NCBI RefSeq assembly: GCF_008298035.1
Contig: NZ_CP042910.1
Coordinates: forward strand, 7,130,001-7,194,000
Reading direction: 5' to 3'
Source: Gimesia maris
GTDB taxonomy: Bacteria; Planctomycetota; Planctomycetia; Planctomycetales; Planctomycetaceae
Length of the DNA: 64,000 nt
The translations under genes and the position numbers were made by a program. A model generated the notes under the pieces. The model ran no database searches. It saw only the letters and a program-made list of their open reading frames with translations, and had not been told where the DNA came from. Below are positions 1 to 64,000 of this stretch, in pieces (the first letter of the stretch is position 1; every line of letters starts with the position of its first letter).

Positions 1-2
1 GC

Positions 3-707
3 AGCGCAGCCACTTTCAAACTGCCTGTCGTCGCACACCCGCTGTTTATTATGATTGTCTGGGTTCCCTGTGTGCTGGTCGGTGTCTGGGCGACTTCTGC
101 CACATTCGAGGGGTCACCTCTCTTTCCGCCTCACTTCCCGGCGAATGCGGTGCTGGCAGCGATGGTGAAAAAAATGACCTCACCTGTCCTGGCCGGCTTC
201 CTGACAGCAGGAATTCTGGCAGCCATCATGTCGTCGCTAGACAGTCAGTTCCTCTGTATCGGAACCATGTTTACCGAAGACATCGTCGTGCATTACGGCG
301 GGAAAAATCGTTTTACCGATAAACAGGTTGTCTTCATGGCCCGCATGTTTATTATTGTAGTTGTGGCGATCACCTACGGATTCAGCCTGCTGGAACCGAG
401 GCGTGTCTTCACACTGGGGGTCTGGTGTTTCAGTGGATTTTCCAGCCTGTTCCCGATTATCTTTGCCGCTGTTTACTGGAAACGGCTCACGAAAGCGGGA
501 ACTTATGCTGGCGTCATTGTTGCCTTCGGGACCTGGCTGTATCTGTTCCGAGAAGCCAAATATGCTTTGAACCCTGATTATACTTTCCTGGGTATGATGC
601 CCGTGGCAACGATGGTCGTCGCTTCCGCAGTCGCGATGATTCTGGTTTCCCTGGTCACTCCACCACCCAGCAAAGAGACTCTGGTCCGCTTTTTTCCCGA
701 AGACTAG
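3..707 (+). CDS. Sodium:solute symporter family protein, C-terminal part (5' end outside window)
   Basis: The reading frame is open from the window edge, so the N-terminus is missing. The visible part, about 235 residues, carries several hydrophobic segments. Its clearest signature is AAIMSSLDSQFL (about codons 76-87), the serine-rich motif in the helix that helps form a sodium site in the SSS (solute:sodium symporter) family. The ends of hydrophobic segments are followed by basic loops such as YWKRLTKAG, and the tail is short and hydrophilic. SSS proteins move sugars, amino acids, pantothenate or similar solutes into the cell with sodium across the inner membrane. The substrate cannot be told from this fragment. 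The frame closes with TAG and the next gene follows about 100 bp later on the same strand. Confidence 0.88.
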   Translation, partial: SAATFKLPVVAHPLFIMIVWVPCVLVGVWATSATFEGSPLFPPHFPANAVLAAMVKKMTSPVLAGFLTAGILAAIMSSLDSQFLCIGTMFTEDIVVHYGGKNRFTDKQVVFMARMFIIVVVAITYGFSLLEPRRVFTLGVWCFSGFSSLFPIIFAAVYWKRLTKAGTYAGVIVAFGTWLYLFREAKYALNPDYTFLGMMPVATMVVASAVAMILVSLVTPPPSKETLVRFFPED

Positions 708-810
708 GTCAGAAGAACTACGTTAAGATTATTTGAAATACAACAGGCTGTGCCGAACACCGGAAGAATGTTCCACAGCCTGTTGTCGACTCACTTCTAT
801 AGAGCCACAC

Positions 811-1242
811 ATGTCCTGTACTTTTAAAACAACCCGTCGTGTCGAATTCCATGAAACCGACATGGCTGGCATCGTTCACTTTGCCAACTTTTACAAGTAC
901 ATGGAGCAGGCCGAACACGAATACTTCCGTTCGCTGGGCCTGACAATTGTCGATAAACAGGCGGACGGCTCCATTATCGGCTGGCCGAGGGTTTCCGCCC
1001 AGTGCTCGTTTGAATCACCCGCCTGTTATGGTGACCTGCTTGAGATCCGCCTCAACATTGAACGGATCGGCGTGAAGTCACTGACAATCGAATATGATCT
1101 CTGGCGGGACGAAACAAAAATTGCCAGAGGAAGAATGAAAACGGTCTGCTGTCAGTTCACACACGGCAGTCCCATGCAGTCCATCGCAATTCCCGAGCGG
1201 ATGCTGCTGAAATTTGAAGCATCCATGGATCAGGCTGAATAA
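811..1242 (+). CDS. Acyl-CoA thioesterase, YbgC/4HBT hotdog family
   Basis: 143 residues when started at the ATG at 811. An upstream in-frame start at 733 would add 26 residues unlike the family. The N-terminus contains FHETDMAGIVHFANFYKYME, matching the YbgC-type hotdog consensus in which the Asp of TDxxG acts in catalysis and a conserved Glu follows in the long central helix. The length equals that of ordinary 4HBT thioesterases. The likely reaction is hydrolysis of short-chain or aromatic acyl-CoA in the cytoplasm. The gene lies 20 bp upstream of an ABC-transporter ATPase gene, so the two may be co-transcribed, although no functional link is obvious. The substrate is not predictable from sequence. 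Confidence 0.85.
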   Translation: MSCTFKTTRRVEFHETDMAGIVHFANFYKYMEQAEHEYFRSLGLTIVDKQADGSIIGWPRVSAQCSFESPACYGDLLEIRLNIERIGVKSLTIEYDLWRDETKIARGRMKTVCCQFTHGSPMQSIAIPERMLLKFEASMDQAE

Positions 1243-1262
1243 TCTGTGAAGCAGGGATTAAT

Positions 1263-1955
1263 ATGAATGACGCGCAACCGCAACTGATTGTCCGCGACTT
1301 ATCCAAAGCATTCTCGCTCGCGGGAGAATCACTGGCGATTCTCAATGGCGTGAACCTGAGCCTCAACAGGGGAGATGCCCTCGCCATCACCGGACCTTCG
1401 GGTTCGGGAAAAAGCACCCTGCTTTACATTCTTGGTGTGCTCGATCAACCAACGTCGGGTGAAATCATTCAATTCGGCCAGAACCCGTTTGAACTGAATG
1501 CAAAGCAGCAGGCAGAATTCCGCAACCAGAACATTGGCTTTATTTTCCAGGACCATCACCTGATGCCGCAGTTCTCGGTGCTGGAAAATGTCCTGATTCC
1601 GACCATGGTGTATCAGGGCGCCACCAGCGATGCCGAAGAACGCGCCCGCCATCTGCTCGAACGCGTCGGCCTTTCGGATCGATTGAACCATCGACCCGCC
1701 CAGATTTCCGGCGGCGAACGCCAGCGGGTCGCTGTCTGCCGCGCGTTGATTAATAATCCACGCCTGCTCCTGGCCGATGAACCCACGGGAAACCTTGACC
1801 GCACCAATACAGAATCGATCGGCAAACTATTGCTGGAAATCAACCAGGAACAGAATACCGTTCTGATCTGTGTCACACACAGTCGCGAACTGGCGACCCT
1901 GTTTCCTCAGCATCAGCGATTGCGCGACGGATCGCTCGTGACAGAAACTGCCTGA
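1263..1955 (+). CDS. ABC transporter ATP-binding protein, LolD/MacB-type
   Basis: 230 residues, a complete ABC ATPase domain. Visible motifs are Walker A GPSGSGKST (residues 44-52), a Q-loop in FIFQDHHL, the signature ISGGERQRVAVCRAL and Walker B LLLADEPTGNLD, followed by the H-loop in VTHS. The DEPTGNLD form together with SGGERQR is typical of the LolD/FtsE/MacB group, whose partners are FtsX-type permeases. The permease gene starts 34 bp downstream, so the pair probably forms one complex in the inner membrane. Such systems move lipoproteins or other substrates out of the inner membrane or do mechanical work on the envelope, rather than importing solutes. Confidence 0.93.
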   Translation: MNDAQPQLIVRDLSKAFSLAGESLAILNGVNLSLNRGDALAITGPSGSGKSTLLYILGVLDQPTSGEIIQFGQNPFELNAKQQAEFRNQNIGFIFQDHHLMPQFSVLENVLIPTMVYQGATSDAEERARHLLERVGLSDRLNHRPAQISGGERQRVAVCRALINNPRLLLADEPTGNLDRTNTESIGKLLLEINQEQNTVLICVTHSRELATLFPQHQRLRDGSLVTETA

Positions 1956-1989
1956 AAAACCAACTACAATCTTCGCAAGAGTTCGTTCT

Positions 1990-4900
1990 ATGAATCAAGC
2001 GCGATTTGTTTTCAAAAGCCTGACCTATCACTGGCGCACCAATCTCGCGGTACTCCTGGGTGTGATCGCGGCTACCGCAGTCATCGGGGGGGCCCTCATC
2101 GTCGGCGATTCCGTGCGGGCCAGCTTAAGACAAATGACCCTCGACCGACTGGGGAAAATCGATTTTGTCGTCTCGGGACATCGCTTCTTCCGCGAACAGC
2201 TTGCCGAGGATCTCTCGAAATCCACTGAGCTCCCCAAACACATCAAGACCATCGCCCCCGCGCTGGTCCTGCGCGGAAGTCTGGAAAAAAATCAGGATGA
2301 TCAGCACCTGCGCGTCGGTCAGGTCAATATTTTTGGTACCGACGAACGACTCTGGTCACTGCTCGAACATCCGAATCTCCCTCCGCCAGAAGACGATCAG
2401 GCCATCCTCAACGCCCGCGTTGCAGAACAGTTACAAGTCGCGGTCGGCGATGAAATCACACTCTGGATCGAACTCCCCTCCGCCATCCCCCGCGATTCAC
2501 TGCTGGGTGAACGCGAAGAACAGTCGGTCGAAATCACACTCACCGTCAGTACAATCCTCGACGCCGACTCCAAAGCCGGTCGACTGGCGTTGCTCCCCAA
2601 TCAGCAGTTGCCCCTCGATCTGTTTATTTCGCTCAAGACACTGCAGGCGGCATTAGACCTCGACGAAATTGTCGCCTCGCGACGCAATCCCCAATCAAGA
2701 CCAGCTCGCGTCAACTCCCTCTTTTTCAGCTCCGACAGCCCAGACGCGGTTTCTCCTGCCGCTCTGGAAACAGCCCAGCAACTGGAATCCGTTTTAAAGA
2801 GTTCTCTGAAGCTGGAAGACCTCAATCTGAAAATTGCTCCGAATAAAGAATATCAATATCTCTCGCTGGAAAGCGATCAGATGATTCTCGATCCGCAAAT
2901 CGAACAGGCGGGTATCACAGCAGCACAAGCGCTTGATCTCCGCACATCCCCCGTGATGGTCTACATCGCCAATGAAATCGAACCTGCGAAGAAGGCTCAG
3001 GCTGATTTAAAAGAGCCGTACTCCATGTATTCGATTGTCGCGGGACTCGAATTCACTCAACAGCCCCCCTTTGGTCCGTTCAAATTCATCGGTACAGAGC
3101 CGAAACTCCCTTTAAAAGAAAATGACATCGTCCTCAACGAATGGCTGGCTAAAGACCTGAATGTCAAAGTCGGCGATGAAGTAAGGATGAAATATCATGT
3201 CGTCGGTTCCCGGGGAGAACTGCCCGAAGTCGAGCAGATTTTCCAGGTGCAAGGCATCACCGAACTTGATGGTACCCCTGCAGCCGATCGCAAACTGACT
3301 CCCGAGATGGAAGGTATCACCGATGCCGACACCTTCGGCGACTGGAAACAGCCCTTCCCCATGCAGTTGAACCGCGTCACCGATCGCGATGAAGATTACT
3401 GGGACAAATACAAGACCACCCCCAAAGCATTTGTCTCACTGGGGACAGCACAGTCATTATGGAACAGCCGCTATGGCAGCCTGACCTCCCTGCGGTTTAC
3501 TCCCCTGCCCGGTAAATCCCTGGATGAAACCGCGCCCCTGTTTGCGAGCGAGTTACTCAAAAAGATTGACGTCTTTAAACTGGGGCTCACCGTGCAACCC
3601 ATCAAGTTGCTCGGTCTGGCTGCTGCCAGCGGAACCACCGATTTCAGCGGTCTGTTTATCGGCTTCAGCTTTTTCATCATTCTGTCTGCGATCATTCTGA
3701 TTCGCCTGTTGTTCAAGCTCGGTATCGACCGCCGCGTTTCATCCATCGGCCTCCTGTCGGCAATCGGTTTTACACCTCATCAGGTCAGGCAGATCATCTT
3801 CAAAGAAGCCTTTATCGTCATTTTCGCAGGGGGGATTCTGGGAATCCTCGCCGCCATCGGCTATGCCTCTCTCATGTTATACGGTCTGAAAACCTGGTGG
3901 ATCGGCGCGATTGGCACCCGCTTCCTGTATCTGGATCTGACCGCAACCAGCCTTGTCATCGGCTTCCTGATCGCGGTCCTGTTCTCGGGATTCGTCACCT
4001 GGAAATCGATGTCCGAACTCAAACAGATCTCGATTCGAAGCCTGCTGCTGGGAGTTAATACACCCGAATCAGATAAAGCGAAAGACGCCCGACGCGTCGG
4101 TTATATTTATAAAGCATCCTCCGTGGCTGCATTTATCCTGGTACTGGCGACAATCTCTCTCCTCATCCCCAAAGAGGAAGCCTTTTCCGGTTTCTCCTGG
4201 CAGACGGTTTCGTTTTTTCTGGTCGGCACTCTCTCACTGGTTTCCAGCGTTTTCTTCTTATCCAGCAGATTGAGAATCGAATCCGCCACCCCCATTAAAG
4301 GCACAGGTACGCGAGCATTAATGAAACTTGGCTTTCGCAATGCCGGCCGCTTTCGCCAGCGAAGCGTTTTAACAACCGCGCTCATCGCGTCCGCCACATT
4401 CGTACTCGTCTCTGTCGCCGCCGGACATCGTAATCCTGCAGTCGAGAGTCCTGATAAAGATTCGGGCAACGGAGGGTTCACCATCATCGCAGAGTCTACC
4501 TCTCCACTGATCTATGATTTGAATACGACTGTTGGCCGCGACAAAATGCTGGTCAACGCTCCAGATGATCCCGCAACACAAAAGCTATTAAGCGAAATGA
4601 CCGCAATTCCCTTCCGCGTCAAACCGGGTGAGAACGCCAGCTGCCTGAATATCTACCAGACCAGCGTCCCCACAATCCTCGGCGTCCCTCAGGAAATGAT
4701 TGAACGTGGCGGCTTCAAATTCGCAGATACACCGGCTGACGATCCCTGGAAACTCCTTAACGAACCCCAGGAAGACGGCTCCATCCCCGCGCTGGGTGAT
4801 ATGAATACGCTCATGTACAGCCTGCATAAAGGCATCGGCGCGACGGTCGGCATTCCTTCTGACGAACGCCCGGAACATCAGTTGAAAATCAAAGGCATGC

Positions 4901-5496
4901 TGGATGGCAGTATCTTTCAGGGGGTGCTCCTCATTTCCGAACAGCATTTCCAAACATTGTTTCCCGAGCAGGCCGGGTTCGAATACTTTCTGATTGAAGT
5001 TCCCCCGGATCAGGCCGGCAAGCTCGCCGGCGTGCTGGAAACAGGGCTGACCGAATACGGGTTCGACGCCGACCTCGTCGCCAATCGACTCGCTGACTTC
5101 CTCGCCGTACAGAATACGTATCTCTCAACCTTCCAGACACTGGGAGGTCTGGGACTGTTACTGGGAACTCTCGGGCTCGCCACCGTGATGTTACGTAATG
5201 TAGTCGAACGTCGCAGCGAACTGGCTCTGCTGCGCGCGATCGGCATGACGGGCAGTGATGTCGCGATCATCGTCCTTTCCGAGAATGCGTTTCTGCTGCT
5301 CTGGGGACTGGTTTCCGGAACTGCCTCCGCTTTGCTGGCGATGCTGCCACATCTGCTGTCTACCGGCGCGGATCTCCCCTGGGAAAGTGGCCTGGTGATT
5401 TTGCTGGCGGTCCTGCTGACAGGCATGCTGGCGGCGCTGCTGGCGGTCGCCGACGCCGTCCGGGCCCCGATCCTGGCGACATTACGTTCTTCATAA
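1990..5496 (+). CDS. ABC transporter permease, FtsX/MacB family, very large
   Basis: 1168 residues. A single N-terminal membrane helix (about residues 18-42) is followed by a long periplasmic region, then hydrophobic helices around residues 550-580, 610-640 and 655-675, two more about 705-760, a second periplasmic domain (about 800-1030), and a final three-helix block (about 1040-1165) with VVERRSELALLRAIGMT, the classic FtsX-domain loop. The first FtsX-like loop, IDRRVSSIGLLSAIGFT, lies near residue 575. The protein therefore holds two FtsX units in one chain, about twice the size of LolC/E or MacB. Partner ATPase gene immediately upstream. Probably extracts or transports lipoprotein or lipid-linked cargo, but cargo is unknown. 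Confidence 0.9.
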   Translation: MNQARFVFKSLTYHWRTNLAVLLGVIAATAVIGGALIVGDSVRASLRQMTLDRLGKIDFVVSGHRFFREQLAEDLSKSTELPKHIKTIAPALVLRGSLEKNQDDQHLRVGQVNIFGTDERLWSLLEHPNLPPPEDDQAILNARVAEQLQVAVGDEITLWIELPSAIPRDSLLGEREEQSVEITLTVSTILDADSKAGRLALLPNQQLPLDLFISLKTLQAALDLDEIVASRRNPQSRPARVNSLFFSSDSPDAVSPAALETAQQLESVLKSSLKLEDLNLKIAPNKEYQYLSLESDQMILDPQIEQAGITAAQALDLRTSPVMVYIANEIEPAKKAQADLKEPYSMYSIVAGLEFTQQPPFGPFKFIGTEPKLPLKENDIVLNEWLAKDLNVKVGDEVRMKYHVVGSRGELPEVEQIFQVQGITELDGTPAADRKLTPEMEGITDADTFGDWKQPFPMQLNRVTDRDEDYWDKYKTTPKAFVSLGTAQSLWNSRYGSLTSLRFTPLPGKSLDETAPLFASELLKKIDVFKLGLTVQPIKLLGLAAASGTTDFSGLFIGFSFFIILSAIILIRLLFKLGIDRRVSSIGLLSAIGFTPHQVRQIIFKEAFIVIFAGGILGILAAIGYASLMLYGLKTWWIGAIGTRFLYLDLTATSLVIGFLIAVLFSGFVTWKSMSELKQISIRSLLLGVNTPESDKAKDARRVGYIYKASSVAAFILVLATISLLIPKEEAFSGFSWQTVSFFLVGTLSLVSSVFFLSSRLRIESATPIKGTGTRALMKLGFRNAGRFRQRSVLTTALIASATFVLVSVAAGHRNPAVESPDKDSGNGGFTIIAESTSPLIYDLNTTVGRDKMLVNAPDDPATQKLLSEMTAIPFRVKPGENASCLNIYQTSVPTILGVPQEMIERGGFKFADTPADDPWKLLNEPQEDGSIPALGDMNTLMYSLHKGIGATVGIPSDERPEHQLKIKGMLDGSIFQGVLLISEQHFQTLFPEQAGFEYFLIEVPPDQAGKLAGVLETGLTEYGFDADLVANRLADFLAVQNTYLSTFQTLGGLGLLLGTLGLATVMLRNVVERRSELALLRAIGMTGSDVAIIVLSENAFLLLWGLVSGTASALLAMLPHLLSTGADLPWESGLVILLAVLLTGMLAALLAVADAVRAPILATLRSS

Positions 5497-5643
5497 GAGT
5501 TTGTACACAACCGCATTTCAGTCATTCACACAATTTTCCATGATTGTCGGGTGCTGGAATTTCACAAAGTTACTATCATAAATACAGAGTTGTCTCGCCA
5601 ATAGAATTGATCCCTCCCCTCCAGTATTTCAGGAGTTTGAAGA

Positions 5644-6201
5644 ATGTCGAAATGGACGATTGTCTTAATCTTTGTTGCCTGTGCCGCACTCTCGTGGGGG
5701 ACTTATGTGCCTCTCGTTCATATCGCCGCCCAGAAACTGCACAGTAACCTCCGCGCCTTCCTGTTCGTAGGTATGGCTTACTTTCTCGTCGCCGTTCTGA
5801 TTCCCTGCTTCTTCATCTTCGTGCTGGATAAAGACCCGACCGCCAAAGCGGGCGTGAACTTCAATACCGGCCCGATCCTCTGGGGCATCCTCGCCGGTAC
5901 CGCCGGCGCAATGGGAGCATTGTGTGTCATCTTCGCGGTGACCACTGGCGGCAAAGGGGCCGCCATCTATGTCGCGCCGCTCGTATTCGCAGGTGCTCCC
6001 ATCGTCAATACCATCGCTACCATCACCGTCTTCCACCCGACCAAAACACTGCCCGATCTCAGGTTCTTCCTGGGACTGGGCCTCGCCGCCGCCGGCGCCG
6101 CGATGGTCATGATCTATAAACCGGTCGACAAACCACATGCCGTCCCCGCTGCTGTCGAGCAACTCGTAGAACCGGCAGCCAACGACGCCGGCACCACCTA
6201 A
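5644..6201 (+). CDS. Small DMT/EamA-like membrane protein
   Basis: 185 residues, nearly all in about five hydrophobic segments: residues 4-24, 38-60, 78-100, 108-128 and 138-158. Glycine- and alanine-rich helices ending in FLGLGLAAAGAAMVMIYKP resemble one half of an EamA/drug-metabolite transporter, where the last helix ends in a similar GxxxxxxGxxLV pattern. Ordinary EamA proteins have ten helices, so this would be a half-size form that would have to pair. An AGGAG sequence 8 nt before the ATG supports the start. A strong hairpin-plus-T terminator lies 60 bp after the stop codon. The substrate is unknown, and assignment to the superfamily is by general pattern only. Confidence 0.7.
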   Translation: MSKWTIVLIFVACAALSWGTYVPLVHIAAQKLHSNLRAFLFVGMAYFLVAVLIPCFFIFVLDKDPTAKAGVNFNTGPILWGILAGTAGAMGALCVIFAVTTGGKGAAIYVAPLVFAGAPIVNTIATITVFHPTKTLPDLRFFLGLGLAAAGAAMVMIYKPVDKPHAVPAAVEQLVEPAANDAGTT

Positions 6202-6214
6202 ACGCTCCCACACC

Positions 6215-6547
6215 TTACAGATAATCAACTGTCTGGCCTGCTGGAATGTAGCCAAACACTTTAAATCCATGTTCCGTGACTTCTCCCGGAACATGGATTT
6301 TTTTTAGTCGTGATAAAACAATCTCGCGCTCACTTTCACCTTCCACTTTAATTTCCACCCACTCGATATCTGTATAACCTCCCTGGAAAAAATGGTAAAA
6401 CCATTCCCCATCCCAGGCAGAAATAAAACCGTTTTCCAGACAACGAGTCCTCCACAGTGTCTGCACACTTTTGAGTTCAATCATTGCTGTCTGTAATTCG
6501 CGCCATCTGGTATTATTCATGACAGGCTGCATGAGTGAAGCATTCAT
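6215..6547 (-). CDS. Conserved small protein resembling DUF6678
   Basis: 110 residues with no signal peptide or membrane helix. The core NNTRWRELQTAM followed by WDGEWFYHFFQGGYTDIEWV matches my memory of the DUF6678 family, whose function is unknown; this family call is by eye. A start at the internal ATG at 6520 (MNNTRW) would fit the family edge better, but no strong Shine-Dalgarno sequence decides between them. The gene begins 10 bp after the stop of the TPR-protein gene on the same strand, so the two are probably transcribed together. Its last codons hold a perfect hairpin that serves as terminator for the opposite strand. Confidence 0.7.
   Translation of the reverse strand: MNASLMQPVMNNTRWRELQTAMIELKSVQTLWRTRCLENGFISAWDGEWFYHFFQGGYTDIEWVEIKVEGESEREIVLSRLKKIHVPGEVTEHGFKVFGYIPAGQTVDYL
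6263..6305 (+). terminator. Rho-independent terminator inside the end of the convergent gene
   Basis: A perfect 14-bp stem has arms at 6263-6276 and 6287-6300, a 10-nt loop, and a T run continuing to 6305. On the + strand this is a textbook terminator for the membrane-protein gene ending at 6201. It lies wholly within the coding sequence of the DUF6678-like gene on the other strand, where it encodes residues around IHVPGEVTEHGFK. The minus-strand side lacks a T run after the hairpin. Confidence 0.8.
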
Positions 6548-6557
6548 AATCAGAAAC

Positions 6558-7589
6558 CTATCTCAGTGTCTTGGGAATCTGGTTGTCATTGATCGCTTTT
6601 GACCACTGAGCCAGCCGGTCTTTTCCAAGTACCCAGAAGTTGCCGCACAGATCCAGATATTCCAGCACCACTTTTTTCTGCTCCTTTTCCAGCAAGGCTT
6701 TCGCCAGACTGAAATCTGGTCCGAACGAATTCAGTTGAGGCGAACCTTTCGTCTTTCCCGCTTTGATCAGAAACTGATTCGCTGCCTCAATATTACCATC
6801 CGCCAGTGCGATCTTTCCGAGCGTGATATTGGCGTAATGCACTTTATTGCCACTGTTCCAGTCAGATCCCACCTGGTTCAGCATCTGCTTTGCATACTGT
6901 TTTGCTTTCTCTGTATCTCCAGCGACCAGTGCTGACTGCGCAAGGTTACTCAACAGCGCATCTTTCGCAACATCGGTTGAAAGACGATAAGCAATTTCCA
7001 ACTGTTCCAGCGCTTTCGCAGCAGTTGCTTTCTTTGCCTTGAGCGATGAACTGCCCTGCATGTCCAACGAATACAATTGCCCAAGCTCACGGGCCCACTC
7101 TGGATTTTCCGCGTCTATCTTCTGCGCTTTCTCCAGTAACTGTTTCGCCCGTTCCCGATCATGCAACAGAAAATATTTCGCCGCATGATCCAGCAGCGTC
7201 AGGTTGTTCGGCTGTGCCTTGAGTTGTTTTTCCCAGGCTTGTTTACCTCTTGTATAAGACTCACCATCGAGAATCGCATCCATCTGTCCGAATGGTGTTG
7301 CCAGGATTTTTGCCTGGGGCTCATTCTCGATCAGCCACAAAATATTCTCCTGTTTTGCTTTTCTCACTGCGGCGTCGGTAAACTGTTTCGCAAAATAATA
7401 ACCCAGTAGTTTTGCCCGTGCATTCACGTCCTGTGGATTGTCTTTGATCTGCTTTTCCACAGCCGCCGCCTGTTCTGCGGTCATATTACGCCCCTGAATC
7501 GCCAGCATGGTGACATCAGCGGCGTGCAGAACCGAACAAAGGCACCATATCAACCCCATCATACTGGTGGTTAAATATCGATTTCTCAC
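6558..7589 (-). CDS. Secreted TPR-repeat protein
   Basis: 343 residues from a GTG start at 7589, supported by AAGGA nine nt upstream. Residues 1-24 form a signal peptide (basic start, hydrophobic stretch, VLHAAD cleavage region). The mature protein is helical and shows TPR-like spacing, for example PNNLTLLDHAAKYFLLHDRERAKQLLEKAQ and a following WARELGQLYSL segment. TPR scaffolds bind other proteins, and this one would act in the periplasm or planctomycete equivalent. No enzyme motif is visible. It probably shares a transcript with the DUF6678-like gene 10 bp downstream. The partner is unknown. Confidence 0.8.
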   Translation of the reverse strand: MRNRYLTTSMMGLIWCLCSVLHAADVTMLAIQGRNMTAEQAAAVEKQIKDNPQDVNARAKLLGYYFAKQFTDAAVRKAKQENILWLIENEPQAKILATPFGQMDAILDGESYTRGKQAWEKQLKAQPNNLTLLDHAAKYFLLHDRERAKQLLEKAQKIDAENPEWARELGQLYSLDMQGSSSLKAKKATAAKALEQLEIAYRLSTDVAKDALLSNLAQSALVAGDTEKAKQYAKQMLNQVGSDWNSGNKVHYANITLGKIALADGNIEAANQFLIKAGKTKGSPQLNSFGPDFSLAKALLEKEQKKVVLEYLDLCGNFWVLGKDRLAQWSKAINDNQIPKTLR

Positions 7590-8103
7590 GTGAACTCATC
7601 CTTCCTGATTCAGCAATTGACTGAGATCAAAAGTATCAACCGTTTTGTAAGCCTGTTTTCTGGATCACACATTCTAGCAGGCCGTCACCGGGATAGATAA
7701 ACAAATTCTGTTTTCACTGTAGAAATTCAACTTGACCCGCTCGCGCCACTGGCGATAAGCGTTGTTTCGGGTCGCGCGCGTGGCCAGTTTACAGTGCACC
7801 AGAACACGCGATACCTGTTCCTGATCTTCACTATAAAACAGCCCGTTTTTTCCAGATTTGCACTGCCTGAATCCACACCGGTTCGTGATGTATGCCTGCG
7901 GGTCGCCACACATCGCAGCCTTTCACCTCGGCACCGCCACTGATCACTCCAGCATCGGTTCCCTATCAACACAGTTCGCCACATCATTCCCATAATCCAC
8001 TTGATAGCCTCACGCCCCTCCCTAAGATTGACACTCCCACATGAATTCAAACCTCCTGAAAAAGCAGCGGTTTCCATGATCAGTTCCCCTGAAAAATCTT
8101 TTG

Positions 8104-8133
8104 CGTGTGGTTTCGTGTTTTTCGTGGTCGTAA
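8104..8133 (-). repeat. ACCACGAAA repeat, short copy
   Basis: Reverse-oriented copy of the repeat found throughout the window: TTTCGTGTTTTTCGTGGT is the complement of the ACCACGAAAAACACGAAA segment. The hairpin half of the element is not evident on its inner side. Confidence 0.8.
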
Positions 8134-8500
8134 AAATATCCTGACGAAATACAAAATTCACCACCAGGACCGACGTCCGTGTTTCACCGTTCGGACACAT
8201 AGGTAACAGTCGCGCAAACTGTGATATAACGACAACTTCGGGTGGTCCTGGCTGTAATCCGGGATTGCCACAGGTAACTGACGGTAAAAATGTTTGAACG
8301 ATTGGCGAATGTCCGACCTGCTTTGCAGTAGAGGCAAACACATGGGATTACCCTACGCCGATTCATCACTTGTACTGTCAGTTTCCAGGCCTACCTGGTA
8401 CGAAGCATGATAATAGAAGTGCCCCTATCCCCTCAGATAAACATCCCGAACGACTGAAGACAGTGCAGAGGGTAACAGAAAACCGCCAGAGCAATCGCTC

Positions 8501-8716
8501 AATCCCGGTGCGTTCATCAGACCGGTCTTACAGTACGGGTGGAATCCATCTGTCCGCCCGCGTGGCGAATTTCAAACCAGTTTCACACCGCAATCGGAAC
8601 TGATGGAAACCTCAAACTGGAATTATCTACCACGAAAAACACGAAATGACACGAAATTAAAAACGGGTGACCCCGGATGCAATCCGGGGCGAGCGCAGCG
8701 AGCAGGAGGTCGCAGT
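8501..8716 (+). repeat. Direct repeat unit, copy 1 (contains full ACCACGAAA element)
   Basis: This unit starts with AATCCCGGTGCG and includes the CCATCTGTCCGCCCGCGTGGCGA motif (8546-8568), a spacer, then a full ACCACGAAA element (8628-8716). The element shows three ACGAAA boxes, a hairpin with CCCCGGAT and ATCCGGGG arms at 8671-8689, and the tail GCGAGCGCAGCGAGCAGG. The last 171 bp are about 95% identical by eye to copy 2; the first 45 bp are looser. Confidence 0.85.
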
Positions 8717-8748
8717 TGACGCGTGCGAATAAGATCAGGGCTGATCCC

Positions 8749-8967
8749 AATCCCGGCACGCTCATCAGACAGTCATGGGCAGATACAAGGGCAGGACCCA
8801 TCTGTCCGCCCGCGTGGCGAATTTCAAACCAGTTTCACACCGCAATCGGAACTGATGGAAACCTCGAACTGGAATTATCTACCACGCAAAACACGAAACG
8901 ACACGAAATTAAAAACGGGTGACCCCGGATGCAATCCGGGGCGAGCGCAGCGGCAGGAAGTCGCAGT
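8749..8967 (+). repeat. Direct repeat unit, copy 2 (abuts desaturase stop codon)
   Basis: Second copy of the unit at 8501-8716 in the same orientation. It contains the CCATCTGTCCGCCCG motif from 8798, the ACCACG element from 8881 and a hairpin with arms 8923-8930 and 8934-8941. It ends three bases before the stop codon of the desaturase gene, which reads toward it. Confidence 0.85.
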
Positions 8968-8970
8968 CTG

Positions 8971-9975
8971 TCAGTTCTTCGCAGTCTGTTGCTGCTGGGC
9001 AAATTTGGGAGGCTTGACTGCCGTTGGTTTGTCATTGGGGGGAATCGTCTTGACGACTTTCCAGGCGAGGCCCAGTTTTTCGAGGACCAGAATCGCACCG
9101 TAGGTCATATCGAGTTCCCACCATTTGTGGCCGTTCTTTGCCATTCGCTGGTACTTGTGATGGTTATTGTGCCAGCCTTCGCCGTAGGTCATCAGGGCGA
9201 CCCACCACAGGTTTTTGCTGTCGTCCGTGGTTTCGTAATTACGATAGCCCCAGATGTGGGTAGCGGAATTCACGAACCAGGTCGCGTGCAGCACATAGAA
9301 CAGACGCACAAACATCCCATACACGACCATGCTGATCGCGGTCTCTCTGCCGCCCAGCCAGTAACCGATGCCATATAAAATGGCGCCTAGACCAATGTGC
9401 CAGAACAGAAATGTTTTCTGCAGGAACCGCATGAACGGGTCTTTGAGCAGATCGGGAGCAAACCGCTGATGGGTGGCCTGAATTTCTTCAGCGCTGTGAT
9501 AAGGAACGAGCCAGAGAATATGGCTCCACCAGCGACCATCGCGCGGTGAATGCGGATCGCCGGGCTGGTCGCTGTGCAGATGATGTTTCCGGTGATTGGC
9601 GACCCATTGAATCGGAGGTCCCTGCCCGGCCAGTAAACCAATCAGGCCGATCGTACGGCTCATGAAGGAATATGTCTGAAAGCTGCCATGGGTGAGCAGG
9701 CGATGATAGCCCATGCAGATCCCAATGCAGCCGGTTAACCAGCCCAGGAATACACAAGTCAGCAGGCCTGTCCAGGTGAAGTAAAAGGGAGCCGCCAGCA
9801 GTCCCAGGTGGATGGCGACAACCCAGCCAATATTGGCCCAGTCAGTGGTCGCATATTTACCCGGCTGTGCTGGTTCAGTTTGGGGTGTCTCAGGTTCGGG
9901 CGTCTCAGCAGCTGCGTTTTCAGGAAGAAGTTCATCCGTTTCCGGAAGCGGCGCGAGTGTCTGCTGTGAATTCAT
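8971..9975 (-). CDS. Acyl-CoA/fatty-acid delta-9-type desaturase
   Basis: 334 residues. Three histidine boxes are present in family order: HRLLTH after the first membrane pair, HRKHHLHSD in the middle, and GEGWHNNHHKYQ near the C-terminus. They bind the di-iron centre that inserts a cis double bond into a saturated acyl chain with O2 and electrons from a reductase. Hydrophobic pairs near residues 50-95 and 185-230 fit the four-helix membrane topology. The first 45 residues are an acidic, proline-rich extension (PETPQTEPAQPG) that many bacterial members lack. It stands alone, with no adjacent ferredoxin or reductase gene. A repeat copy ends three bases past its stop codon. Confidence 0.93.
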   Translation of the reverse strand: MNSQQTLAPLPETDELLPENAAAETPEPETPQTEPAQPGKYATTDWANIGWVVAIHLGLLAAPFYFTWTGLLTCVFLGWLTGCIGICMGYHRLLTHGSFQTYSFMSRTIGLIGLLAGQGPPIQWVANHRKHHLHSDQPGDPHSPRDGRWWSHILWLVPYHSAEEIQATHQRFAPDLLKDPFMRFLQKTFLFWHIGLGAILYGIGYWLGGRETAISMVVYGMFVRLFYVLHATWFVNSATHIWGYRNYETTDDSKNLWWVALMTYGEGWHNNHHKYQRMAKNGHKWWELDMTYGAILVLEKLGLAWKVVKTIPPNDKPTAVKPPKFAQQQQTAKN

Positions 9976-10190
9976 ATTTAAGAGCCCGATCCGATCTATA
10001 TCTGTATGTAAATAAAAAGTCGGCAGATTTTAGGGGGATTGGCGAATTGTGTCTATAGCGGTGAGGTCGATTGGAAAAAGACAGGGAAATTTCTTAAAAC
10101 GGGTGTACAGAAGCAGTTATGAATCAGGAGCCTCGGGGGACGTTTTAATCTCTTGCATGGTGAAATAAGTGATATCGTGAATGCATCCAT

Positions 10191-10499
10191 TTACCTGGAT
10201 TGCTTGAAGAAATTATCTTTCCAGTGGGGGAAACCAAACAATAGAGCCACGACGAGACTGAGCACAAAAGTCTTCCAGAGCCAGACATCCCACGGTTGAT
10301 AGTACCTGGAGGCGTCTCCCCAAACAATCCATTCGATAAATGGAAAGATTAAAGCAAAGACGGCGACCAGTAGCGAAGTCAGCAGGTAACGCGATAGAAA
10401 ATGAATCCGCCAATATCGACAGCTCAATAGATGAATGGGTAATGCAAGTAGAACTACCAGAACCGCTTGAATCAGAGCACCACCAGCGCCTGCTCCCAT
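10191..10499 (-). CDS. Small membrane protein of unknown function
   Basis: 102 residues with three hydrophobic segments (about 7-24, 36-54 and 74-92) separated by short charged loops. An AAGGA sequence about 7 nt before the ATG supports translation. I recognise no family. It lies alone between the desaturase and a thioredoxin-fold gene, all on the minus strand, with about 90 bp to the latter. Overlapping frames look like shadows. Confidence 0.55.
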   Translation of the reverse strand: MGAGAGGALIQAVLVVLLALPIHLLSCRYWRIHFLSRYLLTSLLVAVFALIFPFIEWIVWGDASRYYQPWDVWLWKTFVLSLVVALLFGFPHWKDNFFKQSR

Positions 10500-10591
10500 C
10501 TTTTTTTCCTTATCAAAATCAACGTTAAAGTTCTATTTCGAGATATAATTTATCACGGGAAATTCAGTCATCGGTCTAATATTCCATTAAA

Positions 10592-11110
10592 TCACGGATC
10601 AATATGAACCACACGATACGACGGCTCTGTCTGTAACTCGCGCAGCTTTTTGATTTCGGGGATCAGTTGCTGTTCGTAGAGCCCCTCTATCGTAATCGCG
10701 CGTTTAATGACTTCGTGGTTGGAATTCTGCGTCAGCAGAATGACTCCCAGTGGAGAAATATCGTCGAAATAACCCTGCCAGGCTTCAAACTGGTGATGAG
10801 GCAGTTCTGCAATATCAATTTGGTAGCAGCTGATGGGTTGACTGCGGACCAGCTTGAGTACTGCTGGATCTTGAGAATAAAAGTACTCGTGCCCCCACGT
10901 AGTGATACACCAACTGGCTTTTGCGCTGATCAGAACCAGTTTGCCTTGTTCCAGATCCTGGTGAACGCCTGCCAGCGAATACGGGGTCCAGTCAATCTGA
11001 TCTGGTTTGACGGGGAACGGAAGCAGAAAATAAAGCCGAATCAGCATGAGAGCCAATAGCGGTCCTGTAACTAGATGAGCCAGGCGAATGTTTGTGATGC
11101 GAGTCTGCAT
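10592..11110 (-). CDS. Membrane-anchored thioredoxin-fold protein, DsbD-gamma-like, second cysteine lost
   Basis: 172 residues. One N-terminal helix (about residues 10-31) anchors a domain that aligns by eye with the C-terminal domain of DsbD: GKLVLISAKASWCITTWGHE corresponds to the strand and active-site turn, and ISPLGVILL to the strand with the cis-proline. DsbD has CxxC here. This protein has C-I-T-T, so the resolving cysteine is replaced by threonine. It may therefore work through a mixed disulfide or a single thiol, or act only as a binding domain. It would face the periplasm. The family call is moderate; the missing cysteine is directly visible. Confidence 0.65.
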   Translation of the reverse strand: MQTRITNIRLAHLVTGPLLALMLIRLYFLLPFPVKPDQIDWTPYSLAGVHQDLEQGKLVLISAKASWCITTWGHEYFYSQDPAVLKLVRSQPISCYQIDIAELPHHQFEAWQGYFDDISPLGVILLTQNSNHEVIKRAITIEGLYEQQLIPEIKKLRELQTEPSYRVVHIDP

Positions 11111-11367
11111 TTTCTTCGTTCTCTGGTGTTAATAAACAATATTCCGAAACTGCTTGCGGAAAAGAGTTTGCGCCGTCAATATAACCGACAAAGTATGCTG
11201 ACCAGAACCTCCGGTTTATTGAATTCAAACGAAATTGAATGAACCTGGTATCATAAACAGCGGTCCTTTCGTTATAATGTGCCTGTAGCCAGTCTTGAGC
11301 CCTTTCGATGGGCAAACAGGGTCCGATATTCACTCGCCATTCTATCAATCAGACCGTGGGAACGACT

Positions 11368-11679
11368 ATGAAATTTCAACTTGTACTACAGTTTAATGGA
11401 GCCGTAATTTCTGATTACGATTCACTCGTGGATCTGGAATCCGTCATCATCGATCAAATCCAGGTGGATGGCAAGACGATTGTCGACGGACATGATTTCG
11501 GCAGTTCGGAAATGAACCTGTTTATGACCGTCGATGATCCGGCGAAAGTGCTGAGCCAGATCAGAACGCAGATCGAACATCCATTGATGAACCGATTCAA
11601 AGCCGGCTATCGTCCCATCAGTGAAGATGGCTTTCATGCGATCTGGCCCGAAACGCTGCATGAATTCTCAGTCAAGTAA
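11368..11679 (+). CDS. Hypothetical cytoplasmic protein
   Basis: 103 residues from the ATG at 11368 (MKFQLVLQFNG). An upstream in-frame start would add 20 unconvincing residues. No signal peptide or membrane segment. The mixed alpha-beta pattern, with FNGAVISDYDSLVDLESVI and a later DGFHAIWPE, looks like a small single-domain protein of the kind seen as immunity-type or uncharacterised proteins, but I do not recognise a family. It is isolated, with both neighbours on the other strand. A TATAAT at 11273-11278 could be a -10 element, though no good -35 is visible. Confidence 0.6.
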   Translation: MKFQLVLQFNGAVISDYDSLVDLESVIIDQIQVDGKTIVDGHDFGSSEMNLFMTVDDPAKVLSQIRTQIEHPLMNRFKAGYRPISEDGFHAIWPETLHEFSVK

Positions 11680-11748
11680 GCGACACTGCTGCTGAGGCAA
11701 CCGGTGAAAAAACGCTCTGGCAGTGCAATTCATTTACTGCGGTAAAAT

Positions 11749-13326
11749 TCAATTTCCGCAGATGTCGAATTCGATATGGGGATATTTCTTGCGGGCTTCC
11801 GGTGTGAGTGGTACCGGTTCCTGGATCGCGATATCACACCATATCAACCGGGACAGTTGAGGTAGCGTATCGAGCAGCGCCAGGCGTTCGTCGGTCAGAG
11901 AGCTCGGCGCCCGAATTTCTATCTGCTCCACATTCGATAACCAGGGCAGCAGATGGGCAGACTCTTCTCCAAAATTCAATGCATTCACATCCAGACTTTT
12001 GAGAGACGGCATTTGTGCAAGCAGGAGTAAGGTCTCCTGGTTCAGATTCAGATCCTTGCAGTAAAAACTTTCGAGCTGACTGAGTCGTGTTAATGGCTGC
12101 AGCGAATAAGCATCAGGCAGTGTAATGGGAACATGACATTCCTGCAGGTTTTTGAAGCGGCCCAGTTGTCTCAGTGCCTGACGGGCTTCATCACCGGTCA
12201 GATGCATTCCCGTATCCCAGCCGATGATCAGGTTAGTCATCCCGGGCAGATCGCTGGCCAGTTTTTCCAGCAGATAACTCATTTCTTCTGTCGATCCGGA
12301 GGGGATCTTAAGTGAAGTGAGTTGGGGAGCGAGTACGAACGCGTCTGACAGTTTCTTTCTGGGGGACACATTCCGCACCACCCACTTTTCCAGTTTTTGA
12401 TGATCGCCGTCCTTCAAAAATTTGACGAGCACATCCTGCTTGACGGTCCCGCAATCGACTTCTAATGCAACCAGTTCCGAGCAGCCCGAAAGCTTCTTCC
12501 AGAAAGAGGTGGCACGTTCAGGCACCAGAGGCATACACAGTTTCAAGTCTTCCAGATGGGGTAGATCCAGTATTTTTTCTGCGACTGCGGAATCCATTTT
12601 TTTCTTGCCGAAGTGCAGATGTAGCCGCCGTAATCCATCCATCTGTGCAATCTGCTCGAGCGCCGTGTCATCCAGATGCGAATGCAGAATTTCCAGGTCC
12701 TGTAATTGGGGAATATTGCGGAGCGCCTCATAACCACGCTCATTAATCCGACAGTAAGAAAACTTGACGCCATCCAGATTTTTAATCTCCGCAACGGCTT
12801 CGATGCATTCTCCCAGTTCCGGATTGGATTGGTCGCGGGTTCCATAAAACCAGATGCGGACGGGAAATGGCAGTTGATTGATCAGCGCGACCGATTTTTG
12901 AAGGGTCTCGGCATGCTGATAGATTTTTTTCCCGTCGACGATCTTCTCTGGATTGCCGACCCAGATGGAGAACGGCTCGCCATTCCGGGGGAACCAGAGT
13001 GTCAGTTTCTGATTGCGGATCTGCTGATATAAATGGTTTAACGCAGGATCATTCCAGGGTTCCCCTGAACCACGCCTGGCGTTCGCAGACTGCAAACCGC
13101 TTAAATGGGGAACACGACTGGCAATCACCTGATTTATTTCATCCAGCCGACGACCAGACTTCTGTAAATCGGTATGTGTGTGATGTTGAATCGAAGGAGT
13201 CACATCAGTCAGCGCCTGCTTATCAGCGACAACCGCCTGTGTTCGATCTGAGTTGATCAGAAAACCTCCAATGCCAGCCAGCGCCACCAGCACCGCCACA
13301 AACGGAATCAACCATTGTCGCAACAT
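11749..13326 (-). CDS. Membrane-anchored or secreted leucine-rich-repeat protein
   Basis: 525 residues. Residues 1-27 (MLRQWLIPFVAVLVALAGIG...) form a signal peptide or anchor. From about residue 170 on, repeats of the LxxLxxLxL type appear, such as GYEALRNIPQLQDLEILHS and GLRRLHLHFGKKKM, each about 24 residues. LRR proteins bind other proteins through the concave face of the solenoid. In planctomycetes similar proteins are common and mostly uncharacterised. A Shine-Dalgarno-like AGGAG 8 nt before the ATG supports the start. It has no co-oriented neighbour close by. A second, smaller LRR protein is encoded at 46571-47479. Confidence 0.8.
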   Translation of the reverse strand: MLRQWLIPFVAVLVALAGIGGFLINSDRTQAVVADKQALTDVTPSIQHHTHTDLQKSGRRLDEINQVIASRVPHLSGLQSANARRGSGEPWNDPALNHLYQQIRNQKLTLWFPRNGEPFSIWVGNPEKIVDGKKIYQHAETLQKSVALINQLPFPVRIWFYGTRDQSNPELGECIEAVAEIKNLDGVKFSYCRINERGYEALRNIPQLQDLEILHSHLDDTALEQIAQMDGLRRLHLHFGKKKMDSAVAEKILDLPHLEDLKLCMPLVPERATSFWKKLSGCSELVALEVDCGTVKQDVLVKFLKDGDHQKLEKWVVRNVSPRKKLSDAFVLAPQLTSLKIPSGSTEEMSYLLEKLASDLPGMTNLIIGWDTGMHLTGDEARQALRQLGRFKNLQECHVPITLPDAYSLQPLTRLSQLESFYCKDLNLNQETLLLLAQMPSLKSLDVNALNFGEESAHLLPWLSNVEQIEIRAPSSLTDERLALLDTLPQLSRLIWCDIAIQEPVPLTPEARKKYPHIEFDICGN

Positions 13327-13695
13327 TCTTACTCTCCTACTCTCAACAGCTGGTTCCTGAACCAGATGCCTGCCCCTTCAAAGCCGTGCTGAACAGGGAG
13401 AGAACTACTTATCCCCTCAGCCGATCACTTCACTAACTTATTGTACAGAACAAAACAGGTGTTGTCCTCTTTCAGATTGACATTTTTCTGTTCCGCACTT
13501 TCCCCTGAAAGGTTACGTTACGTATGTCATATCATGTCAACAGTTTATCAAAAAAAGATTCTAAACCTCCAGATTGAGTAATCTCCCTCCTTTTTCAGCG
13601 ACTTTTTTTTTCAAAAAAGCCGGTAACACTGCGCCGGTTTTTTCGCATGGTATTTCAGTCGCGGATTAATCATTCACTTTGGAGGGGAAAACATC
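13327..13695. other. Divergent intergenic region
   Basis: 369 bp between the LRR gene and the methyltransferase gene, which point away from each other, so both promoters should lie here. A hairpin followed by T residues (13613-13643) stands about 50 bp before the methyltransferase start. I see no clear sigma-70 promoter pair. Confidence 0.5.
13613..13643 (+). terminator. Terminator-like hairpin in the methyltransferase leader
   Basis: Six A (13613-13618), one bulged G, CCGG (13620-13623), a 10-nt loop, CCGG (13634-13637) and six T (13638-13643) pair into a stem ending in a T run. No gene on the + strand ends just upstream, so it may be a leader attenuator or the remnant of one. The core stem is only four G-C pairs plus A-T pairs. 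Confidence 0.4.
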
Positions 13696-14790
13696 ATGAT
13701 GACTGATACTGCTTTGACTGTCGGCCTGGAAACATTCACTCATTTTGAGGATCGTCTGCAACAGATGATCAATCAGGGAAGCCTGACATTGATGCTTTCG
13801 ATCGGTTTCCGAACCGGTTTATTTGAAGTACTGGGAAGTGTGGATGCAGCGACCTGTGAAGAAATAGCAGCGCGAGCCGGTCTGCAGACGCGTTATGTCG
13901 AGGACTGGCTGACTGTGATGCACACCGGTGGAATTCTGGAGTATGATCCGCTGTTCCAGACTTACCGCCTGCCTCTGGAACAGGCCGCGCTATTGCTGCA
14001 GCGGGGTGGAACGCACTCTTATGCCACCAGTGTGCAATGGGTATCACTGTCAGGTAAGCTGGAAGATGAAATTGTAAGTTGCTTCCGCGCAGGAGGTCCG
14101 CTACCTGCTGATCTGTTGACTCAACTGCAGTCACAGCTTCTGGAAGATCATTCTGTTTCGATCATGAATGGACTGTTTAAACATGTCTTGCCAATCATTC
14201 CGAGCCTGATTATGCAGCTTTGTGAAGGATCGGATGTTCTCGAGCTGGGTTGTGGCAGTGGTCAGACGCTGATTGAACTGGCCCGTACGTTTCCTGCCAG
14301 TCGTTTCGTGGGCTATGACAGTTCCGCTTTTCTGATTGATAAAGCCAGGCGCAGCGCAGATGATGAGCAGTTAGAGAATGTGACTTTTATCCAGCGTGAT
14401 CTGGCGGAGATTCACGCAATTGAAGCCTTTGATCTGATAATGGCATTTGATGTACTGCAGGACCAGTCCCGGCCGATTCGTGTTCTGGATCAGGTCTTTA
14501 CCGCGTTGCGACCGGAAGGAACTTTTCTGATGCAGGATCTGGCTCGTTCACGTCACAGGGAAATCAACCTGCAACATCCGCTGGCCGCGCTGTTGTACTC
14601 AATCTCCTGCCTGCGAAGTATGGCGATCACTGAGCCGGATCAGTCTGCCGACAGTTCCCGCTGGTGTCAGGAAATGGCATTGCAGACGCTAGAGGAGATC
14701 GGCTTCACAGCGATCGATGTCCACGCGCTGCCTCATGACCTGGTCAGTGATTATTTGATCGCCAGAAAGCCCGGGAGCCCTGCTTCCTGA
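13696..14790 (+). CDS. SAM-dependent methyltransferase with N-terminal winged-helix domain
   Basis: 364 residues; GGAGGGG precedes the ATG at a good distance. Residues 20-95 look like the winged-helix dimerisation domain common to bacterial class I methyltransferases of the O-methyltransferase or Rv2258c kind (GLFEVLGSVDAATCEEIAARAG...TRYVEDWLTVM). Near residue 180, VLELGCGSGQTLIELA is motif I of the SAM-binding fold; VGYDSS and AFDVLQDQ are the following acidic motifs. The product would be a cytoplasmic methyltransferase. The acceptor is unknown. Both neighbouring genes are on the other strand, so it is a single-gene unit, perhaps controlled by the leader hairpin upstream. Confidence 0.85.
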   Translation: MMTDTALTVGLETFTHFEDRLQQMINQGSLTLMLSIGFRTGLFEVLGSVDAATCEEIAARAGLQTRYVEDWLTVMHTGGILEYDPLFQTYRLPLEQAALLLQRGGTHSYATSVQWVSLSGKLEDEIVSCFRAGGPLPADLLTQLQSQLLEDHSVSIMNGLFKHVLPIIPSLIMQLCEGSDVLELGCGSGQTLIELARTFPASRFVGYDSSAFLIDKARRSADDEQLENVTFIQRDLAEIHAIEAFDLIMAFDVLQDQSRPIRVLDQVFTALRPEGTFLMQDLARSRHREINLQHPLAALLYSISCLRSMAITEPDQSADSSRWCQEMALQTLEEIGFTAIDVHALPHDLVSDYLIARKPGSPAS

Positions 14791-14804
14791 TCCAGATGCG
14801 TGAA

Positions 14805-15194
14805 TTACTGAAACAGACGTTCTTCCAGCAGTTCGTAGTAACGGGCATCGCTTCCCGCCTGACTAATATAGGAATTCAGGATGCCGGGATCGATAAACAC
14901 CATGGCTGGCTGCTCATGACAATGCGCCTCAGACGCTTTCAGCAGATAGTTGATATCAGCGCGGCTCAGGCGATGCGTTTTACACAGATCGTAGAACAGT
15001 CCCTGGGGTGTATCTGAATTGGCCCTGCGCTGCAGCTGCAGATTTTCCCAGAGATACAGGACGAGCCAGACCATGCCAATCACAATGGATGCTGAAATCA
15101 GCAACCAGTTTTCCTGCAGCAGGCTGCGATTACGAAATGCCCGGGAGATTTCATCAGTGTGTCCTGCCAGCAGGCACCAAAAATCGATGTTCAT
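14805..15194 (-). CDS. Small membrane-anchored protein, partner of HEAT-repeat protein
   Basis: 129 residues with one hydrophobic helix at about 29-50 (LLISASIVIGMVWLVLYLW). The rest is a soluble helical tail with HRLSRADINYLLKASEAH and a C-terminal YYELLEERLF. The start ATG overlaps the last four bases of the HEAT-repeat gene upstream, so translation is likely coupled. No family recognised. The context suggests that this protein tethers the HEAT solenoid to the membrane or acts together with it; that is inference. Confidence 0.7.
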   Translation of the reverse strand: MNIDFWCLLAGHTDEISRAFRNRSLLQENWLLISASIVIGMVWLVLYLWENLQLQRRANSDTPQGLFYDLCKTHRLSRADINYLLKASEAHCHEQPAMVFIDPGILNSYISQAGSDARYYELLEERLFQ

Positions 15195-16828
15195 GTTTCG
15201 CTTGTCCCTTCCACCTGATTCAGATCGGTCTGCTCCGGACTAAGTGGCTTCTGCAGAGCTTTGATCGCGATTTCGCGGATGCGCGTATTTTCTTCATTGA
15301 TCAGTGTTGCTAATGCCTGTCTTGCTGCGGAACTGGAAATGCTGGCCAGGATTTCGGCGCTGGTTCTGCGGACCAGATCGTCGGCATCTTCCAGAAGTGC
15401 AGCCAGGGCCGGGACAACCTGATCATGCAATTTTAAGGCATAAGCACAGCGGGCAGCCTGGATCCGCCGTTTTCGCAGGGGATGTGACATGGCGCGACTC
15501 AAATCGACGATGCACCGCGGATTCAGTTTCTGCAGCAGCTTGCCCACAGACGGACAGACCTGCGAATTGAATTCTTCAAAATGCTCCAGAACATATTCGA
15601 CGTCAAAACTCGAAAGTTCCTGCCGTGCGGCTTCGCGTACTTCCTCTACCGGACTGTCAATTTTATTGATCAGCAGATTCATCGCATCCGGGACGTGCTG
15701 CGTGCGAAGCTGGCAGGTGGCCCAGGCCTGCTGGATGGGGTCTTCCGAATCCAGGCTTTCCAGAACCATCTCCGTGACTTCGTTGACATCCAGGTTCCGC
15801 AGCATATCGATGGCTGCTTCTTTGGCGGCTGGATTCCCATGCTGCAGCATCCATTTCTGTGCCTGTTTTTTACTGGCGACATCAAGGTTAAGCAGACTCA
15901 TCAATCGAATCAAAGCCACATGCAGTACCTGGGGAATGCGGCTGAAATCCTGCCGATCCGCACGGAGCCAGATCACCTGATCGATCTGTCTGAAATTCGT
16001 CTGCTGTAATTCGGTCGGTTTTTCCGGCAGCCAGCGCAACAGGTGGGCGATGAATTCGGGATCATCTCGCGTCGAAATCGCTTCCAGGGCTTTCGCGTTT
16101 GGATAATTCACTTGTGTGAAATCACAAACAAGCTGCATGACGCCCATATGTTTACTTTGTTTCAGTACCTGTTCCACCATCCGCCGGATGTCTTCATTTG
16201 AGTTCCAGAGTACTTTTCTGATGGCGGGATCGTCTACTTTTCCCAGGATCAGCAGACTTTCCACGATTTCTTCGGGGCGATTGAATTCCTGCAGATGTTC
16301 GGTTGCCGTGACGAGCGCGTTGAGGTTGTCGCGTCTGATCTCTTTGGCATTTTTCAGAAACGCGCGGGAGTAGACGGAATCGACTGAGGGATTCAGAAAA
16401 TATTCGTAGAGCCTGCCCACCAGGTAGCGGAGGGTTTGTGATGTCAGATCCGGTTGATGATTGACCAGCCGTTTATTTTCATACAAGGCGATGAGAGAGG
16501 GGATCTGTTTAAAATCACTGGTGATACGGACAAATTCCAGACCGCAGTACTGCAGTTCCTGGTTGCCGTGTTGCAGACACTGCCGGATTGCAGCATCGAG
16601 TGCATTCGAATGCGTCTCCAGCAGTTTTCGGATACCGGCCGTGTGAGTGGGGTAACGCCGGATCACTTCGACCAGTCCGCGTGAACTCTGCTGCTGCAGT
16701 AAAGCGAAGACCGCCTGCTCACGAATTTCCGGAACGTCGACGTCCAGAGCCTGAATCAATGCGTTGACCGCATGAGAATTTCGGCTCTGCGCGAGCAGGT
16801 CAAATGTTTTAGAAATTGATGAAGCCAT
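15191..16828 (-). CDS. HEAT-repeat protein
   Basis: 545 residues built of helical repeats. HEAT-type units are easy to see near the ends: AVNALIQALDVDVPEIREQAVFALLQ (about 20-45) and VPALAALLEDADDLVRRTSAEILAS (about 475-500), each with the Pro, Asp and Arg spacing of the family. No signal peptide and no catalytic motif. Such solenoids act as scaffolds. The gene ends by overlapping the next gene (14805-15194) by four bases, which suggests an obligate pair. The partner and process are unknown. Confidence 0.82.
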   Translation of the reverse strand: MASSISKTFDLLAQSRNSHAVNALIQALDVDVPEIREQAVFALLQQQSSRGLVEVIRRYPTHTAGIRKLLETHSNALDAAIRQCLQHGNQELQYCGLEFVRITSDFKQIPSLIALYENKRLVNHQPDLTSQTLRYLVGRLYEYFLNPSVDSVYSRAFLKNAKEIRRDNLNALVTATEHLQEFNRPEEIVESLLILGKVDDPAIRKVLWNSNEDIRRMVEQVLKQSKHMGVMQLVCDFTQVNYPNAKALEAISTRDDPEFIAHLLRWLPEKPTELQQTNFRQIDQVIWLRADRQDFSRIPQVLHVALIRLMSLLNLDVASKKQAQKWMLQHGNPAAKEAAIDMLRNLDVNEVTEMVLESLDSEDPIQQAWATCQLRTQHVPDAMNLLINKIDSPVEEVREAARQELSSFDVEYVLEHFEEFNSQVCPSVGKLLQKLNPRCIVDLSRAMSHPLRKRRIQAARCAYALKLHDQVVPALAALLEDADDLVRRTSAEILASISSSAARQALATLINEENTRIREIAIKALQKPLSPEQTDLNQVEGTSET

Positions 16829-17075
16829 GCCGACATGAGATCGTATAAAAAGTGCCTGGATCTACAAAAGCAGAGATTCCCATTTGTATCGGATAAAGAC
16901 TGTCACTTCCTCATTCCCGACATGACAGGATTTTCTCTGCTATTGCCCGCTATCTCTCTATCGTATGCCGGTACAGTAGAACTCAAGTTTACCGGCCGTA
17001 ACACGATTATCCCGAATAATCGCTACATTCCCGGTAAATGGTTATCATGAACGTAAGCCGAGGGTGAAAGCGAGC

Positions 17076-17915
17076 TTAGCCGCCTGTCTGCATAAAATCC
17101 GTCAGAAACGCATATGATTCGCGGACGACTTCCGGAGCCATATGGCTGTGCCGACTGAGTTCGACATGCAGGCCTCCCTGGTAATCAATCTCCCGCAGTC
17201 CGTGGATCACATCCGAAAAATCGATGTCGCCCGCGCCGAACCGTAGATGATCGTGTACTCCCTGGACCATGTCTTCGATATGAATATTGAAGACCCGGTC
17301 TTTCCAGGGGCTCAGAAACTGGCTGATCGGCAACTCTCCCATGCACTGTAGATGACCGATATCGACCGTCAGTCCGAAACAGGGATGCCTGACGCGCTCG
17401 TTCAGATCCGCGAAATCCTGCAGTGTTTCAATCAGCATGCCCGGCTCCGGTTCAAACGCCAGCCGAACTTCTTTCTCAGCCGCATAAGCGATGACTTCGC
17501 GACAGCCTTCTGCCAGCAGTTCCAACGCATCTTCACGTTGCAGATCCTGCTTGAGCTGTCCTGCCCAGAAAGAGACCGCGTCAGACTTGAGAGAGGCTGC
17601 CAGATCAACACAGCGTTTGAGGAAATCAATACGGCGGGCGCGGGACGGGGGATCGGCGGTGAGCAGCGTCGGCTCATGTTTCTCGCGGGGATCCAGCAGG
17701 AACCGGGCCCCGGTTTCGATGACCGACGAAAGCTGATACTTCTGCAGCAGCGCCTGCATTTCCTGCAACCGTTGACCCAGATCAGCAGCATAGGGATTCA
17801 GGCAGTAATGATCGACGGTCAGCGCTATCGACTGATAACCGGTCTCTGCCAGCAGTGAGATCGCGTCATCCCAACGATGGAAGGCCAGACCGTTCGTATT
17901 ATATCCCGGTTTCAC
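17076..17915 (-). CDS. Sugar phosphate isomerase/epimerase, AP endonuclease 2-like TIM barrel
   Basis: 279 residues starting at GTG 17915. The TIM-barrel metal ligands appear in order: Glu in AFEPEPG, Asp and His in LTVDIGHLQCMG, His in NIHIEDM, and Glu in LHVELSRHSH. These bind a divalent metal in the xylose-isomerase-like/AP endonuclease 2 superfamily. Members isomerise or epimerise sugars and inositols or act on DNA; without DNA-repair signatures this is more likely carbohydrate metabolism. The N-terminus begins directly with the first strand (MKPGYNTNGLAF), so it is cytoplasmic. It stands just downstream of the DUF1080 gene on the same strand but past a terminator. Confidence 0.82.
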   Translation of the reverse strand: MKPGYNTNGLAFHRWDDAISLLAETGYQSIALTVDHYCLNPYAADLGQRLQEMQALLQKYQLSSVIETGARFLLDPREKHEPTLLTADPPSRARRIDFLKRCVDLAASLKSDAVSFWAGQLKQDLQREDALELLAEGCREVIAYAAEKEVRLAFEPEPGMLIETLQDFADLNERVRHPCFGLTVDIGHLQCMGELPISQFLSPWKDRVFNIHIEDMVQGVHDHLRFGAGDIDFSDVIHGLREIDYQGGLHVELSRHSHMAPEVVRESYAFLTDFMQTGG

Positions 17916-17949
17916 AAGTCGACTTCTTTATGCTGAATCTAATGAGAAG

Positions 17950-17980
17950 AAAAAAGCCCTCGATCTTCATGATGAGGGCT
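17950..17980 (-). terminator. Rho-independent terminator of the DUF1080 gene
   Basis: Arms AGCCCTC (17955-17961) and GAGGGCT (17974-17980), partly extended inward by ATC/GAT. The minus-strand transcript runs into six U residues from the A run at 17950-17955. It lies 26 bp past the stop codon of the gene at 18006. Confidence 0.78.
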
Positions 17981-18005
17981 CAGGTTTCCATCTGCGTCAC
18001 CAGGC

Positions 18006-18665
18006 TCAGTCAGCCAGTGGTTTGACGCGGATATTCTTGTAATACACAACACTCTTTGGATCGTGTGCCTGCAGTGCGAAGCTCCCTTTTTCACCCAGCG
18101 AAGGAGAACCCGTTGCGCCTTCCGGTTCGGTGTAATCAATCACCGTCTGATCATTGATTTTGACAATCACATGCCGACCGTTGACGATAATATGCTGAGT
18201 CCACCATTCGTTATCTTTGGCAGGCGTTTTGAACAGTTTGACCCGGTTATAGAGACTGCCGGTTTTGACAGGGTCTTTGTGGCTGACATTGACCTGTGAT
18301 TCATAACCCTGTGTCGGCCAGCCTTCCTCCTGGAATTTGGTGTGGAAGAAAATACCCGAGTTACTACCTGGAGTCGTCTTGACGTCGGCTTTGAACTCAA
18401 AGTTCTTGTACTCTTTATCGGTGAAAAGATGCGAGCGTTTCCCCGTCACTTCAATCACGCCATCCTTCACTTCAAAGGGGCCGCCCTCGGCGACTGTCCA
18501 GCCCGTCAGATCTTTCCCGTTGAACAGTTCGATCCAGCCCTCTTCCGCTTCGGTGTTTTTCTCGCCGGAGTAGGCACTGTTGTTTCCAATCAGAGACGAG
18601 ACGAGCAGTGCTGCCATCAAACCGGTAAAGATATTAAAGCAATTGCCAGCGCGGTATTGGTTCAT
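18006..18665 (-). CDS. Secreted DUF1080 (3-keto-disaccharide hydrolase fold) protein
   Basis: 219 residues. Residues 1-34 act as a signal peptide (hydrophobic stretch LMAALLVSSLIG...). The mature domain has family hallmarks: GWIELFNGKDLTGW near its start, FKADVKTTPGSNSGIFFHT in the middle, and GSFALQAHDPKSVVYYKNI at the end, matching the concanavalin-like DUF1080 fold. Some members hydrolyse 3-keto-glycosides made by Gfo/Idh-type oxidases; most are uncharacterised. It would act outside the cytoplasm. The AGGAG 12 nt before the ATG is a little far but usable. It is followed by its own terminator. Confidence 0.9.
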   Translation of the reverse strand: MNQYRAGNCFNIFTGLMAALLVSSLIGNNSAYSGEKNTEAEEGWIELFNGKDLTGWTVAEGGPFEVKDGVIEVTGKRSHLFTDKEYKNFEFKADVKTTPGSNSGIFFHTKFQEEGWPTQGYESQVNVSHKDPVKTGSLYNRVKLFKTPAKDNEWWTQHIIVNGRHVIVKINDQTVIDYTEPEGATGSPSLGEKGSFALQAHDPKSVVYYKNIRVKPLAD

Positions 18666-18802
18666 CGTGTAAATAACTCCTGGATGTTATTAGGAATGAG
18701 TCAGACGGTTTTTGCGTCGTCTTTGATTGAGCATGAGCTGAATTCACAGCAGCATAAGGAATATCATATATGCTACGCGGCGACCGGACCGGTTAAAAGC
18801 AA

Positions 18803-18842
18803 ACAGGGCACTTCCCCGCATATTTTCCGGAAAGTGCCCTGT
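18803..18842 (-). terminator. Rho-independent terminator of the vWA operon
   Basis: Perfect 11-bp arms at 18803-18813 and 18832-18842 with an 18-nt loop. The minus-strand side is followed by a T-rich stretch. It lies about 35 bp past the stop codon of the vWA gene at 18878, so it probably ends the vWA transcript. Confidence 0.78.
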
Positions 18843-18877
18843 CTTGTATTTAAGGATCTTAAGTAATTCGTGGCGGC

Positions 18878-20773
18878 TTACAGTTTGGGAAGTTTGATAT
18901 CTTTACCGACCTTGCTGTATCGCGGATCACGAAATCCTTCCCTGAAGTACATGCCGAAGCCCTGTCCTAATTCATACTGAGCTCTCTGTGCCCAGGGGGT
19001 TCCCGGATGCTCTTTGATCACAAGTTTGTACTGTGCTTCCGACTTCTTCAACTGTTTGTCCAGTTCTTCAGGGCTGACTTTGGTCAGCTTGACCTGTTCC
19101 GGATCGGGAGGCAGCATCTTTTTACGACGAGCGACATTCCAGACATTGCTGTTTTTCTCTTTGGGTACCGGCATGTTTTTCGCCTGCTGGTCCATTGCCA
19201 GGCAGTACTGGAACAGACGCACGCGATAGGCCAGACACTGGGCCAGCGCCAGATCGTAGGCAGCGCGCCAGCGGGAAGATTTTTCCTGAGCACGCAGTGG
19301 TTCAACCGATTCGAGAATCTCGACCGCTTTCTGCAGCAGTCCCATGGCACGGATCGCCTTGGGCACCTCTTTACTGCCGATCTCAAAAAATTCTTTTTTC
19401 TCGATCGGGTAATAGAGTTCCCTGATGTTCAACTGCTTATCCAGATGCGGATTGAGTGTGGCAATCACTTTCCAGATGGAAGTACGAAATTTGCTGGCGC
19501 TGCGTTCGGCATCGTAATCGCGACGAGACAGCAGGAGCGGTTGATATTCTTTCATATCCTGAAAACGGAACTGACGGTCGGCAGTACTGCCGGCGCCTCC
19601 CAGCTCACCTTCTTTTCCGGGCAGCACGAAGAAAATCCCCCCGGTTTCACGGGCAATGCGGACCTGTTCGTAAGGGCCGAAACCTGCAGAAAATGCATCC
19701 CAGCGACCATGCAGACCATCGTACTGCAATGCTTCCGGAAATGCGGTTTCCGGCCCGCGATTGATCCGAATCCAGTGCCTCAAATTATATACGGGGTCAC
19801 GCCAGATCTGGCGGGCGTAGGGATATCCAAACACTGATTCCCGCCCGAGAATGTAAATCGGCGTTTTGGCCCGTTTGGCGCGGGTAATGACTTCTTCCAC
19901 CTTGGCACCATCATCGCCTGATTCATCGGTAACCACGACGAGACAGAGCCGACGATCTGTTTTTCGAGCCTGGAGAACGTATTTATCAATTGTGGCAGCG
20001 ACGGTGTCGCACATGTTTTCCAGACCGGTTTCGTCGGTCGGAATCTTCGTAATCGCGTCCTGAACTTCTTTCAGGTCGGTCGTTGGTTTAGGAGTATGAA
20101 CATGCACGGTCGCACCGTAACTGAGAATCGCAGTCAGCAATGTCTGATCCCGGTCACGGGTTTTCGATTCCTGCTTGGCAGCAATCCCCAGTTCCCCGTA
20201 AATTTTATTGAAGTTATCCCTGATTTCTTTCTGGTCGTCTTTCATACTGCCCGACTCATCGAACAGCCAGACGACCATAATTTTTTCTTCCCGCATGATG
20301 CGGATCAGTTCTTTGGAAATCCGACTCATGGCTGACCCGTAGCCTTCAACGACAGCACCCACTTCACCGGTGACTTCGCCTACCCCCAGGTCCTGGCCGA
20401 GGATGTCATCGCCGGGCGCTGTGATTTCGCCTGCGTTGATTTTGATTTCGGGTTCTTTCAGGCTTTCTGATGTCTCGATCTTCTGTGAAGAAACCGCAGG
20501 CGCTGTGGAAGCCCCGACATTGGTGGAAACCATACCGCCGGACGTCACGCTCAGATTTTCGGAAACTTCCAGATTCGTTTCCAGTACCTGTTCGATCTCA
20601 GCATGATCACGCTCTTCGTCGAAAATGGTTTCGATTGCCACTTCGGGCTGGTTGTCTGTCAGTTGATGGTGTACCAGTCCCATCCCCACTAAAATCACTG
20701 CGTGTACAATCAAAGAGGTGAAGAAAGCGGAATAATCTCTCGCTTGAACCATCAGTAATAACCCCCCGGTCAT
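18878..20773 (-). CDS. Membrane-anchored von Willebrand factor A protein (vWA-1)
   Basis: 631 residues from the ATG at 20773. The internal ATG at 20752 is preceded by a G run and may be the true start. One membrane helix (about residues 16-38) is followed by an acidic, repeat-poor linker and a vWA domain at about 165-400. The MIDAS metal site DxSGS is intact in LFDESGSMKDD, with a second acidic strand in VVVTDESGDDG. The C-terminal third is helical and ends in a TPR-like unit (IKEHPGTPWAQRAQYELGQG). The next upstream gene encodes a paralogue with the same plan, including the HPGTPWA motif. Probably a periplasmic adhesion or assembly protein that works with the paralogue. No enzymatic role seen. 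Confidence 0.85.
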   Translation of the reverse strand: MTGGLLLMVQARDYSAFFTSLIVHAVILVGMGLVHHQLTDNQPEVAIETIFDEERDHAEIEQVLETNLEVSENLSVTSGGMVSTNVGASTAPAVSSQKIETSESLKEPEIKINAGEITAPGDDILGQDLGVGEVTGEVGAVVEGYGSAMSRISKELIRIMREEKIMVVWLFDESGSMKDDQKEIRDNFNKIYGELGIAAKQESKTRDRDQTLLTAILSYGATVHVHTPKPTTDLKEVQDAITKIPTDETGLENMCDTVAATIDKYVLQARKTDRRLCLVVVTDESGDDGAKVEEVITRAKRAKTPIYILGRESVFGYPYARQIWRDPVYNLRHWIRINRGPETAFPEALQYDGLHGRWDAFSAGFGPYEQVRIARETGGIFFVLPGKEGELGGAGSTADRQFRFQDMKEYQPLLLSRRDYDAERSASKFRTSIWKVIATLNPHLDKQLNIRELYYPIEKKEFFEIGSKEVPKAIRAMGLLQKAVEILESVEPLRAQEKSSRWRAAYDLALAQCLAYRVRLFQYCLAMDQQAKNMPVPKEKNSNVWNVARRKKMLPPDPEQVKLTKVSPEELDKQLKKSEAQYKLVIKEHPGTPWAQRAQYELGQGFGMYFREGFRDPRYSKVGKDIKLPKL

Positions 20774-20948
20774 TTTTATAGCGAACTGCTATTGAAAACG
20801 AGTGCCTGTTTAGTCTCAGCAAATAATAAAATTGCTGATCCGGTTTTGAAAATAGAAATGAATATAAAATACTGCCCTGCGCCGAACATGCCAGCCAGGC
20901 CAGTCGCTAAACTGTTTGTATTATTGGTGATATTGGTAATCAACAAGG

Positions 20949-22871
20949 TCAGATTTTGAGTGGCTGGTTTCCTTTGATACCACGTTTCTTCAATGCCTCA
21001 TTTCTCTTACGTTGTTCTTCTTCGAAACGTGGGTTTGGTTTGCGGACACGATTCCCCTGGGGATCCAGATTCATCTTCATTTCCTGCCATGCCCAGCCCA
21101 GTGGCTTGTCCAGTTCCTTGGCGGCCAGATAGGCCCAGGGGGTGCCAGGATGTTCGTCGATGATACCGTTCAAAATCTCCTGAGCCTGCTTGCCCAGTTT
21201 CCGCACGGAGGGACTGGAACGCACATCTTCTGCAGGAACCAGTCGCCAGGCGTTGTTCTCTTTTTTCTCAAAAGTTTTTGGACTGCTCTTCATGTCTGCC
21301 AGAACCGTATTGTAACCATAGGCCCGCACGCGTGCTGCCAGCACACGTCCCAAAGCCAGATCGTAATTGGCCCGCCAGCGGGGTTCGGTGATCTTCGGAC
21401 GGTCTTTCAATCCCTGTTCCAGAATCACCTGCAGTTCGTTGAGTCCGTAGTCAAGTTCGGAAACCGGCTTTTGTGCCACCGTGATGGCCTGTCGTAATGC
21501 ATTGTCGGTATTGGCCGGAAATTCCAGGGTAGGAGTCGGCAGAGTCCGTTTGGATGTACGGGTAGCAGTCGCCGCCATGACCAGCGCCTTCTTGGCCATG
21601 TTCTTTTCGATTTTACTTGAGTAGTCACGAATCGAAATGTAGTCGGGGTGATAGTCCCGCATGTCGGCTGGTTCAAATTTGGGACCGCTGGTTTCTTCGG
21701 TGATGAAAAAGATCCCGTTGGTTTCCGCACACAGACGCGTTAACGCGTAAGGACCATAGCCGGAAGAAATCTCTCGGAATTCATAGTCGCTCTGTCCCCA
21801 GAAAGGCAATTTAATACGTTCGGAAGCAACCGTTTCCGGTCCGGCTTCAGAAACTGCCGGGACGAAGACACCCGGTTCGATTTCAAACCTGGTATTCACT
21901 TCTCGCCGACCAAAAGGCGACGCATTGCCGACCACGTAACATTTAATTCCATTCCGTTTGGTCAGCAGGATGGCATCTTCCAGATTGGCCTGGGCATCGG
22001 TACCGGCTTCGTCCGTCACGACGATCACCATCATGTTGCGACGGCCCTGTTTTTTGTAAGAGAGCCAGCGTTTGGAAACCTGTGTGACTGCTGAAAACAC
22101 GTTTTCGTTACCGGTGGTATCTTCTTTGATTGATCTGATCTGCGAGACGACTTCTTTAACATCGCTGACCGGTTCTTTGGTGACGAACTGTGTGGTATCA
22201 CCAAACGCGGCAACAGCCGTCTTCAGCGCGCTTTCATCGACGGTTGCATCCAGAAGACCCAGCTGTTTGTAGACATTTTCAAAACGGTCGGCGATCTCAT
22301 TACGCCGCTTACTGACAGAAGGAGAAACATCAAACAGCCAGACCACCAGCAGTTTCTTTTCCTTGGCCGCAGCTGCAATTTCGAGCGTCAGACGGTCAAT
22401 GGCACCGGCAACACCACCATCAGGGCGGTCGGTTTCACCCGTTACTTCAACAGCAGCCATCAGTTCTTCTTTGGCCGGTTGAGTCATCTGGTCATCAATG
22501 ATGGGCTCGGGGGCTTCAATCTCATTTTCGAGCTGGTCCTGCATCTTCTGCTGCTGCTCAACTGACGTCTGTGGCGCCGCCGCCATCGATTGAGTCATCA
22601 ATGCGGTATCACCGGCTGTGCCGACAACATCCTGAATTGTGGGATCAATCTTGAACACGTTATCATCAAGTTCTTCAATCGAAGAGATGATTGCGTTTTC
22701 TGAATCGAGCAGCGTGATGCGCGTGAAGCTTGCCAGCATAAACAGGATCAACAGGTGGACCCCCAGACTGATCAGCCAGGCGGGCACTTCCTTCATGTTC
22801 AACCAGTTGTGAGGCTCAACGTCTATAATTTCTTCGACATGAACTTCGCGGGTGGAATTGACAACACTCAC
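20949..22871 (-). CDS. Membrane-anchored von Willebrand factor A protein (vWA-2)
   Basis: 640 residues from GTG 22871, chosen because TAAGGAG lies six nt upstream (22878-22884); a longer frame from 22958 has no ribosome site. One membrane helix occurs at about residues 30-50 (PAWLISLGVHLLILFML). The vWA domain follows with MIDAS DVSPS in WLFDVSPSVSK and VIVVTDEAGTDA. The C-terminus repeats the helical module of vWA-1, including EHPGTPWAYLAAKELDKPLGW. The two genes are 175 bp apart and co-directional. The duplication and shared architecture suggest a heterodimer or two-part envelope machine. The MIDAS motif has lost the small glycine of the sister (DVSPS versus DESGS), though metal ligands remain. 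Confidence 0.87.
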   Translation of the reverse strand: MSVVNSTREVHVEEIIDVEPHNWLNMKEVPAWLISLGVHLLILFMLASFTRITLLDSENAIISSIEELDDNVFKIDPTIQDVVGTAGDTALMTQSMAAAPQTSVEQQQKMQDQLENEIEAPEPIIDDQMTQPAKEELMAAVEVTGETDRPDGGVAGAIDRLTLEIAAAAKEKKLLVVWLFDVSPSVSKRRNEIADRFENVYKQLGLLDATVDESALKTAVAAFGDTTQFVTKEPVSDVKEVVSQIRSIKEDTTGNENVFSAVTQVSKRWLSYKKQGRRNMMVIVVTDEAGTDAQANLEDAILLTKRNGIKCYVVGNASPFGRREVNTRFEIEPGVFVPAVSEAGPETVASERIKLPFWGQSDYEFREISSGYGPYALTRLCAETNGIFFITEETSGPKFEPADMRDYHPDYISIRDYSSKIEKNMAKKALVMAATATRTSKRTLPTPTLEFPANTDNALRQAITVAQKPVSELDYGLNELQVILEQGLKDRPKITEPRWRANYDLALGRVLAARVRAYGYNTVLADMKSSPKTFEKKENNAWRLVPAEDVRSSPSVRKLGKQAQEILNGIIDEHPGTPWAYLAAKELDKPLGWAWQEMKMNLDPQGNRVRKPNPRFEEEQRKRNEALKKRGIKGNQPLKI

Positions 22872-23306
22872 GGCCTGCTCCTTATTAGGATGAGACGAAA
22901 ACTTTTTGCCTGTTCTCCGTTTCGTAAAGAAACAGCGAACAGAATTCGTAGTGAACACGACAGATTATCAAAACCTGCACATTACATCAGACAACATTGA
23001 TGATTATAAGAATTGTCGTCCAGCAATGGTTCATCAAATCTACGATTTTACCTCTGAAATCACACAAATACAATCATTGATCACTTAAAGTGACACAGAA
23101 AGTGTCTTTTTGTATACTTTTCCGGAATTAAAGAGGGACGGGGCTGCATTAAAATAACCTCTGATAACGACTCAACATTCGTCATTTTTTTGCATTCTCT
23201 AATATTTCACAACGATTTACGAAGAACGAATACCAATACCAGGCGAAATCAATAAACTGGCGTCGCAGATACCCTGGTGTGTTTTTTTCCTGCAGGTACC
23301 CGATTC
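22872..23306. other. Divergent promoter region between vWA-2 and DUF456 genes
   Basis: 435 bp of non-coding DNA, AT-rich in its middle. It holds the dyad and overlapping hairpin described separately (23081-23106). No gene or convincing sigma-70 pair seen. Confidence 0.5.
23081..23106. promoter_or_regulatory. Dyad and overlapping hairpin, candidate operator
   Basis: A 13-bp dyad TCACTT-A-AAGTGA (23081-23093) overlaps GACAC-AGAAA-GTGTC (23092-23106), which is followed by five T. The site lies between divergent genes, 210 bp from the vWA start and 200 bp from the DUF456 start. The dyad could bind a regulator; the hairpin is only five bp. Confidence 0.3.
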
Positions 23307-23882
23307 ATGTCATTTGAGTGGCTCACAGACTGGCTCCCTTTCACGTTTTACTACCTGATGGTACTCCTCCTGTTTCTGGCGAACCTGACTTCATGGGTCT
23401 CGATTCTGTTTCTGGTTCCCGGGAACTGGATCATGGTTTTTCTGTCCGCCCTGTTTTATCTGTTCATGCCCGGACGCGATGAGCATGGTATTTCCTTGAC
23501 TGTTCTCGTCATCGCCATTCTGCTGGCGGGTCTCGGCGAAGTCATCGAAGCACTGGGCAGTTCAGCCGGCGCAGCGAAAAAAGGCGCCAGCCGTCGTGCC
23601 ATGATTCTGGCGCTGCTGGGAACGTTCATCGCCAGTGTCATCGGGGCAACCCTCGCGACACCTCTGCTGCCTCCCCTGGGAACTGTATTCGGTGCGATTT
23701 TTGGCGGAGCCCTGGGGGCGTTCGCAGGCGCCTACCTGGGGGAAGTCTGGAAAGGGAACCAGGAAGTCAACCGCATACACATCAGCACCGCGGCGTTTGT
23801 GGGGCGACTGCTGGGTGTCGTCGGCAAACTGGCAATCGGTGTCATCATCCTGGTGATGATCACGATCGACTCCCTCTTCTGA
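23307..23882 (+). CDS. DUF456 membrane protein
   Basis: 191 residues from the ATG at 23307; an upstream GTG at 23277 would add ten residues with no family match. It is almost all membrane: helices at about 12-35, 38-60, 70-90, 105-135 and 165-190. Glycine-rich segments such as GAIFGGALGAFAGAYLGE and the paired PLGTVFG and AKKGASRR regions match DUF456, a family of small multi-pass membrane proteins of unknown function. It is transcribed away from the vWA genes and ends at a hairpin it shares with the convergent lipoprotein gene. Confidence 0.85.
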   Translation: MSFEWLTDWLPFTFYYLMVLLLFLANLTSWVSILFLVPGNWIMVFLSALFYLFMPGRDEHGISLTVLVIAILLAGLGEVIEALGSSAGAAKKGASRRAMILALLGTFIASVIGATLATPLLPPLGTVFGAIFGGALGAFAGAYLGEVWKGNQEVNRIHISTAAFVGRLLGVVGKLAIGVIILVMITIDSLF

Positions 23883-23910
23883 CTGAAATTCAAATCGAGC
23901 ATGTCACCAT

Positions 23911-23953
23911 AAAAAAAGGGTACTCTCCTTCCGAAAAAAGAGAGCACCATTTT
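23911..23953. terminator. Bidirectional terminator hairpin
   Basis: Arms 23919-23927 and 23940-23948 pair with one G-U-type mismatch. An A run precedes (23911-23917) and T residues follow (23950-23953). It lies between two convergent genes and can serve both. Confidence 0.65.
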
Positions 23954-23983
23954 AAGCCAGTTCATTGTTCAGCAACTGTCAAA

Positions 23984-24409
23984 CTACTCGAGATCGAATT
24001 TAATTTCGTTATCCCCTTCTTTCACGACGGCGGTCAGACCGGATGTCTTCTGCATGTTGTACTTCGTCGGAATAAATGAGGGCTCCAGGGAGGCTTCCGG
24101 ATCTTCAGCAGAAACGCCTTCCATATCGCGTTCAGAAATGATGGTTACTGTATGCTTGCCGGGAAATGCACCATCACCATCCTCATAGGTGGTTAATTCG
24201 AAGGAACCATCCGGCTGAATCTTCCCGTGTGCAATCTGCTCTCCCGAGTCGGGAAAGAACACGACTTCGCCAGTCTCCAGAGGCTTACCTTCAAAGGTGA
24301 CGATACCTTTCACAGGAGCCGTCGGTTTCTTTTCGATCTGCTCACCACAGCCTGTCATGATTGACAGCAGAAGCAGAACCGAACACAGGGATATCATATT
24401 TAACTTCAT
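23984..24409 (-). CDS. Lipoprotein with carboxypeptidase-regulatory-like domain (A)
   Basis: 141 residues. The lipobox is IMTGC at residues 17-21, so the mature protein starts at Cys21 and is lipid-anchored. The rest has the pattern of the transthyretin-like carboxypeptidase-regulatory fold: KGIVTFEGKPLETGEVVFFPD, then GSFELTTYEDGDGAFPGKHTVTI, ending with FDLE. In planctomycetes such lipoproteins often sit beside DUF1559 genes, as here: a DUF1559 gene ends 153 bp upstream on the same strand. The second DUF1559-lipoprotein pair lies further upstream. Function unknown. Confidence 0.85.
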   Translation of the reverse strand: MKLNMISLCSVLLLLSIMTGCGEQIEKKPTAPVKGIVTFEGKPLETGEVVFFPDSGEQIAHGKIQPDGSFELTTYEDGDGAFPGKHTVTIISERDMEGVSAEDPEASLEPSFIPTKYNMQKTSGLTAVVKEGDNEIKFDLE

Positions 24410-24561
24410 TTTAGAGCTTTACCAGAGAATAAATTGTGAATGAAAAGACCAGGCACGGCACAGTGGAATCGCCCAAAGTGGTCCCCGCTGATACGGAATT
24501 CAGACCGGGGGGTACTGCCTGTTTTAGACAGCCCCCCCTGTTCGATCTTGTTGAGTTCGGA

Positions 24562-25494
24562 TTAATATTCGCCGAGGACTTCACCGGTCGAGCGAGTGGC
24601 CAGACCTTTGAGCGTGTCCAGGTTCATACTGGCAGACAGAAACTGCACGCGTCCGTCACAGAACAGCAGATGCGCACCGCCGACATGGGCGCTTCTCCAG
24701 GAAACTCCGTATTGAGAATGGGTGCTGGAACCAATCGGGTACTGTGTGGCTTTGGTATCAATCATCAGGAAGCCATCTCCTCCGGTATCACCACCGTACA
24801 CATACGTGGCCCAGGTCCAGGTCACCATGTCATCAAAGCCGGTATTACTGCCCCAGCCGTTTAAAGCCGAAGAGAGTTCACCCAGTAGAAAAGTATTGGA
24901 GGTCCCATCGGTAATATCCCGCATCCGAGTTTTCGATTTGGGATAGAGCACACCCGAAGTGGTGTAGTTGTGAGTTGACGTAGAAAAACCGGACTGCAGC
25001 CCGACATCTACCGAACCCCCATTTCCCCGATAATGCAGCCCACCATGTTGGGCAGGAACGGTGGAGTGCGTGGGAGCTGTTGAACCCAACTCGGAAGACG
25101 GGCAGAGAATCACCTGAATGGGTGTCGTGAATTCCTGACGCGAACCAATCGAAGAGGAACGCCAGGGAGTGATTTCATTAATCTCGCCTGTGATGGAAGA
25201 GATGCTGTTATAAAGCGGAGCCTGATCAATGTAAGGCAGAATCCGGGCAACCCAGCCAGTCTGATATCCCCCCTTTTGAAAGTAACCGGTGGGCATCATC
25301 AGGAAGTTATCATGATAATTATGGAACGCCAGTCCCAGTTGTTTCAAATTGTTACGGCACTGTGACCGTCGTGCGGCTTCCCGGGCCTGCTGAACTGCGG
25401 GCAGCAGGAGCGCAATCAGGATGGCAATAATCGCGATTACCACCAGCAGTTCGATCAGTGTAAATCCACGTCGTTTCTGTGTGTTTAGATTCAT
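24562..25494 (-). CDS. DUF1559 protein with prepilin-type N-terminus (A)
   Basis: 310 residues. The start [20 protein letters not shown] is a type IV prepilin-like cleavage and methylation motif followed by the family helix [19 protein letters not shown]. The C-terminus has [12 protein letters not shown], the H-X9-DG signature, so the family call is firm. These proteins are pseudopilin-like and very numerous in planctomycetes; they are thought to be secreted or surface proteins assembled by a type IV pilus or type II secretion-like route. GAGAG before the ATG supports the start. The middle region is likely beta-rich. Its lipoprotein neighbour is downstream. Confidence 0.95.
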
Positions 25495-25900
25495 GTAACT
25501 CTCTCAACTAATAAAAACAAATAACGAAAATAAGAATTCCGATTTCAGTCACCCTGCACGGGCATTGACCAAAACGAGGAAAAACTCAAATAGAAAACAG
25601 ACGGTCCTTCAGAACGACAGAATGACCGACTTACATAGATATGTTAAGTTATTACCACTCATATTATTAAATAATTATTACAATACAATATTAATATATT
25701 GATAAATAAATTACATATACTGGACTTACGACAACACATCGAATCGCAATTCTTTTATATGTAACCAGATACATACAATAACGATTTTAACGCGTTGTCA
25801 GCACAATCGGACAGAAGGCCCTTGAAAGAAAGCACCTCATACCACGCACTCAACCCATTTATACATTTCAATACAAAAGAAAATGGGGATTGAAAACCAT
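25495..25900. other. AT-rich upstream region of DUF1559-A
   Basis: 406 bp without a gene. The stretch 25640-25780 is strongly AT-rich (runs such as TTATTAAATAATTATTAC), unlike the rest of the window. It probably holds the promoter of the DUF1559-A gene, but no single pair stands out. Confidence 0.5.
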
Positions 25901-26344
25901 TCAACCGGCGTCTTTCAGATCAAAAGAGAACTCACTGGCGTCCTCTTTCACTTCAAGCTCGAGCGGGCTGGACTGGCTGTCGCGAAACTTCGCCGGGATC
26001 GCGGGGGAGTCTTTCCTGGGTGCTGCAGCCTGACCAGGTTCTGGCGGTACAGGATCCATTTCGGGAGGCAGAATGGTCACACTGTATTTGCCCAGCGCCA
26101 CGTTCGGAATACTGACAATCCCCTCCTCAGTCAGTGATCCCCCGCCCCCTTCTCCCGTCTGAGGATTTTCCAGATTGACCAGGCCGGCTGTCACGGGAGT
26201 GCCCCCCAGTGTAACCGTGATTGAAATATCACGCCGGGGTTTGTCCGAACCGGGAGTATGACTACAGCCGATGAGAACTGTCAGACTGAGTACCAGTGAC
26301 AGAGTTAATTTCAGAGACTGATATTTCATCAAGGGGTCTTTCAT
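25901..26344 (-). CDS. Lipoprotein (B) of the DUF1559-B pair
   Basis: 147 residues from the ATG at 26344. A TTG three bases earlier and an ATG at 26329 are alternatives. The lipobox in VLIGCSH fits lipidation. The mature part shows SITVTLGGTPVTAGLVNLENPQTGEGG and VALGKYSVTILPPE, the small beta domain also seen in lipoprotein A but with low identity. The tail ends SFDLKDAG. Its gene follows the DUF1559-B gene on the same strand with 89 bp between, interrupted by a strong hairpin. Likely partner of DUF1559-B. Confidence 0.8.
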   Translation of the reverse strand: MKDPLMKYQSLKLTLSLVLSLTVLIGCSHTPGSDKPRRDISITVTLGGTPVTAGLVNLENPQTGEGGGGSLTEEGIVSIPNVALGKYSVTILPPEMDPVPPEPGQAAAPRKDSPAIPAKFRDSQSSPLELEVKEDASEFSFDLKDAG

Positions 26345-26374
26345 CAAGTAACCTGGAACGTAATAGAAGCAGGG

Positions 26375-26414
26375 ACGCAGAAGCTTCGACAGAGGCGCTG
26401 CGAAGCTTCTGCGT
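26375..26414 (-). other. Perfect 14-bp hairpin between DUF1559-B and lipoprotein-B genes
   Basis: Arms 26375-26388 and 26401-26414 pair without mismatch across a 12-nt loop. No T run follows on the minus strand, so it is not a typical terminator. It could stabilise the upstream message, mark processing between the two cistrons, or act as partial attenuation. Confidence 0.7.
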
Positions 26415-26433
26415 CAATCTGTTGAGAGTAGAA

Positions 26434-27414
<981 letters not shown>

Positions 27415-27891
27415 ACGTATCTCTCGCAAATAAAAACAGAAACAAAAAAACGCGACGATCAGAGCGCGGAGGGAGTTTCGATTTCCCTGCTTCTACGAAT
27501 AGAACACAGGTGGAACTGAAGATGAACAATAAACCGTTCAAGTCATTTTTTGCAGGATCACTCAGTGGTATGAATTTTCGGCAGGACTGGAGGCAGGACT
27601 CTCAATCAATGTCAATTCGCGGGCCATCCTAACACCGCCCCGGGGTTCTCTCAACATATTTACGATAGTTTATTTATTATTGGACACAAAATTATTCGGC
27701 CTGAAAGGCATAACCGGTACTCAACTGTAAACTATTCCAGTTATGCAACTTAGCTCATCAGTGATTTTGACCCTTCAAAATTGTCGCACCTCTTCGTGTT
27801 GCACTCTTTGACTGGAATCTGCAAACTGAGTCGGATTGAAGTCTTCCCTACCTGACATGAAGTGCGTTCCCTCAAAGAAGGACTAGTGCGG
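27415..27891. other. Divergent intergenic region, DUF1559-B and marR
   Basis: 477 bp with no convincing gene. Promoters for both divergent genes should lie here. A run TTTATTTATTATT around 27668-27680 is AT-rich. No clear regulator palindrome seen. Confidence 0.45.
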
Positions 27892-28311
27892 ATGACCGTT
27901 GAAGATACGATTCCAATGCGATTAAGGCGGACTTACCTGACAATGCATCGCGTGGCGCAGGCTCACTTTGCTGAATTTGGTGTAACCGTTGATCAATACG
28001 TGCTGCTCTCAGTATTAGCTGATGCGGAAGGCATCATTCAGAACGAACTCAGCGAACGTATGTCTTCTGATGCAAATACGATCGGCGCCATGCTGAGACT
28101 GCTGGAACAGAAAAATGTTATCCGTCGTGAACCCAGTAAAAACGATCGGCGGGCATTACGCGTGTATCTGACCGCCAGCGGGAAACGTCTGCAGAAAAAA
28201 CTGGCCAGACATTCCAGCCAGATTCACGAGACCCTGGAAGCAGCCTTGACTCCCCGTAAGAAACAGATCCTGCTGAACAGTCTGGAAGCAATCACCCAGG
28301 CACTGAAATAG
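27892..28311 (+). CDS. MarR-family transcriptional regulator
   Basis: 139 residues from the ATG at 27892, with AAGGA upstream. The winged-helix core is plain: YVLLSVLADAEGIIQNELSERMSSDANTIGAMLRLLEQKNVIRREPS and the wing with DRRALRVYLTASGKRLQ. The recognition helix (SDANTIGAMLRLLEQ) is typical of MarR, which acts as a dimer repressing divergent or adjacent genes and releasing DNA on binding small phenolics. The ligand is unknown. The exported esterase gene follows 140 bp downstream and could be a target. Confidence 0.9.
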   Translation: MTVEDTIPMRLRRTYLTMHRVAQAHFAEFGVTVDQYVLLSVLADAEGIIQNELSERMSSDANTIGAMLRLLEQKNVIRREPSKNDRRALRVYLTASGKRLQKKLARHSSQIHETLEAALTPRKKQILLNSLEAITQALK

Positions 28312-28450
28312 CGCCGTGTGCAGCAGTTCGTTCGCAAGCGATCACTTAAAATGACAGAATCAACGAAACTTCCCACAGCCGGTCGTGTTCAATACAACAT
28401 GATACGTGCACGTGTTTTTTCAACCAGTGGAACCACATCAGGAGCCCCGC

Positions 28451-29419
28451 ATGACCTCGCATTCATTCAGAACCATTATCGCGTGCCTGGCTTTCACAAT
28501 CTGCCTGGGAGAAACAGGCTTTGCACAGAAGCCCCGACCGAACAGACCGCCTCAGTTCCGCGGAAACCTGATTGAACATCGCGACGTGGAATATGCGAAC
28601 GTGGATGGCTCCTCCCTGCTGCTGGATCTGTATCTGCCGCGCAATGTCAAAAATCCGCCGCTCGTCGTCTGGATTCATGGCGGGGGCTGGCGCGGCGGCA
28701 ACAAAGGACGCGGCGGCAAATTTGTGCCGCTGCTGACCGATGCCGGCTACGCGTGTGCCAGCATCAATTATCGACTCAGCGGCGAAGCAAAGTTCCCGGC
28801 CCAGATCAACGACTGCAAAGCCGCCATTCGCTGGTTGCGGGCCCATGCGAAGAAATATGGATACGATGCCACACGCATCGGCGTCGGTGGCGCTTCCGCA
28901 GGCGGGCACTTGGTCGCGTTACTGGGAACCAGCGGCGGAATCAGAGATCTGGAAGGCAGCGTCGGCAAACACCTCGACCAGTCCAGCAGCGTGCAGGCGG
29001 TCTGTGACATGTGGGGGCCGACCGACTTTCTGCAGATGGACAAGCACGCTTTACCCGGTTCGCGGCTCAAACACAACGATCCCCGCTCCCCCGAATCACT
29101 GCTGATTGGCGGCCCGATCCTGGAACACAAGGACCGCGTCGCGCGGGCCAACCCGATCACCTACATCGACAAACAGGACCCTCCGTTCCTGATCATTCAC
29201 GGCTCCAAAGACCCCGCGGTCCCCGTACATCAGAGTATCATTCTGGAAAAGGCGCTCAAGAAAAATAAGGTGCCCGCGCAACTGCACATCGTCGAAAACG
29301 CCGGTCACGGCGGCCCGGAATTCAACGCCCCCAAAATCAACAAAATGATCGTCGAATTCTTCGATGCGCAGCTGAAGCAGTCCCCAAAAGAGCCCGAAAA
29401 AAGACAGCAGAAAAAATAA
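28451..29419 (+). CDS. Exported alpha/beta hydrolase (BD-FAE-like esterase)
   Basis: 322 residues from the ATG at 28451, which has a good AGGAG; a longer frame from 28406 is unlikely. Residues 1-27 are a signal peptide (cut near AQKPRP). The catalytic set is visible: HGGGWRGG (oxyanion hole), GVGGASAGGHLVAL (nucleophile serine), GSKDPAVP (acid) and ENAGHGGP (histidine). It matches BD-FAE/dienelactone-hydrolase-like esterases used for carbohydrate-ester or small-ester cleavage. It acts outside the cytoplasm. The short C-terminal tail is Lys- and Gln-rich. Confidence 0.88.
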   Translation: MTSHSFRTIIACLAFTICLGETGFAQKPRPNRPPQFRGNLIEHRDVEYANVDGSSLLLDLYLPRNVKNPPLVVWIHGGGWRGGNKGRGGKFVPLLTDAGYACASINYRLSGEAKFPAQINDCKAAIRWLRAHAKKYGYDATRIGVGGASAGGHLVALLGTSGGIRDLEGSVGKHLDQSSSVQAVCDMWGPTDFLQMDKHALPGSRLKHNDPRSPESLLIGGPILEHKDRVARANPITYIDKQDPPFLIIHGSKDPAVPVHQSIILEKALKKNKVPAQLHIVENAGHGGPEFNAPKINKMIVEFFDAQLKQSPKEPEKRQQKK

Positions 29420-29542
29420 CGGAATCGGGTCAACAGCGGAATACTCTGGAACCAGGCGGCGGATGCTGTCATACTGACTGCTGACGATTGAGGCTGTTGT
29501 CTCAATTGAACCCATTTCGTCATTTCTCCAAAGGATTTCAGA

Positions 29543-30373
29543 ATGACGTCTGCTCCCGGACCTGACAGTGCCAGCAATACCGCATCCAGTCGACGGAATT
29601 TTCTCACCGCTACCGCCGGCATTGCCGCTGGTCTGTTGCCCGCTACTTTATCAGCAGAGGAACCCACCATGCCCTCGGTCTCCACGCGCCCCAAATGTCT
29701 GTTCTTTGATGTCAACGAAACGCTGCTCGATCTGGATGCGATGAAACAGAGTGTCGCGGCAGCACTGGGAGGCCGCCCCGATCTGCTGCCGCTGTGGTTC
29801 ACGACGATGCTGCAGCATTCCCTGGTAGCGACTGTCGGCGATCACTACGAGGATTTCGGCGTGATCGGCGCTGCCACACTGCAGATGGTGGCCCGCAACC
29901 AGGGCATCGATCTTTCAGACGATGCTGCGAAGCAGGCACTCGCACCGATCCGCTCTCTGCCGGCCCACCCCGATGTGAGGCCGGCCCTCGAACAGTTAAA
30001 AGAAGCGGGCTACCGCATGGTAACACTGACCAATTCCTCACAGGCGGGCGTCGATGCGCAAATGAAAAACGCCGGTCTGACGGATCTGTTCGAAGACCGT
30101 TTGAGTGTGGAAGACGTGCAGATGTTCAAACCGCACAGCCACGTTTACAAATGGGCGTCGCGCAAAATGAACGTGCCCCCGGAAGACTGCATGCTGATCG
30201 CCGCCCACGGCTGGGACATCGCCGGTGCCCTCTGGGCCGGCTGGCGCGGCGCCTTCGTCGCCCGCCCCGGTGCCCAACTCTACCCCCTGGCCAAGCAACC
30301 CGAAATCAACCAACCGGAAATGCAACAGGTGGCTACACAGTTACTGCAACTGGGCGGGGACTGTTGTTCGTGA
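29543..30373 (+). CDS. Tat-exported haloacid dehalogenase type II-like protein
   Basis: 276 residues; AAAGGA precedes the ATG. Residues 1-36 carry a twin-arginine signal (SRRNFLTATAGIAAG) before a HAD domain. The nucleophile aspartate is in FFDVNETLLDLD; other loops are TLTNSSQAGVDAQ and EDVQMFKPHSHVYKW, with the terminal motif AAHGWDIAGALWAGW. This arrangement is that of L-2-haloacid dehalogenase type II. Export by Tat is unusual for the family, which is normally cytoplasmic. Substrate unknown; haloacid, phosphate ester or oxo-acid are possible. A short repeat copy follows 25 bp after the stop. Confidence 0.82.
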   Translation: MTSAPGPDSASNTASSRRNFLTATAGIAAGLLPATLSAEEPTMPSVSTRPKCLFFDVNETLLDLDAMKQSVAAALGGRPDLLPLWFTTMLQHSLVATVGDHYEDFGVIGAATLQMVARNQGIDLSDDAAKQALAPIRSLPAHPDVRPALEQLKEAGYRMVTLTNSSQAGVDAQMKNAGLTDLFEDRLSVEDVQMFKPHSHVYKWASRKMNVPPEDCMLIAAHGWDIAGALWAGWRGAFVARPGAQLYPLAKQPEINQPEMQQVATQLLQLGGDCCS

Positions 30374-30398
30374 GCCAGAAATCTTGAAAGCAGAATTA

Positions 30399-30429
30399 AT
30401 TTCGTGTGGTTTCGTGCTTTTCGTGGTAG
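30399..30429 (-). repeat. ACCACGAAA repeat, reverse, after HAD gene
   Basis: Reverse-oriented TTTCGTGTGGTTTCG...TTCGTGGTAG segment 25 bp past the HAD stop codon. It faces a forward full copy at 30531-30622, forming an inverted pair about 100 bp apart. Confidence 0.85.
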
Positions 30430-30530
30430 AAAAAATGCATGTTGGAATGTTTTAACGGATTGCATTCGGGGTTACCCTTTCTATTACATCAGTCGAACGG
30501 AGTTCACTCCGGTGTATGCAAATTGATTGC

Positions 30531-30622
30531 TACCACGAAAAACACGAAACTTCACGAAAAGCAAAATAATGGGTGGGCCCGGATAGACATCCGGGCCGAG
30601 CGCAGCGAGCAGGAAACTGTCA
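30531..30622 (+). repeat. ACCACGAAA repeat, full forward copy
   Basis: Three ACGAAA boxes, then a hairpin with arms GGCCCGGAT (30576-30584) and ATCCGGGCC (30589-30597), then the tail GAGCGCAGCGAGCAGG. The stem bases differ from the copies at 8.6 and 35.3 kb but remain paired. Confidence 0.85.
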
Positions 30623-30795
30623 GGAAAAGCGAAGAGTCCGGGAGCGACTGGCTTTGCATTGCCGCACTGCGAATTTTTTTAAGGGACCCGTTCCGAGCAC
30701 AAATCTAAATCGAATCTCGCCAGGTGAGCGGTCACTCGGGTCCGCACCCTGATTTGGTGGGGTCGGTAATGTTTCCCGCGTCTGAATGCTTTCCC

Positions 30796-30852
30796 TGTCA
30801 GTCTCCCGTTGTCTGCGACAACCCCGAATTACATTCGGGGCTACCCGGTTGG
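30796..30852 (-). repeat. ACCACGAAA repeat, reverse, hairpin half only
   Basis: Reverse copy lacking the ACGAAA part. It shows the GTTGTC-GCA-GACAAC hairpin variant (on the minus strand) followed by CCCCGAAT/ATTCGGGG. Confidence 0.7.
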
Positions 30853-30888
30853 GATTATTTTATGGTGTTACATCGGCACCGTCGGTCA

Positions 30889-30972
30889 AGCCGAGCGGTG
30901 GCACACGGACGTCTGATCTGGTAAGACACATTGCAGTTTATTATTGAGGATACCGTGTGCCACGGTCCGGCT
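30889..30972. repeat. Inverted repeat with 20-bp arms
   Basis: Arms at 30889-30908 and 30953-30972 pair with three mismatches, sharing GTGGCACACGG and its complement, 44 bp apart. A second small dyad, CACGG/CCGTG with CCGG steps, overlaps the right arm (30961-30984). No coding potential. Resembles a small REP/MITE-type palindrome. Confidence 0.6.
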
Positions 30973-31273
30973 CGTCCGGCCGTGAAAAACAGTTGACGGA
31001 CACCACTCGGCAGACTCAATCAAAGCCAGACAATCTCACTTAAGTAAGATGCGTCAGCAGGCTAATTTCCATAATTCTGAAGTGTTATCGATTTAAATAT
31101 CTCCCGTTACAACACAAATTTTCACGCAATCTGCCATTAAAACCCTCTCTTTCACCAGTTCCCACCGGTATTCCCACAATTCCCGCCTGAAACCCTTCGC
31201 GCTGCCGAACTTTCGTTTCATAATGCGGGTCAATCCTGTTGGCTGGTCCTGTTTCTTTTTCTATTGATGTCTG
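30973..31273. other. Non-coding stretch before the helicase gene
   Basis: Together with the repeat block 30374-30972 this makes 900 bp without a gene. After the inverted repeat I see nothing recognisable except the probable promoter region of the helicase gene. Confidence 0.45.
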
Positions 31274-34200
31274 ATGTCCCGCGGTGATGTGAATTCGGCT
31301 GCTGCTGACGCTGGTGCTGCCAGTGTGGCTTCGACTGCTGCGCTGTCGGAACTGCCGAAACTGATTTCACAGGCGATGGCCGGCGACCAGTTTCGCTTCT
31401 CACAACGACTGCGATCGATCCGGCAGGCACAGAAAAGTAAAAAGCCGTTCGATAAAAATCTGCAGCGGCTGCGGGAGGAACTGGAGAAATCACTGGCCCG
31501 CCGCGACGAACGGCTCAAGCGCTGCCCTAAAATCACGTTTGACCAGAGTCTGCCGATCCATCAGGAACTGGCGACCATTCAGAAGACGATTGAAGAGAAC
31601 CAGGTGGTCATCGTCTGCGGAGAAACCGGCTCGGGGAAATCGACGCAGCTCCCCAAATTACTCCTGTCGATGGGACGCGGAATCAGCGGCATCATCGGGC
31701 ATACTCAACCCCGCCGGATCGCCGCCCGCTCGGTTGCCGCCCGTATCTCAGAGGAACTGGGCCGTGAACAGGGAACCGCCTGTGGCTTCAAGATTCGCTT
31801 CACCGACACCACGAACCCGAACACCTACATCAAGCTGATGACTGACGGCATTCTGCTGGCGGAAACTCAGACCGACAGCTTCCTCAATCAGTACGATACG
31901 ATCATCATCGACGAAGCACACGAACGTTCGTTGAACATCGACTTCCTGCTCGGCTTTCTCAAACGCCTGCTCCCCAAACGCAGAGACCTGCGGGTGATCA
32001 TCACCTCGGCGACGATTGATGCGGAACGCTTCAGCGAACATTTTGCCGGCAGCGAAGGACCGGCGCCGATTCTGAATGTCTCGGGACGGACGTATCCGGT
32101 CGAGATTCGCTATCGTCCCTTTGATGATGAACCGGCTGGTAAAGAGGCGGGCAAAGAAACGGGCAATAAATCGCAGAACAGTTCCCGCGATGAACAGTCA
32201 CAACTGGCGGATGCGGTCAACGAACTGGCGGCCATTGATGACGGCGACATCCTGATTTTTGTCGCGACTGAATGGGATATTCGTGAGACAGCCAAACTGT
32301 TACGCGGTCGATCGATCATCGGCGATGATGGCGGACGGCAGACTGAGATTGTGCCTCTCTACGGACGACTGTCGACGGCGGAACAGAACAAGGTCTTTCG
32401 TCCTTCCTCGTATCGGCGGATTGTGATTGCAACCAACGTCGCAGAATCGTCGATCACAGTGCCCGGCATCCGCTATGTGATTGATACGGGGCTGGCACGC
32501 ATCAGCCGTTATTCGAGTCGCTCACAGGTGCAGCGTCTGCCGATTGAAGCGGTCTCGCAGGCGTCCGCCAATCAGCGAGCCGGTCGCTGCGGTCGTGTCG
32601 CACCGGGGATCTGTATCCGACTCTACAGCGAAGCCGACTATAAGAGCCGCGATGAATTCACGTCGCCCGAAATCCTGCGCACCAACCTGGCGTCGGTCAT
32701 TCTGCAGACGCTGAACATGAGGCTGGGCGCGATTGAAGAGTTCCCGTTTATCGATCCCCCCAAGCCCACCGCGATCCGCGATGGCTACAGTACGCTGTTC
32801 GAACTGGGAGCGATTGACGAACAGAACCGGCTGACCGACATTGGCCGCAAGATCAGTCGCCTGCCGGTCGACCCGCGTATCGCACGCATGATTCTGGCGG
32901 CACACGACGAAAACTGTCTGCACGAAATCCTGATCATCGCCGCAGCCCTGGAACTGCAGGACCCGCGAGAACGACCGATTGAAAAACAGCAGGCCGCCGA
33001 CGAAGCCCACGAACAGTTTCGCGACCCCGATTCGGATTTCCTCAGCTTTCTCAAACTGTGGGACTTCTACCACAAGTTGAAAGAGGAGCAGTCACACAGC
33101 AAGCTGCGACGCGCGTGTGTGCAGAATTTTCTGTCATACAACCGGCTGCGGGAGTGGGCAGATATCTTTCGTCAACTGCGTCAACTGGTGGAAGAGAGCG
33201 GGATCAAACCACATCCGCGGAAAGACGATTCGGCGGCCATTCATCGTGCGCTCTTGCCCGGCCTGCTGTCGAACATCGCCATGCGTTCGGACTCGCACGA
33301 ATACACGGGAGCAGGACAGCAGAAGTATTTTCTCTGGCCTGGCTCGGGAATTTTTGAGAAGAAGCCCAAGTGGATCATTTCCGCCGAGCTGATCGAAACC
33401 AGTAAACGCTACGCGCGAACCGTCGCGAAGATTTCGCCCAACTGGATTGAGCCGGCGGCGCCGCACCTGGTGAAGAAGAGCTGGAGCGATCCCCGCTGGA
33501 ACGGCGAAGCTGCTTCAGCAGTCGCTGCGGAAAAAGTGACGCTGTTTGGATTGACCATCGTGCCCCGTCGCTCAGTGCATTATGGCAAGATCGATCCCGA
33601 GCATTCGCGGACCCTGTTATTGCAGTACGGCCTCGTCGAAGGTGACATTAATATCAACGTCGATTTTCTGGCGCACAATCAGAAATTCATCGAAGATCTG
33701 GAACAGCAGCAGGCCCGCTCGCGTCGGTACGATTTGATTCCTTCGCAGGAACAGCAGTTCGCCTATTATGATCAGCGAATTCCCGAAGACGTGTATGATG
33801 GTGTGAGCCTGAAGAAGTGGTGGAAAGTCGCCAGCCTTAAAACGCCGACGCTGCTGAATATGCGGCTGGAAGATTTTTTCGATACGCAGTCGGAAGAGAT
33901 TGACGAAGGCGAATTCCCGGACGCGATCAACATGGGCAAGATGCAATTCCCGCTGGAATATCATCTGGAGCCGGGTGCCGAAGAAGACGGCGTCACCGTG
34001 TCGATTCCGCAGGAGAGTCTGAACCAACTTTCACCGCAACGACTGGGCTGGCTCGTGCCGGGACTGCTGGAAGAAAAAGTGGCCGCGATGATCAAGGCGC
34101 TGCCTAAAGCGGTTCGCCGCATGCTGGTGCCAGCACCTGAAACGGCAAAGCAGGTCGTCAGTAAACTGGAGTTCGGCAAAGGGTCGTTTGAAGAGACGGT

Positions 34201-35278
34201 GGCCGAGATGCTGTCGCAGATCTCCGGCGAGCGGATTACCGCCGACCAGTTCGAGATCCAGCGTCTGCCTCAACATCTGCAGATGAATATCCGCGTGCTC
34301 GACCAGGGGGGCGACGCGATCGCCGTCAATCGGAATCTGACTCAACTGCGACAGGAATATGGTTCGAAAGCCGCCAGCAGTTTTACGGCTCTCTCCGATG
34401 ATCACTGGAGCCAGTCTGGCCTGACGGACTGGACGTTCGGAGATTTTCCGGCAGAGGTGCAGATTCAACACGATCAGCTTTCGCTCACCGGCTTTCCGAG
34501 TTTAGTCGATGAACAGACCTCCGTGGCGCTCTGCCTGCGGGATGCGCCCGAACGGGCCGCTTATGAAACGCGGTTTGGTTTGCGAAGGCTGTTCATTCTG
34601 TCGGAACACAAGCGGTTGAAAGCCCAGGTCGAACACTTACCCGACCTGAACCGGATCTCATTGTACGCAACCGCAATCGGCGGGATCAATTTGCGGGAAC
34701 AACTGGTCGAACTGCTGGCAGAACGGACCCTGTTTGGCAAGAAAGAACAACTGCCAAGAAACGAGGCCCAGTATCGTCAGCTGGTGAAAGAGTGGCGGAA
34801 CCAGATTCCGGTCGCCGCGCAGGATCTGGCGAGTCTGCTGCCGGGACTGTTTGAGCAGTATCACAAGATGAAGGTGACACTCGATAAAACCAAGGTACCC
34901 GCGTGGAGCGAGCCGCTGCATGACATGCGGGCACAACTGAATGCGATGATCAACAACCGCTTCCTGGTCAGCACGCCTTACCCCTGGCTGCAACAGTTCT
35001 CCCGTTATCTGCAAGGCATGGAGATGCGGCTGAGCAAGCTGGGGGGAACCGGCCTCAAGAAAGATATCGCGAACATTCGCAGTATCTCACGTTACTTCGA
35101 ATTGTATTCACAGCGGGCCCGGCAGCATCACGAACGGGAGATTGTGGATCCGCAGCTGATCAAATTCCGCTGGATGCTGGAGGAACTACGCGTGTCGCTG
35201 TTCGCCCAGAAGCTGGGGACGGCCTTGAAGGTCTCGCCGAAAATTCTGGATCAGCAGTGGGCGGCGGTGCGAGACTGA
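31274..35278 (+). CDS. hrpA: ATP-dependent RNA helicase HrpA
   Basis: 1334 residues, close to E. coli HrpA. The DEAH-box motor is complete: Walker [31 protein letters not shown], and motif [16 protein letters not shown]-terminal half typical of HrpA (HA2, OB and DUF3418 domains) fills residues about 660-1330. This protein unwinds RNA and acts in mRNA processing and ribosome rescue in E. coli. The N-terminus is Ala-rich and has no strong ribosome site, so the start is uncertain by a few codons. It stands alone, bounded by repeats on both sides, with a full repeat copy nine bp after its stop. Confidence 0.93.
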
Positions 35279-35287
35279 TTTTTTCTG

Positions 35288-35375
35288 CTACCACGAAAAA
35301 CACGAAACCACACGAAAAAAACAAGGGGTGGTACCGAATGCAATTCGGTACGAGCGCAGCGAGCAGGAAACTGAC
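35288..35375 (+). repeat. ACCACGAAA repeat, full forward copy after hrpA
   Basis: Starts nine bp past the hrpA stop. Three ACGAAA boxes, a hairpin with arms GTACCGAAT (35331-35339) and ATTCGGTAC (35343-35351), then GAGCGCAGCGAGCAGG. Clean example of the type-A tail. Confidence 0.88.
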
Positions 35376-35430
35376 AGAGTCAGCGATCATTTCAGGTAGG
35401 AAAATCGCATTCGTTTGAACATCTTCACTC

Positions 35431-35482
35431 TCATTTCCTGTTGTCTTCGACAATCCCGGATTACATCCGGGACCACCCGAGG
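35431..35482 (-). repeat. ACCACGAAA repeat, reverse hairpin half
   Basis: Reverse copy with the GTTGTC-type hairpin (one mismatch) and TCCCGGAT/ATCCGGGA, lacking the ACGAAA part. With the copy at 35288 it forms an inverted pair. Confidence 0.7.
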
Positions 35483-35509
35483 TTGTTGTAATGTATCAGG
35501 TTTGAAAGT

Positions 35510-35552
35510 GTTACCCATGTGTCCGAACGGCTGTTACCCATGTGTCCGAACA
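35510..35552 (+). repeat. Tandem ATGTGTCCGAAC motif
   Basis: Two tandem copies of GTTACCCATGTGTCCGAAC, 23 bp apart. The same motif occurs in reverse at 8188-8212, and degenerate forms (CCATGTGTCCGCCCG) at 8546, 8798, 50902 and 53981. Confidence 0.75.
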
Positions 35553-35575
35553 GCTTGTTTAATCCCTTGATCCAT

Positions 35576-35608
35576 AAAAAAAGCCGGCCCCCGAAAGAGC
35601 CGGCTTTT
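35576..35608 (-). terminator. Rho-independent terminator of the rraA-like gene
   Basis: Perfect 10-bp arms 35579-35588 and 35599-35608. On the minus strand the stem runs into seven U from the A run 35576-35582. Located 28 bp past the stop at 35637. It may also stop + strand readthrough from hrpA. Confidence 0.82.
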
Positions 35609-35636
35609 CACTGTATCACTTTGACGTGAGAATCAA

Positions 35637-36368
35637 CTATTCGCCGCGGAGTCGTTTGCCGAGCTTGGCGATTTCGGCTCCCAGTTCTTTACGGGCTTCG
35701 CCGAGACCTTCCGGTGTCAGGTTACCGGTTTTGAGATAGTCGAGCACAATGTCTTCGGCTTTCATCAGATCTTTGCAGGCGTCAGCAACTTCGGAAGCGA
35801 TTTCGGTCGGGATCGTGGTCACGCCGTTCAAATCGCCGTGCAGCAGGTCACCGGGATAAATGGGGATGCCGCCAACGGTCACGGGGACATTCACCTGCAG
35901 CGTGTGGCAGTAACCGTGGGCACAGTTGGTGCCGTTGGTGAAAGCGGGGAAGTCGAGGGCTTCGACCTGATCCAAGTCGCGACCGGCACCTGATGTGATG
36001 ATGCCTTTGGCACCGTAGGCTTTGTAGGTGGAGCACATGACTTCGCCGAAGGTGGCGGACGCGGTGGGTTCGTCGATGTCCTGGTAGACGACAACGGGAG
36101 CACCGGGCAGAGATTCGAACGCAGCAACCTGAGCATCGAGGCCGGAATAGACGTCGCCGCTGCGGGGAGGCGCCATGCTGCGGAAGGTGGACGTCAACGC
36201 ATAGCCGACCATGGGAGGCATCTTGGGAAAGCAGGCTTTGATCGAATCATTCATATAGCCGGTATTGCGGGGGCGAATGTTCCAGAGTTCGATCACGTTG
36301 CAGACGGTAGGGGTGTCGTATTTGGCAAGTTCTTCAAGAGCAGCAGCAGAGAGGCCTTCGGTGGACAT
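35637..36368 (-). CDS. RraA-family protein (HMG aldolase-like)
   Basis: 243 residues. The fold is that of RraA and 4-hydroxy-4-methyl-2-oxoglutarate aldolase: [18 protein letters not shown] supplies the catalytic Arg-Asp pair, and [17 protein letters not shown] is the family loop. RraA inhibitors lack catalysis while aldolases use divalent metal; which this is cannot be decided from sequence, though planctomycete members are usually annotated as aldolase-like. Its gene lies 135 bp downstream of the LarA-like gene on the same strand, suggesting a shared transcript and acid metabolism. Ends at a strong terminator. Confidence 0.88.
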
Positions 36369-36503
36369 GTCATTCTTTCTGTTGAGGTTAAATGAATTAG
36401 TGGAGTGTCATTTTCAAATTTTGGGTTGATCGATTTCATGAGAGTGCGACAACGGAGCACGTAAACAACACCTGCAACTCTCAATTTCCAGCTTGATAAA
36501 GCA

Positions 36504-37781
36504 TTAGTGTGGTGCGTTAAAAACGGGTGTCAGATTCTGTTCCGCGTCGAAAGCCAGTTCGAACGGTCCGGCAATGATTTCCAGATCGTCGCGACTGTTG
36601 ATTTCCTCCAGGTACGTTTCACTGACGATGACTTCGCTCAGTTCGAGTGTGTCAAATATCTGTACGATGCGGCTGGCTTCGGGAGAAACCAGGCCGATAG
36701 TCTGCAGGGCCGCCTCAATGGCTTCGCGGTCGGTCGGGTAGGCCAGCGGTACCATGGCTGCGGTCGGGTGACTACCAGTATTAGCGTTAATCCGGGTGAT
36801 TTTCCAGTCCACGCTGGCAACCGTGCGTTCATTCGTGAATTCAGCCAGACCGATGCCACAGGCATTGCCGTGTGTTTCTTCCGTCAACCCGCGAATCATG
36901 ATGCGTTTGACTGAGACCGCATCGCGTTCGGTGGCAGCGTGATCGTTAAACTTGCGACCGATGACGCAGGCATCCATTCCCGAACCACTGATGTTTTTCC
37001 CGATGCGATCGACGATCAGCAGGTCAGTCTGCGGGAAAGGAAGACGAGGCAGCCAGTCGCGGGCAATGTTGAGCAGCGCTTTTTCCCGTTCGTAAAACTT
37101 TTCAGGGGGCACGGATTCGATGAGCGCGGTCTGATCGTAGGAGTTTTCCACAATCGCCAGCCCGGCGACGACCGAGCATTTCTGCAGAATTGATTTGGCA
37201 ACCGCGTTGATGATTTCTTCAAAGCTGATGTCTTCGATCGCACGGTGATAAATTTTGGCCCCCTCATGTTTGCCCAGGCCGATGAGCATCATCTTATGCA
37301 GGCCGGATTCAATGTCGCCGACAAAACGGGTGTGCGGCTTCACGCGCCCGCAAATCAATACATGGTCGGCTTCATAGGCGTGCTTGTCGAAATGGACGGG
37401 AATGCCGTGCGAGGTGGTATCGACGATGACCGTTTCCATCGACGAGCGAACTTCCACTCCCATCGTTTCCGCTGTAATCCCATAAGCGGCAATCACTTCG
37501 GTCTGTCCCTCAGCGGTTCCACCGCCATGGCTGCCCATCGCGGGCACGATGAACGGGACCGCTTCGAGTGATTTCAGAAAGTCGACCGTGGTCTTGATGA
37601 TCAAGGCGATATTGGCGATGCCTCGACTGCCAACCGTGATCGCGACAGTCTCTCCCGGTTTGACTGTCTTCTCCAGATTGAGCTTCGCCAGTTCCGCATG
37701 AACCGTTTCAGCCACGTTCTCAATCCGAGAGGACGGGAAGTTCTGGCGGACTCGGTAAACTTTGGGAAGTGTCATATTCAT
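36504..37781 (-). CDS. LarA-like (DUF2088, lactate racemase domain) protein
   Basis: 425 residues. Motifs such as MGSHGGGTAEGQ (about residue 82), GRVKPHTRFVGDIESGLHKMM (140-160) and GLGKHEGAKIYHRAI are of the LarA/DUF2088 superfamily. Lactate racemase LarA carries a nickel pincer cofactor, and many homologues act on other 2-hydroxy acids or have lost the cofactor. I see no adjacent larB, larC or larE homologues, so cofactor supply would have to come from elsewhere. Its downstream neighbour is an RraA-like aldolase, so the pair might process a hydroxy acid to pyruvate-type products. That pairing is inference. Confidence 0.75.
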   Translation of the reverse strand: MNMTLPKVYRVRQNFPSSRIENVAETVHAELAKLNLEKTVKPGETVAITVGSRGIANIALIIKTTVDFLKSLEAVPFIVPAMGSHGGGTAEGQTEVIAAYGITAETMGVEVRSSMETVIVDTTSHGIPVHFDKHAYEADHVLICGRVKPHTRFVGDIESGLHKMMLIGLGKHEGAKIYHRAIEDISFEEIINAVAKSILQKCSVVAGLAIVENSYDQTALIESVPPEKFYEREKALLNIARDWLPRLPFPQTDLLIVDRIGKNISGSGMDACVIGRKFNDHAATERDAVSVKRIMIRGLTEETHGNACGIGLAEFTNERTVASVDWKITRINANTGSHPTAAMVPLAYPTDREAIEAALQTIGLVSPEASRIVQIFDTLELSEVIVSETYLEEINSRDDLEIIAGPFELAFDAEQNLTPVFNAPH

Positions 37782-38107
37782 GGCAGCGCTTCAGTTTATC
37801 AGGGAGTCAGATCATTCGATCGATCGGGGTTTACTTTATCCTGGCAATCTCTCCACCCGTATTGGCGGAACGGTGTAATGTGAAGAGTCTGTTATTGTAC
37901 GTGATTCATGCCGGATTACGCTACATTCGCGGGCTCTCACCGGTCAGAATAGTTCAGAACAGCCTGGTCGGAGCGAATGGCAAATGGAGGGTTGAGAAAA
38001 GTCTTGTCCTAAACCGTTAATTCCGATAACTTAACGATTCTGATTTGGAACATTGATCAGCAGGTCGAAACTGGATGTCGAACCTTGTTGCTGCAAGGAA
38101 GCAGGAT
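37782..38107. other. Divergent region upstream of the FlgG-like gene
   Basis: 326 bp between divergent genes. A short dyad CGTTAA...TTAACG (38015-38036) is the only visible structure. No convincing small gene; overlapping frames look incidental. Confidence 0.4.
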
Positions 38108-39736
38108 ATGAGAAAAAACTTTGAGCGGATCATTTTTGCTGTTTCCGTTTGTGTCTTAAGTGGTGTGCTGTTTATCCAGGGAATCCTGTATCTGAAGGAC
38201 CTGGGTCTGGTGGAAGGAAGTACTCCCGTCGCTCTCGCCTTCCCACAGGAGACACGCGCTATTGCTGCTGAGCCTGCGAATTCAGAAGCGGAGTTTCAGG
38301 AAGGTCATTTTCCGTCGGAAACGAATCTGGAGCCTGTAGAACTGGCACTGGCAGAAAGTGAAGATCTTGCAGGAGACTCTGCAGAACTGACGTCGGATGA
38401 TGCTACCGTCAATGGTCCGTTGTTACGAACTCCGGGTGCCATCAACAATGAGCTTTCAGAGGACATTGTAGAACAGAGTGATCCTGAGCCGCCGATGCTG
38501 GCAAAACCGATTCAGGATTTTCTGCAGACCCCGGGTCCTTTGATGCCCCCCTTGAATGCAGAACCTCTGGCCGATTCACAGAAACGCTCTGACGCGCGCG
38601 ATGATAAGATGACGCGTTCGATTATCCGCGAACATCTGCCCGAAGCAACGGACGAAGAATTACAGATCTGGTTTGAAGAGTTGCGGGGCGTGCCTCACAA
38701 GGTGGCCTCCGATTTACTTTCGATTCGTAAACTGCTGCAGCCCAAAGGGGCCATGCGCGGCATGCAGGACAAATGGGTGCAACTGGAGCCCAGCTTTGAA
38801 GTCGCCCTGCCTCAACAGCCCGTCTCTTCCACACAAAAAGTATTATCGGATCAGTCCGGGTTCATCGGGTTTTCATCCAAGGCGGACCGGGACGAACTGC
38901 AGCAGCGACTGCGACCAACGGTCGACGCATTGCGGCTTTCGCGTGATGTGATTGTGAATAATATCGCAAATGCCGGGACGATTGGATTTAAACGGCTGTA
39001 CGTGGAATTCGAATCGCTGCCTTATGAATATGTCAAAACGCCGGCGAGTGAAGAAGCGGAAACCGAACCGCCAATCGCGGTGGGCATGGGAAGCCAGGTT
39101 CTGCAGACGCGAATTTCTCAGACGAGTGGCGAACTGCTGAAGACGGGGCGTGAACTGGATATCGCCATCGAGGGGCAGGGCTTTCTGCAGGTTCGACTGG
39201 GAGAGACAACCGCCTTTACCCGCACAGGACGGCTGATATTTGATGAAGACCGTCGTTTATGCATTCGTGGTTCACAGCATAATTATCTGATCGTACCTGA
39301 AATCAAACTGCCGGCCGAAGCACATTCCATCCAGATTTCCGAATCGGGCATCGTGACCGCATTACTGGCAGACGTTGCGGAAGAAGTAACCGTAGGCGAA
39401 CTGCAAATCGCCTGTTTCACCGATCCTAGCGAGCTGTTTCCACGGGAGTCCTGTCTGTTTACGACCACGCCTCGCGCCGGTGCGGCGCGGGTACTGACGC
39501 CGGGTGCAAAGGGAGCAGGCCTGGTTCGATCTGGCGTGCTGGAAGCATCCAATGTCTCAATCACAGAAGAACTGGAGCAGCTGTCTCTGATCAAGCAGCG
39601 GCTGGATGCCTTGAAAACGGTTTACCTGACCGAGCCCGATGAACCGGTGCAGGCGGATCTGGGTCTGCCGGCAGAACGGATCGCCCGGCCGCAAGCTCAG
39701 CAGTTGCAGCAAGGCAATCGTTCGATCATCAAATGA
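38108..39736 (+). CDS. Membrane-anchored FlgG-like (flagellar basal-body rod) protein
   Basis: 542 residues from the ATG at 38108 (AAGGA 8 nt upstream); an alternative ATG at 38075 adds 11. Residues 1-30 hold one hydrophobic helix, then an acidic low-complexity linker (to about 160) and a small helical block near 185-235 (IIREHLPEATDEELQIWFEE). From about 270 the chain matches FlgG/FlgF: IVNNIANAGTIGFKRLYVEF (N-terminal rod motif), the TSGELLKTGRELDIAIEGQGFLQV region, and the C-terminal GVLEASNVSITEELEQL motif. No flagellar gene lies nearby. Rod proteins are normally secreted without a membrane anchor, so an inner-membrane-tethered form with a long linker is unusual. It may be a regulator, a specialised rod cap, or repurposed. 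Confidence 0.75.
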   Translation: MRKNFERIIFAVSVCVLSGVLFIQGILYLKDLGLVEGSTPVALAFPQETRAIAAEPANSEAEFQEGHFPSETNLEPVELALAESEDLAGDSAELTSDDATVNGPLLRTPGAINNELSEDIVEQSDPEPPMLAKPIQDFLQTPGPLMPPLNAEPLADSQKRSDARDDKMTRSIIREHLPEATDEELQIWFEELRGVPHKVASDLLSIRKLLQPKGAMRGMQDKWVQLEPSFEVALPQQPVSSTQKVLSDQSGFIGFSSKADRDELQQRLRPTVDALRLSRDVIVNNIANAGTIGFKRLYVEFESLPYEYVKTPASEEAETEPPIAVGMGSQVLQTRISQTSGELLKTGRELDIAIEGQGFLQVRLGETTAFTRTGRLIFDEDRRLCIRGSQHNYLIVPEIKLPAEAHSIQISESGIVTALLADVAEEVTVGELQIACFTDPSELFPRESCLFTTTPRAGAARVLTPGAKGAGLVRSGVLEASNVSITEELEQLSLIKQRLDALKTVYLTEPDEPVQADLGLPAERIARPQAQQLQQGNRSIIK

Positions 39737-39751
39737 ATGAGTCGTGCGTGT

Positions 39752-40198
39752 TCAAGGAAAGAGTTTCTTCAGAGTCTGATGCCTCTGGTAGAAACCTTCA
39801 TCAAACAGATCGAGCAGTTTTGATTCGGTAATCAGGAAACCGAGCAGGCCCCCCGGTGGCTCAAACTCCAGTCGATCGATGAGCGTGATCTGGTTTTCAC
39901 CGGCGGGTACGATGTGGTGTTCGTGGGTGTATGATTTCAGCGGACCCGAAATCTGCTTTTCGGTGAACAGCGTGGGTTCCTCGAACACGATGATTTCATG
40001 TGTCCCTTCCTGCACTTTGCCGAAGCCCTGAATCTGAAATTCCAGGATGGCGCCCTTGTACAATTTATCCGGTTTTTTCGTGAATGACAGGCCGGTATCA
40101 GGAGGGCTGATCTTCAGGATGTTTTCGGTATCAATCAGAAAATCAAACATTTCCTGCGGTGTGGCATTCAGTTGAACGCTGGCTTCAAAACTCGCCAT
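39752..40198 (-). CDS. SRPBCC-family protein (polyketide cyclase/START-like)
   Basis: 148 residues, no signal peptide. The helix-grip fold shows in ASVQLNATPQEMFDFLIDTEN at the N-terminus, strands around YKGAILEFQIQGFGKVQ, and LTQNTLID-like strands ending in the long C-terminal helix FDEGFYQRHQTLKKLF. This family binds a small hydrophobic ligand or, in some members, acts on it. Ligand and role are unknown. Converges with the FlgG-like gene and has no close co-directional partner. Confidence 0.78.
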   Translation of the reverse strand: MASFEASVQLNATPQEMFDFLIDTENILKISPPDTGLSFTKKPDKLYKGAILEFQIQGFGKVQEGTHEIIVFEEPTLFTEKQISGPLKSYTHEHHIVPAGENQITLIDRLEFEPPGGLLGFLITESKLLDLFDEGFYQRHQTLKKLFP

Positions 40199-40373
40199 GA
40201 GGTCTCTCTTTCGACATTCGACGCGGATAAATATACTCTATGACAGTCCGGAATTAAGAACGTGTCCTGATTCCGTGTGTATCCTAGCTGAATCGGGCTC
40301 GGATGACGAGTCCACACAAACAGAGAGTCCCTCATTTTCGCGAGGGCTGCTCGTGTCTTCAAGATAAAATATC

Positions 40374-41312
40374 ATGCAGTTTCCCCGGGAAATCCTACAA
40401 CAGTGCTGGTTTCTGGCTGGTCCCACCGCGTGTGGCAAGACTGAACTCAGCCTGCTGCTGGCAGAACATCTGAACGCCGAAATCCTGGCGATGGACTCGA
40501 TGTCGTTGTACCGAGGGATGGATATCGGGACCGCCAAAGCATCTGCTGCCGAGCGCGAACGGGTGCCCCACCATCTGCTGGATCTGATTGATCCCCATGA
40601 AAAATACAGTGTCGCAGAATACTTTACGGCGGCGGATGCATGCTGCCGTGATATCGTGGATCGGGGAAAAACACCTCTGTTTGTGGGCGGGACCGGTCTG
40701 TATCTGCGGGCGATTTTGCGGGGAGTGTTCAACGGGCCTTCCGCAGACTGGGATTATCGCAGCGAACTGGAGTCCTTCGCAGAGACAGAAGGGAATGCAG
40801 CCCTGCATCAGCGACTGGCGGCCGTCGATCCGGTTTCTGCAGAGAAATATCATTTCAATGATGTCCGCCGCGTCGCCCGCGCATTGGAAGTCTATCATGT
40901 GACCGGCGTCCCGCTTTCCTCTCAACATGCAGAAGATGTGCTGACTCCCGAGGAATGTCCGGCACACGTGTTCTGGTTACTGCCGGACCGGGAATGGTTG
41001 TATGACCGGATTAATCTGCGCGTCGATCTGATGCTGGAAGAGGGCTTGCTGGACGAAGTCAAACAGCTACTCGCCGCTGAAGTCCCCATGGGTCGTACGG
41101 CGCGGCAGGCACTGGGTTATAAAGAGCTGATCGATTACCTGGAAGGTGTGTGGTCCTGGGACCGGGCAGTCGAGATGCTGAAACAGCAGACGCGACGCTT
41201 CGCCAAACGCCAGCATACGTTCTTTCGCAACATCACCGAGTGCCGCGAAATCGATGTTCATCCTGAAGACAGCCCACAGGACCTGTTGCAGAAGATTCTG
41301 AAATACGAATGA
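40374..41312 (+). CDS. miaA: tRNA dimethylallyltransferase MiaA
   Basis: 312 residues. The P-loop GPTACGKTELSLLLAE, the DSMSLYRGMDIGTAKAS segment, GGTGLYLRAIL and the RQALGYKELIDYLEG helix are the core MiaA motifs. It transfers dimethylallyl from DMAPP to A37 of tRNAs reading U-starting codons, in the cytoplasm. The length is normal. Alone on its strand, with a repeat copy beginning seven bp past the stop codon. Confidence 0.94.
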   Translation: MQFPREILQQCWFLAGPTACGKTELSLLLAEHLNAEILAMDSMSLYRGMDIGTAKASAAERERVPHHLLDLIDPHEKYSVAEYFTAADACCRDIVDRGKTPLFVGGTGLYLRAILRGVFNGPSADWDYRSELESFAETEGNAALHQRLAAVDPVSAEKYHFNDVRRVARALEVYHVTGVPLSSQHAEDVLTPEECPAHVFWLLPDREWLYDRINLRVDLMLEEGLLDEVKQLLAAEVPMGRTARQALGYKELIDYLEGVWSWDRAVEMLKQQTRRFAKRQHTFFRNITECREIDVHPEDSPQDLLQKILKYE

Positions 41313-41319
41313 TTTTTTT

Positions 41320-41350
41320 CTACCACGAAAAGTACGAAACTACACGAAAA
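41320..41350 (+). repeat. ACCACGAAA repeat, forward, seven bp after miaA (copy R9)
   Basis: CTACCACGAAAAGTACGAAACTACACGAAAA, three ACGAAA boxes. Lacks the hairpin half. Forms an inverted pair with 41464-41497. Confidence 0.88.
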
Positions 41351-41463
41351 CCCGTTGGTAAGCTGAAAGAATCAAAGGTACTTTGATCTGGATCTGTTAT
41401 TTTTTCAACAGATTTTTTAAGAATCAACTTACGATTCATCTGAAAACCCAAAGATGCCAGTCT

Positions 41464-41497
41464 TAAATTTCGTGTGTTTTCGTGTCTTTCGTGGTAG
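41464..41497 (-). repeat. ACCACGAAA repeat, reverse, after GxxExxY gene (copy R10)
   Basis: Reverse copy ending four bp from the GxxExxY stop codon. With 41899-41930 it flanks that gene as an inverted repeat. Confidence 0.88.
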
Positions 41498-41501
41498 TAA
41501 A

Positions 41502-41879
41502 TCACAAAACAAATCGCTTCACAGTCGCTTTGGGATGCGAACCGAAGTTGACCAGTAGACCGAGTTTCAATTCGGTCGCTTTCAGATAGTTGAAAATCTG
41601 TGACTGATGTTCGATGGCGATTTCTTTGACTGCTTTGAGTTCGACAATGATGGAGTCATAACAGATGAGATCGGGCTGATACATCTGAGTCAGTGGCACG
41701 CCTTTGTACTTTAATTTTAATGTCGGATGAGGACGAAAAGGGATTTCCCGAGTCAGCAGTTCGCGTTCCAGGCACTCCTGGTAAACGGCTTCCAGAAAAC
41801 CGGAACCCAGTTCTCGGTACACCTCAAACACCGCTCCCTGGATGGCGTAACATTCCTGTTTGAACATCAGCTCCGGCAT
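41502..41879 (-). CDS. GxxExxY protein (PD-(D/E)XK-like)
   Basis: 125 residues when begun at the ATG at 41879 (MPELMFKQECYAIQGAVFEV). A longer frame would translate the flanking repeat. The name motif reads GFLEAVY in LGSGFLEAVYQECLE. A PD...ELK pattern (YQPDLICYDSIIVELKAV) matches the PD-(D/E)XK nuclease fold. The family is small, abundant in planctomycetes and of unproven function, often counted as a nuclease. Here it is enclosed by four repeat copies that form nested inverted repeats, with the nearest copies four bp from the stop and 20 bp from the start. This makes it a candidate partner of the repeat. Confidence 0.85.
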   Translation of the reverse strand: MPELMFKQECYAIQGAVFEVYRELGSGFLEAVYQECLERELLTREIPFRPHPTLKLKYKGVPLTQMYQPDLICYDSIIVELKAVKEIAIEHQSQIFNYLKATELKLGLLVNFGSHPKATVKRFVL

Positions 41880-41898
41880 AAAAGTTCTTTCTTTTTTT

Positions 41899-41930
41899 GC
41901 TACCACGAAAAGTACGAAAACACACGAAAA
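41899..41930 (+). repeat. ACCACGAAA repeat, forward, before GxxExxY start (copy R11)
   Basis: CTACCACGAAAAGTACGAAA... 20 bp upstream of the GxxExxY start codon. Pairs with R10 as inverted repeat around the gene. Confidence 0.88.
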
Positions 41931-42046
41931 ATTTCGTTGGTAGCCGGGAACACACAAAGTTGCTTCGAACTAAAAAATCTGTTTTTCCCTTTTACCTGAT
42001 AAGCTCACTCTTCTGCCTGATCTCATCGGCTTCGAATTATCATTCT

Positions 42047-42084
42047 TAAATTTCGTGTGTTTTCGTGTCTTTCGTGGTAGTAAA
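42047..42084 (-). repeat. ACCACGAAA repeat, reverse (copy R12)
   Basis: Reverse copy nearly identical to R10 through CTTAAATTTCGTGTG and the rest. Together with R11 it repeats the R9-R10 block (41320-41497) as a direct repeat of about 185 bp on the other side of the gene. Confidence 0.85.
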
Positions 42085-42346
42085 TCAAAAAACCGACACA
42101 TCTGTATAAACATACACAATCAAATATGTGCTTTCAATCAATGGTATCTGGTGACTGCGTTTTTGTGTTGCCGGTGAAAGGCTTTGGAACTTGTTTCCCC
42201 GGCAAGGTGGCTAAGTGGCGGGGAACTCTCTATAGTGTTCTGCAACGCTTTTGAGCTGATATAGTCTGCTGTTGAAGCTGGTGTTCGCGCCGGCGTTCAA
42301 CTGTTTCCATATTCACCAAGACTCCATTATTAATTGTGTGTGATCC
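42085..42346. other. Non-coding stretch before mqnD
   Basis: Together with 41880-42084 this makes 467 bp lacking a gene. Beyond the repeats I see no regulatory element of note. Confidence 0.4.
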
Positions 42347-43195
42347 ATGATGACAGATGAAAAAGTATTAATTCAGGTAGGCCACAGTCCCGATCCGGAC
42401 GATGCCTTTATGTTTCATGCTCTGGCCAACGACAAGATCGAAACTGGTAAGTATCGATTTACTCACGAGTTACAGGATATTGAATCGCTGAATCAGCGGG
42501 CCTTCAATGCCGAACTGGAGCTGACTGCTGTCAGCCTGCACGGTTATGCCTACCTGACAGATACCTATGCGATCTGTTCCTGTGGCGCCTCGATGGGGGA
42601 CAAATATGGTCCCATGGTTGTCGCCCGTGAAGAGTGGAGCATTGACGACCTGCGGGGCAAAAAAATTGCCATTCCCGGCAAGTTGACTACCGCGTTTCTG
42701 GCACTCAAATTACTGCTGGGCGATGACTTCGAATACGAAGAACATCCCTTCGATGAAATCCTGAACCTGGTCGAACAGGGCAAGTTCGATGCGGGTCTGA
42801 TCATCCATGAAGGCCAGCTGACATACGCTAATCAGGGATTGAAACTGGTCGTCGATCTGGGCGAGTGGTGGTACGAAGAAACCGGTCTGCCTCTGCCCCT
42901 CGGTGCAAATGCGATTCGCAAAGACATGGGCCAGGAGATGATGGAAGAAGTTACCGCCATCCTGAAACGCAGCATCGAATATGGCCTGGAACACCGGGGT
43001 GAAGCACTCGACCATGCTTTACAGTATGGTCGCGATCTGAACCGGGACAGCGCTGACAAATTTGTCGGCATGTATGTCAACGACTGGACGCTAGACTTCG
43101 GCGAAAAGGGACGGGAAGCCGTCGCGGAACTGCTGAAGCGGGGTTACGAAGCGGGCATCATCCCTAACCCGGTTAAACTGGAATTCATTGGTTAA
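42347..43195 (+). CDS. mqnD: 1,4-dihydroxy-6-naphthoate synthase MqnD
   Basis: 282 residues. The N-terminal SPDPDDAFMFHAL and the following LTAVSLHGYAYL with the GASMGDKYGPMVV loop match MqnD of the futalosine pathway, which turns cyclic dehypoxanthine futalosine into 1,4-dihydroxy-6-naphthoate on the way to menaquinone. The fold is a periplasmic-binding-protein-like two-lobe structure, but the protein is cytoplasmic. No other mqn genes lie in the window. Start is ATG 42347, with a second ATG three bases later. Heads a co-directional cluster with an SDR and nadB. Confidence 0.88.
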   Translation: MMTDEKVLIQVGHSPDPDDAFMFHALANDKIETGKYRFTHELQDIESLNQRAFNAELELTAVSLHGYAYLTDTYAICSCGASMGDKYGPMVVAREEWSIDDLRGKKIAIPGKLTTAFLALKLLLGDDFEYEEHPFDEILNLVEQGKFDAGLIIHEGQLTYANQGLKLVVDLGEWWYEETGLPLPLGANAIRKDMGQEMMEEVTAILKRSIEYGLEHRGEALDHALQYGRDLNRDSADKFVGMYVNDWTLDFGEKGREAVAELLKRGYEAGIIPNPVKLEFIG

Positions 43196-43268
43196 GACTT
43201 CGATGACAGTCTGCGAGAATCATCTTGCGGGCTGCCGTTGGTTCAAAATATAGAGAAGGTGGTATGTG

Positions 43269-44066
43269 ATGAGTCAATCCAGCTCATCCGGATATCTGCA
43301 GAGCCTGTTCGGCCTGTCGGGTAAAACTGCAGTGGTCATCGGTGGTACCGGCGTATTAGGTGGCGCCATCGCCGAGACTCTGGCACAGGCAGGCGCGCAT
43401 GTGGTAATCGTCGGCCGCAACGCAGAAAACGGAGCCGGCCGTGTCAAGATGATTGAAGAACTGCAGGGAACTGCGGAATTCTTCAAAGCCGATTCTACCA
43501 GCCGCGAGGACCTGGAAGCACTGGTCGCGCACCTGAAAAGCAACGACCGCACGACTGACATACTCGTCAACGGCGCGGGCATCAATGCAGCGACTCCATT
43601 CCTGGAAATCAGCGATGAAGAGTGGGAGCAGATCTTCCGCGTGAATCTGCTGAGTGTCAAAGTCGCCTGCCAGGTATTTGGTCAGTCGATGCTGGACAAC
43701 AATGTCGCGGGTTCGATTATCAACATCGCCTCCATGAGTGCTATCACGCCGCTGTCGCGCGTGTTTACGTATTCTGCTTCGAAAGCAGCGGTTTTGAATC
43801 TGACGCAGAACCTGGCCCGCGAATGGGCGGAGCGGAACATTCGCGTGAATGCCCTTTCCCCCGGCTTTTTTCCTGCAGAACAGAATCGAAAAGTGCTGAC
43901 ACCAGAGCGGGTTGCGAGTATTATGAATCATACGCCCGCCAATCGATTTGGTGCCCCGGAAGAACTGGCGGGGGCCGTGCTGCTGCTGGCAGCAGCCAAA
44001 GCCGGCAGTTTTGTGACGGGAACGAATGTCGCCGTCGATGGTGGATTTTCCTGCATGACTATCTGA
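43269..44066 (+). CDS. Short-chain dehydrogenase/reductase (SDR), first copy
   Basis: 265 residues from the ATG at 43269 (a GTG three bases earlier is possible; GAAGG is upstream). The Rossmann motif is VIGGTGVLGGAIAETLAQAG; the NAG motif reads VNGAGIN and the catalytic YxxxK is YSASKAA with serine in ASMSAITPL. C-terminal FVTGTNVAVDGGFSCMT is the SDR C-terminal form common in gluconate/mannonate or keto-acyl-type reductases. Cytoplasmic NAD(P)-dependent oxidoreductase; substrate unknown. It sits between mqnD and nadB with gaps of about 70 bp. Confidence 0.88.
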   Translation: MSQSSSSGYLQSLFGLSGKTAVVIGGTGVLGGAIAETLAQAGAHVVIVGRNAENGAGRVKMIEELQGTAEFFKADSTSREDLEALVAHLKSNDRTTDILVNGAGINAATPFLEISDEEWEQIFRVNLLSVKVACQVFGQSMLDNNVAGSIINIASMSAITPLSRVFTYSASKAAVLNLTQNLAREWAERNIRVNALSPGFFPAEQNRKVLTPERVASIMNHTPANRFGAPEELAGAVLLLAAAKAGSFVTGTNVAVDGGFSCMTI

Positions 44067-44134
44067 TTCTCTGTGAGGCGGGGCGGCTACTGAAGCCGCC
44101 GGTCTCGCAAAACGAGCTTAAGGAGCATTGAGAC

Positions 44135-45754
44135 TTGGATCCGATTTCCATTGAACCTGGTCAACGCTATCTTGCTCGTATCAACCCGAAACGCATTCCC
44201 CATATCTTCACCGATGTACTGATCATCGGCGGTGGGATCGCCGGTTCGCGGGCAGCGCTGGAGATTGATCCGCGGCTGGAAACGATCATCGTCAACAAAG
44301 GCAAAGTCTCGCAGTCAAACAGCGCCTACGCACAGGGTGGCATCGCAGGTGTGCTCGACCCGCTGGATAACATCACCAATCACATCCAGGATACCCTGGC
44401 AGCCGGCAAGGATCTCTGTGATCAGGATCTGGTGGAACATGTGTGCCGCGAGGCGCCACGACATATTCAGGAACTGGTGGAACTGGGAGCCGACTTTGAT
44501 ACCGAAGACGGCAAGATCGCACTCACCAAGGAGGGGGGACACAGTCATCGTCGCGTGGCGCATGCACTGGGCGATGCCACAGGCAAAGAACTGATGCGGG
44601 CGCTTGTCCTGGCGGTCAACAGTCGCCCTTCTCTACAGACCTGGACCAAAACGCCGACTATCGACCTGGTTACAGTCGAAGGGGAATGCCGGGGCGCGAT
44701 CATCTGGAACCGCTATCATGGCAAAACCCTGATCTGGGCCAAGCAGGTGATTTTAGCGACCGGGGGCGCAGGCTGTCTGTTTCGTGAAACGACCAATCCT
44801 CCCCTGGCGACCGGTGACGGACATGCTCTGGCGTTTCGCGCGGGAGCGCTGCTGCAGGACATGGAATTCATGCAGTTCCATCCCACCGTGCTCTACATTG
44901 CCGGCGGTGCCCGTTACCTGATTTCCGAAGCCGTACGTGGCGAAGGCGCTTATCTGCGAGACTGTAACGGCGTGCGGTTCATGTCCGATTATCATCCCGA
45001 TCTGGAACTGGCACACCGTGATATCGTGAGCCGGGCCATTACCGATCGCATGTTGAAAACCAGTCATTCCTGTGTGTACCTCGATTTGACCCACCTGGAG
45101 AAATCGCTGGTCAAAGAGCGATTCCCCAACATCAGCAAAGTCTGCGCGAGCTTTGGTCTGGATCTCTCGAAAGATCAGATCCCCGTTCGACCGGGTGCGC
45201 ACTATATGATTGGGGGCGTGAAGACCGATCTGCAGGCACGGACATCGGTGCCGAATCTGTGGGCGGCGGGGGAAGTGACTTCCACCGGACTGCACGGCAG
45301 CAATCGGCTGGCATCGAACAGTCTGCTGGAAGGTTTGATCTTTGGCGCAGCAGCGGGACGCGGTGCCTCGCAGGCGGCGTTGAACCAGCCGGACCAGTAT
45401 TCAGCATCCCTGCTGCCCGACTGGGATATTGAAAAACGTTCCGACGAAGATTTAAACAGCAAGGACCTGCGAAACTCACTGGCCAGCCTGATGTGGCGCG
45501 ACGTGGGCATCACCCGCAGTGCCGATTCATTAAAAAATGCGATGGACAAAGTCGATTTCTGGGACCGGTATGTTGTAGATCGTGAATTCAAAACGTTGAC
45601 CGGCTGGGAACTGCAGAACATGCTGCTGGTCTCGCAGTTGATGATCAAATCCGCGATTGAACGTCGGGAAAGCCGCGGCGTACATTTTCGCAGTGACTAC
45701 CCGGAAACCGATCCCGCGTTCCAGAAACATATTTCCGTCATCTCAAACCGTTGA
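44135..45754 (+). CDS. nadB: L-aspartate oxidase NadB
   Basis: 539 residues from a TTG start, chosen because AAGGAG lies nine nt upstream. FAD-binding GGGIAGSRAAL starts near residue 31; SNSAYAQGGIAGVLDP, HSHRRVAHALGDATG and GLHGSNRLASNSLLEGL are NadB motifs. It oxidises L-aspartate to iminoaspartate in the first step of de novo NAD synthesis, in the cytoplasm. The length matches the family. Neighbours: SDR genes on both sides, mqnD upstream; so two quinone/NAD cofactor enzymes share the cluster. Nothing unusual apart from the TTG start. Confidence 0.94.
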   Translation: MDPISIEPGQRYLARINPKRIPHIFTDVLIIGGGIAGSRAALEIDPRLETIIVNKGKVSQSNSAYAQGGIAGVLDPLDNITNHIQDTLAAGKDLCDQDLVEHVCREAPRHIQELVELGADFDTEDGKIALTKEGGHSHRRVAHALGDATGKELMRALVLAVNSRPSLQTWTKTPTIDLVTVEGECRGAIIWNRYHGKTLIWAKQVILATGGAGCLFRETTNPPLATGDGHALAFRAGALLQDMEFMQFHPTVLYIAGGARYLISEAVRGEGAYLRDCNGVRFMSDYHPDLELAHRDIVSRAITDRMLKTSHSCVYLDLTHLEKSLVKERFPNISKVCASFGLDLSKDQIPVRPGAHYMIGGVKTDLQARTSVPNLWAAGEVTSTGLHGSNRLASNSLLEGLIFGAAAGRGASQAALNQPDQYSASLLPDWDIEKRSDEDLNSKDLRNSLASLMWRDVGITRSADSLKNAMDKVDFWDRYVVDREFKTLTGWELQNMLLVSQLMIKSAIERRESRGVHFRSDYPETDPAFQKHISVISNR

Positions 45755-45780
45755 ACCACTTGTCTGAGGAAGGATGAGCC

Positions 45781-46554
45781 ATGCTGCCTGGTATCAAACT
45801 GTTCGATTTAACTGGTCGTGTCGCCATTATTACCGGAGGTTCCAAGGGTCTGGGTTCAGCGATGGCGGAAGGTCTGGCTTCAGCAGGCGCGAACTTACTG
45901 CTCACCAGTCGTAACCAGGATGAAGTTGAAGCGACGGCGGCTCAGATTCAAGCCGATTACGGGAACAAAGTAATCGGGATGGCCGCCGATGTGACCGATC
46001 CAGACCAGGTGACCGCCATGACCGAACGGGCGATTTCGGAGTTCGGCAAGATTGATATTCTGATCAATAACGCGGGCATCAATATTCGCGGTCCCATTGA
46101 TGACATCACCCTCGAAGAGTTTCAGGATGTCCAGAATGTGAATGTCACCGGCCCCTGGTTGTGCGTGCGTTCGGTGGTTCCACACATGAAGAAAGCCCAA
46201 TACGGAAAGATCATCAACCTGGCGAGTACGCTGGGGCTGGTGGGAATGTCCAACCGCACGCCATACACTTCCAGCAAAGGCGCCATGGTGCAGATGACGC
46301 GGGCACTGGGACTGGAACTGTGTGAATACGGAATCACCTGTAACGCGATCTGCCCGGGACCGTTTCTGACGCCCATGAATGAACCGTTTGCGGAAACCGA
46401 AGAGATCAAGAAATTCATCGTGGGCGCCGTCGCAATGAACCGCTGGGCACGGATGGAAGAGATCCAGGGTGCGGCAATCTTTCTGGCCAGCGATGCGTCC
46501 AGTTATATGACGGGCAGCATGGTCACCGTCGATGGCGGGTGGACTGCCCGCTGA
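45781..46554 (+). CDS. Short-chain dehydrogenase/reductase (SDR), second copy
   Basis: 257 residues; AAGGA six nt before the ATG. Rossmann TGGSKGLGSAMAEGLASAGA, INNAGINIRG and catalytic YTSSKGA with STLGLVGM are clear. The end SSYMTGSMVTVDGGW is typical of classical FabG-like SDRs. 26 bp after nadB and 16 bp before the LRR gene, so all three are likely on one transcript. It is related to, but not a near-duplicate of, the first SDR. Substrate unknown. Confidence 0.88.
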   Translation: MLPGIKLFDLTGRVAIITGGSKGLGSAMAEGLASAGANLLLTSRNQDEVEATAAQIQADYGNKVIGMAADVTDPDQVTAMTERAISEFGKIDILINNAGINIRGPIDDITLEEFQDVQNVNVTGPWLCVRSVVPHMKKAQYGKIINLASTLGLVGMSNRTPYTSSKGAMVQMTRALGLELCEYGITCNAICPGPFLTPMNEPFAETEEIKKFIVGAVAMNRWARMEEIQGAAIFLASDASSYMTGSMVTVDGGWTAR

Positions 46555-46570
46555 GTGAGTTGAGGTGTGA

Positions 46571-47479
46571 ATGAGTGCTGATGTAGAAACCACGTCTGTT
46601 CAAATCAACCAAAAGAACAGACGGATTCTCATCCGCCGTGGTCTGATTGCTGCTCTCATTGCAATTTGCGCTTTGGTCGTCTGGTCGGTCTTTCTGGTCA
46701 TACGATTTCATTCAAATGTTTCTGCCTTCCAGAAGCAGAAGGCGCAATTGCTGGTCTTCGACGAGAATGAAGCGGGGGAAATAGCGATTCACGAATATGG
46801 CACAATGCCAGGTCCCGCTTTTATTCCCAGGCCTTTTCTAGATTATCATCGTTCTGTGAGCTGGATGGATTGGCAGAGGCAGCCTGACAGCAGTCCCGAG
46901 GAGATCGATGCGCTGTTTGCTCTGTTACCGGAGTTTCACAAGCTGAAAGAACTCTATTTATCTGGTTTTCAGATTGATCAAAAACGTGCCGTTGAGCTGA
47001 CGCAAATCCCCCAGTTAAGACATCTGACAATCGAGGCATCCCAGTTTGAAAAATCAAGCCTGACAGATCTGCTAAAGAAAAAAGGACTGGAAGGTATTAG
47101 CCTGGTAGATTCGACTTTTGAGGAAGAAGAACTGGTTATACTCAAGCAGGCTGCAGCAAAAGAAACCTTAACTCGTTTATTCCTCTCAAATTGTCAGGTC
47201 AACGATGACACAGCGGCAGTCCTGTCCGAATGCCGCAATCTGGAAATCTTACACCTGGATGGGACGCAGATTACCGATGTGGGTCTGAAAATGCTGGCAC
47301 GACTGCCACATTTAAAAGTGCTGGTGCTCGATCATACAGCCGTCACTGACGCCGGGGTAAAATATCTGTCTGCCACCCCCGAGCTGGTGGAGCTAAGTCT
47401 GAGTAATACCAGTGTTTCCGATGACGTACTGGACTCACTTAAACAGGAAATTCCCGCCTTACGTATCTCTGATGACTGA
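46571..47479 (+). CDS. Membrane-anchored leucine-rich-repeat protein, small
   Basis: 302 residues. One transmembrane helix at about 24-46 after a short basic N-terminus; then LRR units, such as IPQLRHLTIEASQF, LEILHLDGTQITDVGLKML and LKVLVLDHTAVTDAGVKYL, with the ITDVGLKxLxxLPxL pattern typical of planctomycete LRR proteins. The solenoid would be periplasmic. It follows the second SDR gene by 16 bp, probably co-transcribed, but no functional link is apparent. Confidence 0.82.
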   Translation: MSADVETTSVQINQKNRRILIRRGLIAALIAICALVVWSVFLVIRFHSNVSAFQKQKAQLLVFDENEAGEIAIHEYGTMPGPAFIPRPFLDYHRSVSWMDWQRQPDSSPEEIDALFALLPEFHKLKELYLSGFQIDQKRAVELTQIPQLRHLTIEASQFEKSSLTDLLKKKGLEGISLVDSTFEEEELVILKQAAAKETLTRLFLSNCQVNDDTAAVLSECRNLEILHLDGTQITDVGLKMLARLPHLKVLVLDHTAVTDAGVKYLSATPELVELSLSNTSVSDDVLDSLKQEIPALRISDD

Positions 47480-47709
47480 ACGTACTGGAAGCTCTCAGGA
47501 AATACCTGAAATAATGTGTGGTCATTCTCCCGCACTGAACTTTTTGCGACAGTTGTCGTAACTTGTTTAATCGGAACGTGTCATTGAAGTTCTGATTAAA
47601 ATGAAAGGTAAAACACTGTACTTGCCTGCCAATACTTAATTCTCTGACCTAGCTTTTAATAAACTTACCTAGTCCAAAACTGTCATCTCAGGCACAGACA
47701 GAAATTATT

Positions 47710-49332
47710 ATGATCAGTACGCAGCTCTCGAAAATATTAATTGTAGATGATTCTGATGTTGTCCGCAGCATCCTCTGCCAGGCACTCCAGCAGGATGGAT
47801 ACGAACTTCATACAGCAGCCGATGGTGAAGAAGGCCGCCAGAAAGTACATACCCTGAAACCGGATCTGGTCCTGCTGGATGTGGAGATGCCTAAACTGGA
47901 TGGTTTTGCCGTGCTGCGGGAGGTGCGCGCCAATTTTAAAGTCGACGAAGTCGCCGTCATTATGGTGACCTCTCAAAGTGACGGTAAAGGAATTACCCGC
48001 GCTTTTGAAGAAGGAGCCTTCGACTATATCCCCAAGCCGGCAACCGATTCCGAAATCAAGGCACGTGTCCGAAACGCGATTCGCGCCCTGCAGTTGCTCC
48101 GCGAGCAGAAGACACTGCGAATACAGGCCGAAGCTGCCAACCAGTCGAAAAGTGCCTTCCTGGCAAACATGAGTCATGAAATCCGTACACCGATGACAGC
48201 CATTCTAGGCTATACCGACATCCTGGAACTGGAAGCGAAGTCGCTGCAACTGCCCGAGTTGATCTCCGATTCACTGGATACGATCAAACGCAATGGCGGG
48301 CATCTGATGGAACTGATCAACGACATTCTGGATCTCTCAAAAATTGAGGCCGGTAAACTGGATGTGGAATCCATTTGCTGTTCGCCCCAGACGATTGTGG
48401 AAGAGGTGCTGGAACTGGTTCAGGTCAGGGCAGAAGCCAAGGGGCTGAAGCTGGAAGCCAGCTATCAGTTCCCACTGCCTGCAGAAATTCATTCCGACCC
48501 GACACGAATCCGGCAGATTCTGATCAACCTGATTGGCAATGCGATTAAATTTACGGAAGTCGGCACAATTCGCCTGAATACATCCTTTCTGGAAAATCCC
48601 GGTGAAGAACCACAGGTTCAGTTCACGGTAATCGATCAGGGAATCGGGATGACGGAAGCACAGATGTCTAATCTGTTCCGCCCTTTCTCTCAGGCCGATT
48701 CCTCGACCACCCGCAAATATGGCGGCACCGGACTGGGGCTGACCATCTGCAAACGTCTGACTGATGTGTTGGGAGGCGATATTTCGGTAACCAGCAAACT
48801 GAATCAGGGGTCACAATTTAGTGCCACAGTAAAAACGGGCAACCTGGAAGGCATCCCACTGCTGCAGGAATTGCAACAGAATGACAATACTCAATCCACG
48901 AAGCCCCTGCCCGCACAGTCTGAAGAACAGGCCCTGTCTCTGAAAGGGAAAAAGATCCTGCTGGCTGAAGATGGTCCGGATAATCAGAAACTGATCCGTT
49001 TTATTCTGAAAAAAGCCGGAGCCGAAGTGACGGTTGCTGAAAATGGTGAAGCCGCCCGCCAGGCCGCAATGCGGGCAATGGAAATCGGGTTGCTGTATGA
49101 TGTGATCCTGATGGATATGCAGATGCCGATTCTGGACGGCTATGGCGCGACCCGAATCCTCCGCGAACAGGGTTATTCAGGACCGATCATTTCCCTGACA
49201 GCCAATGCCATGGAAGGGGATCGGGAAAAATGCATCAGCGTCGGTTGCAATGATCATGTGACGAAACCCATCGACCGCAGAAAGCTGATCAGCATGATCG
49301 CGAACTGCTGTGAAGTCGAGACGGCGGTTTAA
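47710..49332 (+). CDS. Hybrid histidine kinase, REC-HisKA-HATPase-REC
   Basis: 540 residues. The first receiver has the acidic pocket D13-D14, phospho-acceptor D57 (LLDVEMP) and K109. HisKA holds H156 in SHEIRTPMT, and HATPase has N-box [18 protein letters not shown] and GGTGLGLTI. The second receiver has D469 (LMDMQMP) and ends TKPIDRRKL. There is no transmembrane or sensor domain, so a cytoplasmic kinase whose first receiver probably takes the input. It is a hybrid with two receivers but no output domain, implying a separate Hpt or effector not in this window. No partner in the neighbourhood. Confidence 0.92.
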
Positions 49333-49369
49333 GCTACGGATTTAAAAAGGGTCACGGTTAAAAAAAGTC

Positions 49370-50428
49370 TCAAGGGCTCTGCAGATACGGGGCCAGTTTT
49401 TTCTTAGCGGCTTCCCTTGCCTGGTGCGCCACATCAGCGAGTCTGACAGGCGTACCCGCTTTCTGTTTGCTCAAATCAGCGGCCGACATGAACGTGTAGA
49501 TTTCGATCGATTCTGCCGGGGTGACAGGGGCTTTGCCCGTGCGGAAGAATTTGACGACTTCCACCAGCAGCGGTTCATAACCGCTGAAACTGCCGATCTG
49601 TTCGATACCTTTCGTCCCGAATGCGGTCCCTCCGTAGCCGCCCTGGTAGCCATTGCTGGCTTTGCGACGACCGCGAAAGGTACCGATGCGACCGTTTTTC
49701 CACGTACCAATTGCCACGTCGGTTTCGGGAGTCGCGACACGTACTACTGTCTCACACCCAGGCCCCATGATTGTATAGAGGGTTTCCACACCATGAATGC
49801 CGTACCAGTAAAAATCGGGGTGTGTGCTTTCCACCGGACAGGGACTATACGCATCGCAGCCGATGATCTCGCCGATCACGCCGCCGTTAATCTTTTTGGC
49901 TCCGTCGGTATAGCGCAATGATGAGGAACTGAAGACAGGCGTCTTGAAATGTTCTGCGGCTTCGTAGATGGCAATCACATCAGTCAGATCACCGGCGATC
50001 GGTTTGTCGACGAACAGCGGCTTACCCGCTTTCAATACAGGCAGCGCCTGTTCCAGATGCACGCGACCATCATTGCTCTCCAGCAGAACGGCATCCACCT
50101 TCTCCAGTAAGGCTTCAATGCTGGGTACGATTTCGACGCCCTGTTTTTTCACCGCTTCAGTTATTTCCGGAACGCTTTCCAGGCTCTCTTTGATCGTTTG
50201 GCTTCCCTGGGGATAAGCGGCGACGACTTTGCAGTGTTTGAATTCCTCGTATTTTGAATCCGGATCGTTCAGGATTTGAGAGAAGTTGCTGGAGTGTGAT
50301 GTATCCAGACCGATGATGCCGATGCGGATCGTTTCAGGTTCGTCCGCACGGATGGATTCGGACAGGCAGAATAAAACCAGCAGAAGCAGGCTCAAAGGAA
50401 CACAGGTGACGCGAAGTGGGTGACTCAT
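49370..50428 (-). CDS. Exported Gfo/Idh/MocA-family oxidoreductase
   Basis: 352 residues. A signal peptide (VTCVPLSLLLLVLFCLSESIRA) precedes the Rossmann start RIGIIGLDTSH. The family middle motif PLFVDKPIAGDLTDVIA gives the EKP-like lysine of Gfo/Idh/MocA enzymes. C-terminal domain at about 150-320. These enzymes use NAD(P) to oxidise sugars or inositols; exported members like glucose-fructose oxidoreductase carry tightly bound cofactor. It overlaps the preceding VOC gene by four bases (ATGA), so a translationally coupled pair. Substrate unknown. Confidence 0.87.
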   Translation of the reverse strand: MSHPLRVTCVPLSLLLLVLFCLSESIRADEPETIRIGIIGLDTSHSSNFSQILNDPDSKYEEFKHCKVVAAYPQGSQTIKESLESVPEITEAVKKQGVEIVPSIEALLEKVDAVLLESNDGRVHLEQALPVLKAGKPLFVDKPIAGDLTDVIAIYEAAEHFKTPVFSSSSLRYTDGAKKINGGVIGEIIGCDAYSPCPVESTHPDFYWYGIHGVETLYTIMGPGCETVVRVATPETDVAIGTWKNGRIGTFRGRRKASNGYQGGYGGTAFGTKGIEQIGSFSGYEPLLVEVVKFFRTGKAPVTPAESIEIYTFMSAADLSKQKAGTPVRLADVAHQAREAAKKKLAPYLQSP

Positions 50429-50769
50429 TGCTCAAACTCTCCAAATTCAGAACCTGCTGAAAACTCCATGAATTCATACACGGCACCATCGATCAGCACA
50501 AATACGACTTTCAGATTTTCCATCGCCTGAAAGGGACCGAGCAACACTTCCAGACCTGCGATCTCCTGTTCGATATCCGGAACTTTAAAAGCGATGTGCG
50601 GCTGGTTACGAACCGGACCGGTGACCGGTGTGTCGGCTTCGAACCGCAGGTATTCAATTTTGTAGGGATGCTCGTTGGGATTGGTGACGTAGACTTTCGT
50701 TTCCGGAACATAAATTTCGTCAGGCTGTGGATCATCGGTAATCACGCCTACATGGTGAAACTCTCGCAT
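50425..50769 (-). CDS. VOC-family (glyoxalase/bleomycin resistance-like) protein
   Basis: 114 residues; AAGGA 6 nt before the ATG. VOC fold: FHHVGVITDDPQPDE at the start and the paired PHIAFKVPDIEQEIAGLEVLL and VFVLIDGAVYEFMEFS. It binds a metal and small substrate or acts as a chaperone-like binding protein. The stop overlaps the start of the Gfo/Idh gene, which suggests that the two act on one substrate. That is inference. Confidence 0.85.
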   Translation of the reverse strand: MREFHHVGVITDDPQPDEIYVPETKVYVTNPNEHPYKIEYLRFEADTPVTGPVRNQPHIAFKVPDIEQEIAGLEVLLGPFQAMENLKVVFVLIDGAVYEFMEFSAGSEFGEFEQ

Positions 50770-50901
50770 GGCGGTTCCTTGAAACAGTGGGGAATCGTAT
50801 TATCTGTCACCTGTTGCTCACCATTTGATTCTACCGTGGAAGAGAAGACAGTTCAAAGCGGAGGGAATGTATTTCGGAATCTCCACTTCGGGTCGCAATA
50901 T

Positions 50902-50925
50902 CCCATGTGTCCGCCCGTCTGGCGA
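50902..50925 (+). repeat. CCATGTGTCCGCCCG motif copy
   Basis: CCCATGTGTCCGCCCGTCTGGCGA, the same motif as at 8546, 8798 and 53981, within the 297-bp gap 50770-51066 that otherwise holds only the rpsU terminator. Confidence 0.65.
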
Positions 50926-51008
50926 CTGTTGATTCTGAATCACGTGACATCGGCAATGGTGAAAATCTCAGACGTACATCTCTCATCAGACTCTCCAGTA
51001 CCGCGCAC

Positions 51009-51040
51009 AAAAAAACGCAGCCTGAAACAGACTGCGTTTT
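51009..51040 (-). terminator. Rho-independent terminator of rpsU
   Basis: Arms AAAACGCAG (51012-51020) and CTGCGTTTT (51032-51040), perfect 9 bp. Minus-strand T run comes from A 51009-51015. It lies 26 bp past the rpsU stop. Confidence 0.8.
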
Positions 51041-51066
51041 GATATCTTCGATCGGTGTCTCAGTGA

Positions 51067-51264
51067 CTACTGGTTACTCTGCAGACGAGACAGGCGGGCG
51101 CGACGCTCAGCACGGCGTCGGTTTCTACGATTTTCATCGCTGGGCTTTTCGTAATACTCACGACGTCGCATCTCTTTTTTGATACCAGCGTGCTCAACAA
51201 TCTTGCGAAACCGTTTAACTGCCTCCTGAATTGATTCGTTTTCTCGTAACCGAAGCTTAACCAC
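51067..51264 (-). CDS. rpsU: 30S ribosomal protein S21
   Basis: 65 residues, GTG start with AAGGTG upstream. The sequence starts [21 protein letters not shown] and carries a highly basic tail ([19 protein letters not shown]), as in S21, the small late-assembling protein of the 30S subunit near the anti-Shine-Dalgarno region of 16S rRNA. Single-gene unit with its own terminator. A palindrome overlaps its likely promoter upstream. Confidence 0.95.
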
Positions 51265-51320
51265 TCAAATCACCTTTTCTTCTTCCTGATTTCAATAAAA
51301 GTTGTAACCATAACCAATTG

Positions 51321-51349
51321 AATATACATCGTCTCATCAGTGATGAGAA
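51321..51349 (-). promoter_or_regulatory. rpsU promoter with overlapping dyad
   Basis: On the minus strand a -10 TATATT (51326-51321) lies 17 bp after a -35-like TTCTCA (51349-51344). The perfect dyad TCTCATCA-C-TGATGAGA (51348-51332) overlaps the -35 and the spacer, a classic repressor position. Promoter identity is modest (-35 match 4 of 6). Confidence 0.45.
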
Positions 51350-51493
51350 TTCAGACGTTTTCACCTGTAACGGGTCTGTGAACAGACCTCTCGCTACGGA
51401 GTTGGAACGACAAAGATAACAAAACGAGCAGGATCTGCAAAGCCAACGGCTGAAATACTCTTTGAATTTCACACCAAAGTGCACATCCAGCCA

Positions 51494-52405
51494 CTAGTCT
51501 TTGGCTTTCAGAATCCCCAGTCGCTGTAGTTTGGACTGGCATTCGTCCCGTTCGCGGCTCCGTTTCAGGGATTTCCAGGTCTCGTCCTGCACTTCCAGAA
51601 ACGCTTCTTCTGAAAACGGGGGTACCAGCGATTTCTCGGCGGCTGTGGTCATCAGACGCGCCAGCACTTCTTTATCGAGTCGCGTCAGGAACATCGCTCC
51701 CTGGCGATAGTCTTCGAAGGCTTCCCAGACCACTGGAAACAGCGGTTTCACAATCGCTTCACCAATCGCCCGCGAATACTCCTGAATTTCCCATTGTGCA
51801 TGAGAGTCCATTCGTAAACTCAGGAAATGAATCAGGTTATGTAAATCAATTTTCCAGTAAGCTTCAGTGTAAGTCGCCAGGGGCAGGTCTTTTCGTGCCT
51901 GCTCGCGGGCCACGCCTGCTTCCAGCCGGGCTTCGTACACATCACGGGCATGTTTCTGAAATGCGGTCTCTTCTTCGGTCAGTTTTGTCCCTAAATCTTC
52001 AGTAAGCGGGGCATCGCTCCCCTGTCGATTCGAGGTCGCCTGGGTGCGCCATTCGCCGGGCAATGTGGTCTGAGCTGAATCGATGGCAACGGAATACCGG
52101 GTGCTGTATTCGTTCACATTCGCAGTCCGGTGACGAATCCACTGCCGCCAGCAGTCCATCGGAACCCGAACCAGAAACTTGAGTTCGGCCATTTCAAAGG
52201 GTGTACTGTGACGATGTCGCATCAGATAGCGGATCAGCGTACGGTCATCGGAAACCCGTTTGGTTCCTTCCCCATAACTGACACGGGCTGCCTGAACAAT
52301 CGAACTGTCATCGCCCATGACATCTACGAGACACACAAAACCATCATTGAGAACCGGGATCTTTTTCCAGCGCAGTTCTTCAACGAGTTCAGACCGCTCC
52401 GTCAT
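51494..52405 (-). CDS. thyX: Flavin-dependent thymidylate synthase ThyX
   Basis: 303 residues from the ATG at 52405 (GGAG eight nt upstream); a GTG nine bases earlier lacks a site. The hallmark RHRTANVNEYSTRYS (RHRxxxxNExSxRY) is present after MELKF-type residues, and a second motif around NLIHFLSLRMDSHAQWEIQEY binds FAD. ThyX methylates dUMP with methylenetetrahydrofolate and reduced FAD, replacing ThyA. The length is longer than the bacterial average of about 230, with extra C-terminal helices. Cytoplasmic; single-gene unit. Confidence 0.93.
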   Translation of the reverse strand: MTERSELVEELRWKKIPVLNDGFVCLVDVMGDDSSIVQAARVSYGEGTKRVSDDRTLIRYLMRHRHSTPFEMAELKFLVRVPMDCWRQWIRHRTANVNEYSTRYSVAIDSAQTTLPGEWRTQATSNRQGSDAPLTEDLGTKLTEEETAFQKHARDVYEARLEAGVAREQARKDLPLATYTEAYWKIDLHNLIHFLSLRMDSHAQWEIQEYSRAIGEAIVKPLFPVVWEAFEDYRQGAMFLTRLDKEVLARLMTTAAEKSLVPPFSEEAFLEVQDETWKSLKRSRERDECQSKLQRLGILKAKD

Positions 52406-52588
52406 TGGGAACACTCCCCGAATGCGTTAAAAATGAAGTTGATGGGAATACCAGGCGCGGCGGCAGAAACGATCATTCCGCCACAGCACATTTATAGTCA
52501 ACCCTGCTCTCAAACGACACCGTACCGGTAGCCTCGTCTGTCAAAATCAATAAAATCGCCTGCAATTCCCGTCGTTTACCGCTTCCGA

Positions 52589-53653
52589 TCAAGCCAGACT
52601 CAAGCGGGAAATAATGTCCACCGTGCGGTTTTCCCGGGAAGATTTCAACGCGGCCAGCAGGATTTCGGTCACATGCCGGGCCGTCGCCGCATTCGATAAG
52701 GGGGGCTGAATTCCCTTCCGGATACAGTCCGCCCAGTGCTGATGTGAATTCTGCACGGGGTAGGTCGACAGATCAATAATTTCTTCGATCAGCGGCGCAT
52801 CTTCATCGACCTGGGAACTGGGACAATAATACCGCAGCGACTCGGCCTGACGACTGCTGACCAGTTTGCCCGCCGTCCCATGCACCGAAAATTCATAGGT
52901 TCGGGCAGCATCACACCAGCCGGTCTGCGCCGTTCCCAGCGCACCGCTTTCAAACTCCAGGATCATTGACGCCGTATCCTCCAGCTTCGTCGGTTTGGCA
53001 ACCGTCGTCAGTTTAGCCGTGATCGACTTGACCGCGCCGGCCACTCCTACCAGGTTGGCAATCGCATACACGCCCATGTCAAACAGCGCACCGACGTCTG
53101 CCTTGTCTGCATCGAAGAACCACAAATCGTCCGCCGGCTTCTCTTCCAGAATCTGCTGAATCCCCGCGTAATAGACTTCCGGCCCTCCATGACTGGCCCG
53201 CGCCTGGGCAGACGAGATCGTCCCCAGCTTCCCCTCCTGGATATAATCGCGACACGCCAGCACATGCGGATTCGACATGTAAGGCAGCGCCAGCACCGTC
53301 TGATCGTGATTGTCGGTCGCTTCCACAAACGCGTCTGCTTCATCCATCGACGTGCTTAACGGCTTCTGCATATAAACATGCTTGCCGGCTTTGATCGCTT
53401 TGATCCCCCATTCCACATGCAGGGGATGCGGCAACGCAATCGCCACCGCGTTCACTTCTTCATCGTCAATCACGGCCTGATATTCGTGGGTCCAGCGGGG
53501 CACTTTAAACTTGCGACACAGCACATCCAGCCGCGACTGCTTTCGACCAGAGAGCATGACCACATCACAGTGATCCACCGTCTGCAGTTCCGGCAGATGC
53601 ATCTTCGCAGCGATCCCACCCGCACCGATAATTCCGACTTTCAAATGTTCCAT
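52589..53653 (-). CDS. Gfo/Idh/MocA-family oxidoreductase, cytoplasmic
   Basis: 354 residues from the ATG at 53653, which has GGAG six nt upstream; the longer GTG frame from 53665 lacks one. MEHLKVGIIGAGGIAAKMHL is the NAD(P)-binding start, and KHVYMQKPLSTSMDEA gives the lysine motif (MQKPL). C-terminal domain from about 130. No signal peptide, so unlike the exported relative at 49370 it stays in the cytoplasm. Substrate unknown; family members oxidise sugars, inositols or their derivatives. A full repeat copy lies upstream. Confidence 0.9.
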   Translation of the reverse strand: MEHLKVGIIGAGGIAAKMHLPELQTVDHCDVVMLSGRKQSRLDVLCRKFKVPRWTHEYQAVIDDEEVNAVAIALPHPLHVEWGIKAIKAGKHVYMQKPLSTSMDEADAFVEATDNHDQTVLALPYMSNPHVLACRDYIQEGKLGTISSAQARASHGGPEVYYAGIQQILEEKPADDLWFFDADKADVGALFDMGVYAIANLVGVAGAVKSITAKLTTVAKPTKLEDTASMILEFESGALGTAQTGWCDAARTYEFSVHGTAGKLVSSRQAESLRYYCPSSQVDEDAPLIEEIIDLSTYPVQNSHQHWADCIRKGIQPPLSNAATARHVTEILLAALKSSRENRTVDIISRLSLA

Positions 53654-53817
53654 CAATGTCTCCACAATTTTTACTCACAGTTTCATACTGACGTAAGTTA
53701 GCTTTGTGGATTCAGTTTCTCCATTTCAACGCACGCTGTAAAGTCACCCTTACTGCGCCAGATGACTGGAAACAATCAGAATCGACTGTCAGTAAGGAAG
53801 ATTCCCTCAGAATTTTT

Positions 53818-53930
53818 CTACCACGAAAAGTAAGAAATGACACGAAAGAATTTTTATTCAGAGAGAAAGAATGGGTGGCCCCGAATGCAATTCGGGGTTG
53901 TCGGAGACAACAGGAAACTGTCAGTGAAAG
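53818..53930 (+). repeat. ACCACGAAA repeat, full forward copy with GTTGTC tail
   Basis: ACCACGAAAAG...ACACGAAAG boxes, extra 25 bp insert, hairpin CCCCGAAT/ATTCGGGG (53880-53897), then a second hairpin GTTGTC-GGA-GACAAC (53897-53911) and CAGGAAACTGTCAG. Full type-B example. Confidence 0.82.
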
Positions 53931-54129
53931 CATTCGAATGATCGGAGAATTTCCGATACAGGATTCTGCAGGATGCGGAACCATGTGTCCGCCCGCCTGA
54001 TCACGAGCAAATTAGTTTCACGCTGGAACGTGACCATCTAGAACATTCGCAGCACGACAATGCAAAGCTCGTCGATAATGCGAGAAAAACACATGGGTTT
54101 GCCCCTTCGCGAAATGATCGCTCACACCG

Positions 54130-54222
54130 TCAATTTCCTGCTCGCTGCGCTCGTACCGAATTGCATTCGGTACCACCCTTTGTTTTTACTTTCGTGCGGT
54201 TTCGTATTTTTCGTGGTAGCAA
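54130..54222 (-). repeat. ACCACGAAA repeat, full reverse copy
   Basis: Reverse copy. Tail CTGCTCGCTGCGCTCG, hairpin with GTACCGAAT (54153-54161) and ATTCGGTAC (54165-54173), then ACGAAA boxes ending in TTTTTCGTGGTAG. Ends 30 bp from the stop of the sigma-54 activator gene. Confidence 0.85.
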
Positions 54223-54252
54223 AAATCAGAAAGCGCTGCATTCCTTTCCCGC

Positions 54253-56274
54253 TCAGTCCTCGTCGTCGGCACCTTCGTTGGCTTCGTGCATGTCCAGCTG
54301 GCCCATTTTGCGGTACAGGTTGGAACGATGCAGGCCGAGACACTTGGCAGTCTCGCTCATGTTGCCCCCCACCCGTTTGATCGTGCGGCGGATGTATTCC
54401 TGCTGAAAACGACGCGAGGCTTCTTTCAGGCTCAGGTCGGCGGACATGTCGACCACGGAATCGCGTGCCGGACTCAGGATGAAGGCCAGGTCTTCCACTT
54501 CCACCCGATCGCCGGCACACAGGAAGGCCACCCGCTCCATCAGGTTCCGCAGCTCGCGCACATTGCCGGGCCAGAGATGGGCCTGCAGCCGCTTTTTCGC
54601 TTCCGCAGAAATTTTCAATACGCGACGATTGGCCTGGGAGCAGAACTGCGCCAGGAAAAATTCGGCCAGCAGAATCACATCTTCCGGACGGTCGCGCAAG
54701 GGAGGCAGATCCAGGGTCACCACGCTCAACCGATAATACAGGTCCTCGCGGAACTTCTTATCACGAACCGCATCCGCCAGCTTCGCATTCGTAGCCGCTA
54801 CGACGCGCACATTAATGGGAATCGTTTCCGAACCGCCCACGCGGGTAACGACTTTCTGTTCCAGCACGCGTAACAGTTTTGCCTGGCCTCCCGGACTCAT
54901 GTCGCCGATTTCATCCAGGAACAGCGTCCCCCCTTCCGCCAGTTCAAACTTGCCGGCCCGCGTCTCATGGGCATCGGTAAACGCTCCTTTTTCGTGACCG
55001 AACAACTCGCTTTCGAGCAGCGTTTCGGTCAGAGCCGCACAGTTGACCGCGATGAACGGCGTATTCGCCCGCGGCCCCTGGTAATGCAGCGACTGGCTTA
55101 CGACTTCTTTCCCCGTTCCACTTTCCCCCAGGATCAAAACGGGAAGATCGGTGCCCGCCAGACGTTCAATGGTAGAACGCAGCGCAGTGATGGCTGAGCT
55201 CTTACCGATGATCTGCACTTTCTGTTTGACTTGCTCTGTGAGTTGATCACGGCTGCGGGACAGCTGTTCGATTTCGCGCGTATTCTCCAGCGCCGTTGCT
55301 GCCTGCACACCCAGTTCTTCCAGGCTCTGGGCGTCGGCGTCATCGTAGTCGGCTTTGCCCTTCTCCTTGTTCATCACTTCAAACGCACCAATCAGTTCGC
55401 CCGCGTTATTCCGTAAGGGAACACACAACAGGTTATGAGTGCGAAAGCCGCTCGACTTATCCACACTGGGATCAAATCGCTCATCGTTATAAGCATCATC
55501 AACGCAAATAGTTTTGCCACTGTGAATCACATCCCCGACAATCCCCACATCATCGGGCAGTCGCAGCGTATTGCCTTCCACTCCCAGCGCGGGACAGGCA
55601 ACGACCTGCTTGTGTTCCCGATCCCAGATGAAAATACTGGAACGCTCACTTTCCAGCAGGCGTGTCGCTTCTTTGGCGATCAGTTCCAGCAGAGGCTGTG
55701 TTTCCCGGGCGGAAGAAAAACTGGACGCAATGTGCAGTGTGGTCTGCAGGCGCTTGATGCGCCGCAGATTCTTCTCTCGCTGCTCCACGACCGACAATGC
55801 ATAACCCAGCGCGCGGGCTGAGATGATCGCTTCACTCAGCGAAGTCGCATTCAGGTCTCGACCGCCAACCAGCAGAATCGTACCCGGTCGGACATCTCCC
55901 AGAGGCGCCGCCATGAACGACCAGTCGGCCCGGTTCTCATCGACACACAGTCCGGCGGCATCGCGGTCCAATGCTTCATCACACAGATGTGAAGGAAAGC
56001 CGCCGGCGGCGTTGCGACCGAATTCAAACAGGGTTTCCCATTCGGGCGTCCGTTCAATCAAGGTGCACCACTGGCACGAAAGTTCGGTCGCCAGTTGAGG
56101 CAGAAACTGACGAATGTAGTCATCGCCTGATGCCTGCCGGGTCGCTTCTTCCAGCAGCCGGTCGCACATCTGAACCAGGGACGCTTCCGCATCATATCTG
56201 GAAAATAAAGGCAGTCGCTTCCAGTCCAACCACTCCGCAGTTCCAATCTTACTCACCTGGTACTCCCGCAACAT
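54253..56274 (-). CDS. Sigma-54-dependent transcriptional activator with GAF domains
   Basis: 673 residues. Two sensory regions: a divergent GAF-like domain (about 45-150) and a clear GAF domain (about 185-340, LLELIAKEATRLLESERSSIF and GELIGAFEVMNKEK). The AAA+ domain has Walker A GESGTGKEVVSQ, the loop GAFTDA in place of the usual GAFTGA, and Walker B GGTLFLDEIGDM. C-terminal Fis-type helix-turn-helix is SETAKCLGLHRSNLYRKMGQL. GAF activators respond to small ligands rather than phosphorylation. Loop variant GAFTDA occurs in some members and is not by itself disabling. No target operon recognised nearby; likely RpoN-dependent regulator in the cytoplasm. Confidence 0.92.
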   Translation of the reverse strand: MLREYQVSKIGTAEWLDWKRLPLFSRYDAEASLVQMCDRLLEEATRQASGDDYIRQFLPQLATELSCQWCTLIERTPEWETLFEFGRNAAGGFPSHLCDEALDRDAAGLCVDENRADWSFMAAPLGDVRPGTILLVGGRDLNATSLSEAIISARALGYALSVVEQREKNLRRIKRLQTTLHIASSFSSARETQPLLELIAKEATRLLESERSSIFIWDREHKQVVACPALGVEGNTLRLPDDVGIVGDVIHSGKTICVDDAYNDERFDPSVDKSSGFRTHNLLCVPLRNNAGELIGAFEVMNKEKGKADYDDADAQSLEELGVQAATALENTREIEQLSRSRDQLTEQVKQKVQIIGKSSAITALRSTIERLAGTDLPVLILGESGTGKEVVSQSLHYQGPRANTPFIAVNCAALTETLLESELFGHEKGAFTDAHETRAGKFELAEGGTLFLDEIGDMSPGGQAKLLRVLEQKVVTRVGGSETIPINVRVVAATNAKLADAVRDKKFREDLYYRLSVVTLDLPPLRDRPEDVILLAEFFLAQFCSQANRRVLKISAEAKKRLQAHLWPGNVRELRNLMERVAFLCAGDRVEVEDLAFILSPARDSVVDMSADLSLKEASRRFQQEYIRRTIKRVGGNMSETAKCLGLHRSNLYRKMGQLDMHEANEGADDED

Positions 56275-56709
56275 GAATCAAAAGAACCATATATCAGATT
56301 CAACAGGCAGACTTCTGTCATCCATTCGCCTCTGCCTCTTGTCGGAATGATAACAGACAAAAGGCAACCCGTCATCCAAGTGTGGACTCGATTTCCATTT
56401 TTTTCGGCCCCTTTTGACAAAGGTTCCCTGCAGACTACGAGACCGGCAGTCTCAACCCAGACCGCGATTCCCGCAAACAGCTCGTATTCCCCGCAGCCCC
56501 ATGCGCTTACTGAATCATTTGAACAGATCCGGGATTACTGATTTTATGACCGCAGCCGGAGATTTGCGGTTCCCTGCAGTTTAAGAATCCTGCTTTACTG
56601 TCGTTTCGGACTTCAGAGTGTTACTGTATTGAGATAATCGGAGCTCAAAATCCTGCTTCGTTTTTTGCATAGTCACAACCTGTATCTTCATGAATTCAAG
56701 AGAACCATT
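56275..56709. other. Divergent non-coding region
   Basis: 435 bp between divergent genes. No gene. A TTGACA at 56414 lacks a matching -10. No notable hairpin. Confidence 0.45.
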
Positions 56710-57000
56710 ATGTTTTGCCTCAATGTCATCCTGACGCTCAAAGATGCTGCTGATGCAGAAGAAATCCAGGGACTGTTAACCGAAGCCTGCCGTCTGTCCC
56801 GAACCGAGCCAGGCTGCCTGCGGTTTGACGTCTATCAGTCTGAAGGCGAACCTGCGACGTTTGTGCTTGTCGAACACTGGGAAAGTGAAGACGCCTGGCA
56901 GACCCATCGCGAAGCAGAAGCCTATACCCAGATTTATCAGCCCCAGATTCTGCCTCGTGTCGAACGAGTCCCTTATCGCATGAAAATGCTGCTGGAATAA
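56710..57000 (+). CDS. Antibiotic biosynthesis monooxygenase (ABM)-family protein
   Basis: 96 residues from the ATG at 56710 (AAGAG upstream); a longer frame from 56665 is not family-like. ABM dimeric alpha-beta barrel: MFCLNVILTLKDAADAEEI, PGCLRFDVYQSEGEPATFVLVEHW and the AWQTHREAEAY segment ending the barrel. Some relatives (YgiN, ActVA-Orf6) are quinol or cofactor-free monooxygenases; many are uncharacterised. Cytoplasmic. 106 bp upstream of ilvD on the same strand, but no clear functional link. Confidence 0.82.
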   Translation: MFCLNVILTLKDAADAEEIQGLLTEACRLSRTEPGCLRFDVYQSEGEPATFVLVEHWESEDAWQTHREAEAYTQIYQPQILPRVERVPYRMKMLLE

Positions 57001-57106
57001 CCGGCTGTTTTTTCAGGTGAGCTAACGCCTGGACAATCCCCAGAGCCATTATTCATTCCCCCATTCAAACCATAGATCGTGAAATTACATTAGAGGAAAC
57101 ACGTCG

Positions 57107-58798
57107 ATGTCAGCCGATTCGCAACCCGTTTTGAACAAGTACAGTTCCCGTATCACACAGCCCCGTTCGCAGGGTGCCTCGCAAGCCATGCTCTACGCCA
57201 CCGGCATGAGCGAAGAGGATATGAACAAGGCCCAGGTCGGAATTTCCAGCGTCTGGTACGAAGGCAATTCCTGCAACATGCACCTCAACAAACTGGCTGC
57301 CAAGGTCAAAGAGGGCGTCGAAGCCGCCGATCTGGTTGGCCTGCGGTTTAATACCATCGGTGTGAGCGACGGGATTTCCATGGGCACCGACGGCATGTCC
57401 TATTCGCTGCAGTCCCGCGACCTGATCGCCGACAGTATCGAAACAGTCACCTGTGCCCAGTGGTACGATGCCAACATTTCGCTGCCTGGCTGTGATAAGA
57501 ACATGCCTGGCTGCCTGATTGCCATGGGACGATTTAACCGCCCCTCGATCATGGTTTACGGGGGAACGATTGCTCCCGGCTGTCTGAATAATCAGAAGCT
57601 GGACATTGTCTCCGCATTTCAGTCTTACGGCGAATACCTGGCTGGTACGATCACAGATGAAACCCGAAAAGAAATCGTACAGAAAAGCTGTCCGGGCGCT
57701 GGTGCCTGCGGCGGCATGTATACCGCCAACACGATGTCGTCTGCCATCGAAGCTCTGGGGATGTCACTCCCTTACAGTTCTTCCATTCCTGCAGAGCATC
57801 CCGATAAACTCGATGAGTGTATCCGCGCTGGTGCCGCCATCAGGAAACTGCTGGAACTGGATCTGAAACCCCGCGACATCATGACCCGCGAGGCTTTCGA
57901 AAATGCGATGGTACTGATTGTCGCACTGGGGGGATCGACCAACGCCGTGCTGCACATGCTGGCCATCGCCCGTTCTGTCGGCCTGGAACTGACTATTGAT
58001 GACTTCCAGTCCGTCAGCGATCGTATTCCTTTGCTGGCCGATTTCAAACCCAGTGGTAAATACGTGATGGCTGACCTGCAGGAGATTGGCGGGACACCAG
58101 CCGTGATGAAATACCTGCTGGAAAAAGGCCTGATCAACGGCGACTGCATGACGGTCACGGGAAAAACAGTGGCCGAAAACCTGGCAGAACTACCGGGCCT
58201 CAAAGAGGGTCAGGATATCATTCACGCTGTCGAAAACCCGATCAAGCCGACCGGTCACCTGCAGATACTTAAAGGCAACCTGGCTCCGACAGGTGCCGTC
58301 GCCAAGATCACCGGTAAGGAAGGCCTGGTCTTCGAAGGGACCGCCAACGTCTTCGATTCCGAAGAGGACATGCTCAAAGCCCTCGAAGACAAGCAGATTC
58401 AAAAAGGCGATGTGATCATCATCCGCTACGAAGGCCCCAAAGGGGGACCAGGGATGCCCGAAATGCTGACCCCGACTTCCGCCATCATGGGAGCCGGCCT
58501 GGGTAAGGATGTTGCCCTGCTGACCGACGGTCGTTTTTCTGGTGGTTCACACGGCTTTATCGTCGGACATATCACTCCTGAAGCACAGGAAGGCGGTCCA
58601 ATCGCCCTGGTCAAAAATGGCGACAAGGTCATTATCGACGCCGACAAAAATCGACTGGAGATGGATGTCAGTGATGCAGAGCTCGAAGAACGTCGCAAAG
58701 CCTGGACGGCCCCTCCGTTTAAATACACGCGGGGTACACTTTACAAATATATCAAGAATGTGAAATCCGCTTCTGAAGGTTGTGTGACCGACGAGTAA
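57107..58798 (+). CDS. ilvD: Dihydroxy-acid dehydratase IlvD
   Basis: 563 residues. AGAGGAAA before the ATG. Iron-sulfur cysteines lie in [10 protein letters not shown] and [32 protein letters not shown] is the C-terminal substrate motif. It dehydrates 2,3-dihydroxy-isovalerate and the isoleucine homologue in branched-chain amino acid synthesis. No partner ilvB, ilvC or ilvE nearby, so a scattered pathway, common in planctomycetes. Followed by the strongest terminator of the window. Confidence 0.94.
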
Positions 58799-58813
58799 GC
58801 GAAACTTCGAATC

Positions 58814-58859
58814 AAAAACAGCCTGGTATCCATCTCTGATACCAGGCTGTTTTTTTTTA
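58814..58859 (+). terminator. Strong Rho-independent terminator of ilvD
   Basis: Perfect 17-bp stem (58814-58830 with 58838-58854), seven-nt loop and a T run to 58859. Located 16 bp past the ilvD stop, between convergent genes. Confidence 0.92.
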
Positions 58860-58873
58860 TTGATCGTTAACCA

Positions 58874-59443
58874 TTATTCGTCTTTAGGGGCCGCTGCTTC
58901 TTTTTCAGATGTCTCTTTTTTTGCTGGCGTTTCTGTTACGGGAGTCTCTGACACCGGTTTCGATTCTGCTTTCTGGGCAGTCACTTCCTGTTTATTTTTC
59001 TGCACCAGTTCTTCCAGATTCTTTTTCGAGATCCGGCGCATGCCATTCACAGTCTCGCCTTCGGGTTCCGTATCGTAGGTTACGACCAGATCTTCATCAT
59101 TCACCAGTAACCGCAGATGATACGTTTTAAAAATACCATTCCACTTATAATGGTAGAGCCGCATGATCGCCCCGGATTCATCAACATCCACGTCCGGGTT
59201 CCCTTGTACGGTTTCTTCAAACTGTGCAAAGGGGAACTCGCCGGAATTTCCCGCTTCATCCATAGCGGCTCCCAGACTTTCAAAGGTTTTTGCCTGCGAT
59301 GATTTCGCACGCCATTCCAGTAGAACCACACCGAGCAGAATCGCGATAAATACCCATGAAATGACGCGACGTTGGGTGGAAACCTTTTTCTTCGATTTTG
59401 AGGCGGGTTCAGTTGTTTCTGCGGATTCCGGGGTCGAACTCAT
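58874..59443 (-). CDS. Membrane-anchored hypothetical protein
   Basis: 189 residues; AAGGA six nt before the ATG. A basic start (KSKKKVSTQRR) and a single helix at about 28-45 (VISWVFIAILLGVVLLEW) are followed by a compact mixed domain about 50-140 with QFEETVQGNPDVDVDESG and RLYHYKWNGIFKTYHLRL. The C-terminus is a charged Lys/Glu/Pro/Thr linker, SETPVTETPAKKETSEKE. It would face the periplasm. No family recognised. It converges with ilvD and lies 175 bp beyond the ispD stop on the same strand. Confidence 0.68.
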   Translation of the reverse strand: MSSTPESAETTEPASKSKKKVSTQRRVISWVFIAILLGVVLLEWRAKSSQAKTFESLGAAMDEAGNSGEFPFAQFEETVQGNPDVDVDESGAIMRLYHYKWNGIFKTYHLRLLVNDEDLVVTYDTEPEGETVNGMRRISKKNLEELVQKNKQEVTAQKAESKPVSETPVTETPAKKETSEKEAAAPKDE

Positions 59444-59617
59444 GGTGCTTCCTTAAGTACAGAGAAAGATTATGATCTGGCGTCAACACATTTGAGCCTG
59501 CGCCCAGGTTCGGGGTCGCGTCACCAGAGCTGTACTCCAGACTAACCTCCCGGCAGCCGAACCTCAAACAGCAATGGACAGATTCACCTGAGTTTCATGT
59601 TTTTCATTGAGACGCTT

Positions 59618-60388
59618 TTAAAACATCCCCCGGGGTTCCTCATCGGCAAACGGATGCAGTGCCTGAATCCCTTTGGGCTTGGGCAACGCATTGACCAGCG
59701 CCTCTGCCATTCGGAAGTCCGCGGCGGTCGTGATCTTCTGATTCAAAGGGGAACCTTCGACAATCTTAACCTCGTGCCCCAGATGCTCAACCAGCTGTGC
59801 TTCGTCAGTGGCCTGAAAATCGCCGCGCCGTGCATACGCGTCTAACAGCAGCTGTCGCTTGAAGACCTGTGGCGTCTGGGCCGCCCAGAGATTCGTGCGG
59901 TCGACGGTTTCCTGAATCTTCAGATCCTGACCGGCCCGTTTGAGGGTACTGGATACCCGGACGGCGGGGATCACCGCGTCATGTTTTTCCGCAGCAGAAA
60001 AGATTTCGCCGACCCATTTATCCGTAATCAGGGGACGGGCTGCATCGTGAATAGCGACATAATCAATGCCGGCTTTGACCCGCGCTAACGCATTTTGCAC
60101 CGAGTCCGCCCGTTCTGCGCCTCCCGCGACGATTTCAATCTCCATGAAGGCCAGGTTGGGCCGAAACTTCTCTTTAAACCACTCGATGTCCTCGGCCGAA
60201 ACCGTAATGATCAGTTGTTTTACATCTTCGCGGTTCGAAAAAATCTCTGCAGAACGCACCCAGACTGCCCGCCCCTTTAAATCCATAAACGGTTTTTTCT
60301 GAGGGCCTGCCCCCAGGATCTCCGCTCCCTTCGACTTAAATCGTGAACTCTTCCCGGCTGCTGCTAAGATGACTGCAAAGGTCGCCAC
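59618..60388 (-). CDS. ispD: 2-C-methyl-D-erythritol 4-phosphate cytidylyltransferase IspD
   Basis: 256 residues from GTG 60388, which has GAGAGGG seven nt upstream; a longer frame to 60430 lacks a site. The nucleotide-binding start AVILAAAGKSSRF, AIHDAARPL and DRTNLWAAQTPQVF are IspD hallmarks. It makes CDP-methylerythritol in the MEP isoprenoid pathway, in the cytoplasm. The tail carries a short extra segment (KPKGIQALHPFADEEPRGMF) beyond the usual end. No other isp gene near. Confidence 0.93.
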   Translation of the reverse strand: MATFAVILAAAGKSSRFKSKGAEILGAGPQKKPFMDLKGRAVWVRSAEIFSNREDVKQLIITVSAEDIEWFKEKFRPNLAFMEIEIVAGGAERADSVQNALARVKAGIDYVAIHDAARPLITDKWVGEIFSAAEKHDAVIPAVRVSSTLKRAGQDLKIQETVDRTNLWAAQTPQVFKRQLLLDAYARRGDFQATDEAQLVEHLGHEVKIVEGSPLNQKITTAADFRMAEALVNALPKPKGIQALHPFADEEPRGMF

Positions 60389-60872
60389 TGTATTTCCCTC
60401 TCGATAACCTGTGTCCCGTACCGCTGACACGCCTCATCCTCACCCTGAAGACGCATCCATTCTTCACATTCTGTTTCTGAAGTTTAACAGGCCGGAATTC
60501 CGCATCCAATAGCACGCACTCACGAATTCCATTCTGCCTGATGAAAGCGGTTCCAAACGTACAGAACCTCGTCGAAATCATGTTGATCTAAAACAACACA
60601 CCACACCATTGATGTTTTTTCTCCACATGACCTGTGTCGCTTTTTTGCCATCCCGAATTTCTTATTTAAACGTAACTCGTTACCGCTATTCCCCTTACCT
60701 CACGAACGTCAGAGAACCTTTACAGTCTGGCACTCTATTTGTTTAAAAACAGAAGCACTTCGATCACCCGGCTGGCCGGACAGGTTCACTTCCCCTGTCA
60801 TCGCGAGTCTTCAGATTGATTCTCCTTGAGAAACTACTTTGTCATTTAGAATTTGAAATAGAGAAAGCCATT
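60389..60872. other. Divergent region with a sigma-54-like site
   Basis: 484 bp, no gene. The stretch contains the TGGCAC-N5-TTGT match described separately. Otherwise AT-rich, unremarkable. Confidence 0.4.
60728..60743 (+). promoter_or_regulatory. Weak sigma-54-type promoter candidate
   Basis: TGGCAC at 60728-60733, five bp, TTGT at 60739-60742. The consensus is TGGCAC-N5-TTGC, so the -24 box is exact and the -12 GC is GT. It lies 130 bp upstream of a sigma-54-dependent activator gene. Confidence 0.3.
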
Positions 60873-62372
60873 ATGGAACTCCCGACACTGATTCTGGTAA
60901 CACGCGATACAGTGATTCAGCAGCAGATCCTTGCTCATTTCAAAAAAACGTTCCAGCTCTCGATTTGCAGCAGTCTCGAAGACTGCTACGAGCAGTGCAG
61001 TGAGCAGGACATTGATTCCATCCTGGTCGATCTGCGGTTTCTTCTTTCAGGCGGACACCAGGAAGACCATCTGCTGGATATGATTCAGTCTGCTGCTCCC
61101 GATACAGAAATCATCCTGCTCACAGAGGAAGAGTGTCCTGAGATCCTGGAACGACGGACTGCCTGCTCTTCCATGATGCACATCAAAGGTTTTGCCAGCG
61201 AAGCAGAACTGCTGCTGGAAATTGACTCCTGCCTGAACCCGGAAGAGAAAATCGTGGTCACTCAGTCTGCGATGCTGAATGCCTCCCTGGGAGCGACCTC
61301 AGGCGGTTCAGCTCCTGGTAATAAATCAACGACCAAACGTTCCGCTGCAGCGGGTACCACCCACGAGTCGACCGAGAATACCGGCGAACATGGAATTACC
61401 CGTCGCTTCGAAACCAATTCGCATGAAATGAAGCTCATGCTGAATGAACTGGAAATCGCCGCTCAGCACGATGTCACCGTCCTGCTGATCGGGGAGACCG
61501 GAGCCGGTAAAACCTATCTGTCCCGTCTGATCCATGATGTTTCTCCACGCCGCAATGAGCCATTCCTGAATGTGGCCTGTGGAGCGTTACCCAACGACCT
61601 GATTGAAAGTGAACTGTTCGGTCATGTGCGTGGTGCCTTCACCAGTGCCCACGCGGACAAAGACGGTAAATTTCTCGCTGCAGGTCGAGGCACGGTACTG
61701 CTGGACGAAATCGATGTGCTGGGCCCGGAGCAGCAGGTCAAACTGTTACGCGTGATCGAGACCGGGGAATTCGAACCGATTGGCTCGAATAAAACGCACG
61801 TGAATCAGGCCCGCCTGGTGGTCGCCAGTAATATGGATCTGCAGCCTCTCGTCGAACAGGGCAAGTTCCGACCTGACTTGTACTATCGATTGAACATGTT
61901 GAAATTCGATGTACTCCCTCTGCGACGACGCAAGTCAGACATCATCGTGCTGGCGAATGATTTTGTGCATCAGATGTCACTCAAACATAATATCCCCGTC
62001 GATCGCATTGACGAAGAGTTTATGGAAGCATTGCACACGTATCCCTGGCCCGGCAATGTCCGGGAACTGGAAAACGTAATCCGCCGCTCGGTCATCTACT
62101 GCCGCGAAGGGATCTTACGTAAAGAGAACCTGCCTTCTCATATTCTGATGGGACTGGTTGGCCCGACCAATGATCCATCCGTTGTACTGAACCATAAACA
62201 GAACGATTCAGAACGACTGGGTGACCAGGTGGCCGTCACCGAGAAAGAACTGATCGAACAGGCTCTGTTCAAAAACAATTACAGCCGCACGAACACCGCA
62301 AAAACGCTGGGCATCAGTCGTGTGACCCTGTATAACAAAATGAAGAAGTATGGCATGAACACAAAAAAATGA
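60873..62372 (+). CDS. Sigma-54-dependent activator with degenerate receiver
   Basis: 499 residues from the ATG at 60873; an earlier in-frame start at 60816 adds 19 unlikely residues. The N-terminal 130 residues have the receiver fold but VTRDTV where the acidic pair should be; an aspartate remains in SILVDLRFLL. The AAA+ domain has GETGAGKTYLSRL, GAFTSA and LLDEIDVLGPE; the C-terminus is a Fis-type HTH (NTAKTLGISRVTLYNKMKKYG). Loss of the acidic pair implies control other than normal phosphorylation. Between them a Ser/Thr-rich linker (SGGSAPGNKSTTKRSAA) joins receiver and AAA+. A sigma-54-like promoter lies upstream. Confidence 0.9.
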   Translation: MELPTLILVTRDTVIQQQILAHFKKTFQLSICSSLEDCYEQCSEQDIDSILVDLRFLLSGGHQEDHLLDMIQSAAPDTEIILLTEEECPEILERRTACSSMMHIKGFASEAELLLEIDSCLNPEEKIVVTQSAMLNASLGATSGGSAPGNKSTTKRSAAAGTTHESTENTGEHGITRRFETNSHEMKLMLNELEIAAQHDVTVLLIGETGAGKTYLSRLIHDVSPRRNEPFLNVACGALPNDLIESELFGHVRGAFTSAHADKDGKFLAAGRGTVLLDEIDVLGPEQQVKLLRVIETGEFEPIGSNKTHVNQARLVVASNMDLQPLVEQGKFRPDLYYRLNMLKFDVLPLRRRKSDIIVLANDFVHQMSLKHNIPVDRIDEEFMEALHTYPWPGNVRELENVIRRSVIYCREGILRKENLPSHILMGLVGPTNDPSVVLNHKQNDSERLGDQVAVTEKELIEQALFKNNYSRTNTAKTLGISRVTLYNKMKKYGMNTKK

Positions 62373-62396
62373 TGACACCCATCACGAGTGTCATCA
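62363..62396 (-). terminator. Terminator of the exported VOC gene, overlapping the activator stop codon
   Basis: Arms 62370-62378 and 62388-62396, nine bp, nine-nt loop. On the minus strand the A run 62363-62369 becomes U. It overlaps the stop codon of the + strand activator gene and ends 27 bp from the VOC gene stop. Confidence 0.7.
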
Positions 62397-62423
62397 TCCA
62401 GTATGCCGGCTTTGAGCAGCGTA

Positions 62424-62996
62424 TTACTTCTTCGGCCCCACCAGTTCGATGAGGTTCCCATCGGGGTCACGCAGCAGAGTCAGATAAATGCCTTTCGGGA
62501 AGCCTTCTGGCAGAGCAATCGGGCCTTTGGCGACTGGTTCAACACCGAACGCCTTGGCCCGCGCCAGAGCCGCTGTGGTATCTTTCACATAAATGGTCAG
62601 ATAACTCACGCCCAGAGAAGAATGGATAAATGAGTTATCCACTTTCTTTGCTGGTGTATCCTTAAACTGCATCAGTTTCACATTGGTCGCCGTACTGTCG
62701 TTTTCCAGTACCAGCGGGTACACCTTGAACGGCAGGTTGTCTGACAGCCCTGAGTCGACTCCCATCTGCGGAGTCACTTCGAATGGCTCACGTGTTTTGA
62801 GCCCGAGGACGTCCTTGTAAAACGCAAGTGACTTGTCGATATCGCTGACAACGATTCCGAAATCCACGGTCGACTTGGCGAACTCGGCATCGGGAACAGT
62901 TTTGCTGCTGGCGGCCAAAGCCGCTAATCCGCTGACGACTAACACAATAAATGTCGTACAGATCAGCTCGCGATTCACAAAACTGGGATTCTTCAT
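62424..62996 (-). CDS. Exported VOC-family protein
   Basis: 190 residues from ATG 62996, which has AGGAG seven nt upstream; the longer frame to 63059 lacks one. The N-terminus is a signal peptide or anchor (CTTFIVLVVSGLAALAASS). The VOC fold follows: VDFGIVVSDIDKSLAFYKDVLGL and YLTIYVKDTTAALARAKAFG, ending LLRDPDGNLIELVGPKK, with metal-type His and Glu spots partly kept. VOC proteins usually stay in the cytoplasm; export is unusual. Ligand unknown. Confidence 0.83.
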   Translation of the reverse strand: MKNPSFVNRELICTTFIVLVVSGLAALAASSKTVPDAEFAKSTVDFGIVVSDIDKSLAFYKDVLGLKTREPFEVTPQMGVDSGLSDNLPFKVYPLVLENDSTATNVKLMQFKDTPAKKVDNSFIHSSLGVSYLTIYVKDTTAALARAKAFGVEPVAKGPIALPEGFPKGIYLTLLRDPDGNLIELVGPKK

Positions 62997-63327
62997 GGAC
63001 GTACTCCTGAATGAAACTGGAAAAGGCACTTTTTCATCCGCAAAACAGGCCTTGTTCACATCAGGCTACTTTGATCAGATTCAGACCTCAAGCCGTGCTC
63101 ATCGTTTATCTCAAAACTATTTAAAATCGCGACTTAGTTCAGCAATTGATCTTGTGAAACTGAAAACCGGTATTCTCGTTTTTCGTTTCAATCACGGCAT
63201 GTCAATTCAGATCACCGGCCCTGGTTTTCTCTTCCTGTTTTTTTCTTTGATCGCAGTCTGTAAAATGCTATAACAGCTAGACAGGAGAACTCTGATTTAA
63301 TTTACATTAACAATAAGAGGATTCGAA
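62997..63327. other. Divergent non-coding stretch
   Basis: 331 bp between the exported VOC gene and the beta-propeller gene. No gene, repeat or clear promoter seen. Confidence 0.4.
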
Positions 63328-64000
63328 ATGAAACCAGTTGTGTACGCCGCAATGCTCTGCTTCTCAGTGATTATGCTTCAGAGTTCCAGTCTCAACCGGA
63401 TCAATGCAGACGAAAAACCCAAGGTCAACCGCACACGGTTTTACATCGCCAGCCCGGAAGGCAAAGATCCGAAACAATATTACGTTTCGGAAGACTACTA
63501 TAATACCGGTTCCCCCACCTTTTCTCCCGACGGTTCCAAGCTGGCACACGATTGCTGGAAATCTCAGGAGGGAGAAACGTTTTCCAATGTCAAAATCATG
63601 GTCGCCAACGCGGACGGCTCTGATCCGAAAATCATCGGTGCCGGCGCCATGCCCAGTTTTTCTCCTGGCGGAAACCGGATTGTCTTCTCGCAACCATCTC
63701 CTTCAGGTGTTGCCATCATGAATGCAGACGGCAGCAATCGCACGTTGATCGAATCGGGAGCCTGGGGCGCGCAATGGTCTCCCGATGGTAAAAAAATCGC
63801 GTACCGTGCTTACACGTCGGGCAAAGCCAATCTCCGGATTTACGATTTGATTGAAGACACCCGATTCGATGTCTTCCCGGAAGGTGAAAGTCCCTATTCC
63901 GTCATCTCCTGGAACATGGCCTGGTCGCCCGACAGTAACTGGGTCTGCTTCCTGGGGCGTAACGCTGCCGACAAGATGTATGAAGTCGTCACCGTCAATG
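63328..64000 (+). CDS. Secreted TolB/WD40-like beta-propeller (PD40) protein, truncated by window end
   Basis: Open to the right edge; 224 residues are visible. AAGAGG lies seven nt before ATG 63328. A signal peptide (residues 1-27) is followed by PD40-type propeller blades: PTFSPDGSKLAHDCW, PSFSPGGNRIVFSQ, AQWSPDGKKIAYRA and MAWSPDSNWVCFLG, each with the FSPDG turn. TolB-like propellers act as periplasmic scaffolds or as parts of peptidases and sensors. What follows the window is unknown; the protein may end in another domain. Confidence 0.85.
   Translation, partial: MKPVVYAAMLCFSVIMLQSSSLNRINADEKPKVNRTRFYIASPEGKDPKQYYVSEDYYNTGSPTFSPDGSKLAHDCWKSQEGETFSNVKIMVANADGSDPKIIGAGAMPSFSPGGNRIVFSQPSPSGVAIMNADGSNRTLIESGAWGAQWSPDGKKIAYRAYTSGKANLRIYDLIEDTRFDVFPEGESPYSVISWNMAWSPDSNWVCFLGRNAADKMYEVVTVN

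What the first reader, a model, noticed from the sequence alone, without database searches (positions are those of the whole stretch)
8628..54222. Dispersed ACCACGAAA element with a hairpin that changes by paired substitutions
At least thirteen copies of one element lie between genes. The outer part has three ACGAAA boxes 9-10 bp apart, roughly one helical turn, as in iteron or binding arrays. Full copies continue into a hairpin. Stems read CCCCGGAT/ATCCGGGG (8671-8689, 8923-8941), GGCCCGGAT/ATCCGGGCC (30576-30597), GTACCGAAT/ATTCGGTAC (35331-35351, 54153-54173), CCCCGAAT/ATTCGGGG (53880-53897) and TCCCGGAT/ATCCGGGA (35431-35482). The sequences differ but pairing is retained, which is a sign of selection on structure. 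Two tail types exist: GAGCGCAGCGAGCAGG, or a second hairpin GTTGTC-NNN-GACAAC. The observation is from sequence; the meaning (mobile element, structural RNA, protein-binding site) is inference.
Basis: seen in the sequence. Interest (0 to 1): 0.7.

Follow-up and report, generated by a model that had tools for sequence, protein, structure and literature searches.

The report
Dispersed repeat arrays tied to nuclease
The repeated ACCACGAAA boxes belong to a class of inverted DNA arrays that, in many bacteria and archaea, bracket genes for a small DNA-cutting enzyme of unknown role, while the adjoining hairpins are a separate, ordinary kind of repeat; the combination hints at an undescribed type of selfish DNA.

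Summary

Module A is the triple box: 85 genome copies, 12 in the window, 0 for the reversed pattern. Module B is a hairpin with two tail types; pairing is kept through double changes. B forms inverted pairs around a RAYT-like Y1 gene, so B is a REP/BIME. Only 31 of 85 A boxes have a B1 tail, and 31 of 94 B1 tails an A box.

Module A is the surprise. The genome's only GxxExxY (PD-(D/E)XK nuclease) gene lies in the window between inverted A arrays. Elsewhere GxxExxY genes have inverted flanks: 54 of 78 versus 16 of 319 control ORFs. Array type follows the protein tree. At least 3 arrays occur in 74 of 112 gene carriers and 13 of 134 non-carriers, though not so within the genus.

Most likely A marks the ends of a nuclease-linked, mobile-like element; cutting and mobility are inferred. 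One array type was printed in 2009 as putative regulator sites, without the nuclease in the passages I read.

The parts
8101..8128 (-). A triple box
   Evidence: 1 mismatch
8629..8656 (+). A triple box followed by B1 hairpin 8671-8690 and tail at 8691
8881..8908 (+). A triple box followed by B1-type hairpin 8923-8942 with altered tail
30400..30427 (-). A triple box without hairpin
30532..30559 (+). A triple box followed by B1 hairpin 30576-30597
35290..35317 (+). A triple box followed by B1 hairpin 35331-35351
35454..35474 (-). B2 hairpin without a box on its own strand
41322..41349 (+). A box, left end of the first inverted unit (41322-41495, 174 bp)
41468..41495 (-). A box, right end of the first unit, 6 bp beyond the stop codon of the nuclease gene
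41502..41879 (-). GxxExxY gene (PDDEXK_3, PD-(D/E)XK nuclease family), 125 aa from the likely ATG at 41879; the longer ORF runs to 41957
   Evidence: start chosen by me, bases checked
41902..41929 (+). A box, left end of the second inverted unit (41902-42078, 177 bp), 22 bp from the likely start codon
42051..42078 (-). A box, right end of the second unit
53820..53847 (+). A box followed by B2 hairpin 53879-53897 and tail TTGTCGGAGACAAC
54190..54217 (-). A triple box followed (minus strand) by B1 hairpin 54153-54173

Best explanation
Two repeat families overlap here. Module B (hairpin plus tail) is a REP/BIME family with a RAYT-like Y1 transposase gene elsewhere in the genome. Module A is the end sequence of a separate mobile-like element: two inverted arrays of three 9-10 bp boxes, which in the full form enclose a gene for a small PD-(D/E)XK nuclease (GxxExxY) and in the short form only non-coding DNA. 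I propose that the nuclease recognises its own array type, probably on the paired arms of the palindrome (cruciform or hairpin), and cuts there, so that units are copied, moved or deleted by host recombination and repair. Shown: the arrangement, its recurrence across phyla, the tracking of array type with protein sequence, genome-level co-occurrence, and deletions and synteny breaks at boxes. Inferred: DNA binding, cutting, transposition. The A+B composites would be A units colonised by, or amplified together with, the REP.
Against: Within the genus, 17 genomes, box number does not follow the gene: carriers 85, 26, 5, 3, 2, 0, 0, 0, 0; non-carriers 71, 54, 36, 22, 19, 3, 1, 0 (window spacing only; G181 and G238 do have 49 and 51 arrays under the general pattern). 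13 of 134 non-carriers have at least 3 arrays, one of them 78. The strict detector finds arrays near only 28 of 80 genes and on both sides at 15. Commonest of three dispersed types equals the best gene's label in 10 of 17 genomes only. Linkage alone could carry array type and protein together. No target duplication was seen at the one site where flanks could be compared. Interiors of 6 G178 units share nothing. No activity has been shown.
Confidence: 0.55

Rival explanations
1. The arrays are paired binding sites for a global regulator or nucleoid protein such as IHF/HU, as proposed for Geobacter metallireducens in 2009; the nuclease gene only sits among them.
For: The 2009 paper describes 21 pairs of three tandem TCTCCGTS repeats on opposite strands at variable distance and suggests IHF/HU (passages). 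Box period is near one helical turn. Arrays persist in genomes without the gene.
Against: Does not explain the inverted position around GxxExxY genes, the tracking of array type with that protein or the co-occurrence.
Confidence: 0.15
2. One composite REP-like element: boxes and hairpin form a unit moved by the RAYT; the nuclease gene is a passenger.
For: A+B composites are frequent and tandemly amplified; the genome has five Y1_Tnp genes.
Against: 54 of 85 boxes lack a B1 tail and 63 of 94 B1 tails lack a box (B2 tails were not counted there). The B pairs around the Y1 gene at G000:1683811 carry no box. Box arrays of other types occur across phyla.
Confidence: 0.12
3. Structural RNA or terminator: hairpin and boxes act in transcripts at gene ends.
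For: Stem covariation; 21 of 85 boxes lie between convergent ORFs.
Against: No Rfam match at gathering threshold. 20 of 85 boxes lie between divergent ORFs. REPs covary too.
Confidence: 0.07
4. Nuclease plus arrays is a defence or self-versus-foreign system, the arrays being markers or decoys.
For: Cas4/RecB-like fold; a weak partial PADLOC match of the C-terminal part to PDC-M36A, E 3.6e-4, residues 102-149.
Against: No further gene is regularly seen inside the arrays in the flanks I read; up to 15 gene copies per genome and large non-coding families fit a spreading repeat better.
Confidence: 0.08

Closest known systems
REP/BIME elements with RAYT (TnpA_REP), GTAG superfamily (PMC3733652 and PMC6006769, passages read)
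   Same: Module B: short covarying palindromes, many copies, two types in inverted pairs, a RAYT-like gene among them. Module A works alike in logic: dispersed palindromes plus one enzyme gene bracketed by them.
   Different: Module A uses another nuclease superfamily and tandem boxes in place of a footed hairpin. In module B exact GTAG is in the minority (8 of 49 B2, 3 of 68 B1).
Class 2 'global regulator binding sites' of Geobacter metallireducens (PMC2700814, passages and supplement legends seen)
   Same: Three tandem repeats, TCTCCGTS being the reverse complement of SACGGAGA, in pairs on opposite strands at variable distance.
   Different: Described in one species, read as regulator sites; no nuclease in the passages seen. 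I did not test that genome.
GxxExxY proteins (TIGR04256, PF13366)
   Same: The window protein is a member.
   Different: Role unknown; the two papers that hold the name GxxExxY only list it (passages); a third holding only PF13366 I saw as a listing.
Insertion sequences with MITEs
   Same: Gene between inverted ends; short non-coding relatives with the same ends; many copies.
   Different: No known transposase, no target duplication seen, interiors homologous in one genome and not in another.

Membership tests
REP/RAYT (module B) | short palindrome in many intergenic copies | tested here: met
   94 tails at up to 1 mismatch; stems pair
REP/RAYT (module B) | GTAG-type foot before the stem | tested here: inconclusive
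   B2: GTGG 28, GTAG 8 of 49; B1: GGTG 34, GGTA 16, GTAG 3 of 68
REP/RAYT (module B) | Y1 transposase gene bracketed by the REPs | tested here: met
   one of five Y1_Tnp genes, G000:1683811, among B1/B2 pairs
REP/RAYT (module B) | inverted pairs (BIME) | tested here: met
   B1 and B2 alternate on opposite strands in several clusters
REP/RAYT (module B) | cleavage of the REP by the RAYT | not testable with these tools
   needs protein
GxxExxY / PD-(D/E)XK nuclease | family profile over cut-off | tested here: met
   TIGR04256 135.5 bits, cut-off 35; PF13366 138.3, cut-off 22
GxxExxY / PD-(D/E)XK nuclease | D and ExK catalytic residues | tested here: met
   D96, E106, K108 invariant in 54 sequences
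IS/MITE (module A) | gene between terminal inverted repeats | tested here: met
   54 of 78 loci with inverted flanks, 16 of 319 controls; window
IS/MITE (module A) | known transposase domain in that gene | tested here: not met
   only GxxExxY/PDDEXK_3
IS/MITE (module A) | target-site duplication | tested here: inconclusive
   none seen comparing G048 and G069 by eye; left flank diverged
IS/MITE (module A) | copies share their interior | tested here: inconclusive
   20 of 20 G044 AGAT and 5 of 7 G044 GGAG units do; 0 of 6 G178 units do
Geobacter class 2 sites | three tandem CACGGAG-type repeats in opposed pairs | tested here: met
   same form in G044 and G178; Geobacter metallireducens itself not tested
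Rfam RNA families | match at gathering score | tested here: not met
   0 matches in the 64 kb window

The most novel reading that the evidence does not exclude
GxxExxY plus inverted iteron arrays is a separate class of minimal mobile element, spread over bacteria and archaea, whose only protein is a Cas4/RecB-type PD-(D/E)XK nuclease with array specificity; its non-coding derivatives make up large families of intergenic palindromes and drive genome rearrangement.
Probability: 0.4. Interest if true: 0.9.

Novelty: new variant of a known kind. Interest (0 to 1): 0.75.

Why it matters
A protein family of unknown role (GxxExxY) and a widespread, unnamed class of intergenic repeats would explain each other. 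The pairing is testable at once, because each protein predicts its own array sequence. If the nuclease moves or maintains the arrays, this is a repeat-enzyme partnership parallel to REP/RAYT but built on another nuclease superfamily, with up to hundreds of arrays per genome (427 in G044).

Tried and rejected
Considered and dropped: a single composite element; a known structured RNA; the Y1 transposase as partner of the boxes; a MITE with a fixed interior as the general rule. A first array search with a strict ACGAA pattern hit only 1 of 30 relatives; reading the flanks showed that the box sequence varies between loci. The three-unit detector found arrays near 28 of 80 genes, on both sides at 15, so the share 'flanked by arrays' depends on the detector; one search gives several thresholds. 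PHROGs had no family for GxxExxY. The profile search of solved structures gave nothing significant; two endonuclease I chains at E 0.42 and 0.5 are a lead only. Three Geobacter/Pelobacter genome papers were read in passages; only one had a matching repeat.

Literature searches: GxxExxY, PDDEXK_3 with repeat (23), REP/RAYT/Planctomycetes (24), six array sequences (30; one unrelated phage paper), four family names (64), Geobacter multicopy sequences (65), regulator sites with tandem repeats (83). Most subscription journals are not held, so 'not in print' means not in these searches. I recall no NCBI text on TIGR04256 well enough to cite it.

Rows dropped: 5 of 111 proteins under 100 aa before the tree; box labels need at least 3 boxes (85 of 111; 82 of them in the tree); 2 of 80 loci too short. 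L112, L115, L127, L130 and L147 are the loci whose peptides fell under 100 aa. In one search a peptide with an in-frame stop was cut to the part after the last stop.
Full report
WHAT IS THERE. The window is bases 7,130,001-7,194,000 of a 7.82 Mb single-contig genome. The triple box occurs 85 times there at up to 2 mismatches, 12 times in the window; the reversed control pattern 0 times. Copies are clustered: median distance to the nearest other copy 471 bp, about 31.6 kb for random placement. The tail GAGCGCAGCGAGCAGG occurs 94 times at up to 1 mismatch. Only 31 of 85 boxes have such a tail within 130 bp downstream on the same strand, and 31 of 94 tails have a box (B2 tails not counted). These are two modules that often, not always, travel together.

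MODULE B. Copies have a 9+3+9 (B1) or 8+3+8 (B2) stem before the tail. In the fetched stretches, chosen mostly for their boxes, I found 68 B1 and 49 B2 copies with 44 and 28 unique stems. Standard pairs fill 83% of B1 and 92% of B2 cells; shuffles reach at most 75% and 87%. Six B1 and five B2 pairs show double changes, 46 and 22 cells, against at most 16 and 3 cells with partners slid. B1 and B2 often face each other on opposite strands. Around G000:1683811 several such pairs surround a Y1 gene whose product carries VIMPDHVHSLIW and YIHMNP (that these mark RAYTs is recalled). A published survey of GTAG and CGTC REPs names Planctomycetes among carriers (passages). Module B is a REP/BIME family in which the exact GTAG foot is in the minority. 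That the host is a planctomycete is my impression and was not tested.

MODULE A AND THE NUCLEASE GENE. A search for PDDEXK_3, prompted by a recalled association, found one gene in the genome, inside the window. It is a GxxExxY protein on the minus strand, with a box 6 bp beyond its stop and another 22 bp before its likely start. Each of these boxes is one end of an inverted unit, 174 and 177 bp long. Neighbours are an IPP transferase gene (miaA-like) and a menaquinone-biosynthesis gene.

RELATIVES. GxxExxY is found in 112 of 246 genomes of the phylum sample. Reading the flanks of 30 relatives showed inverted arrays of other sequence types at most of them, such as CACGGAG, CACAGAG, CACAAAG, CACAGAT and CATGAAG (by eye). 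A scan of GTDB contigs gave 80 loci, the best of 549 confirmed; rows with a phylum name span 23 phyla. The upstream flank matches the reverse complement of the downstream flank with score at least 12 at 54 of 78 loci, against 16 of 319 other ORFs in the same loci; at score 20, 20 of 78 against 4 of 319. With a stricter three-unit detector, arrays lie near 28 of 80 genes and on both sides at 15; orientation upstream 24 forward and 5 reverse, downstream 16 reverse and 11 forward.

ARRAY TYPE FOLLOWS THE PROTEIN. Of 111 loci, 85 got a box label. On a tree of 106 proteins, 82 labelled, the labels need 39 changes; shuffled mean 57.1, 0 of 200 as low. Single labels differ: AGAT is clearly clustered, AAAG, AAAT and CAAG are not. 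Reduced to the last box base (G in 42 rows, T in 34), 7 changes are needed, shuffled mean 25.1, minimum 20 of 100 shuffles. Both states occur within Planctomycetota, Chloroflexota, Acidobacteriota, Thermodesulfobacteriota and Methanobacteriota. The tree has few columns and many weak forks. The nearest relative of the window protein, from Methylomonas, has the same CACGAAA arrays. Physical linkage could carry part of this signal.

GENOME-LEVEL LINK. With a general array pattern, 108 of 246 genomes have at least one array; the reversed control scores 2 in all. At least 3 arrays: 74 of 112 carriers, 13 of 134 non-carriers; at least 10: 52 and 7; by family 35 of 48 and 3 of 38; permuting within families p 0.003. 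Arrays beside the gene itself are counted in these numbers. Against this, within the genus the window-type box count does not follow the gene. In 17 genomes whose best gene is labelled AGAG, GGAG or AGAT, the commonest of those three dispersed types equals the label in 10; many of these genomes hold several GxxExxY genes.

SIGNS OF MOVEMENT AND REARRANGEMENT. In G044, 20 of 20 fetched AGAT units and 5 of 7 GGAG units have a partner with homologous interior, in both orientations; 13 of 20 and 7 of 7 also share outer flank with another unit, so the copied stretch is longer than the arrays. In G178, 0 of 6 units share interior and 2 of 6 share flank. At the miaA-like site, of 10 genus genomes examined, G000, G069, G181 and G238 have the gene between arrays; G247 has one solo unit combining the left box of the first unit with the interior of the second; G246 has a remnant; G048, G248, G250 and G251 show no array in the part printed, G248 at most single-box remnants. 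Another 1.0 kb deletion in G247 lies between direct boxes (L056 2368-3373). Against G247, several synteny breaks of the window contain or abut boxes: 8029-8236, 35284-35571, 53662-53873, 54225-54252; one after 8386 lies 243 bp before a box. The break at 50883-51001 has no box on the window side; the G247 junction there holds a degenerate one. Only part of the G247 region was fetched. No target duplication was seen.

PRIOR ART. In Geobacter metallireducens, 21 paired sites of three tandem TCTCCGTS repeats on opposite strands were printed in 2009 as predicted global regulator sites, perhaps for IHF/HU (passages and supplement legends). That is the CACGGAG type of this class. I found no text linking such arrays to GxxExxY.

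VERDICT. The unexpected part is that the boxes are one sequence type of a nuclease-linked inverted-array class. The link is shown by position, co-variation and co-occurrence; the mechanism is inferred.

Noticed in passing
window 8029-8236, 35284-35571, 53662-53873, 54225-54252: Synteny with the congeneric genome G247 breaks at or next to the box elements, with inverted and displaced blocks; window 31664-35284 matches G247:7118001-7121634.
   Followed up: partly
G000:26973-27819 and 7029667-7030446: Whole A+B composites stand in tandem with periods of about 273 and 248-252 bp.
   Followed up: no
L074, L076, L080, L084: Some GxxExxY reading frames begin inside the array, so the box is translated into an N-terminal HRDTE-like stretch.
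   Followed up: no
window 35513-35550, also near 8200, 50905 and 53985: Another short dispersed motif, CCCATGTGTCCG with variants, lies near several elements.
   Followed up: no
L044, L046, L060, L065: A further repeat with AGCCGCAGAGCGTTAGCTCCGGTTGTC and GCGGCTAACGCCGTACGGCTCATG lies between B2 hairpins and boxes.
   Followed up: no
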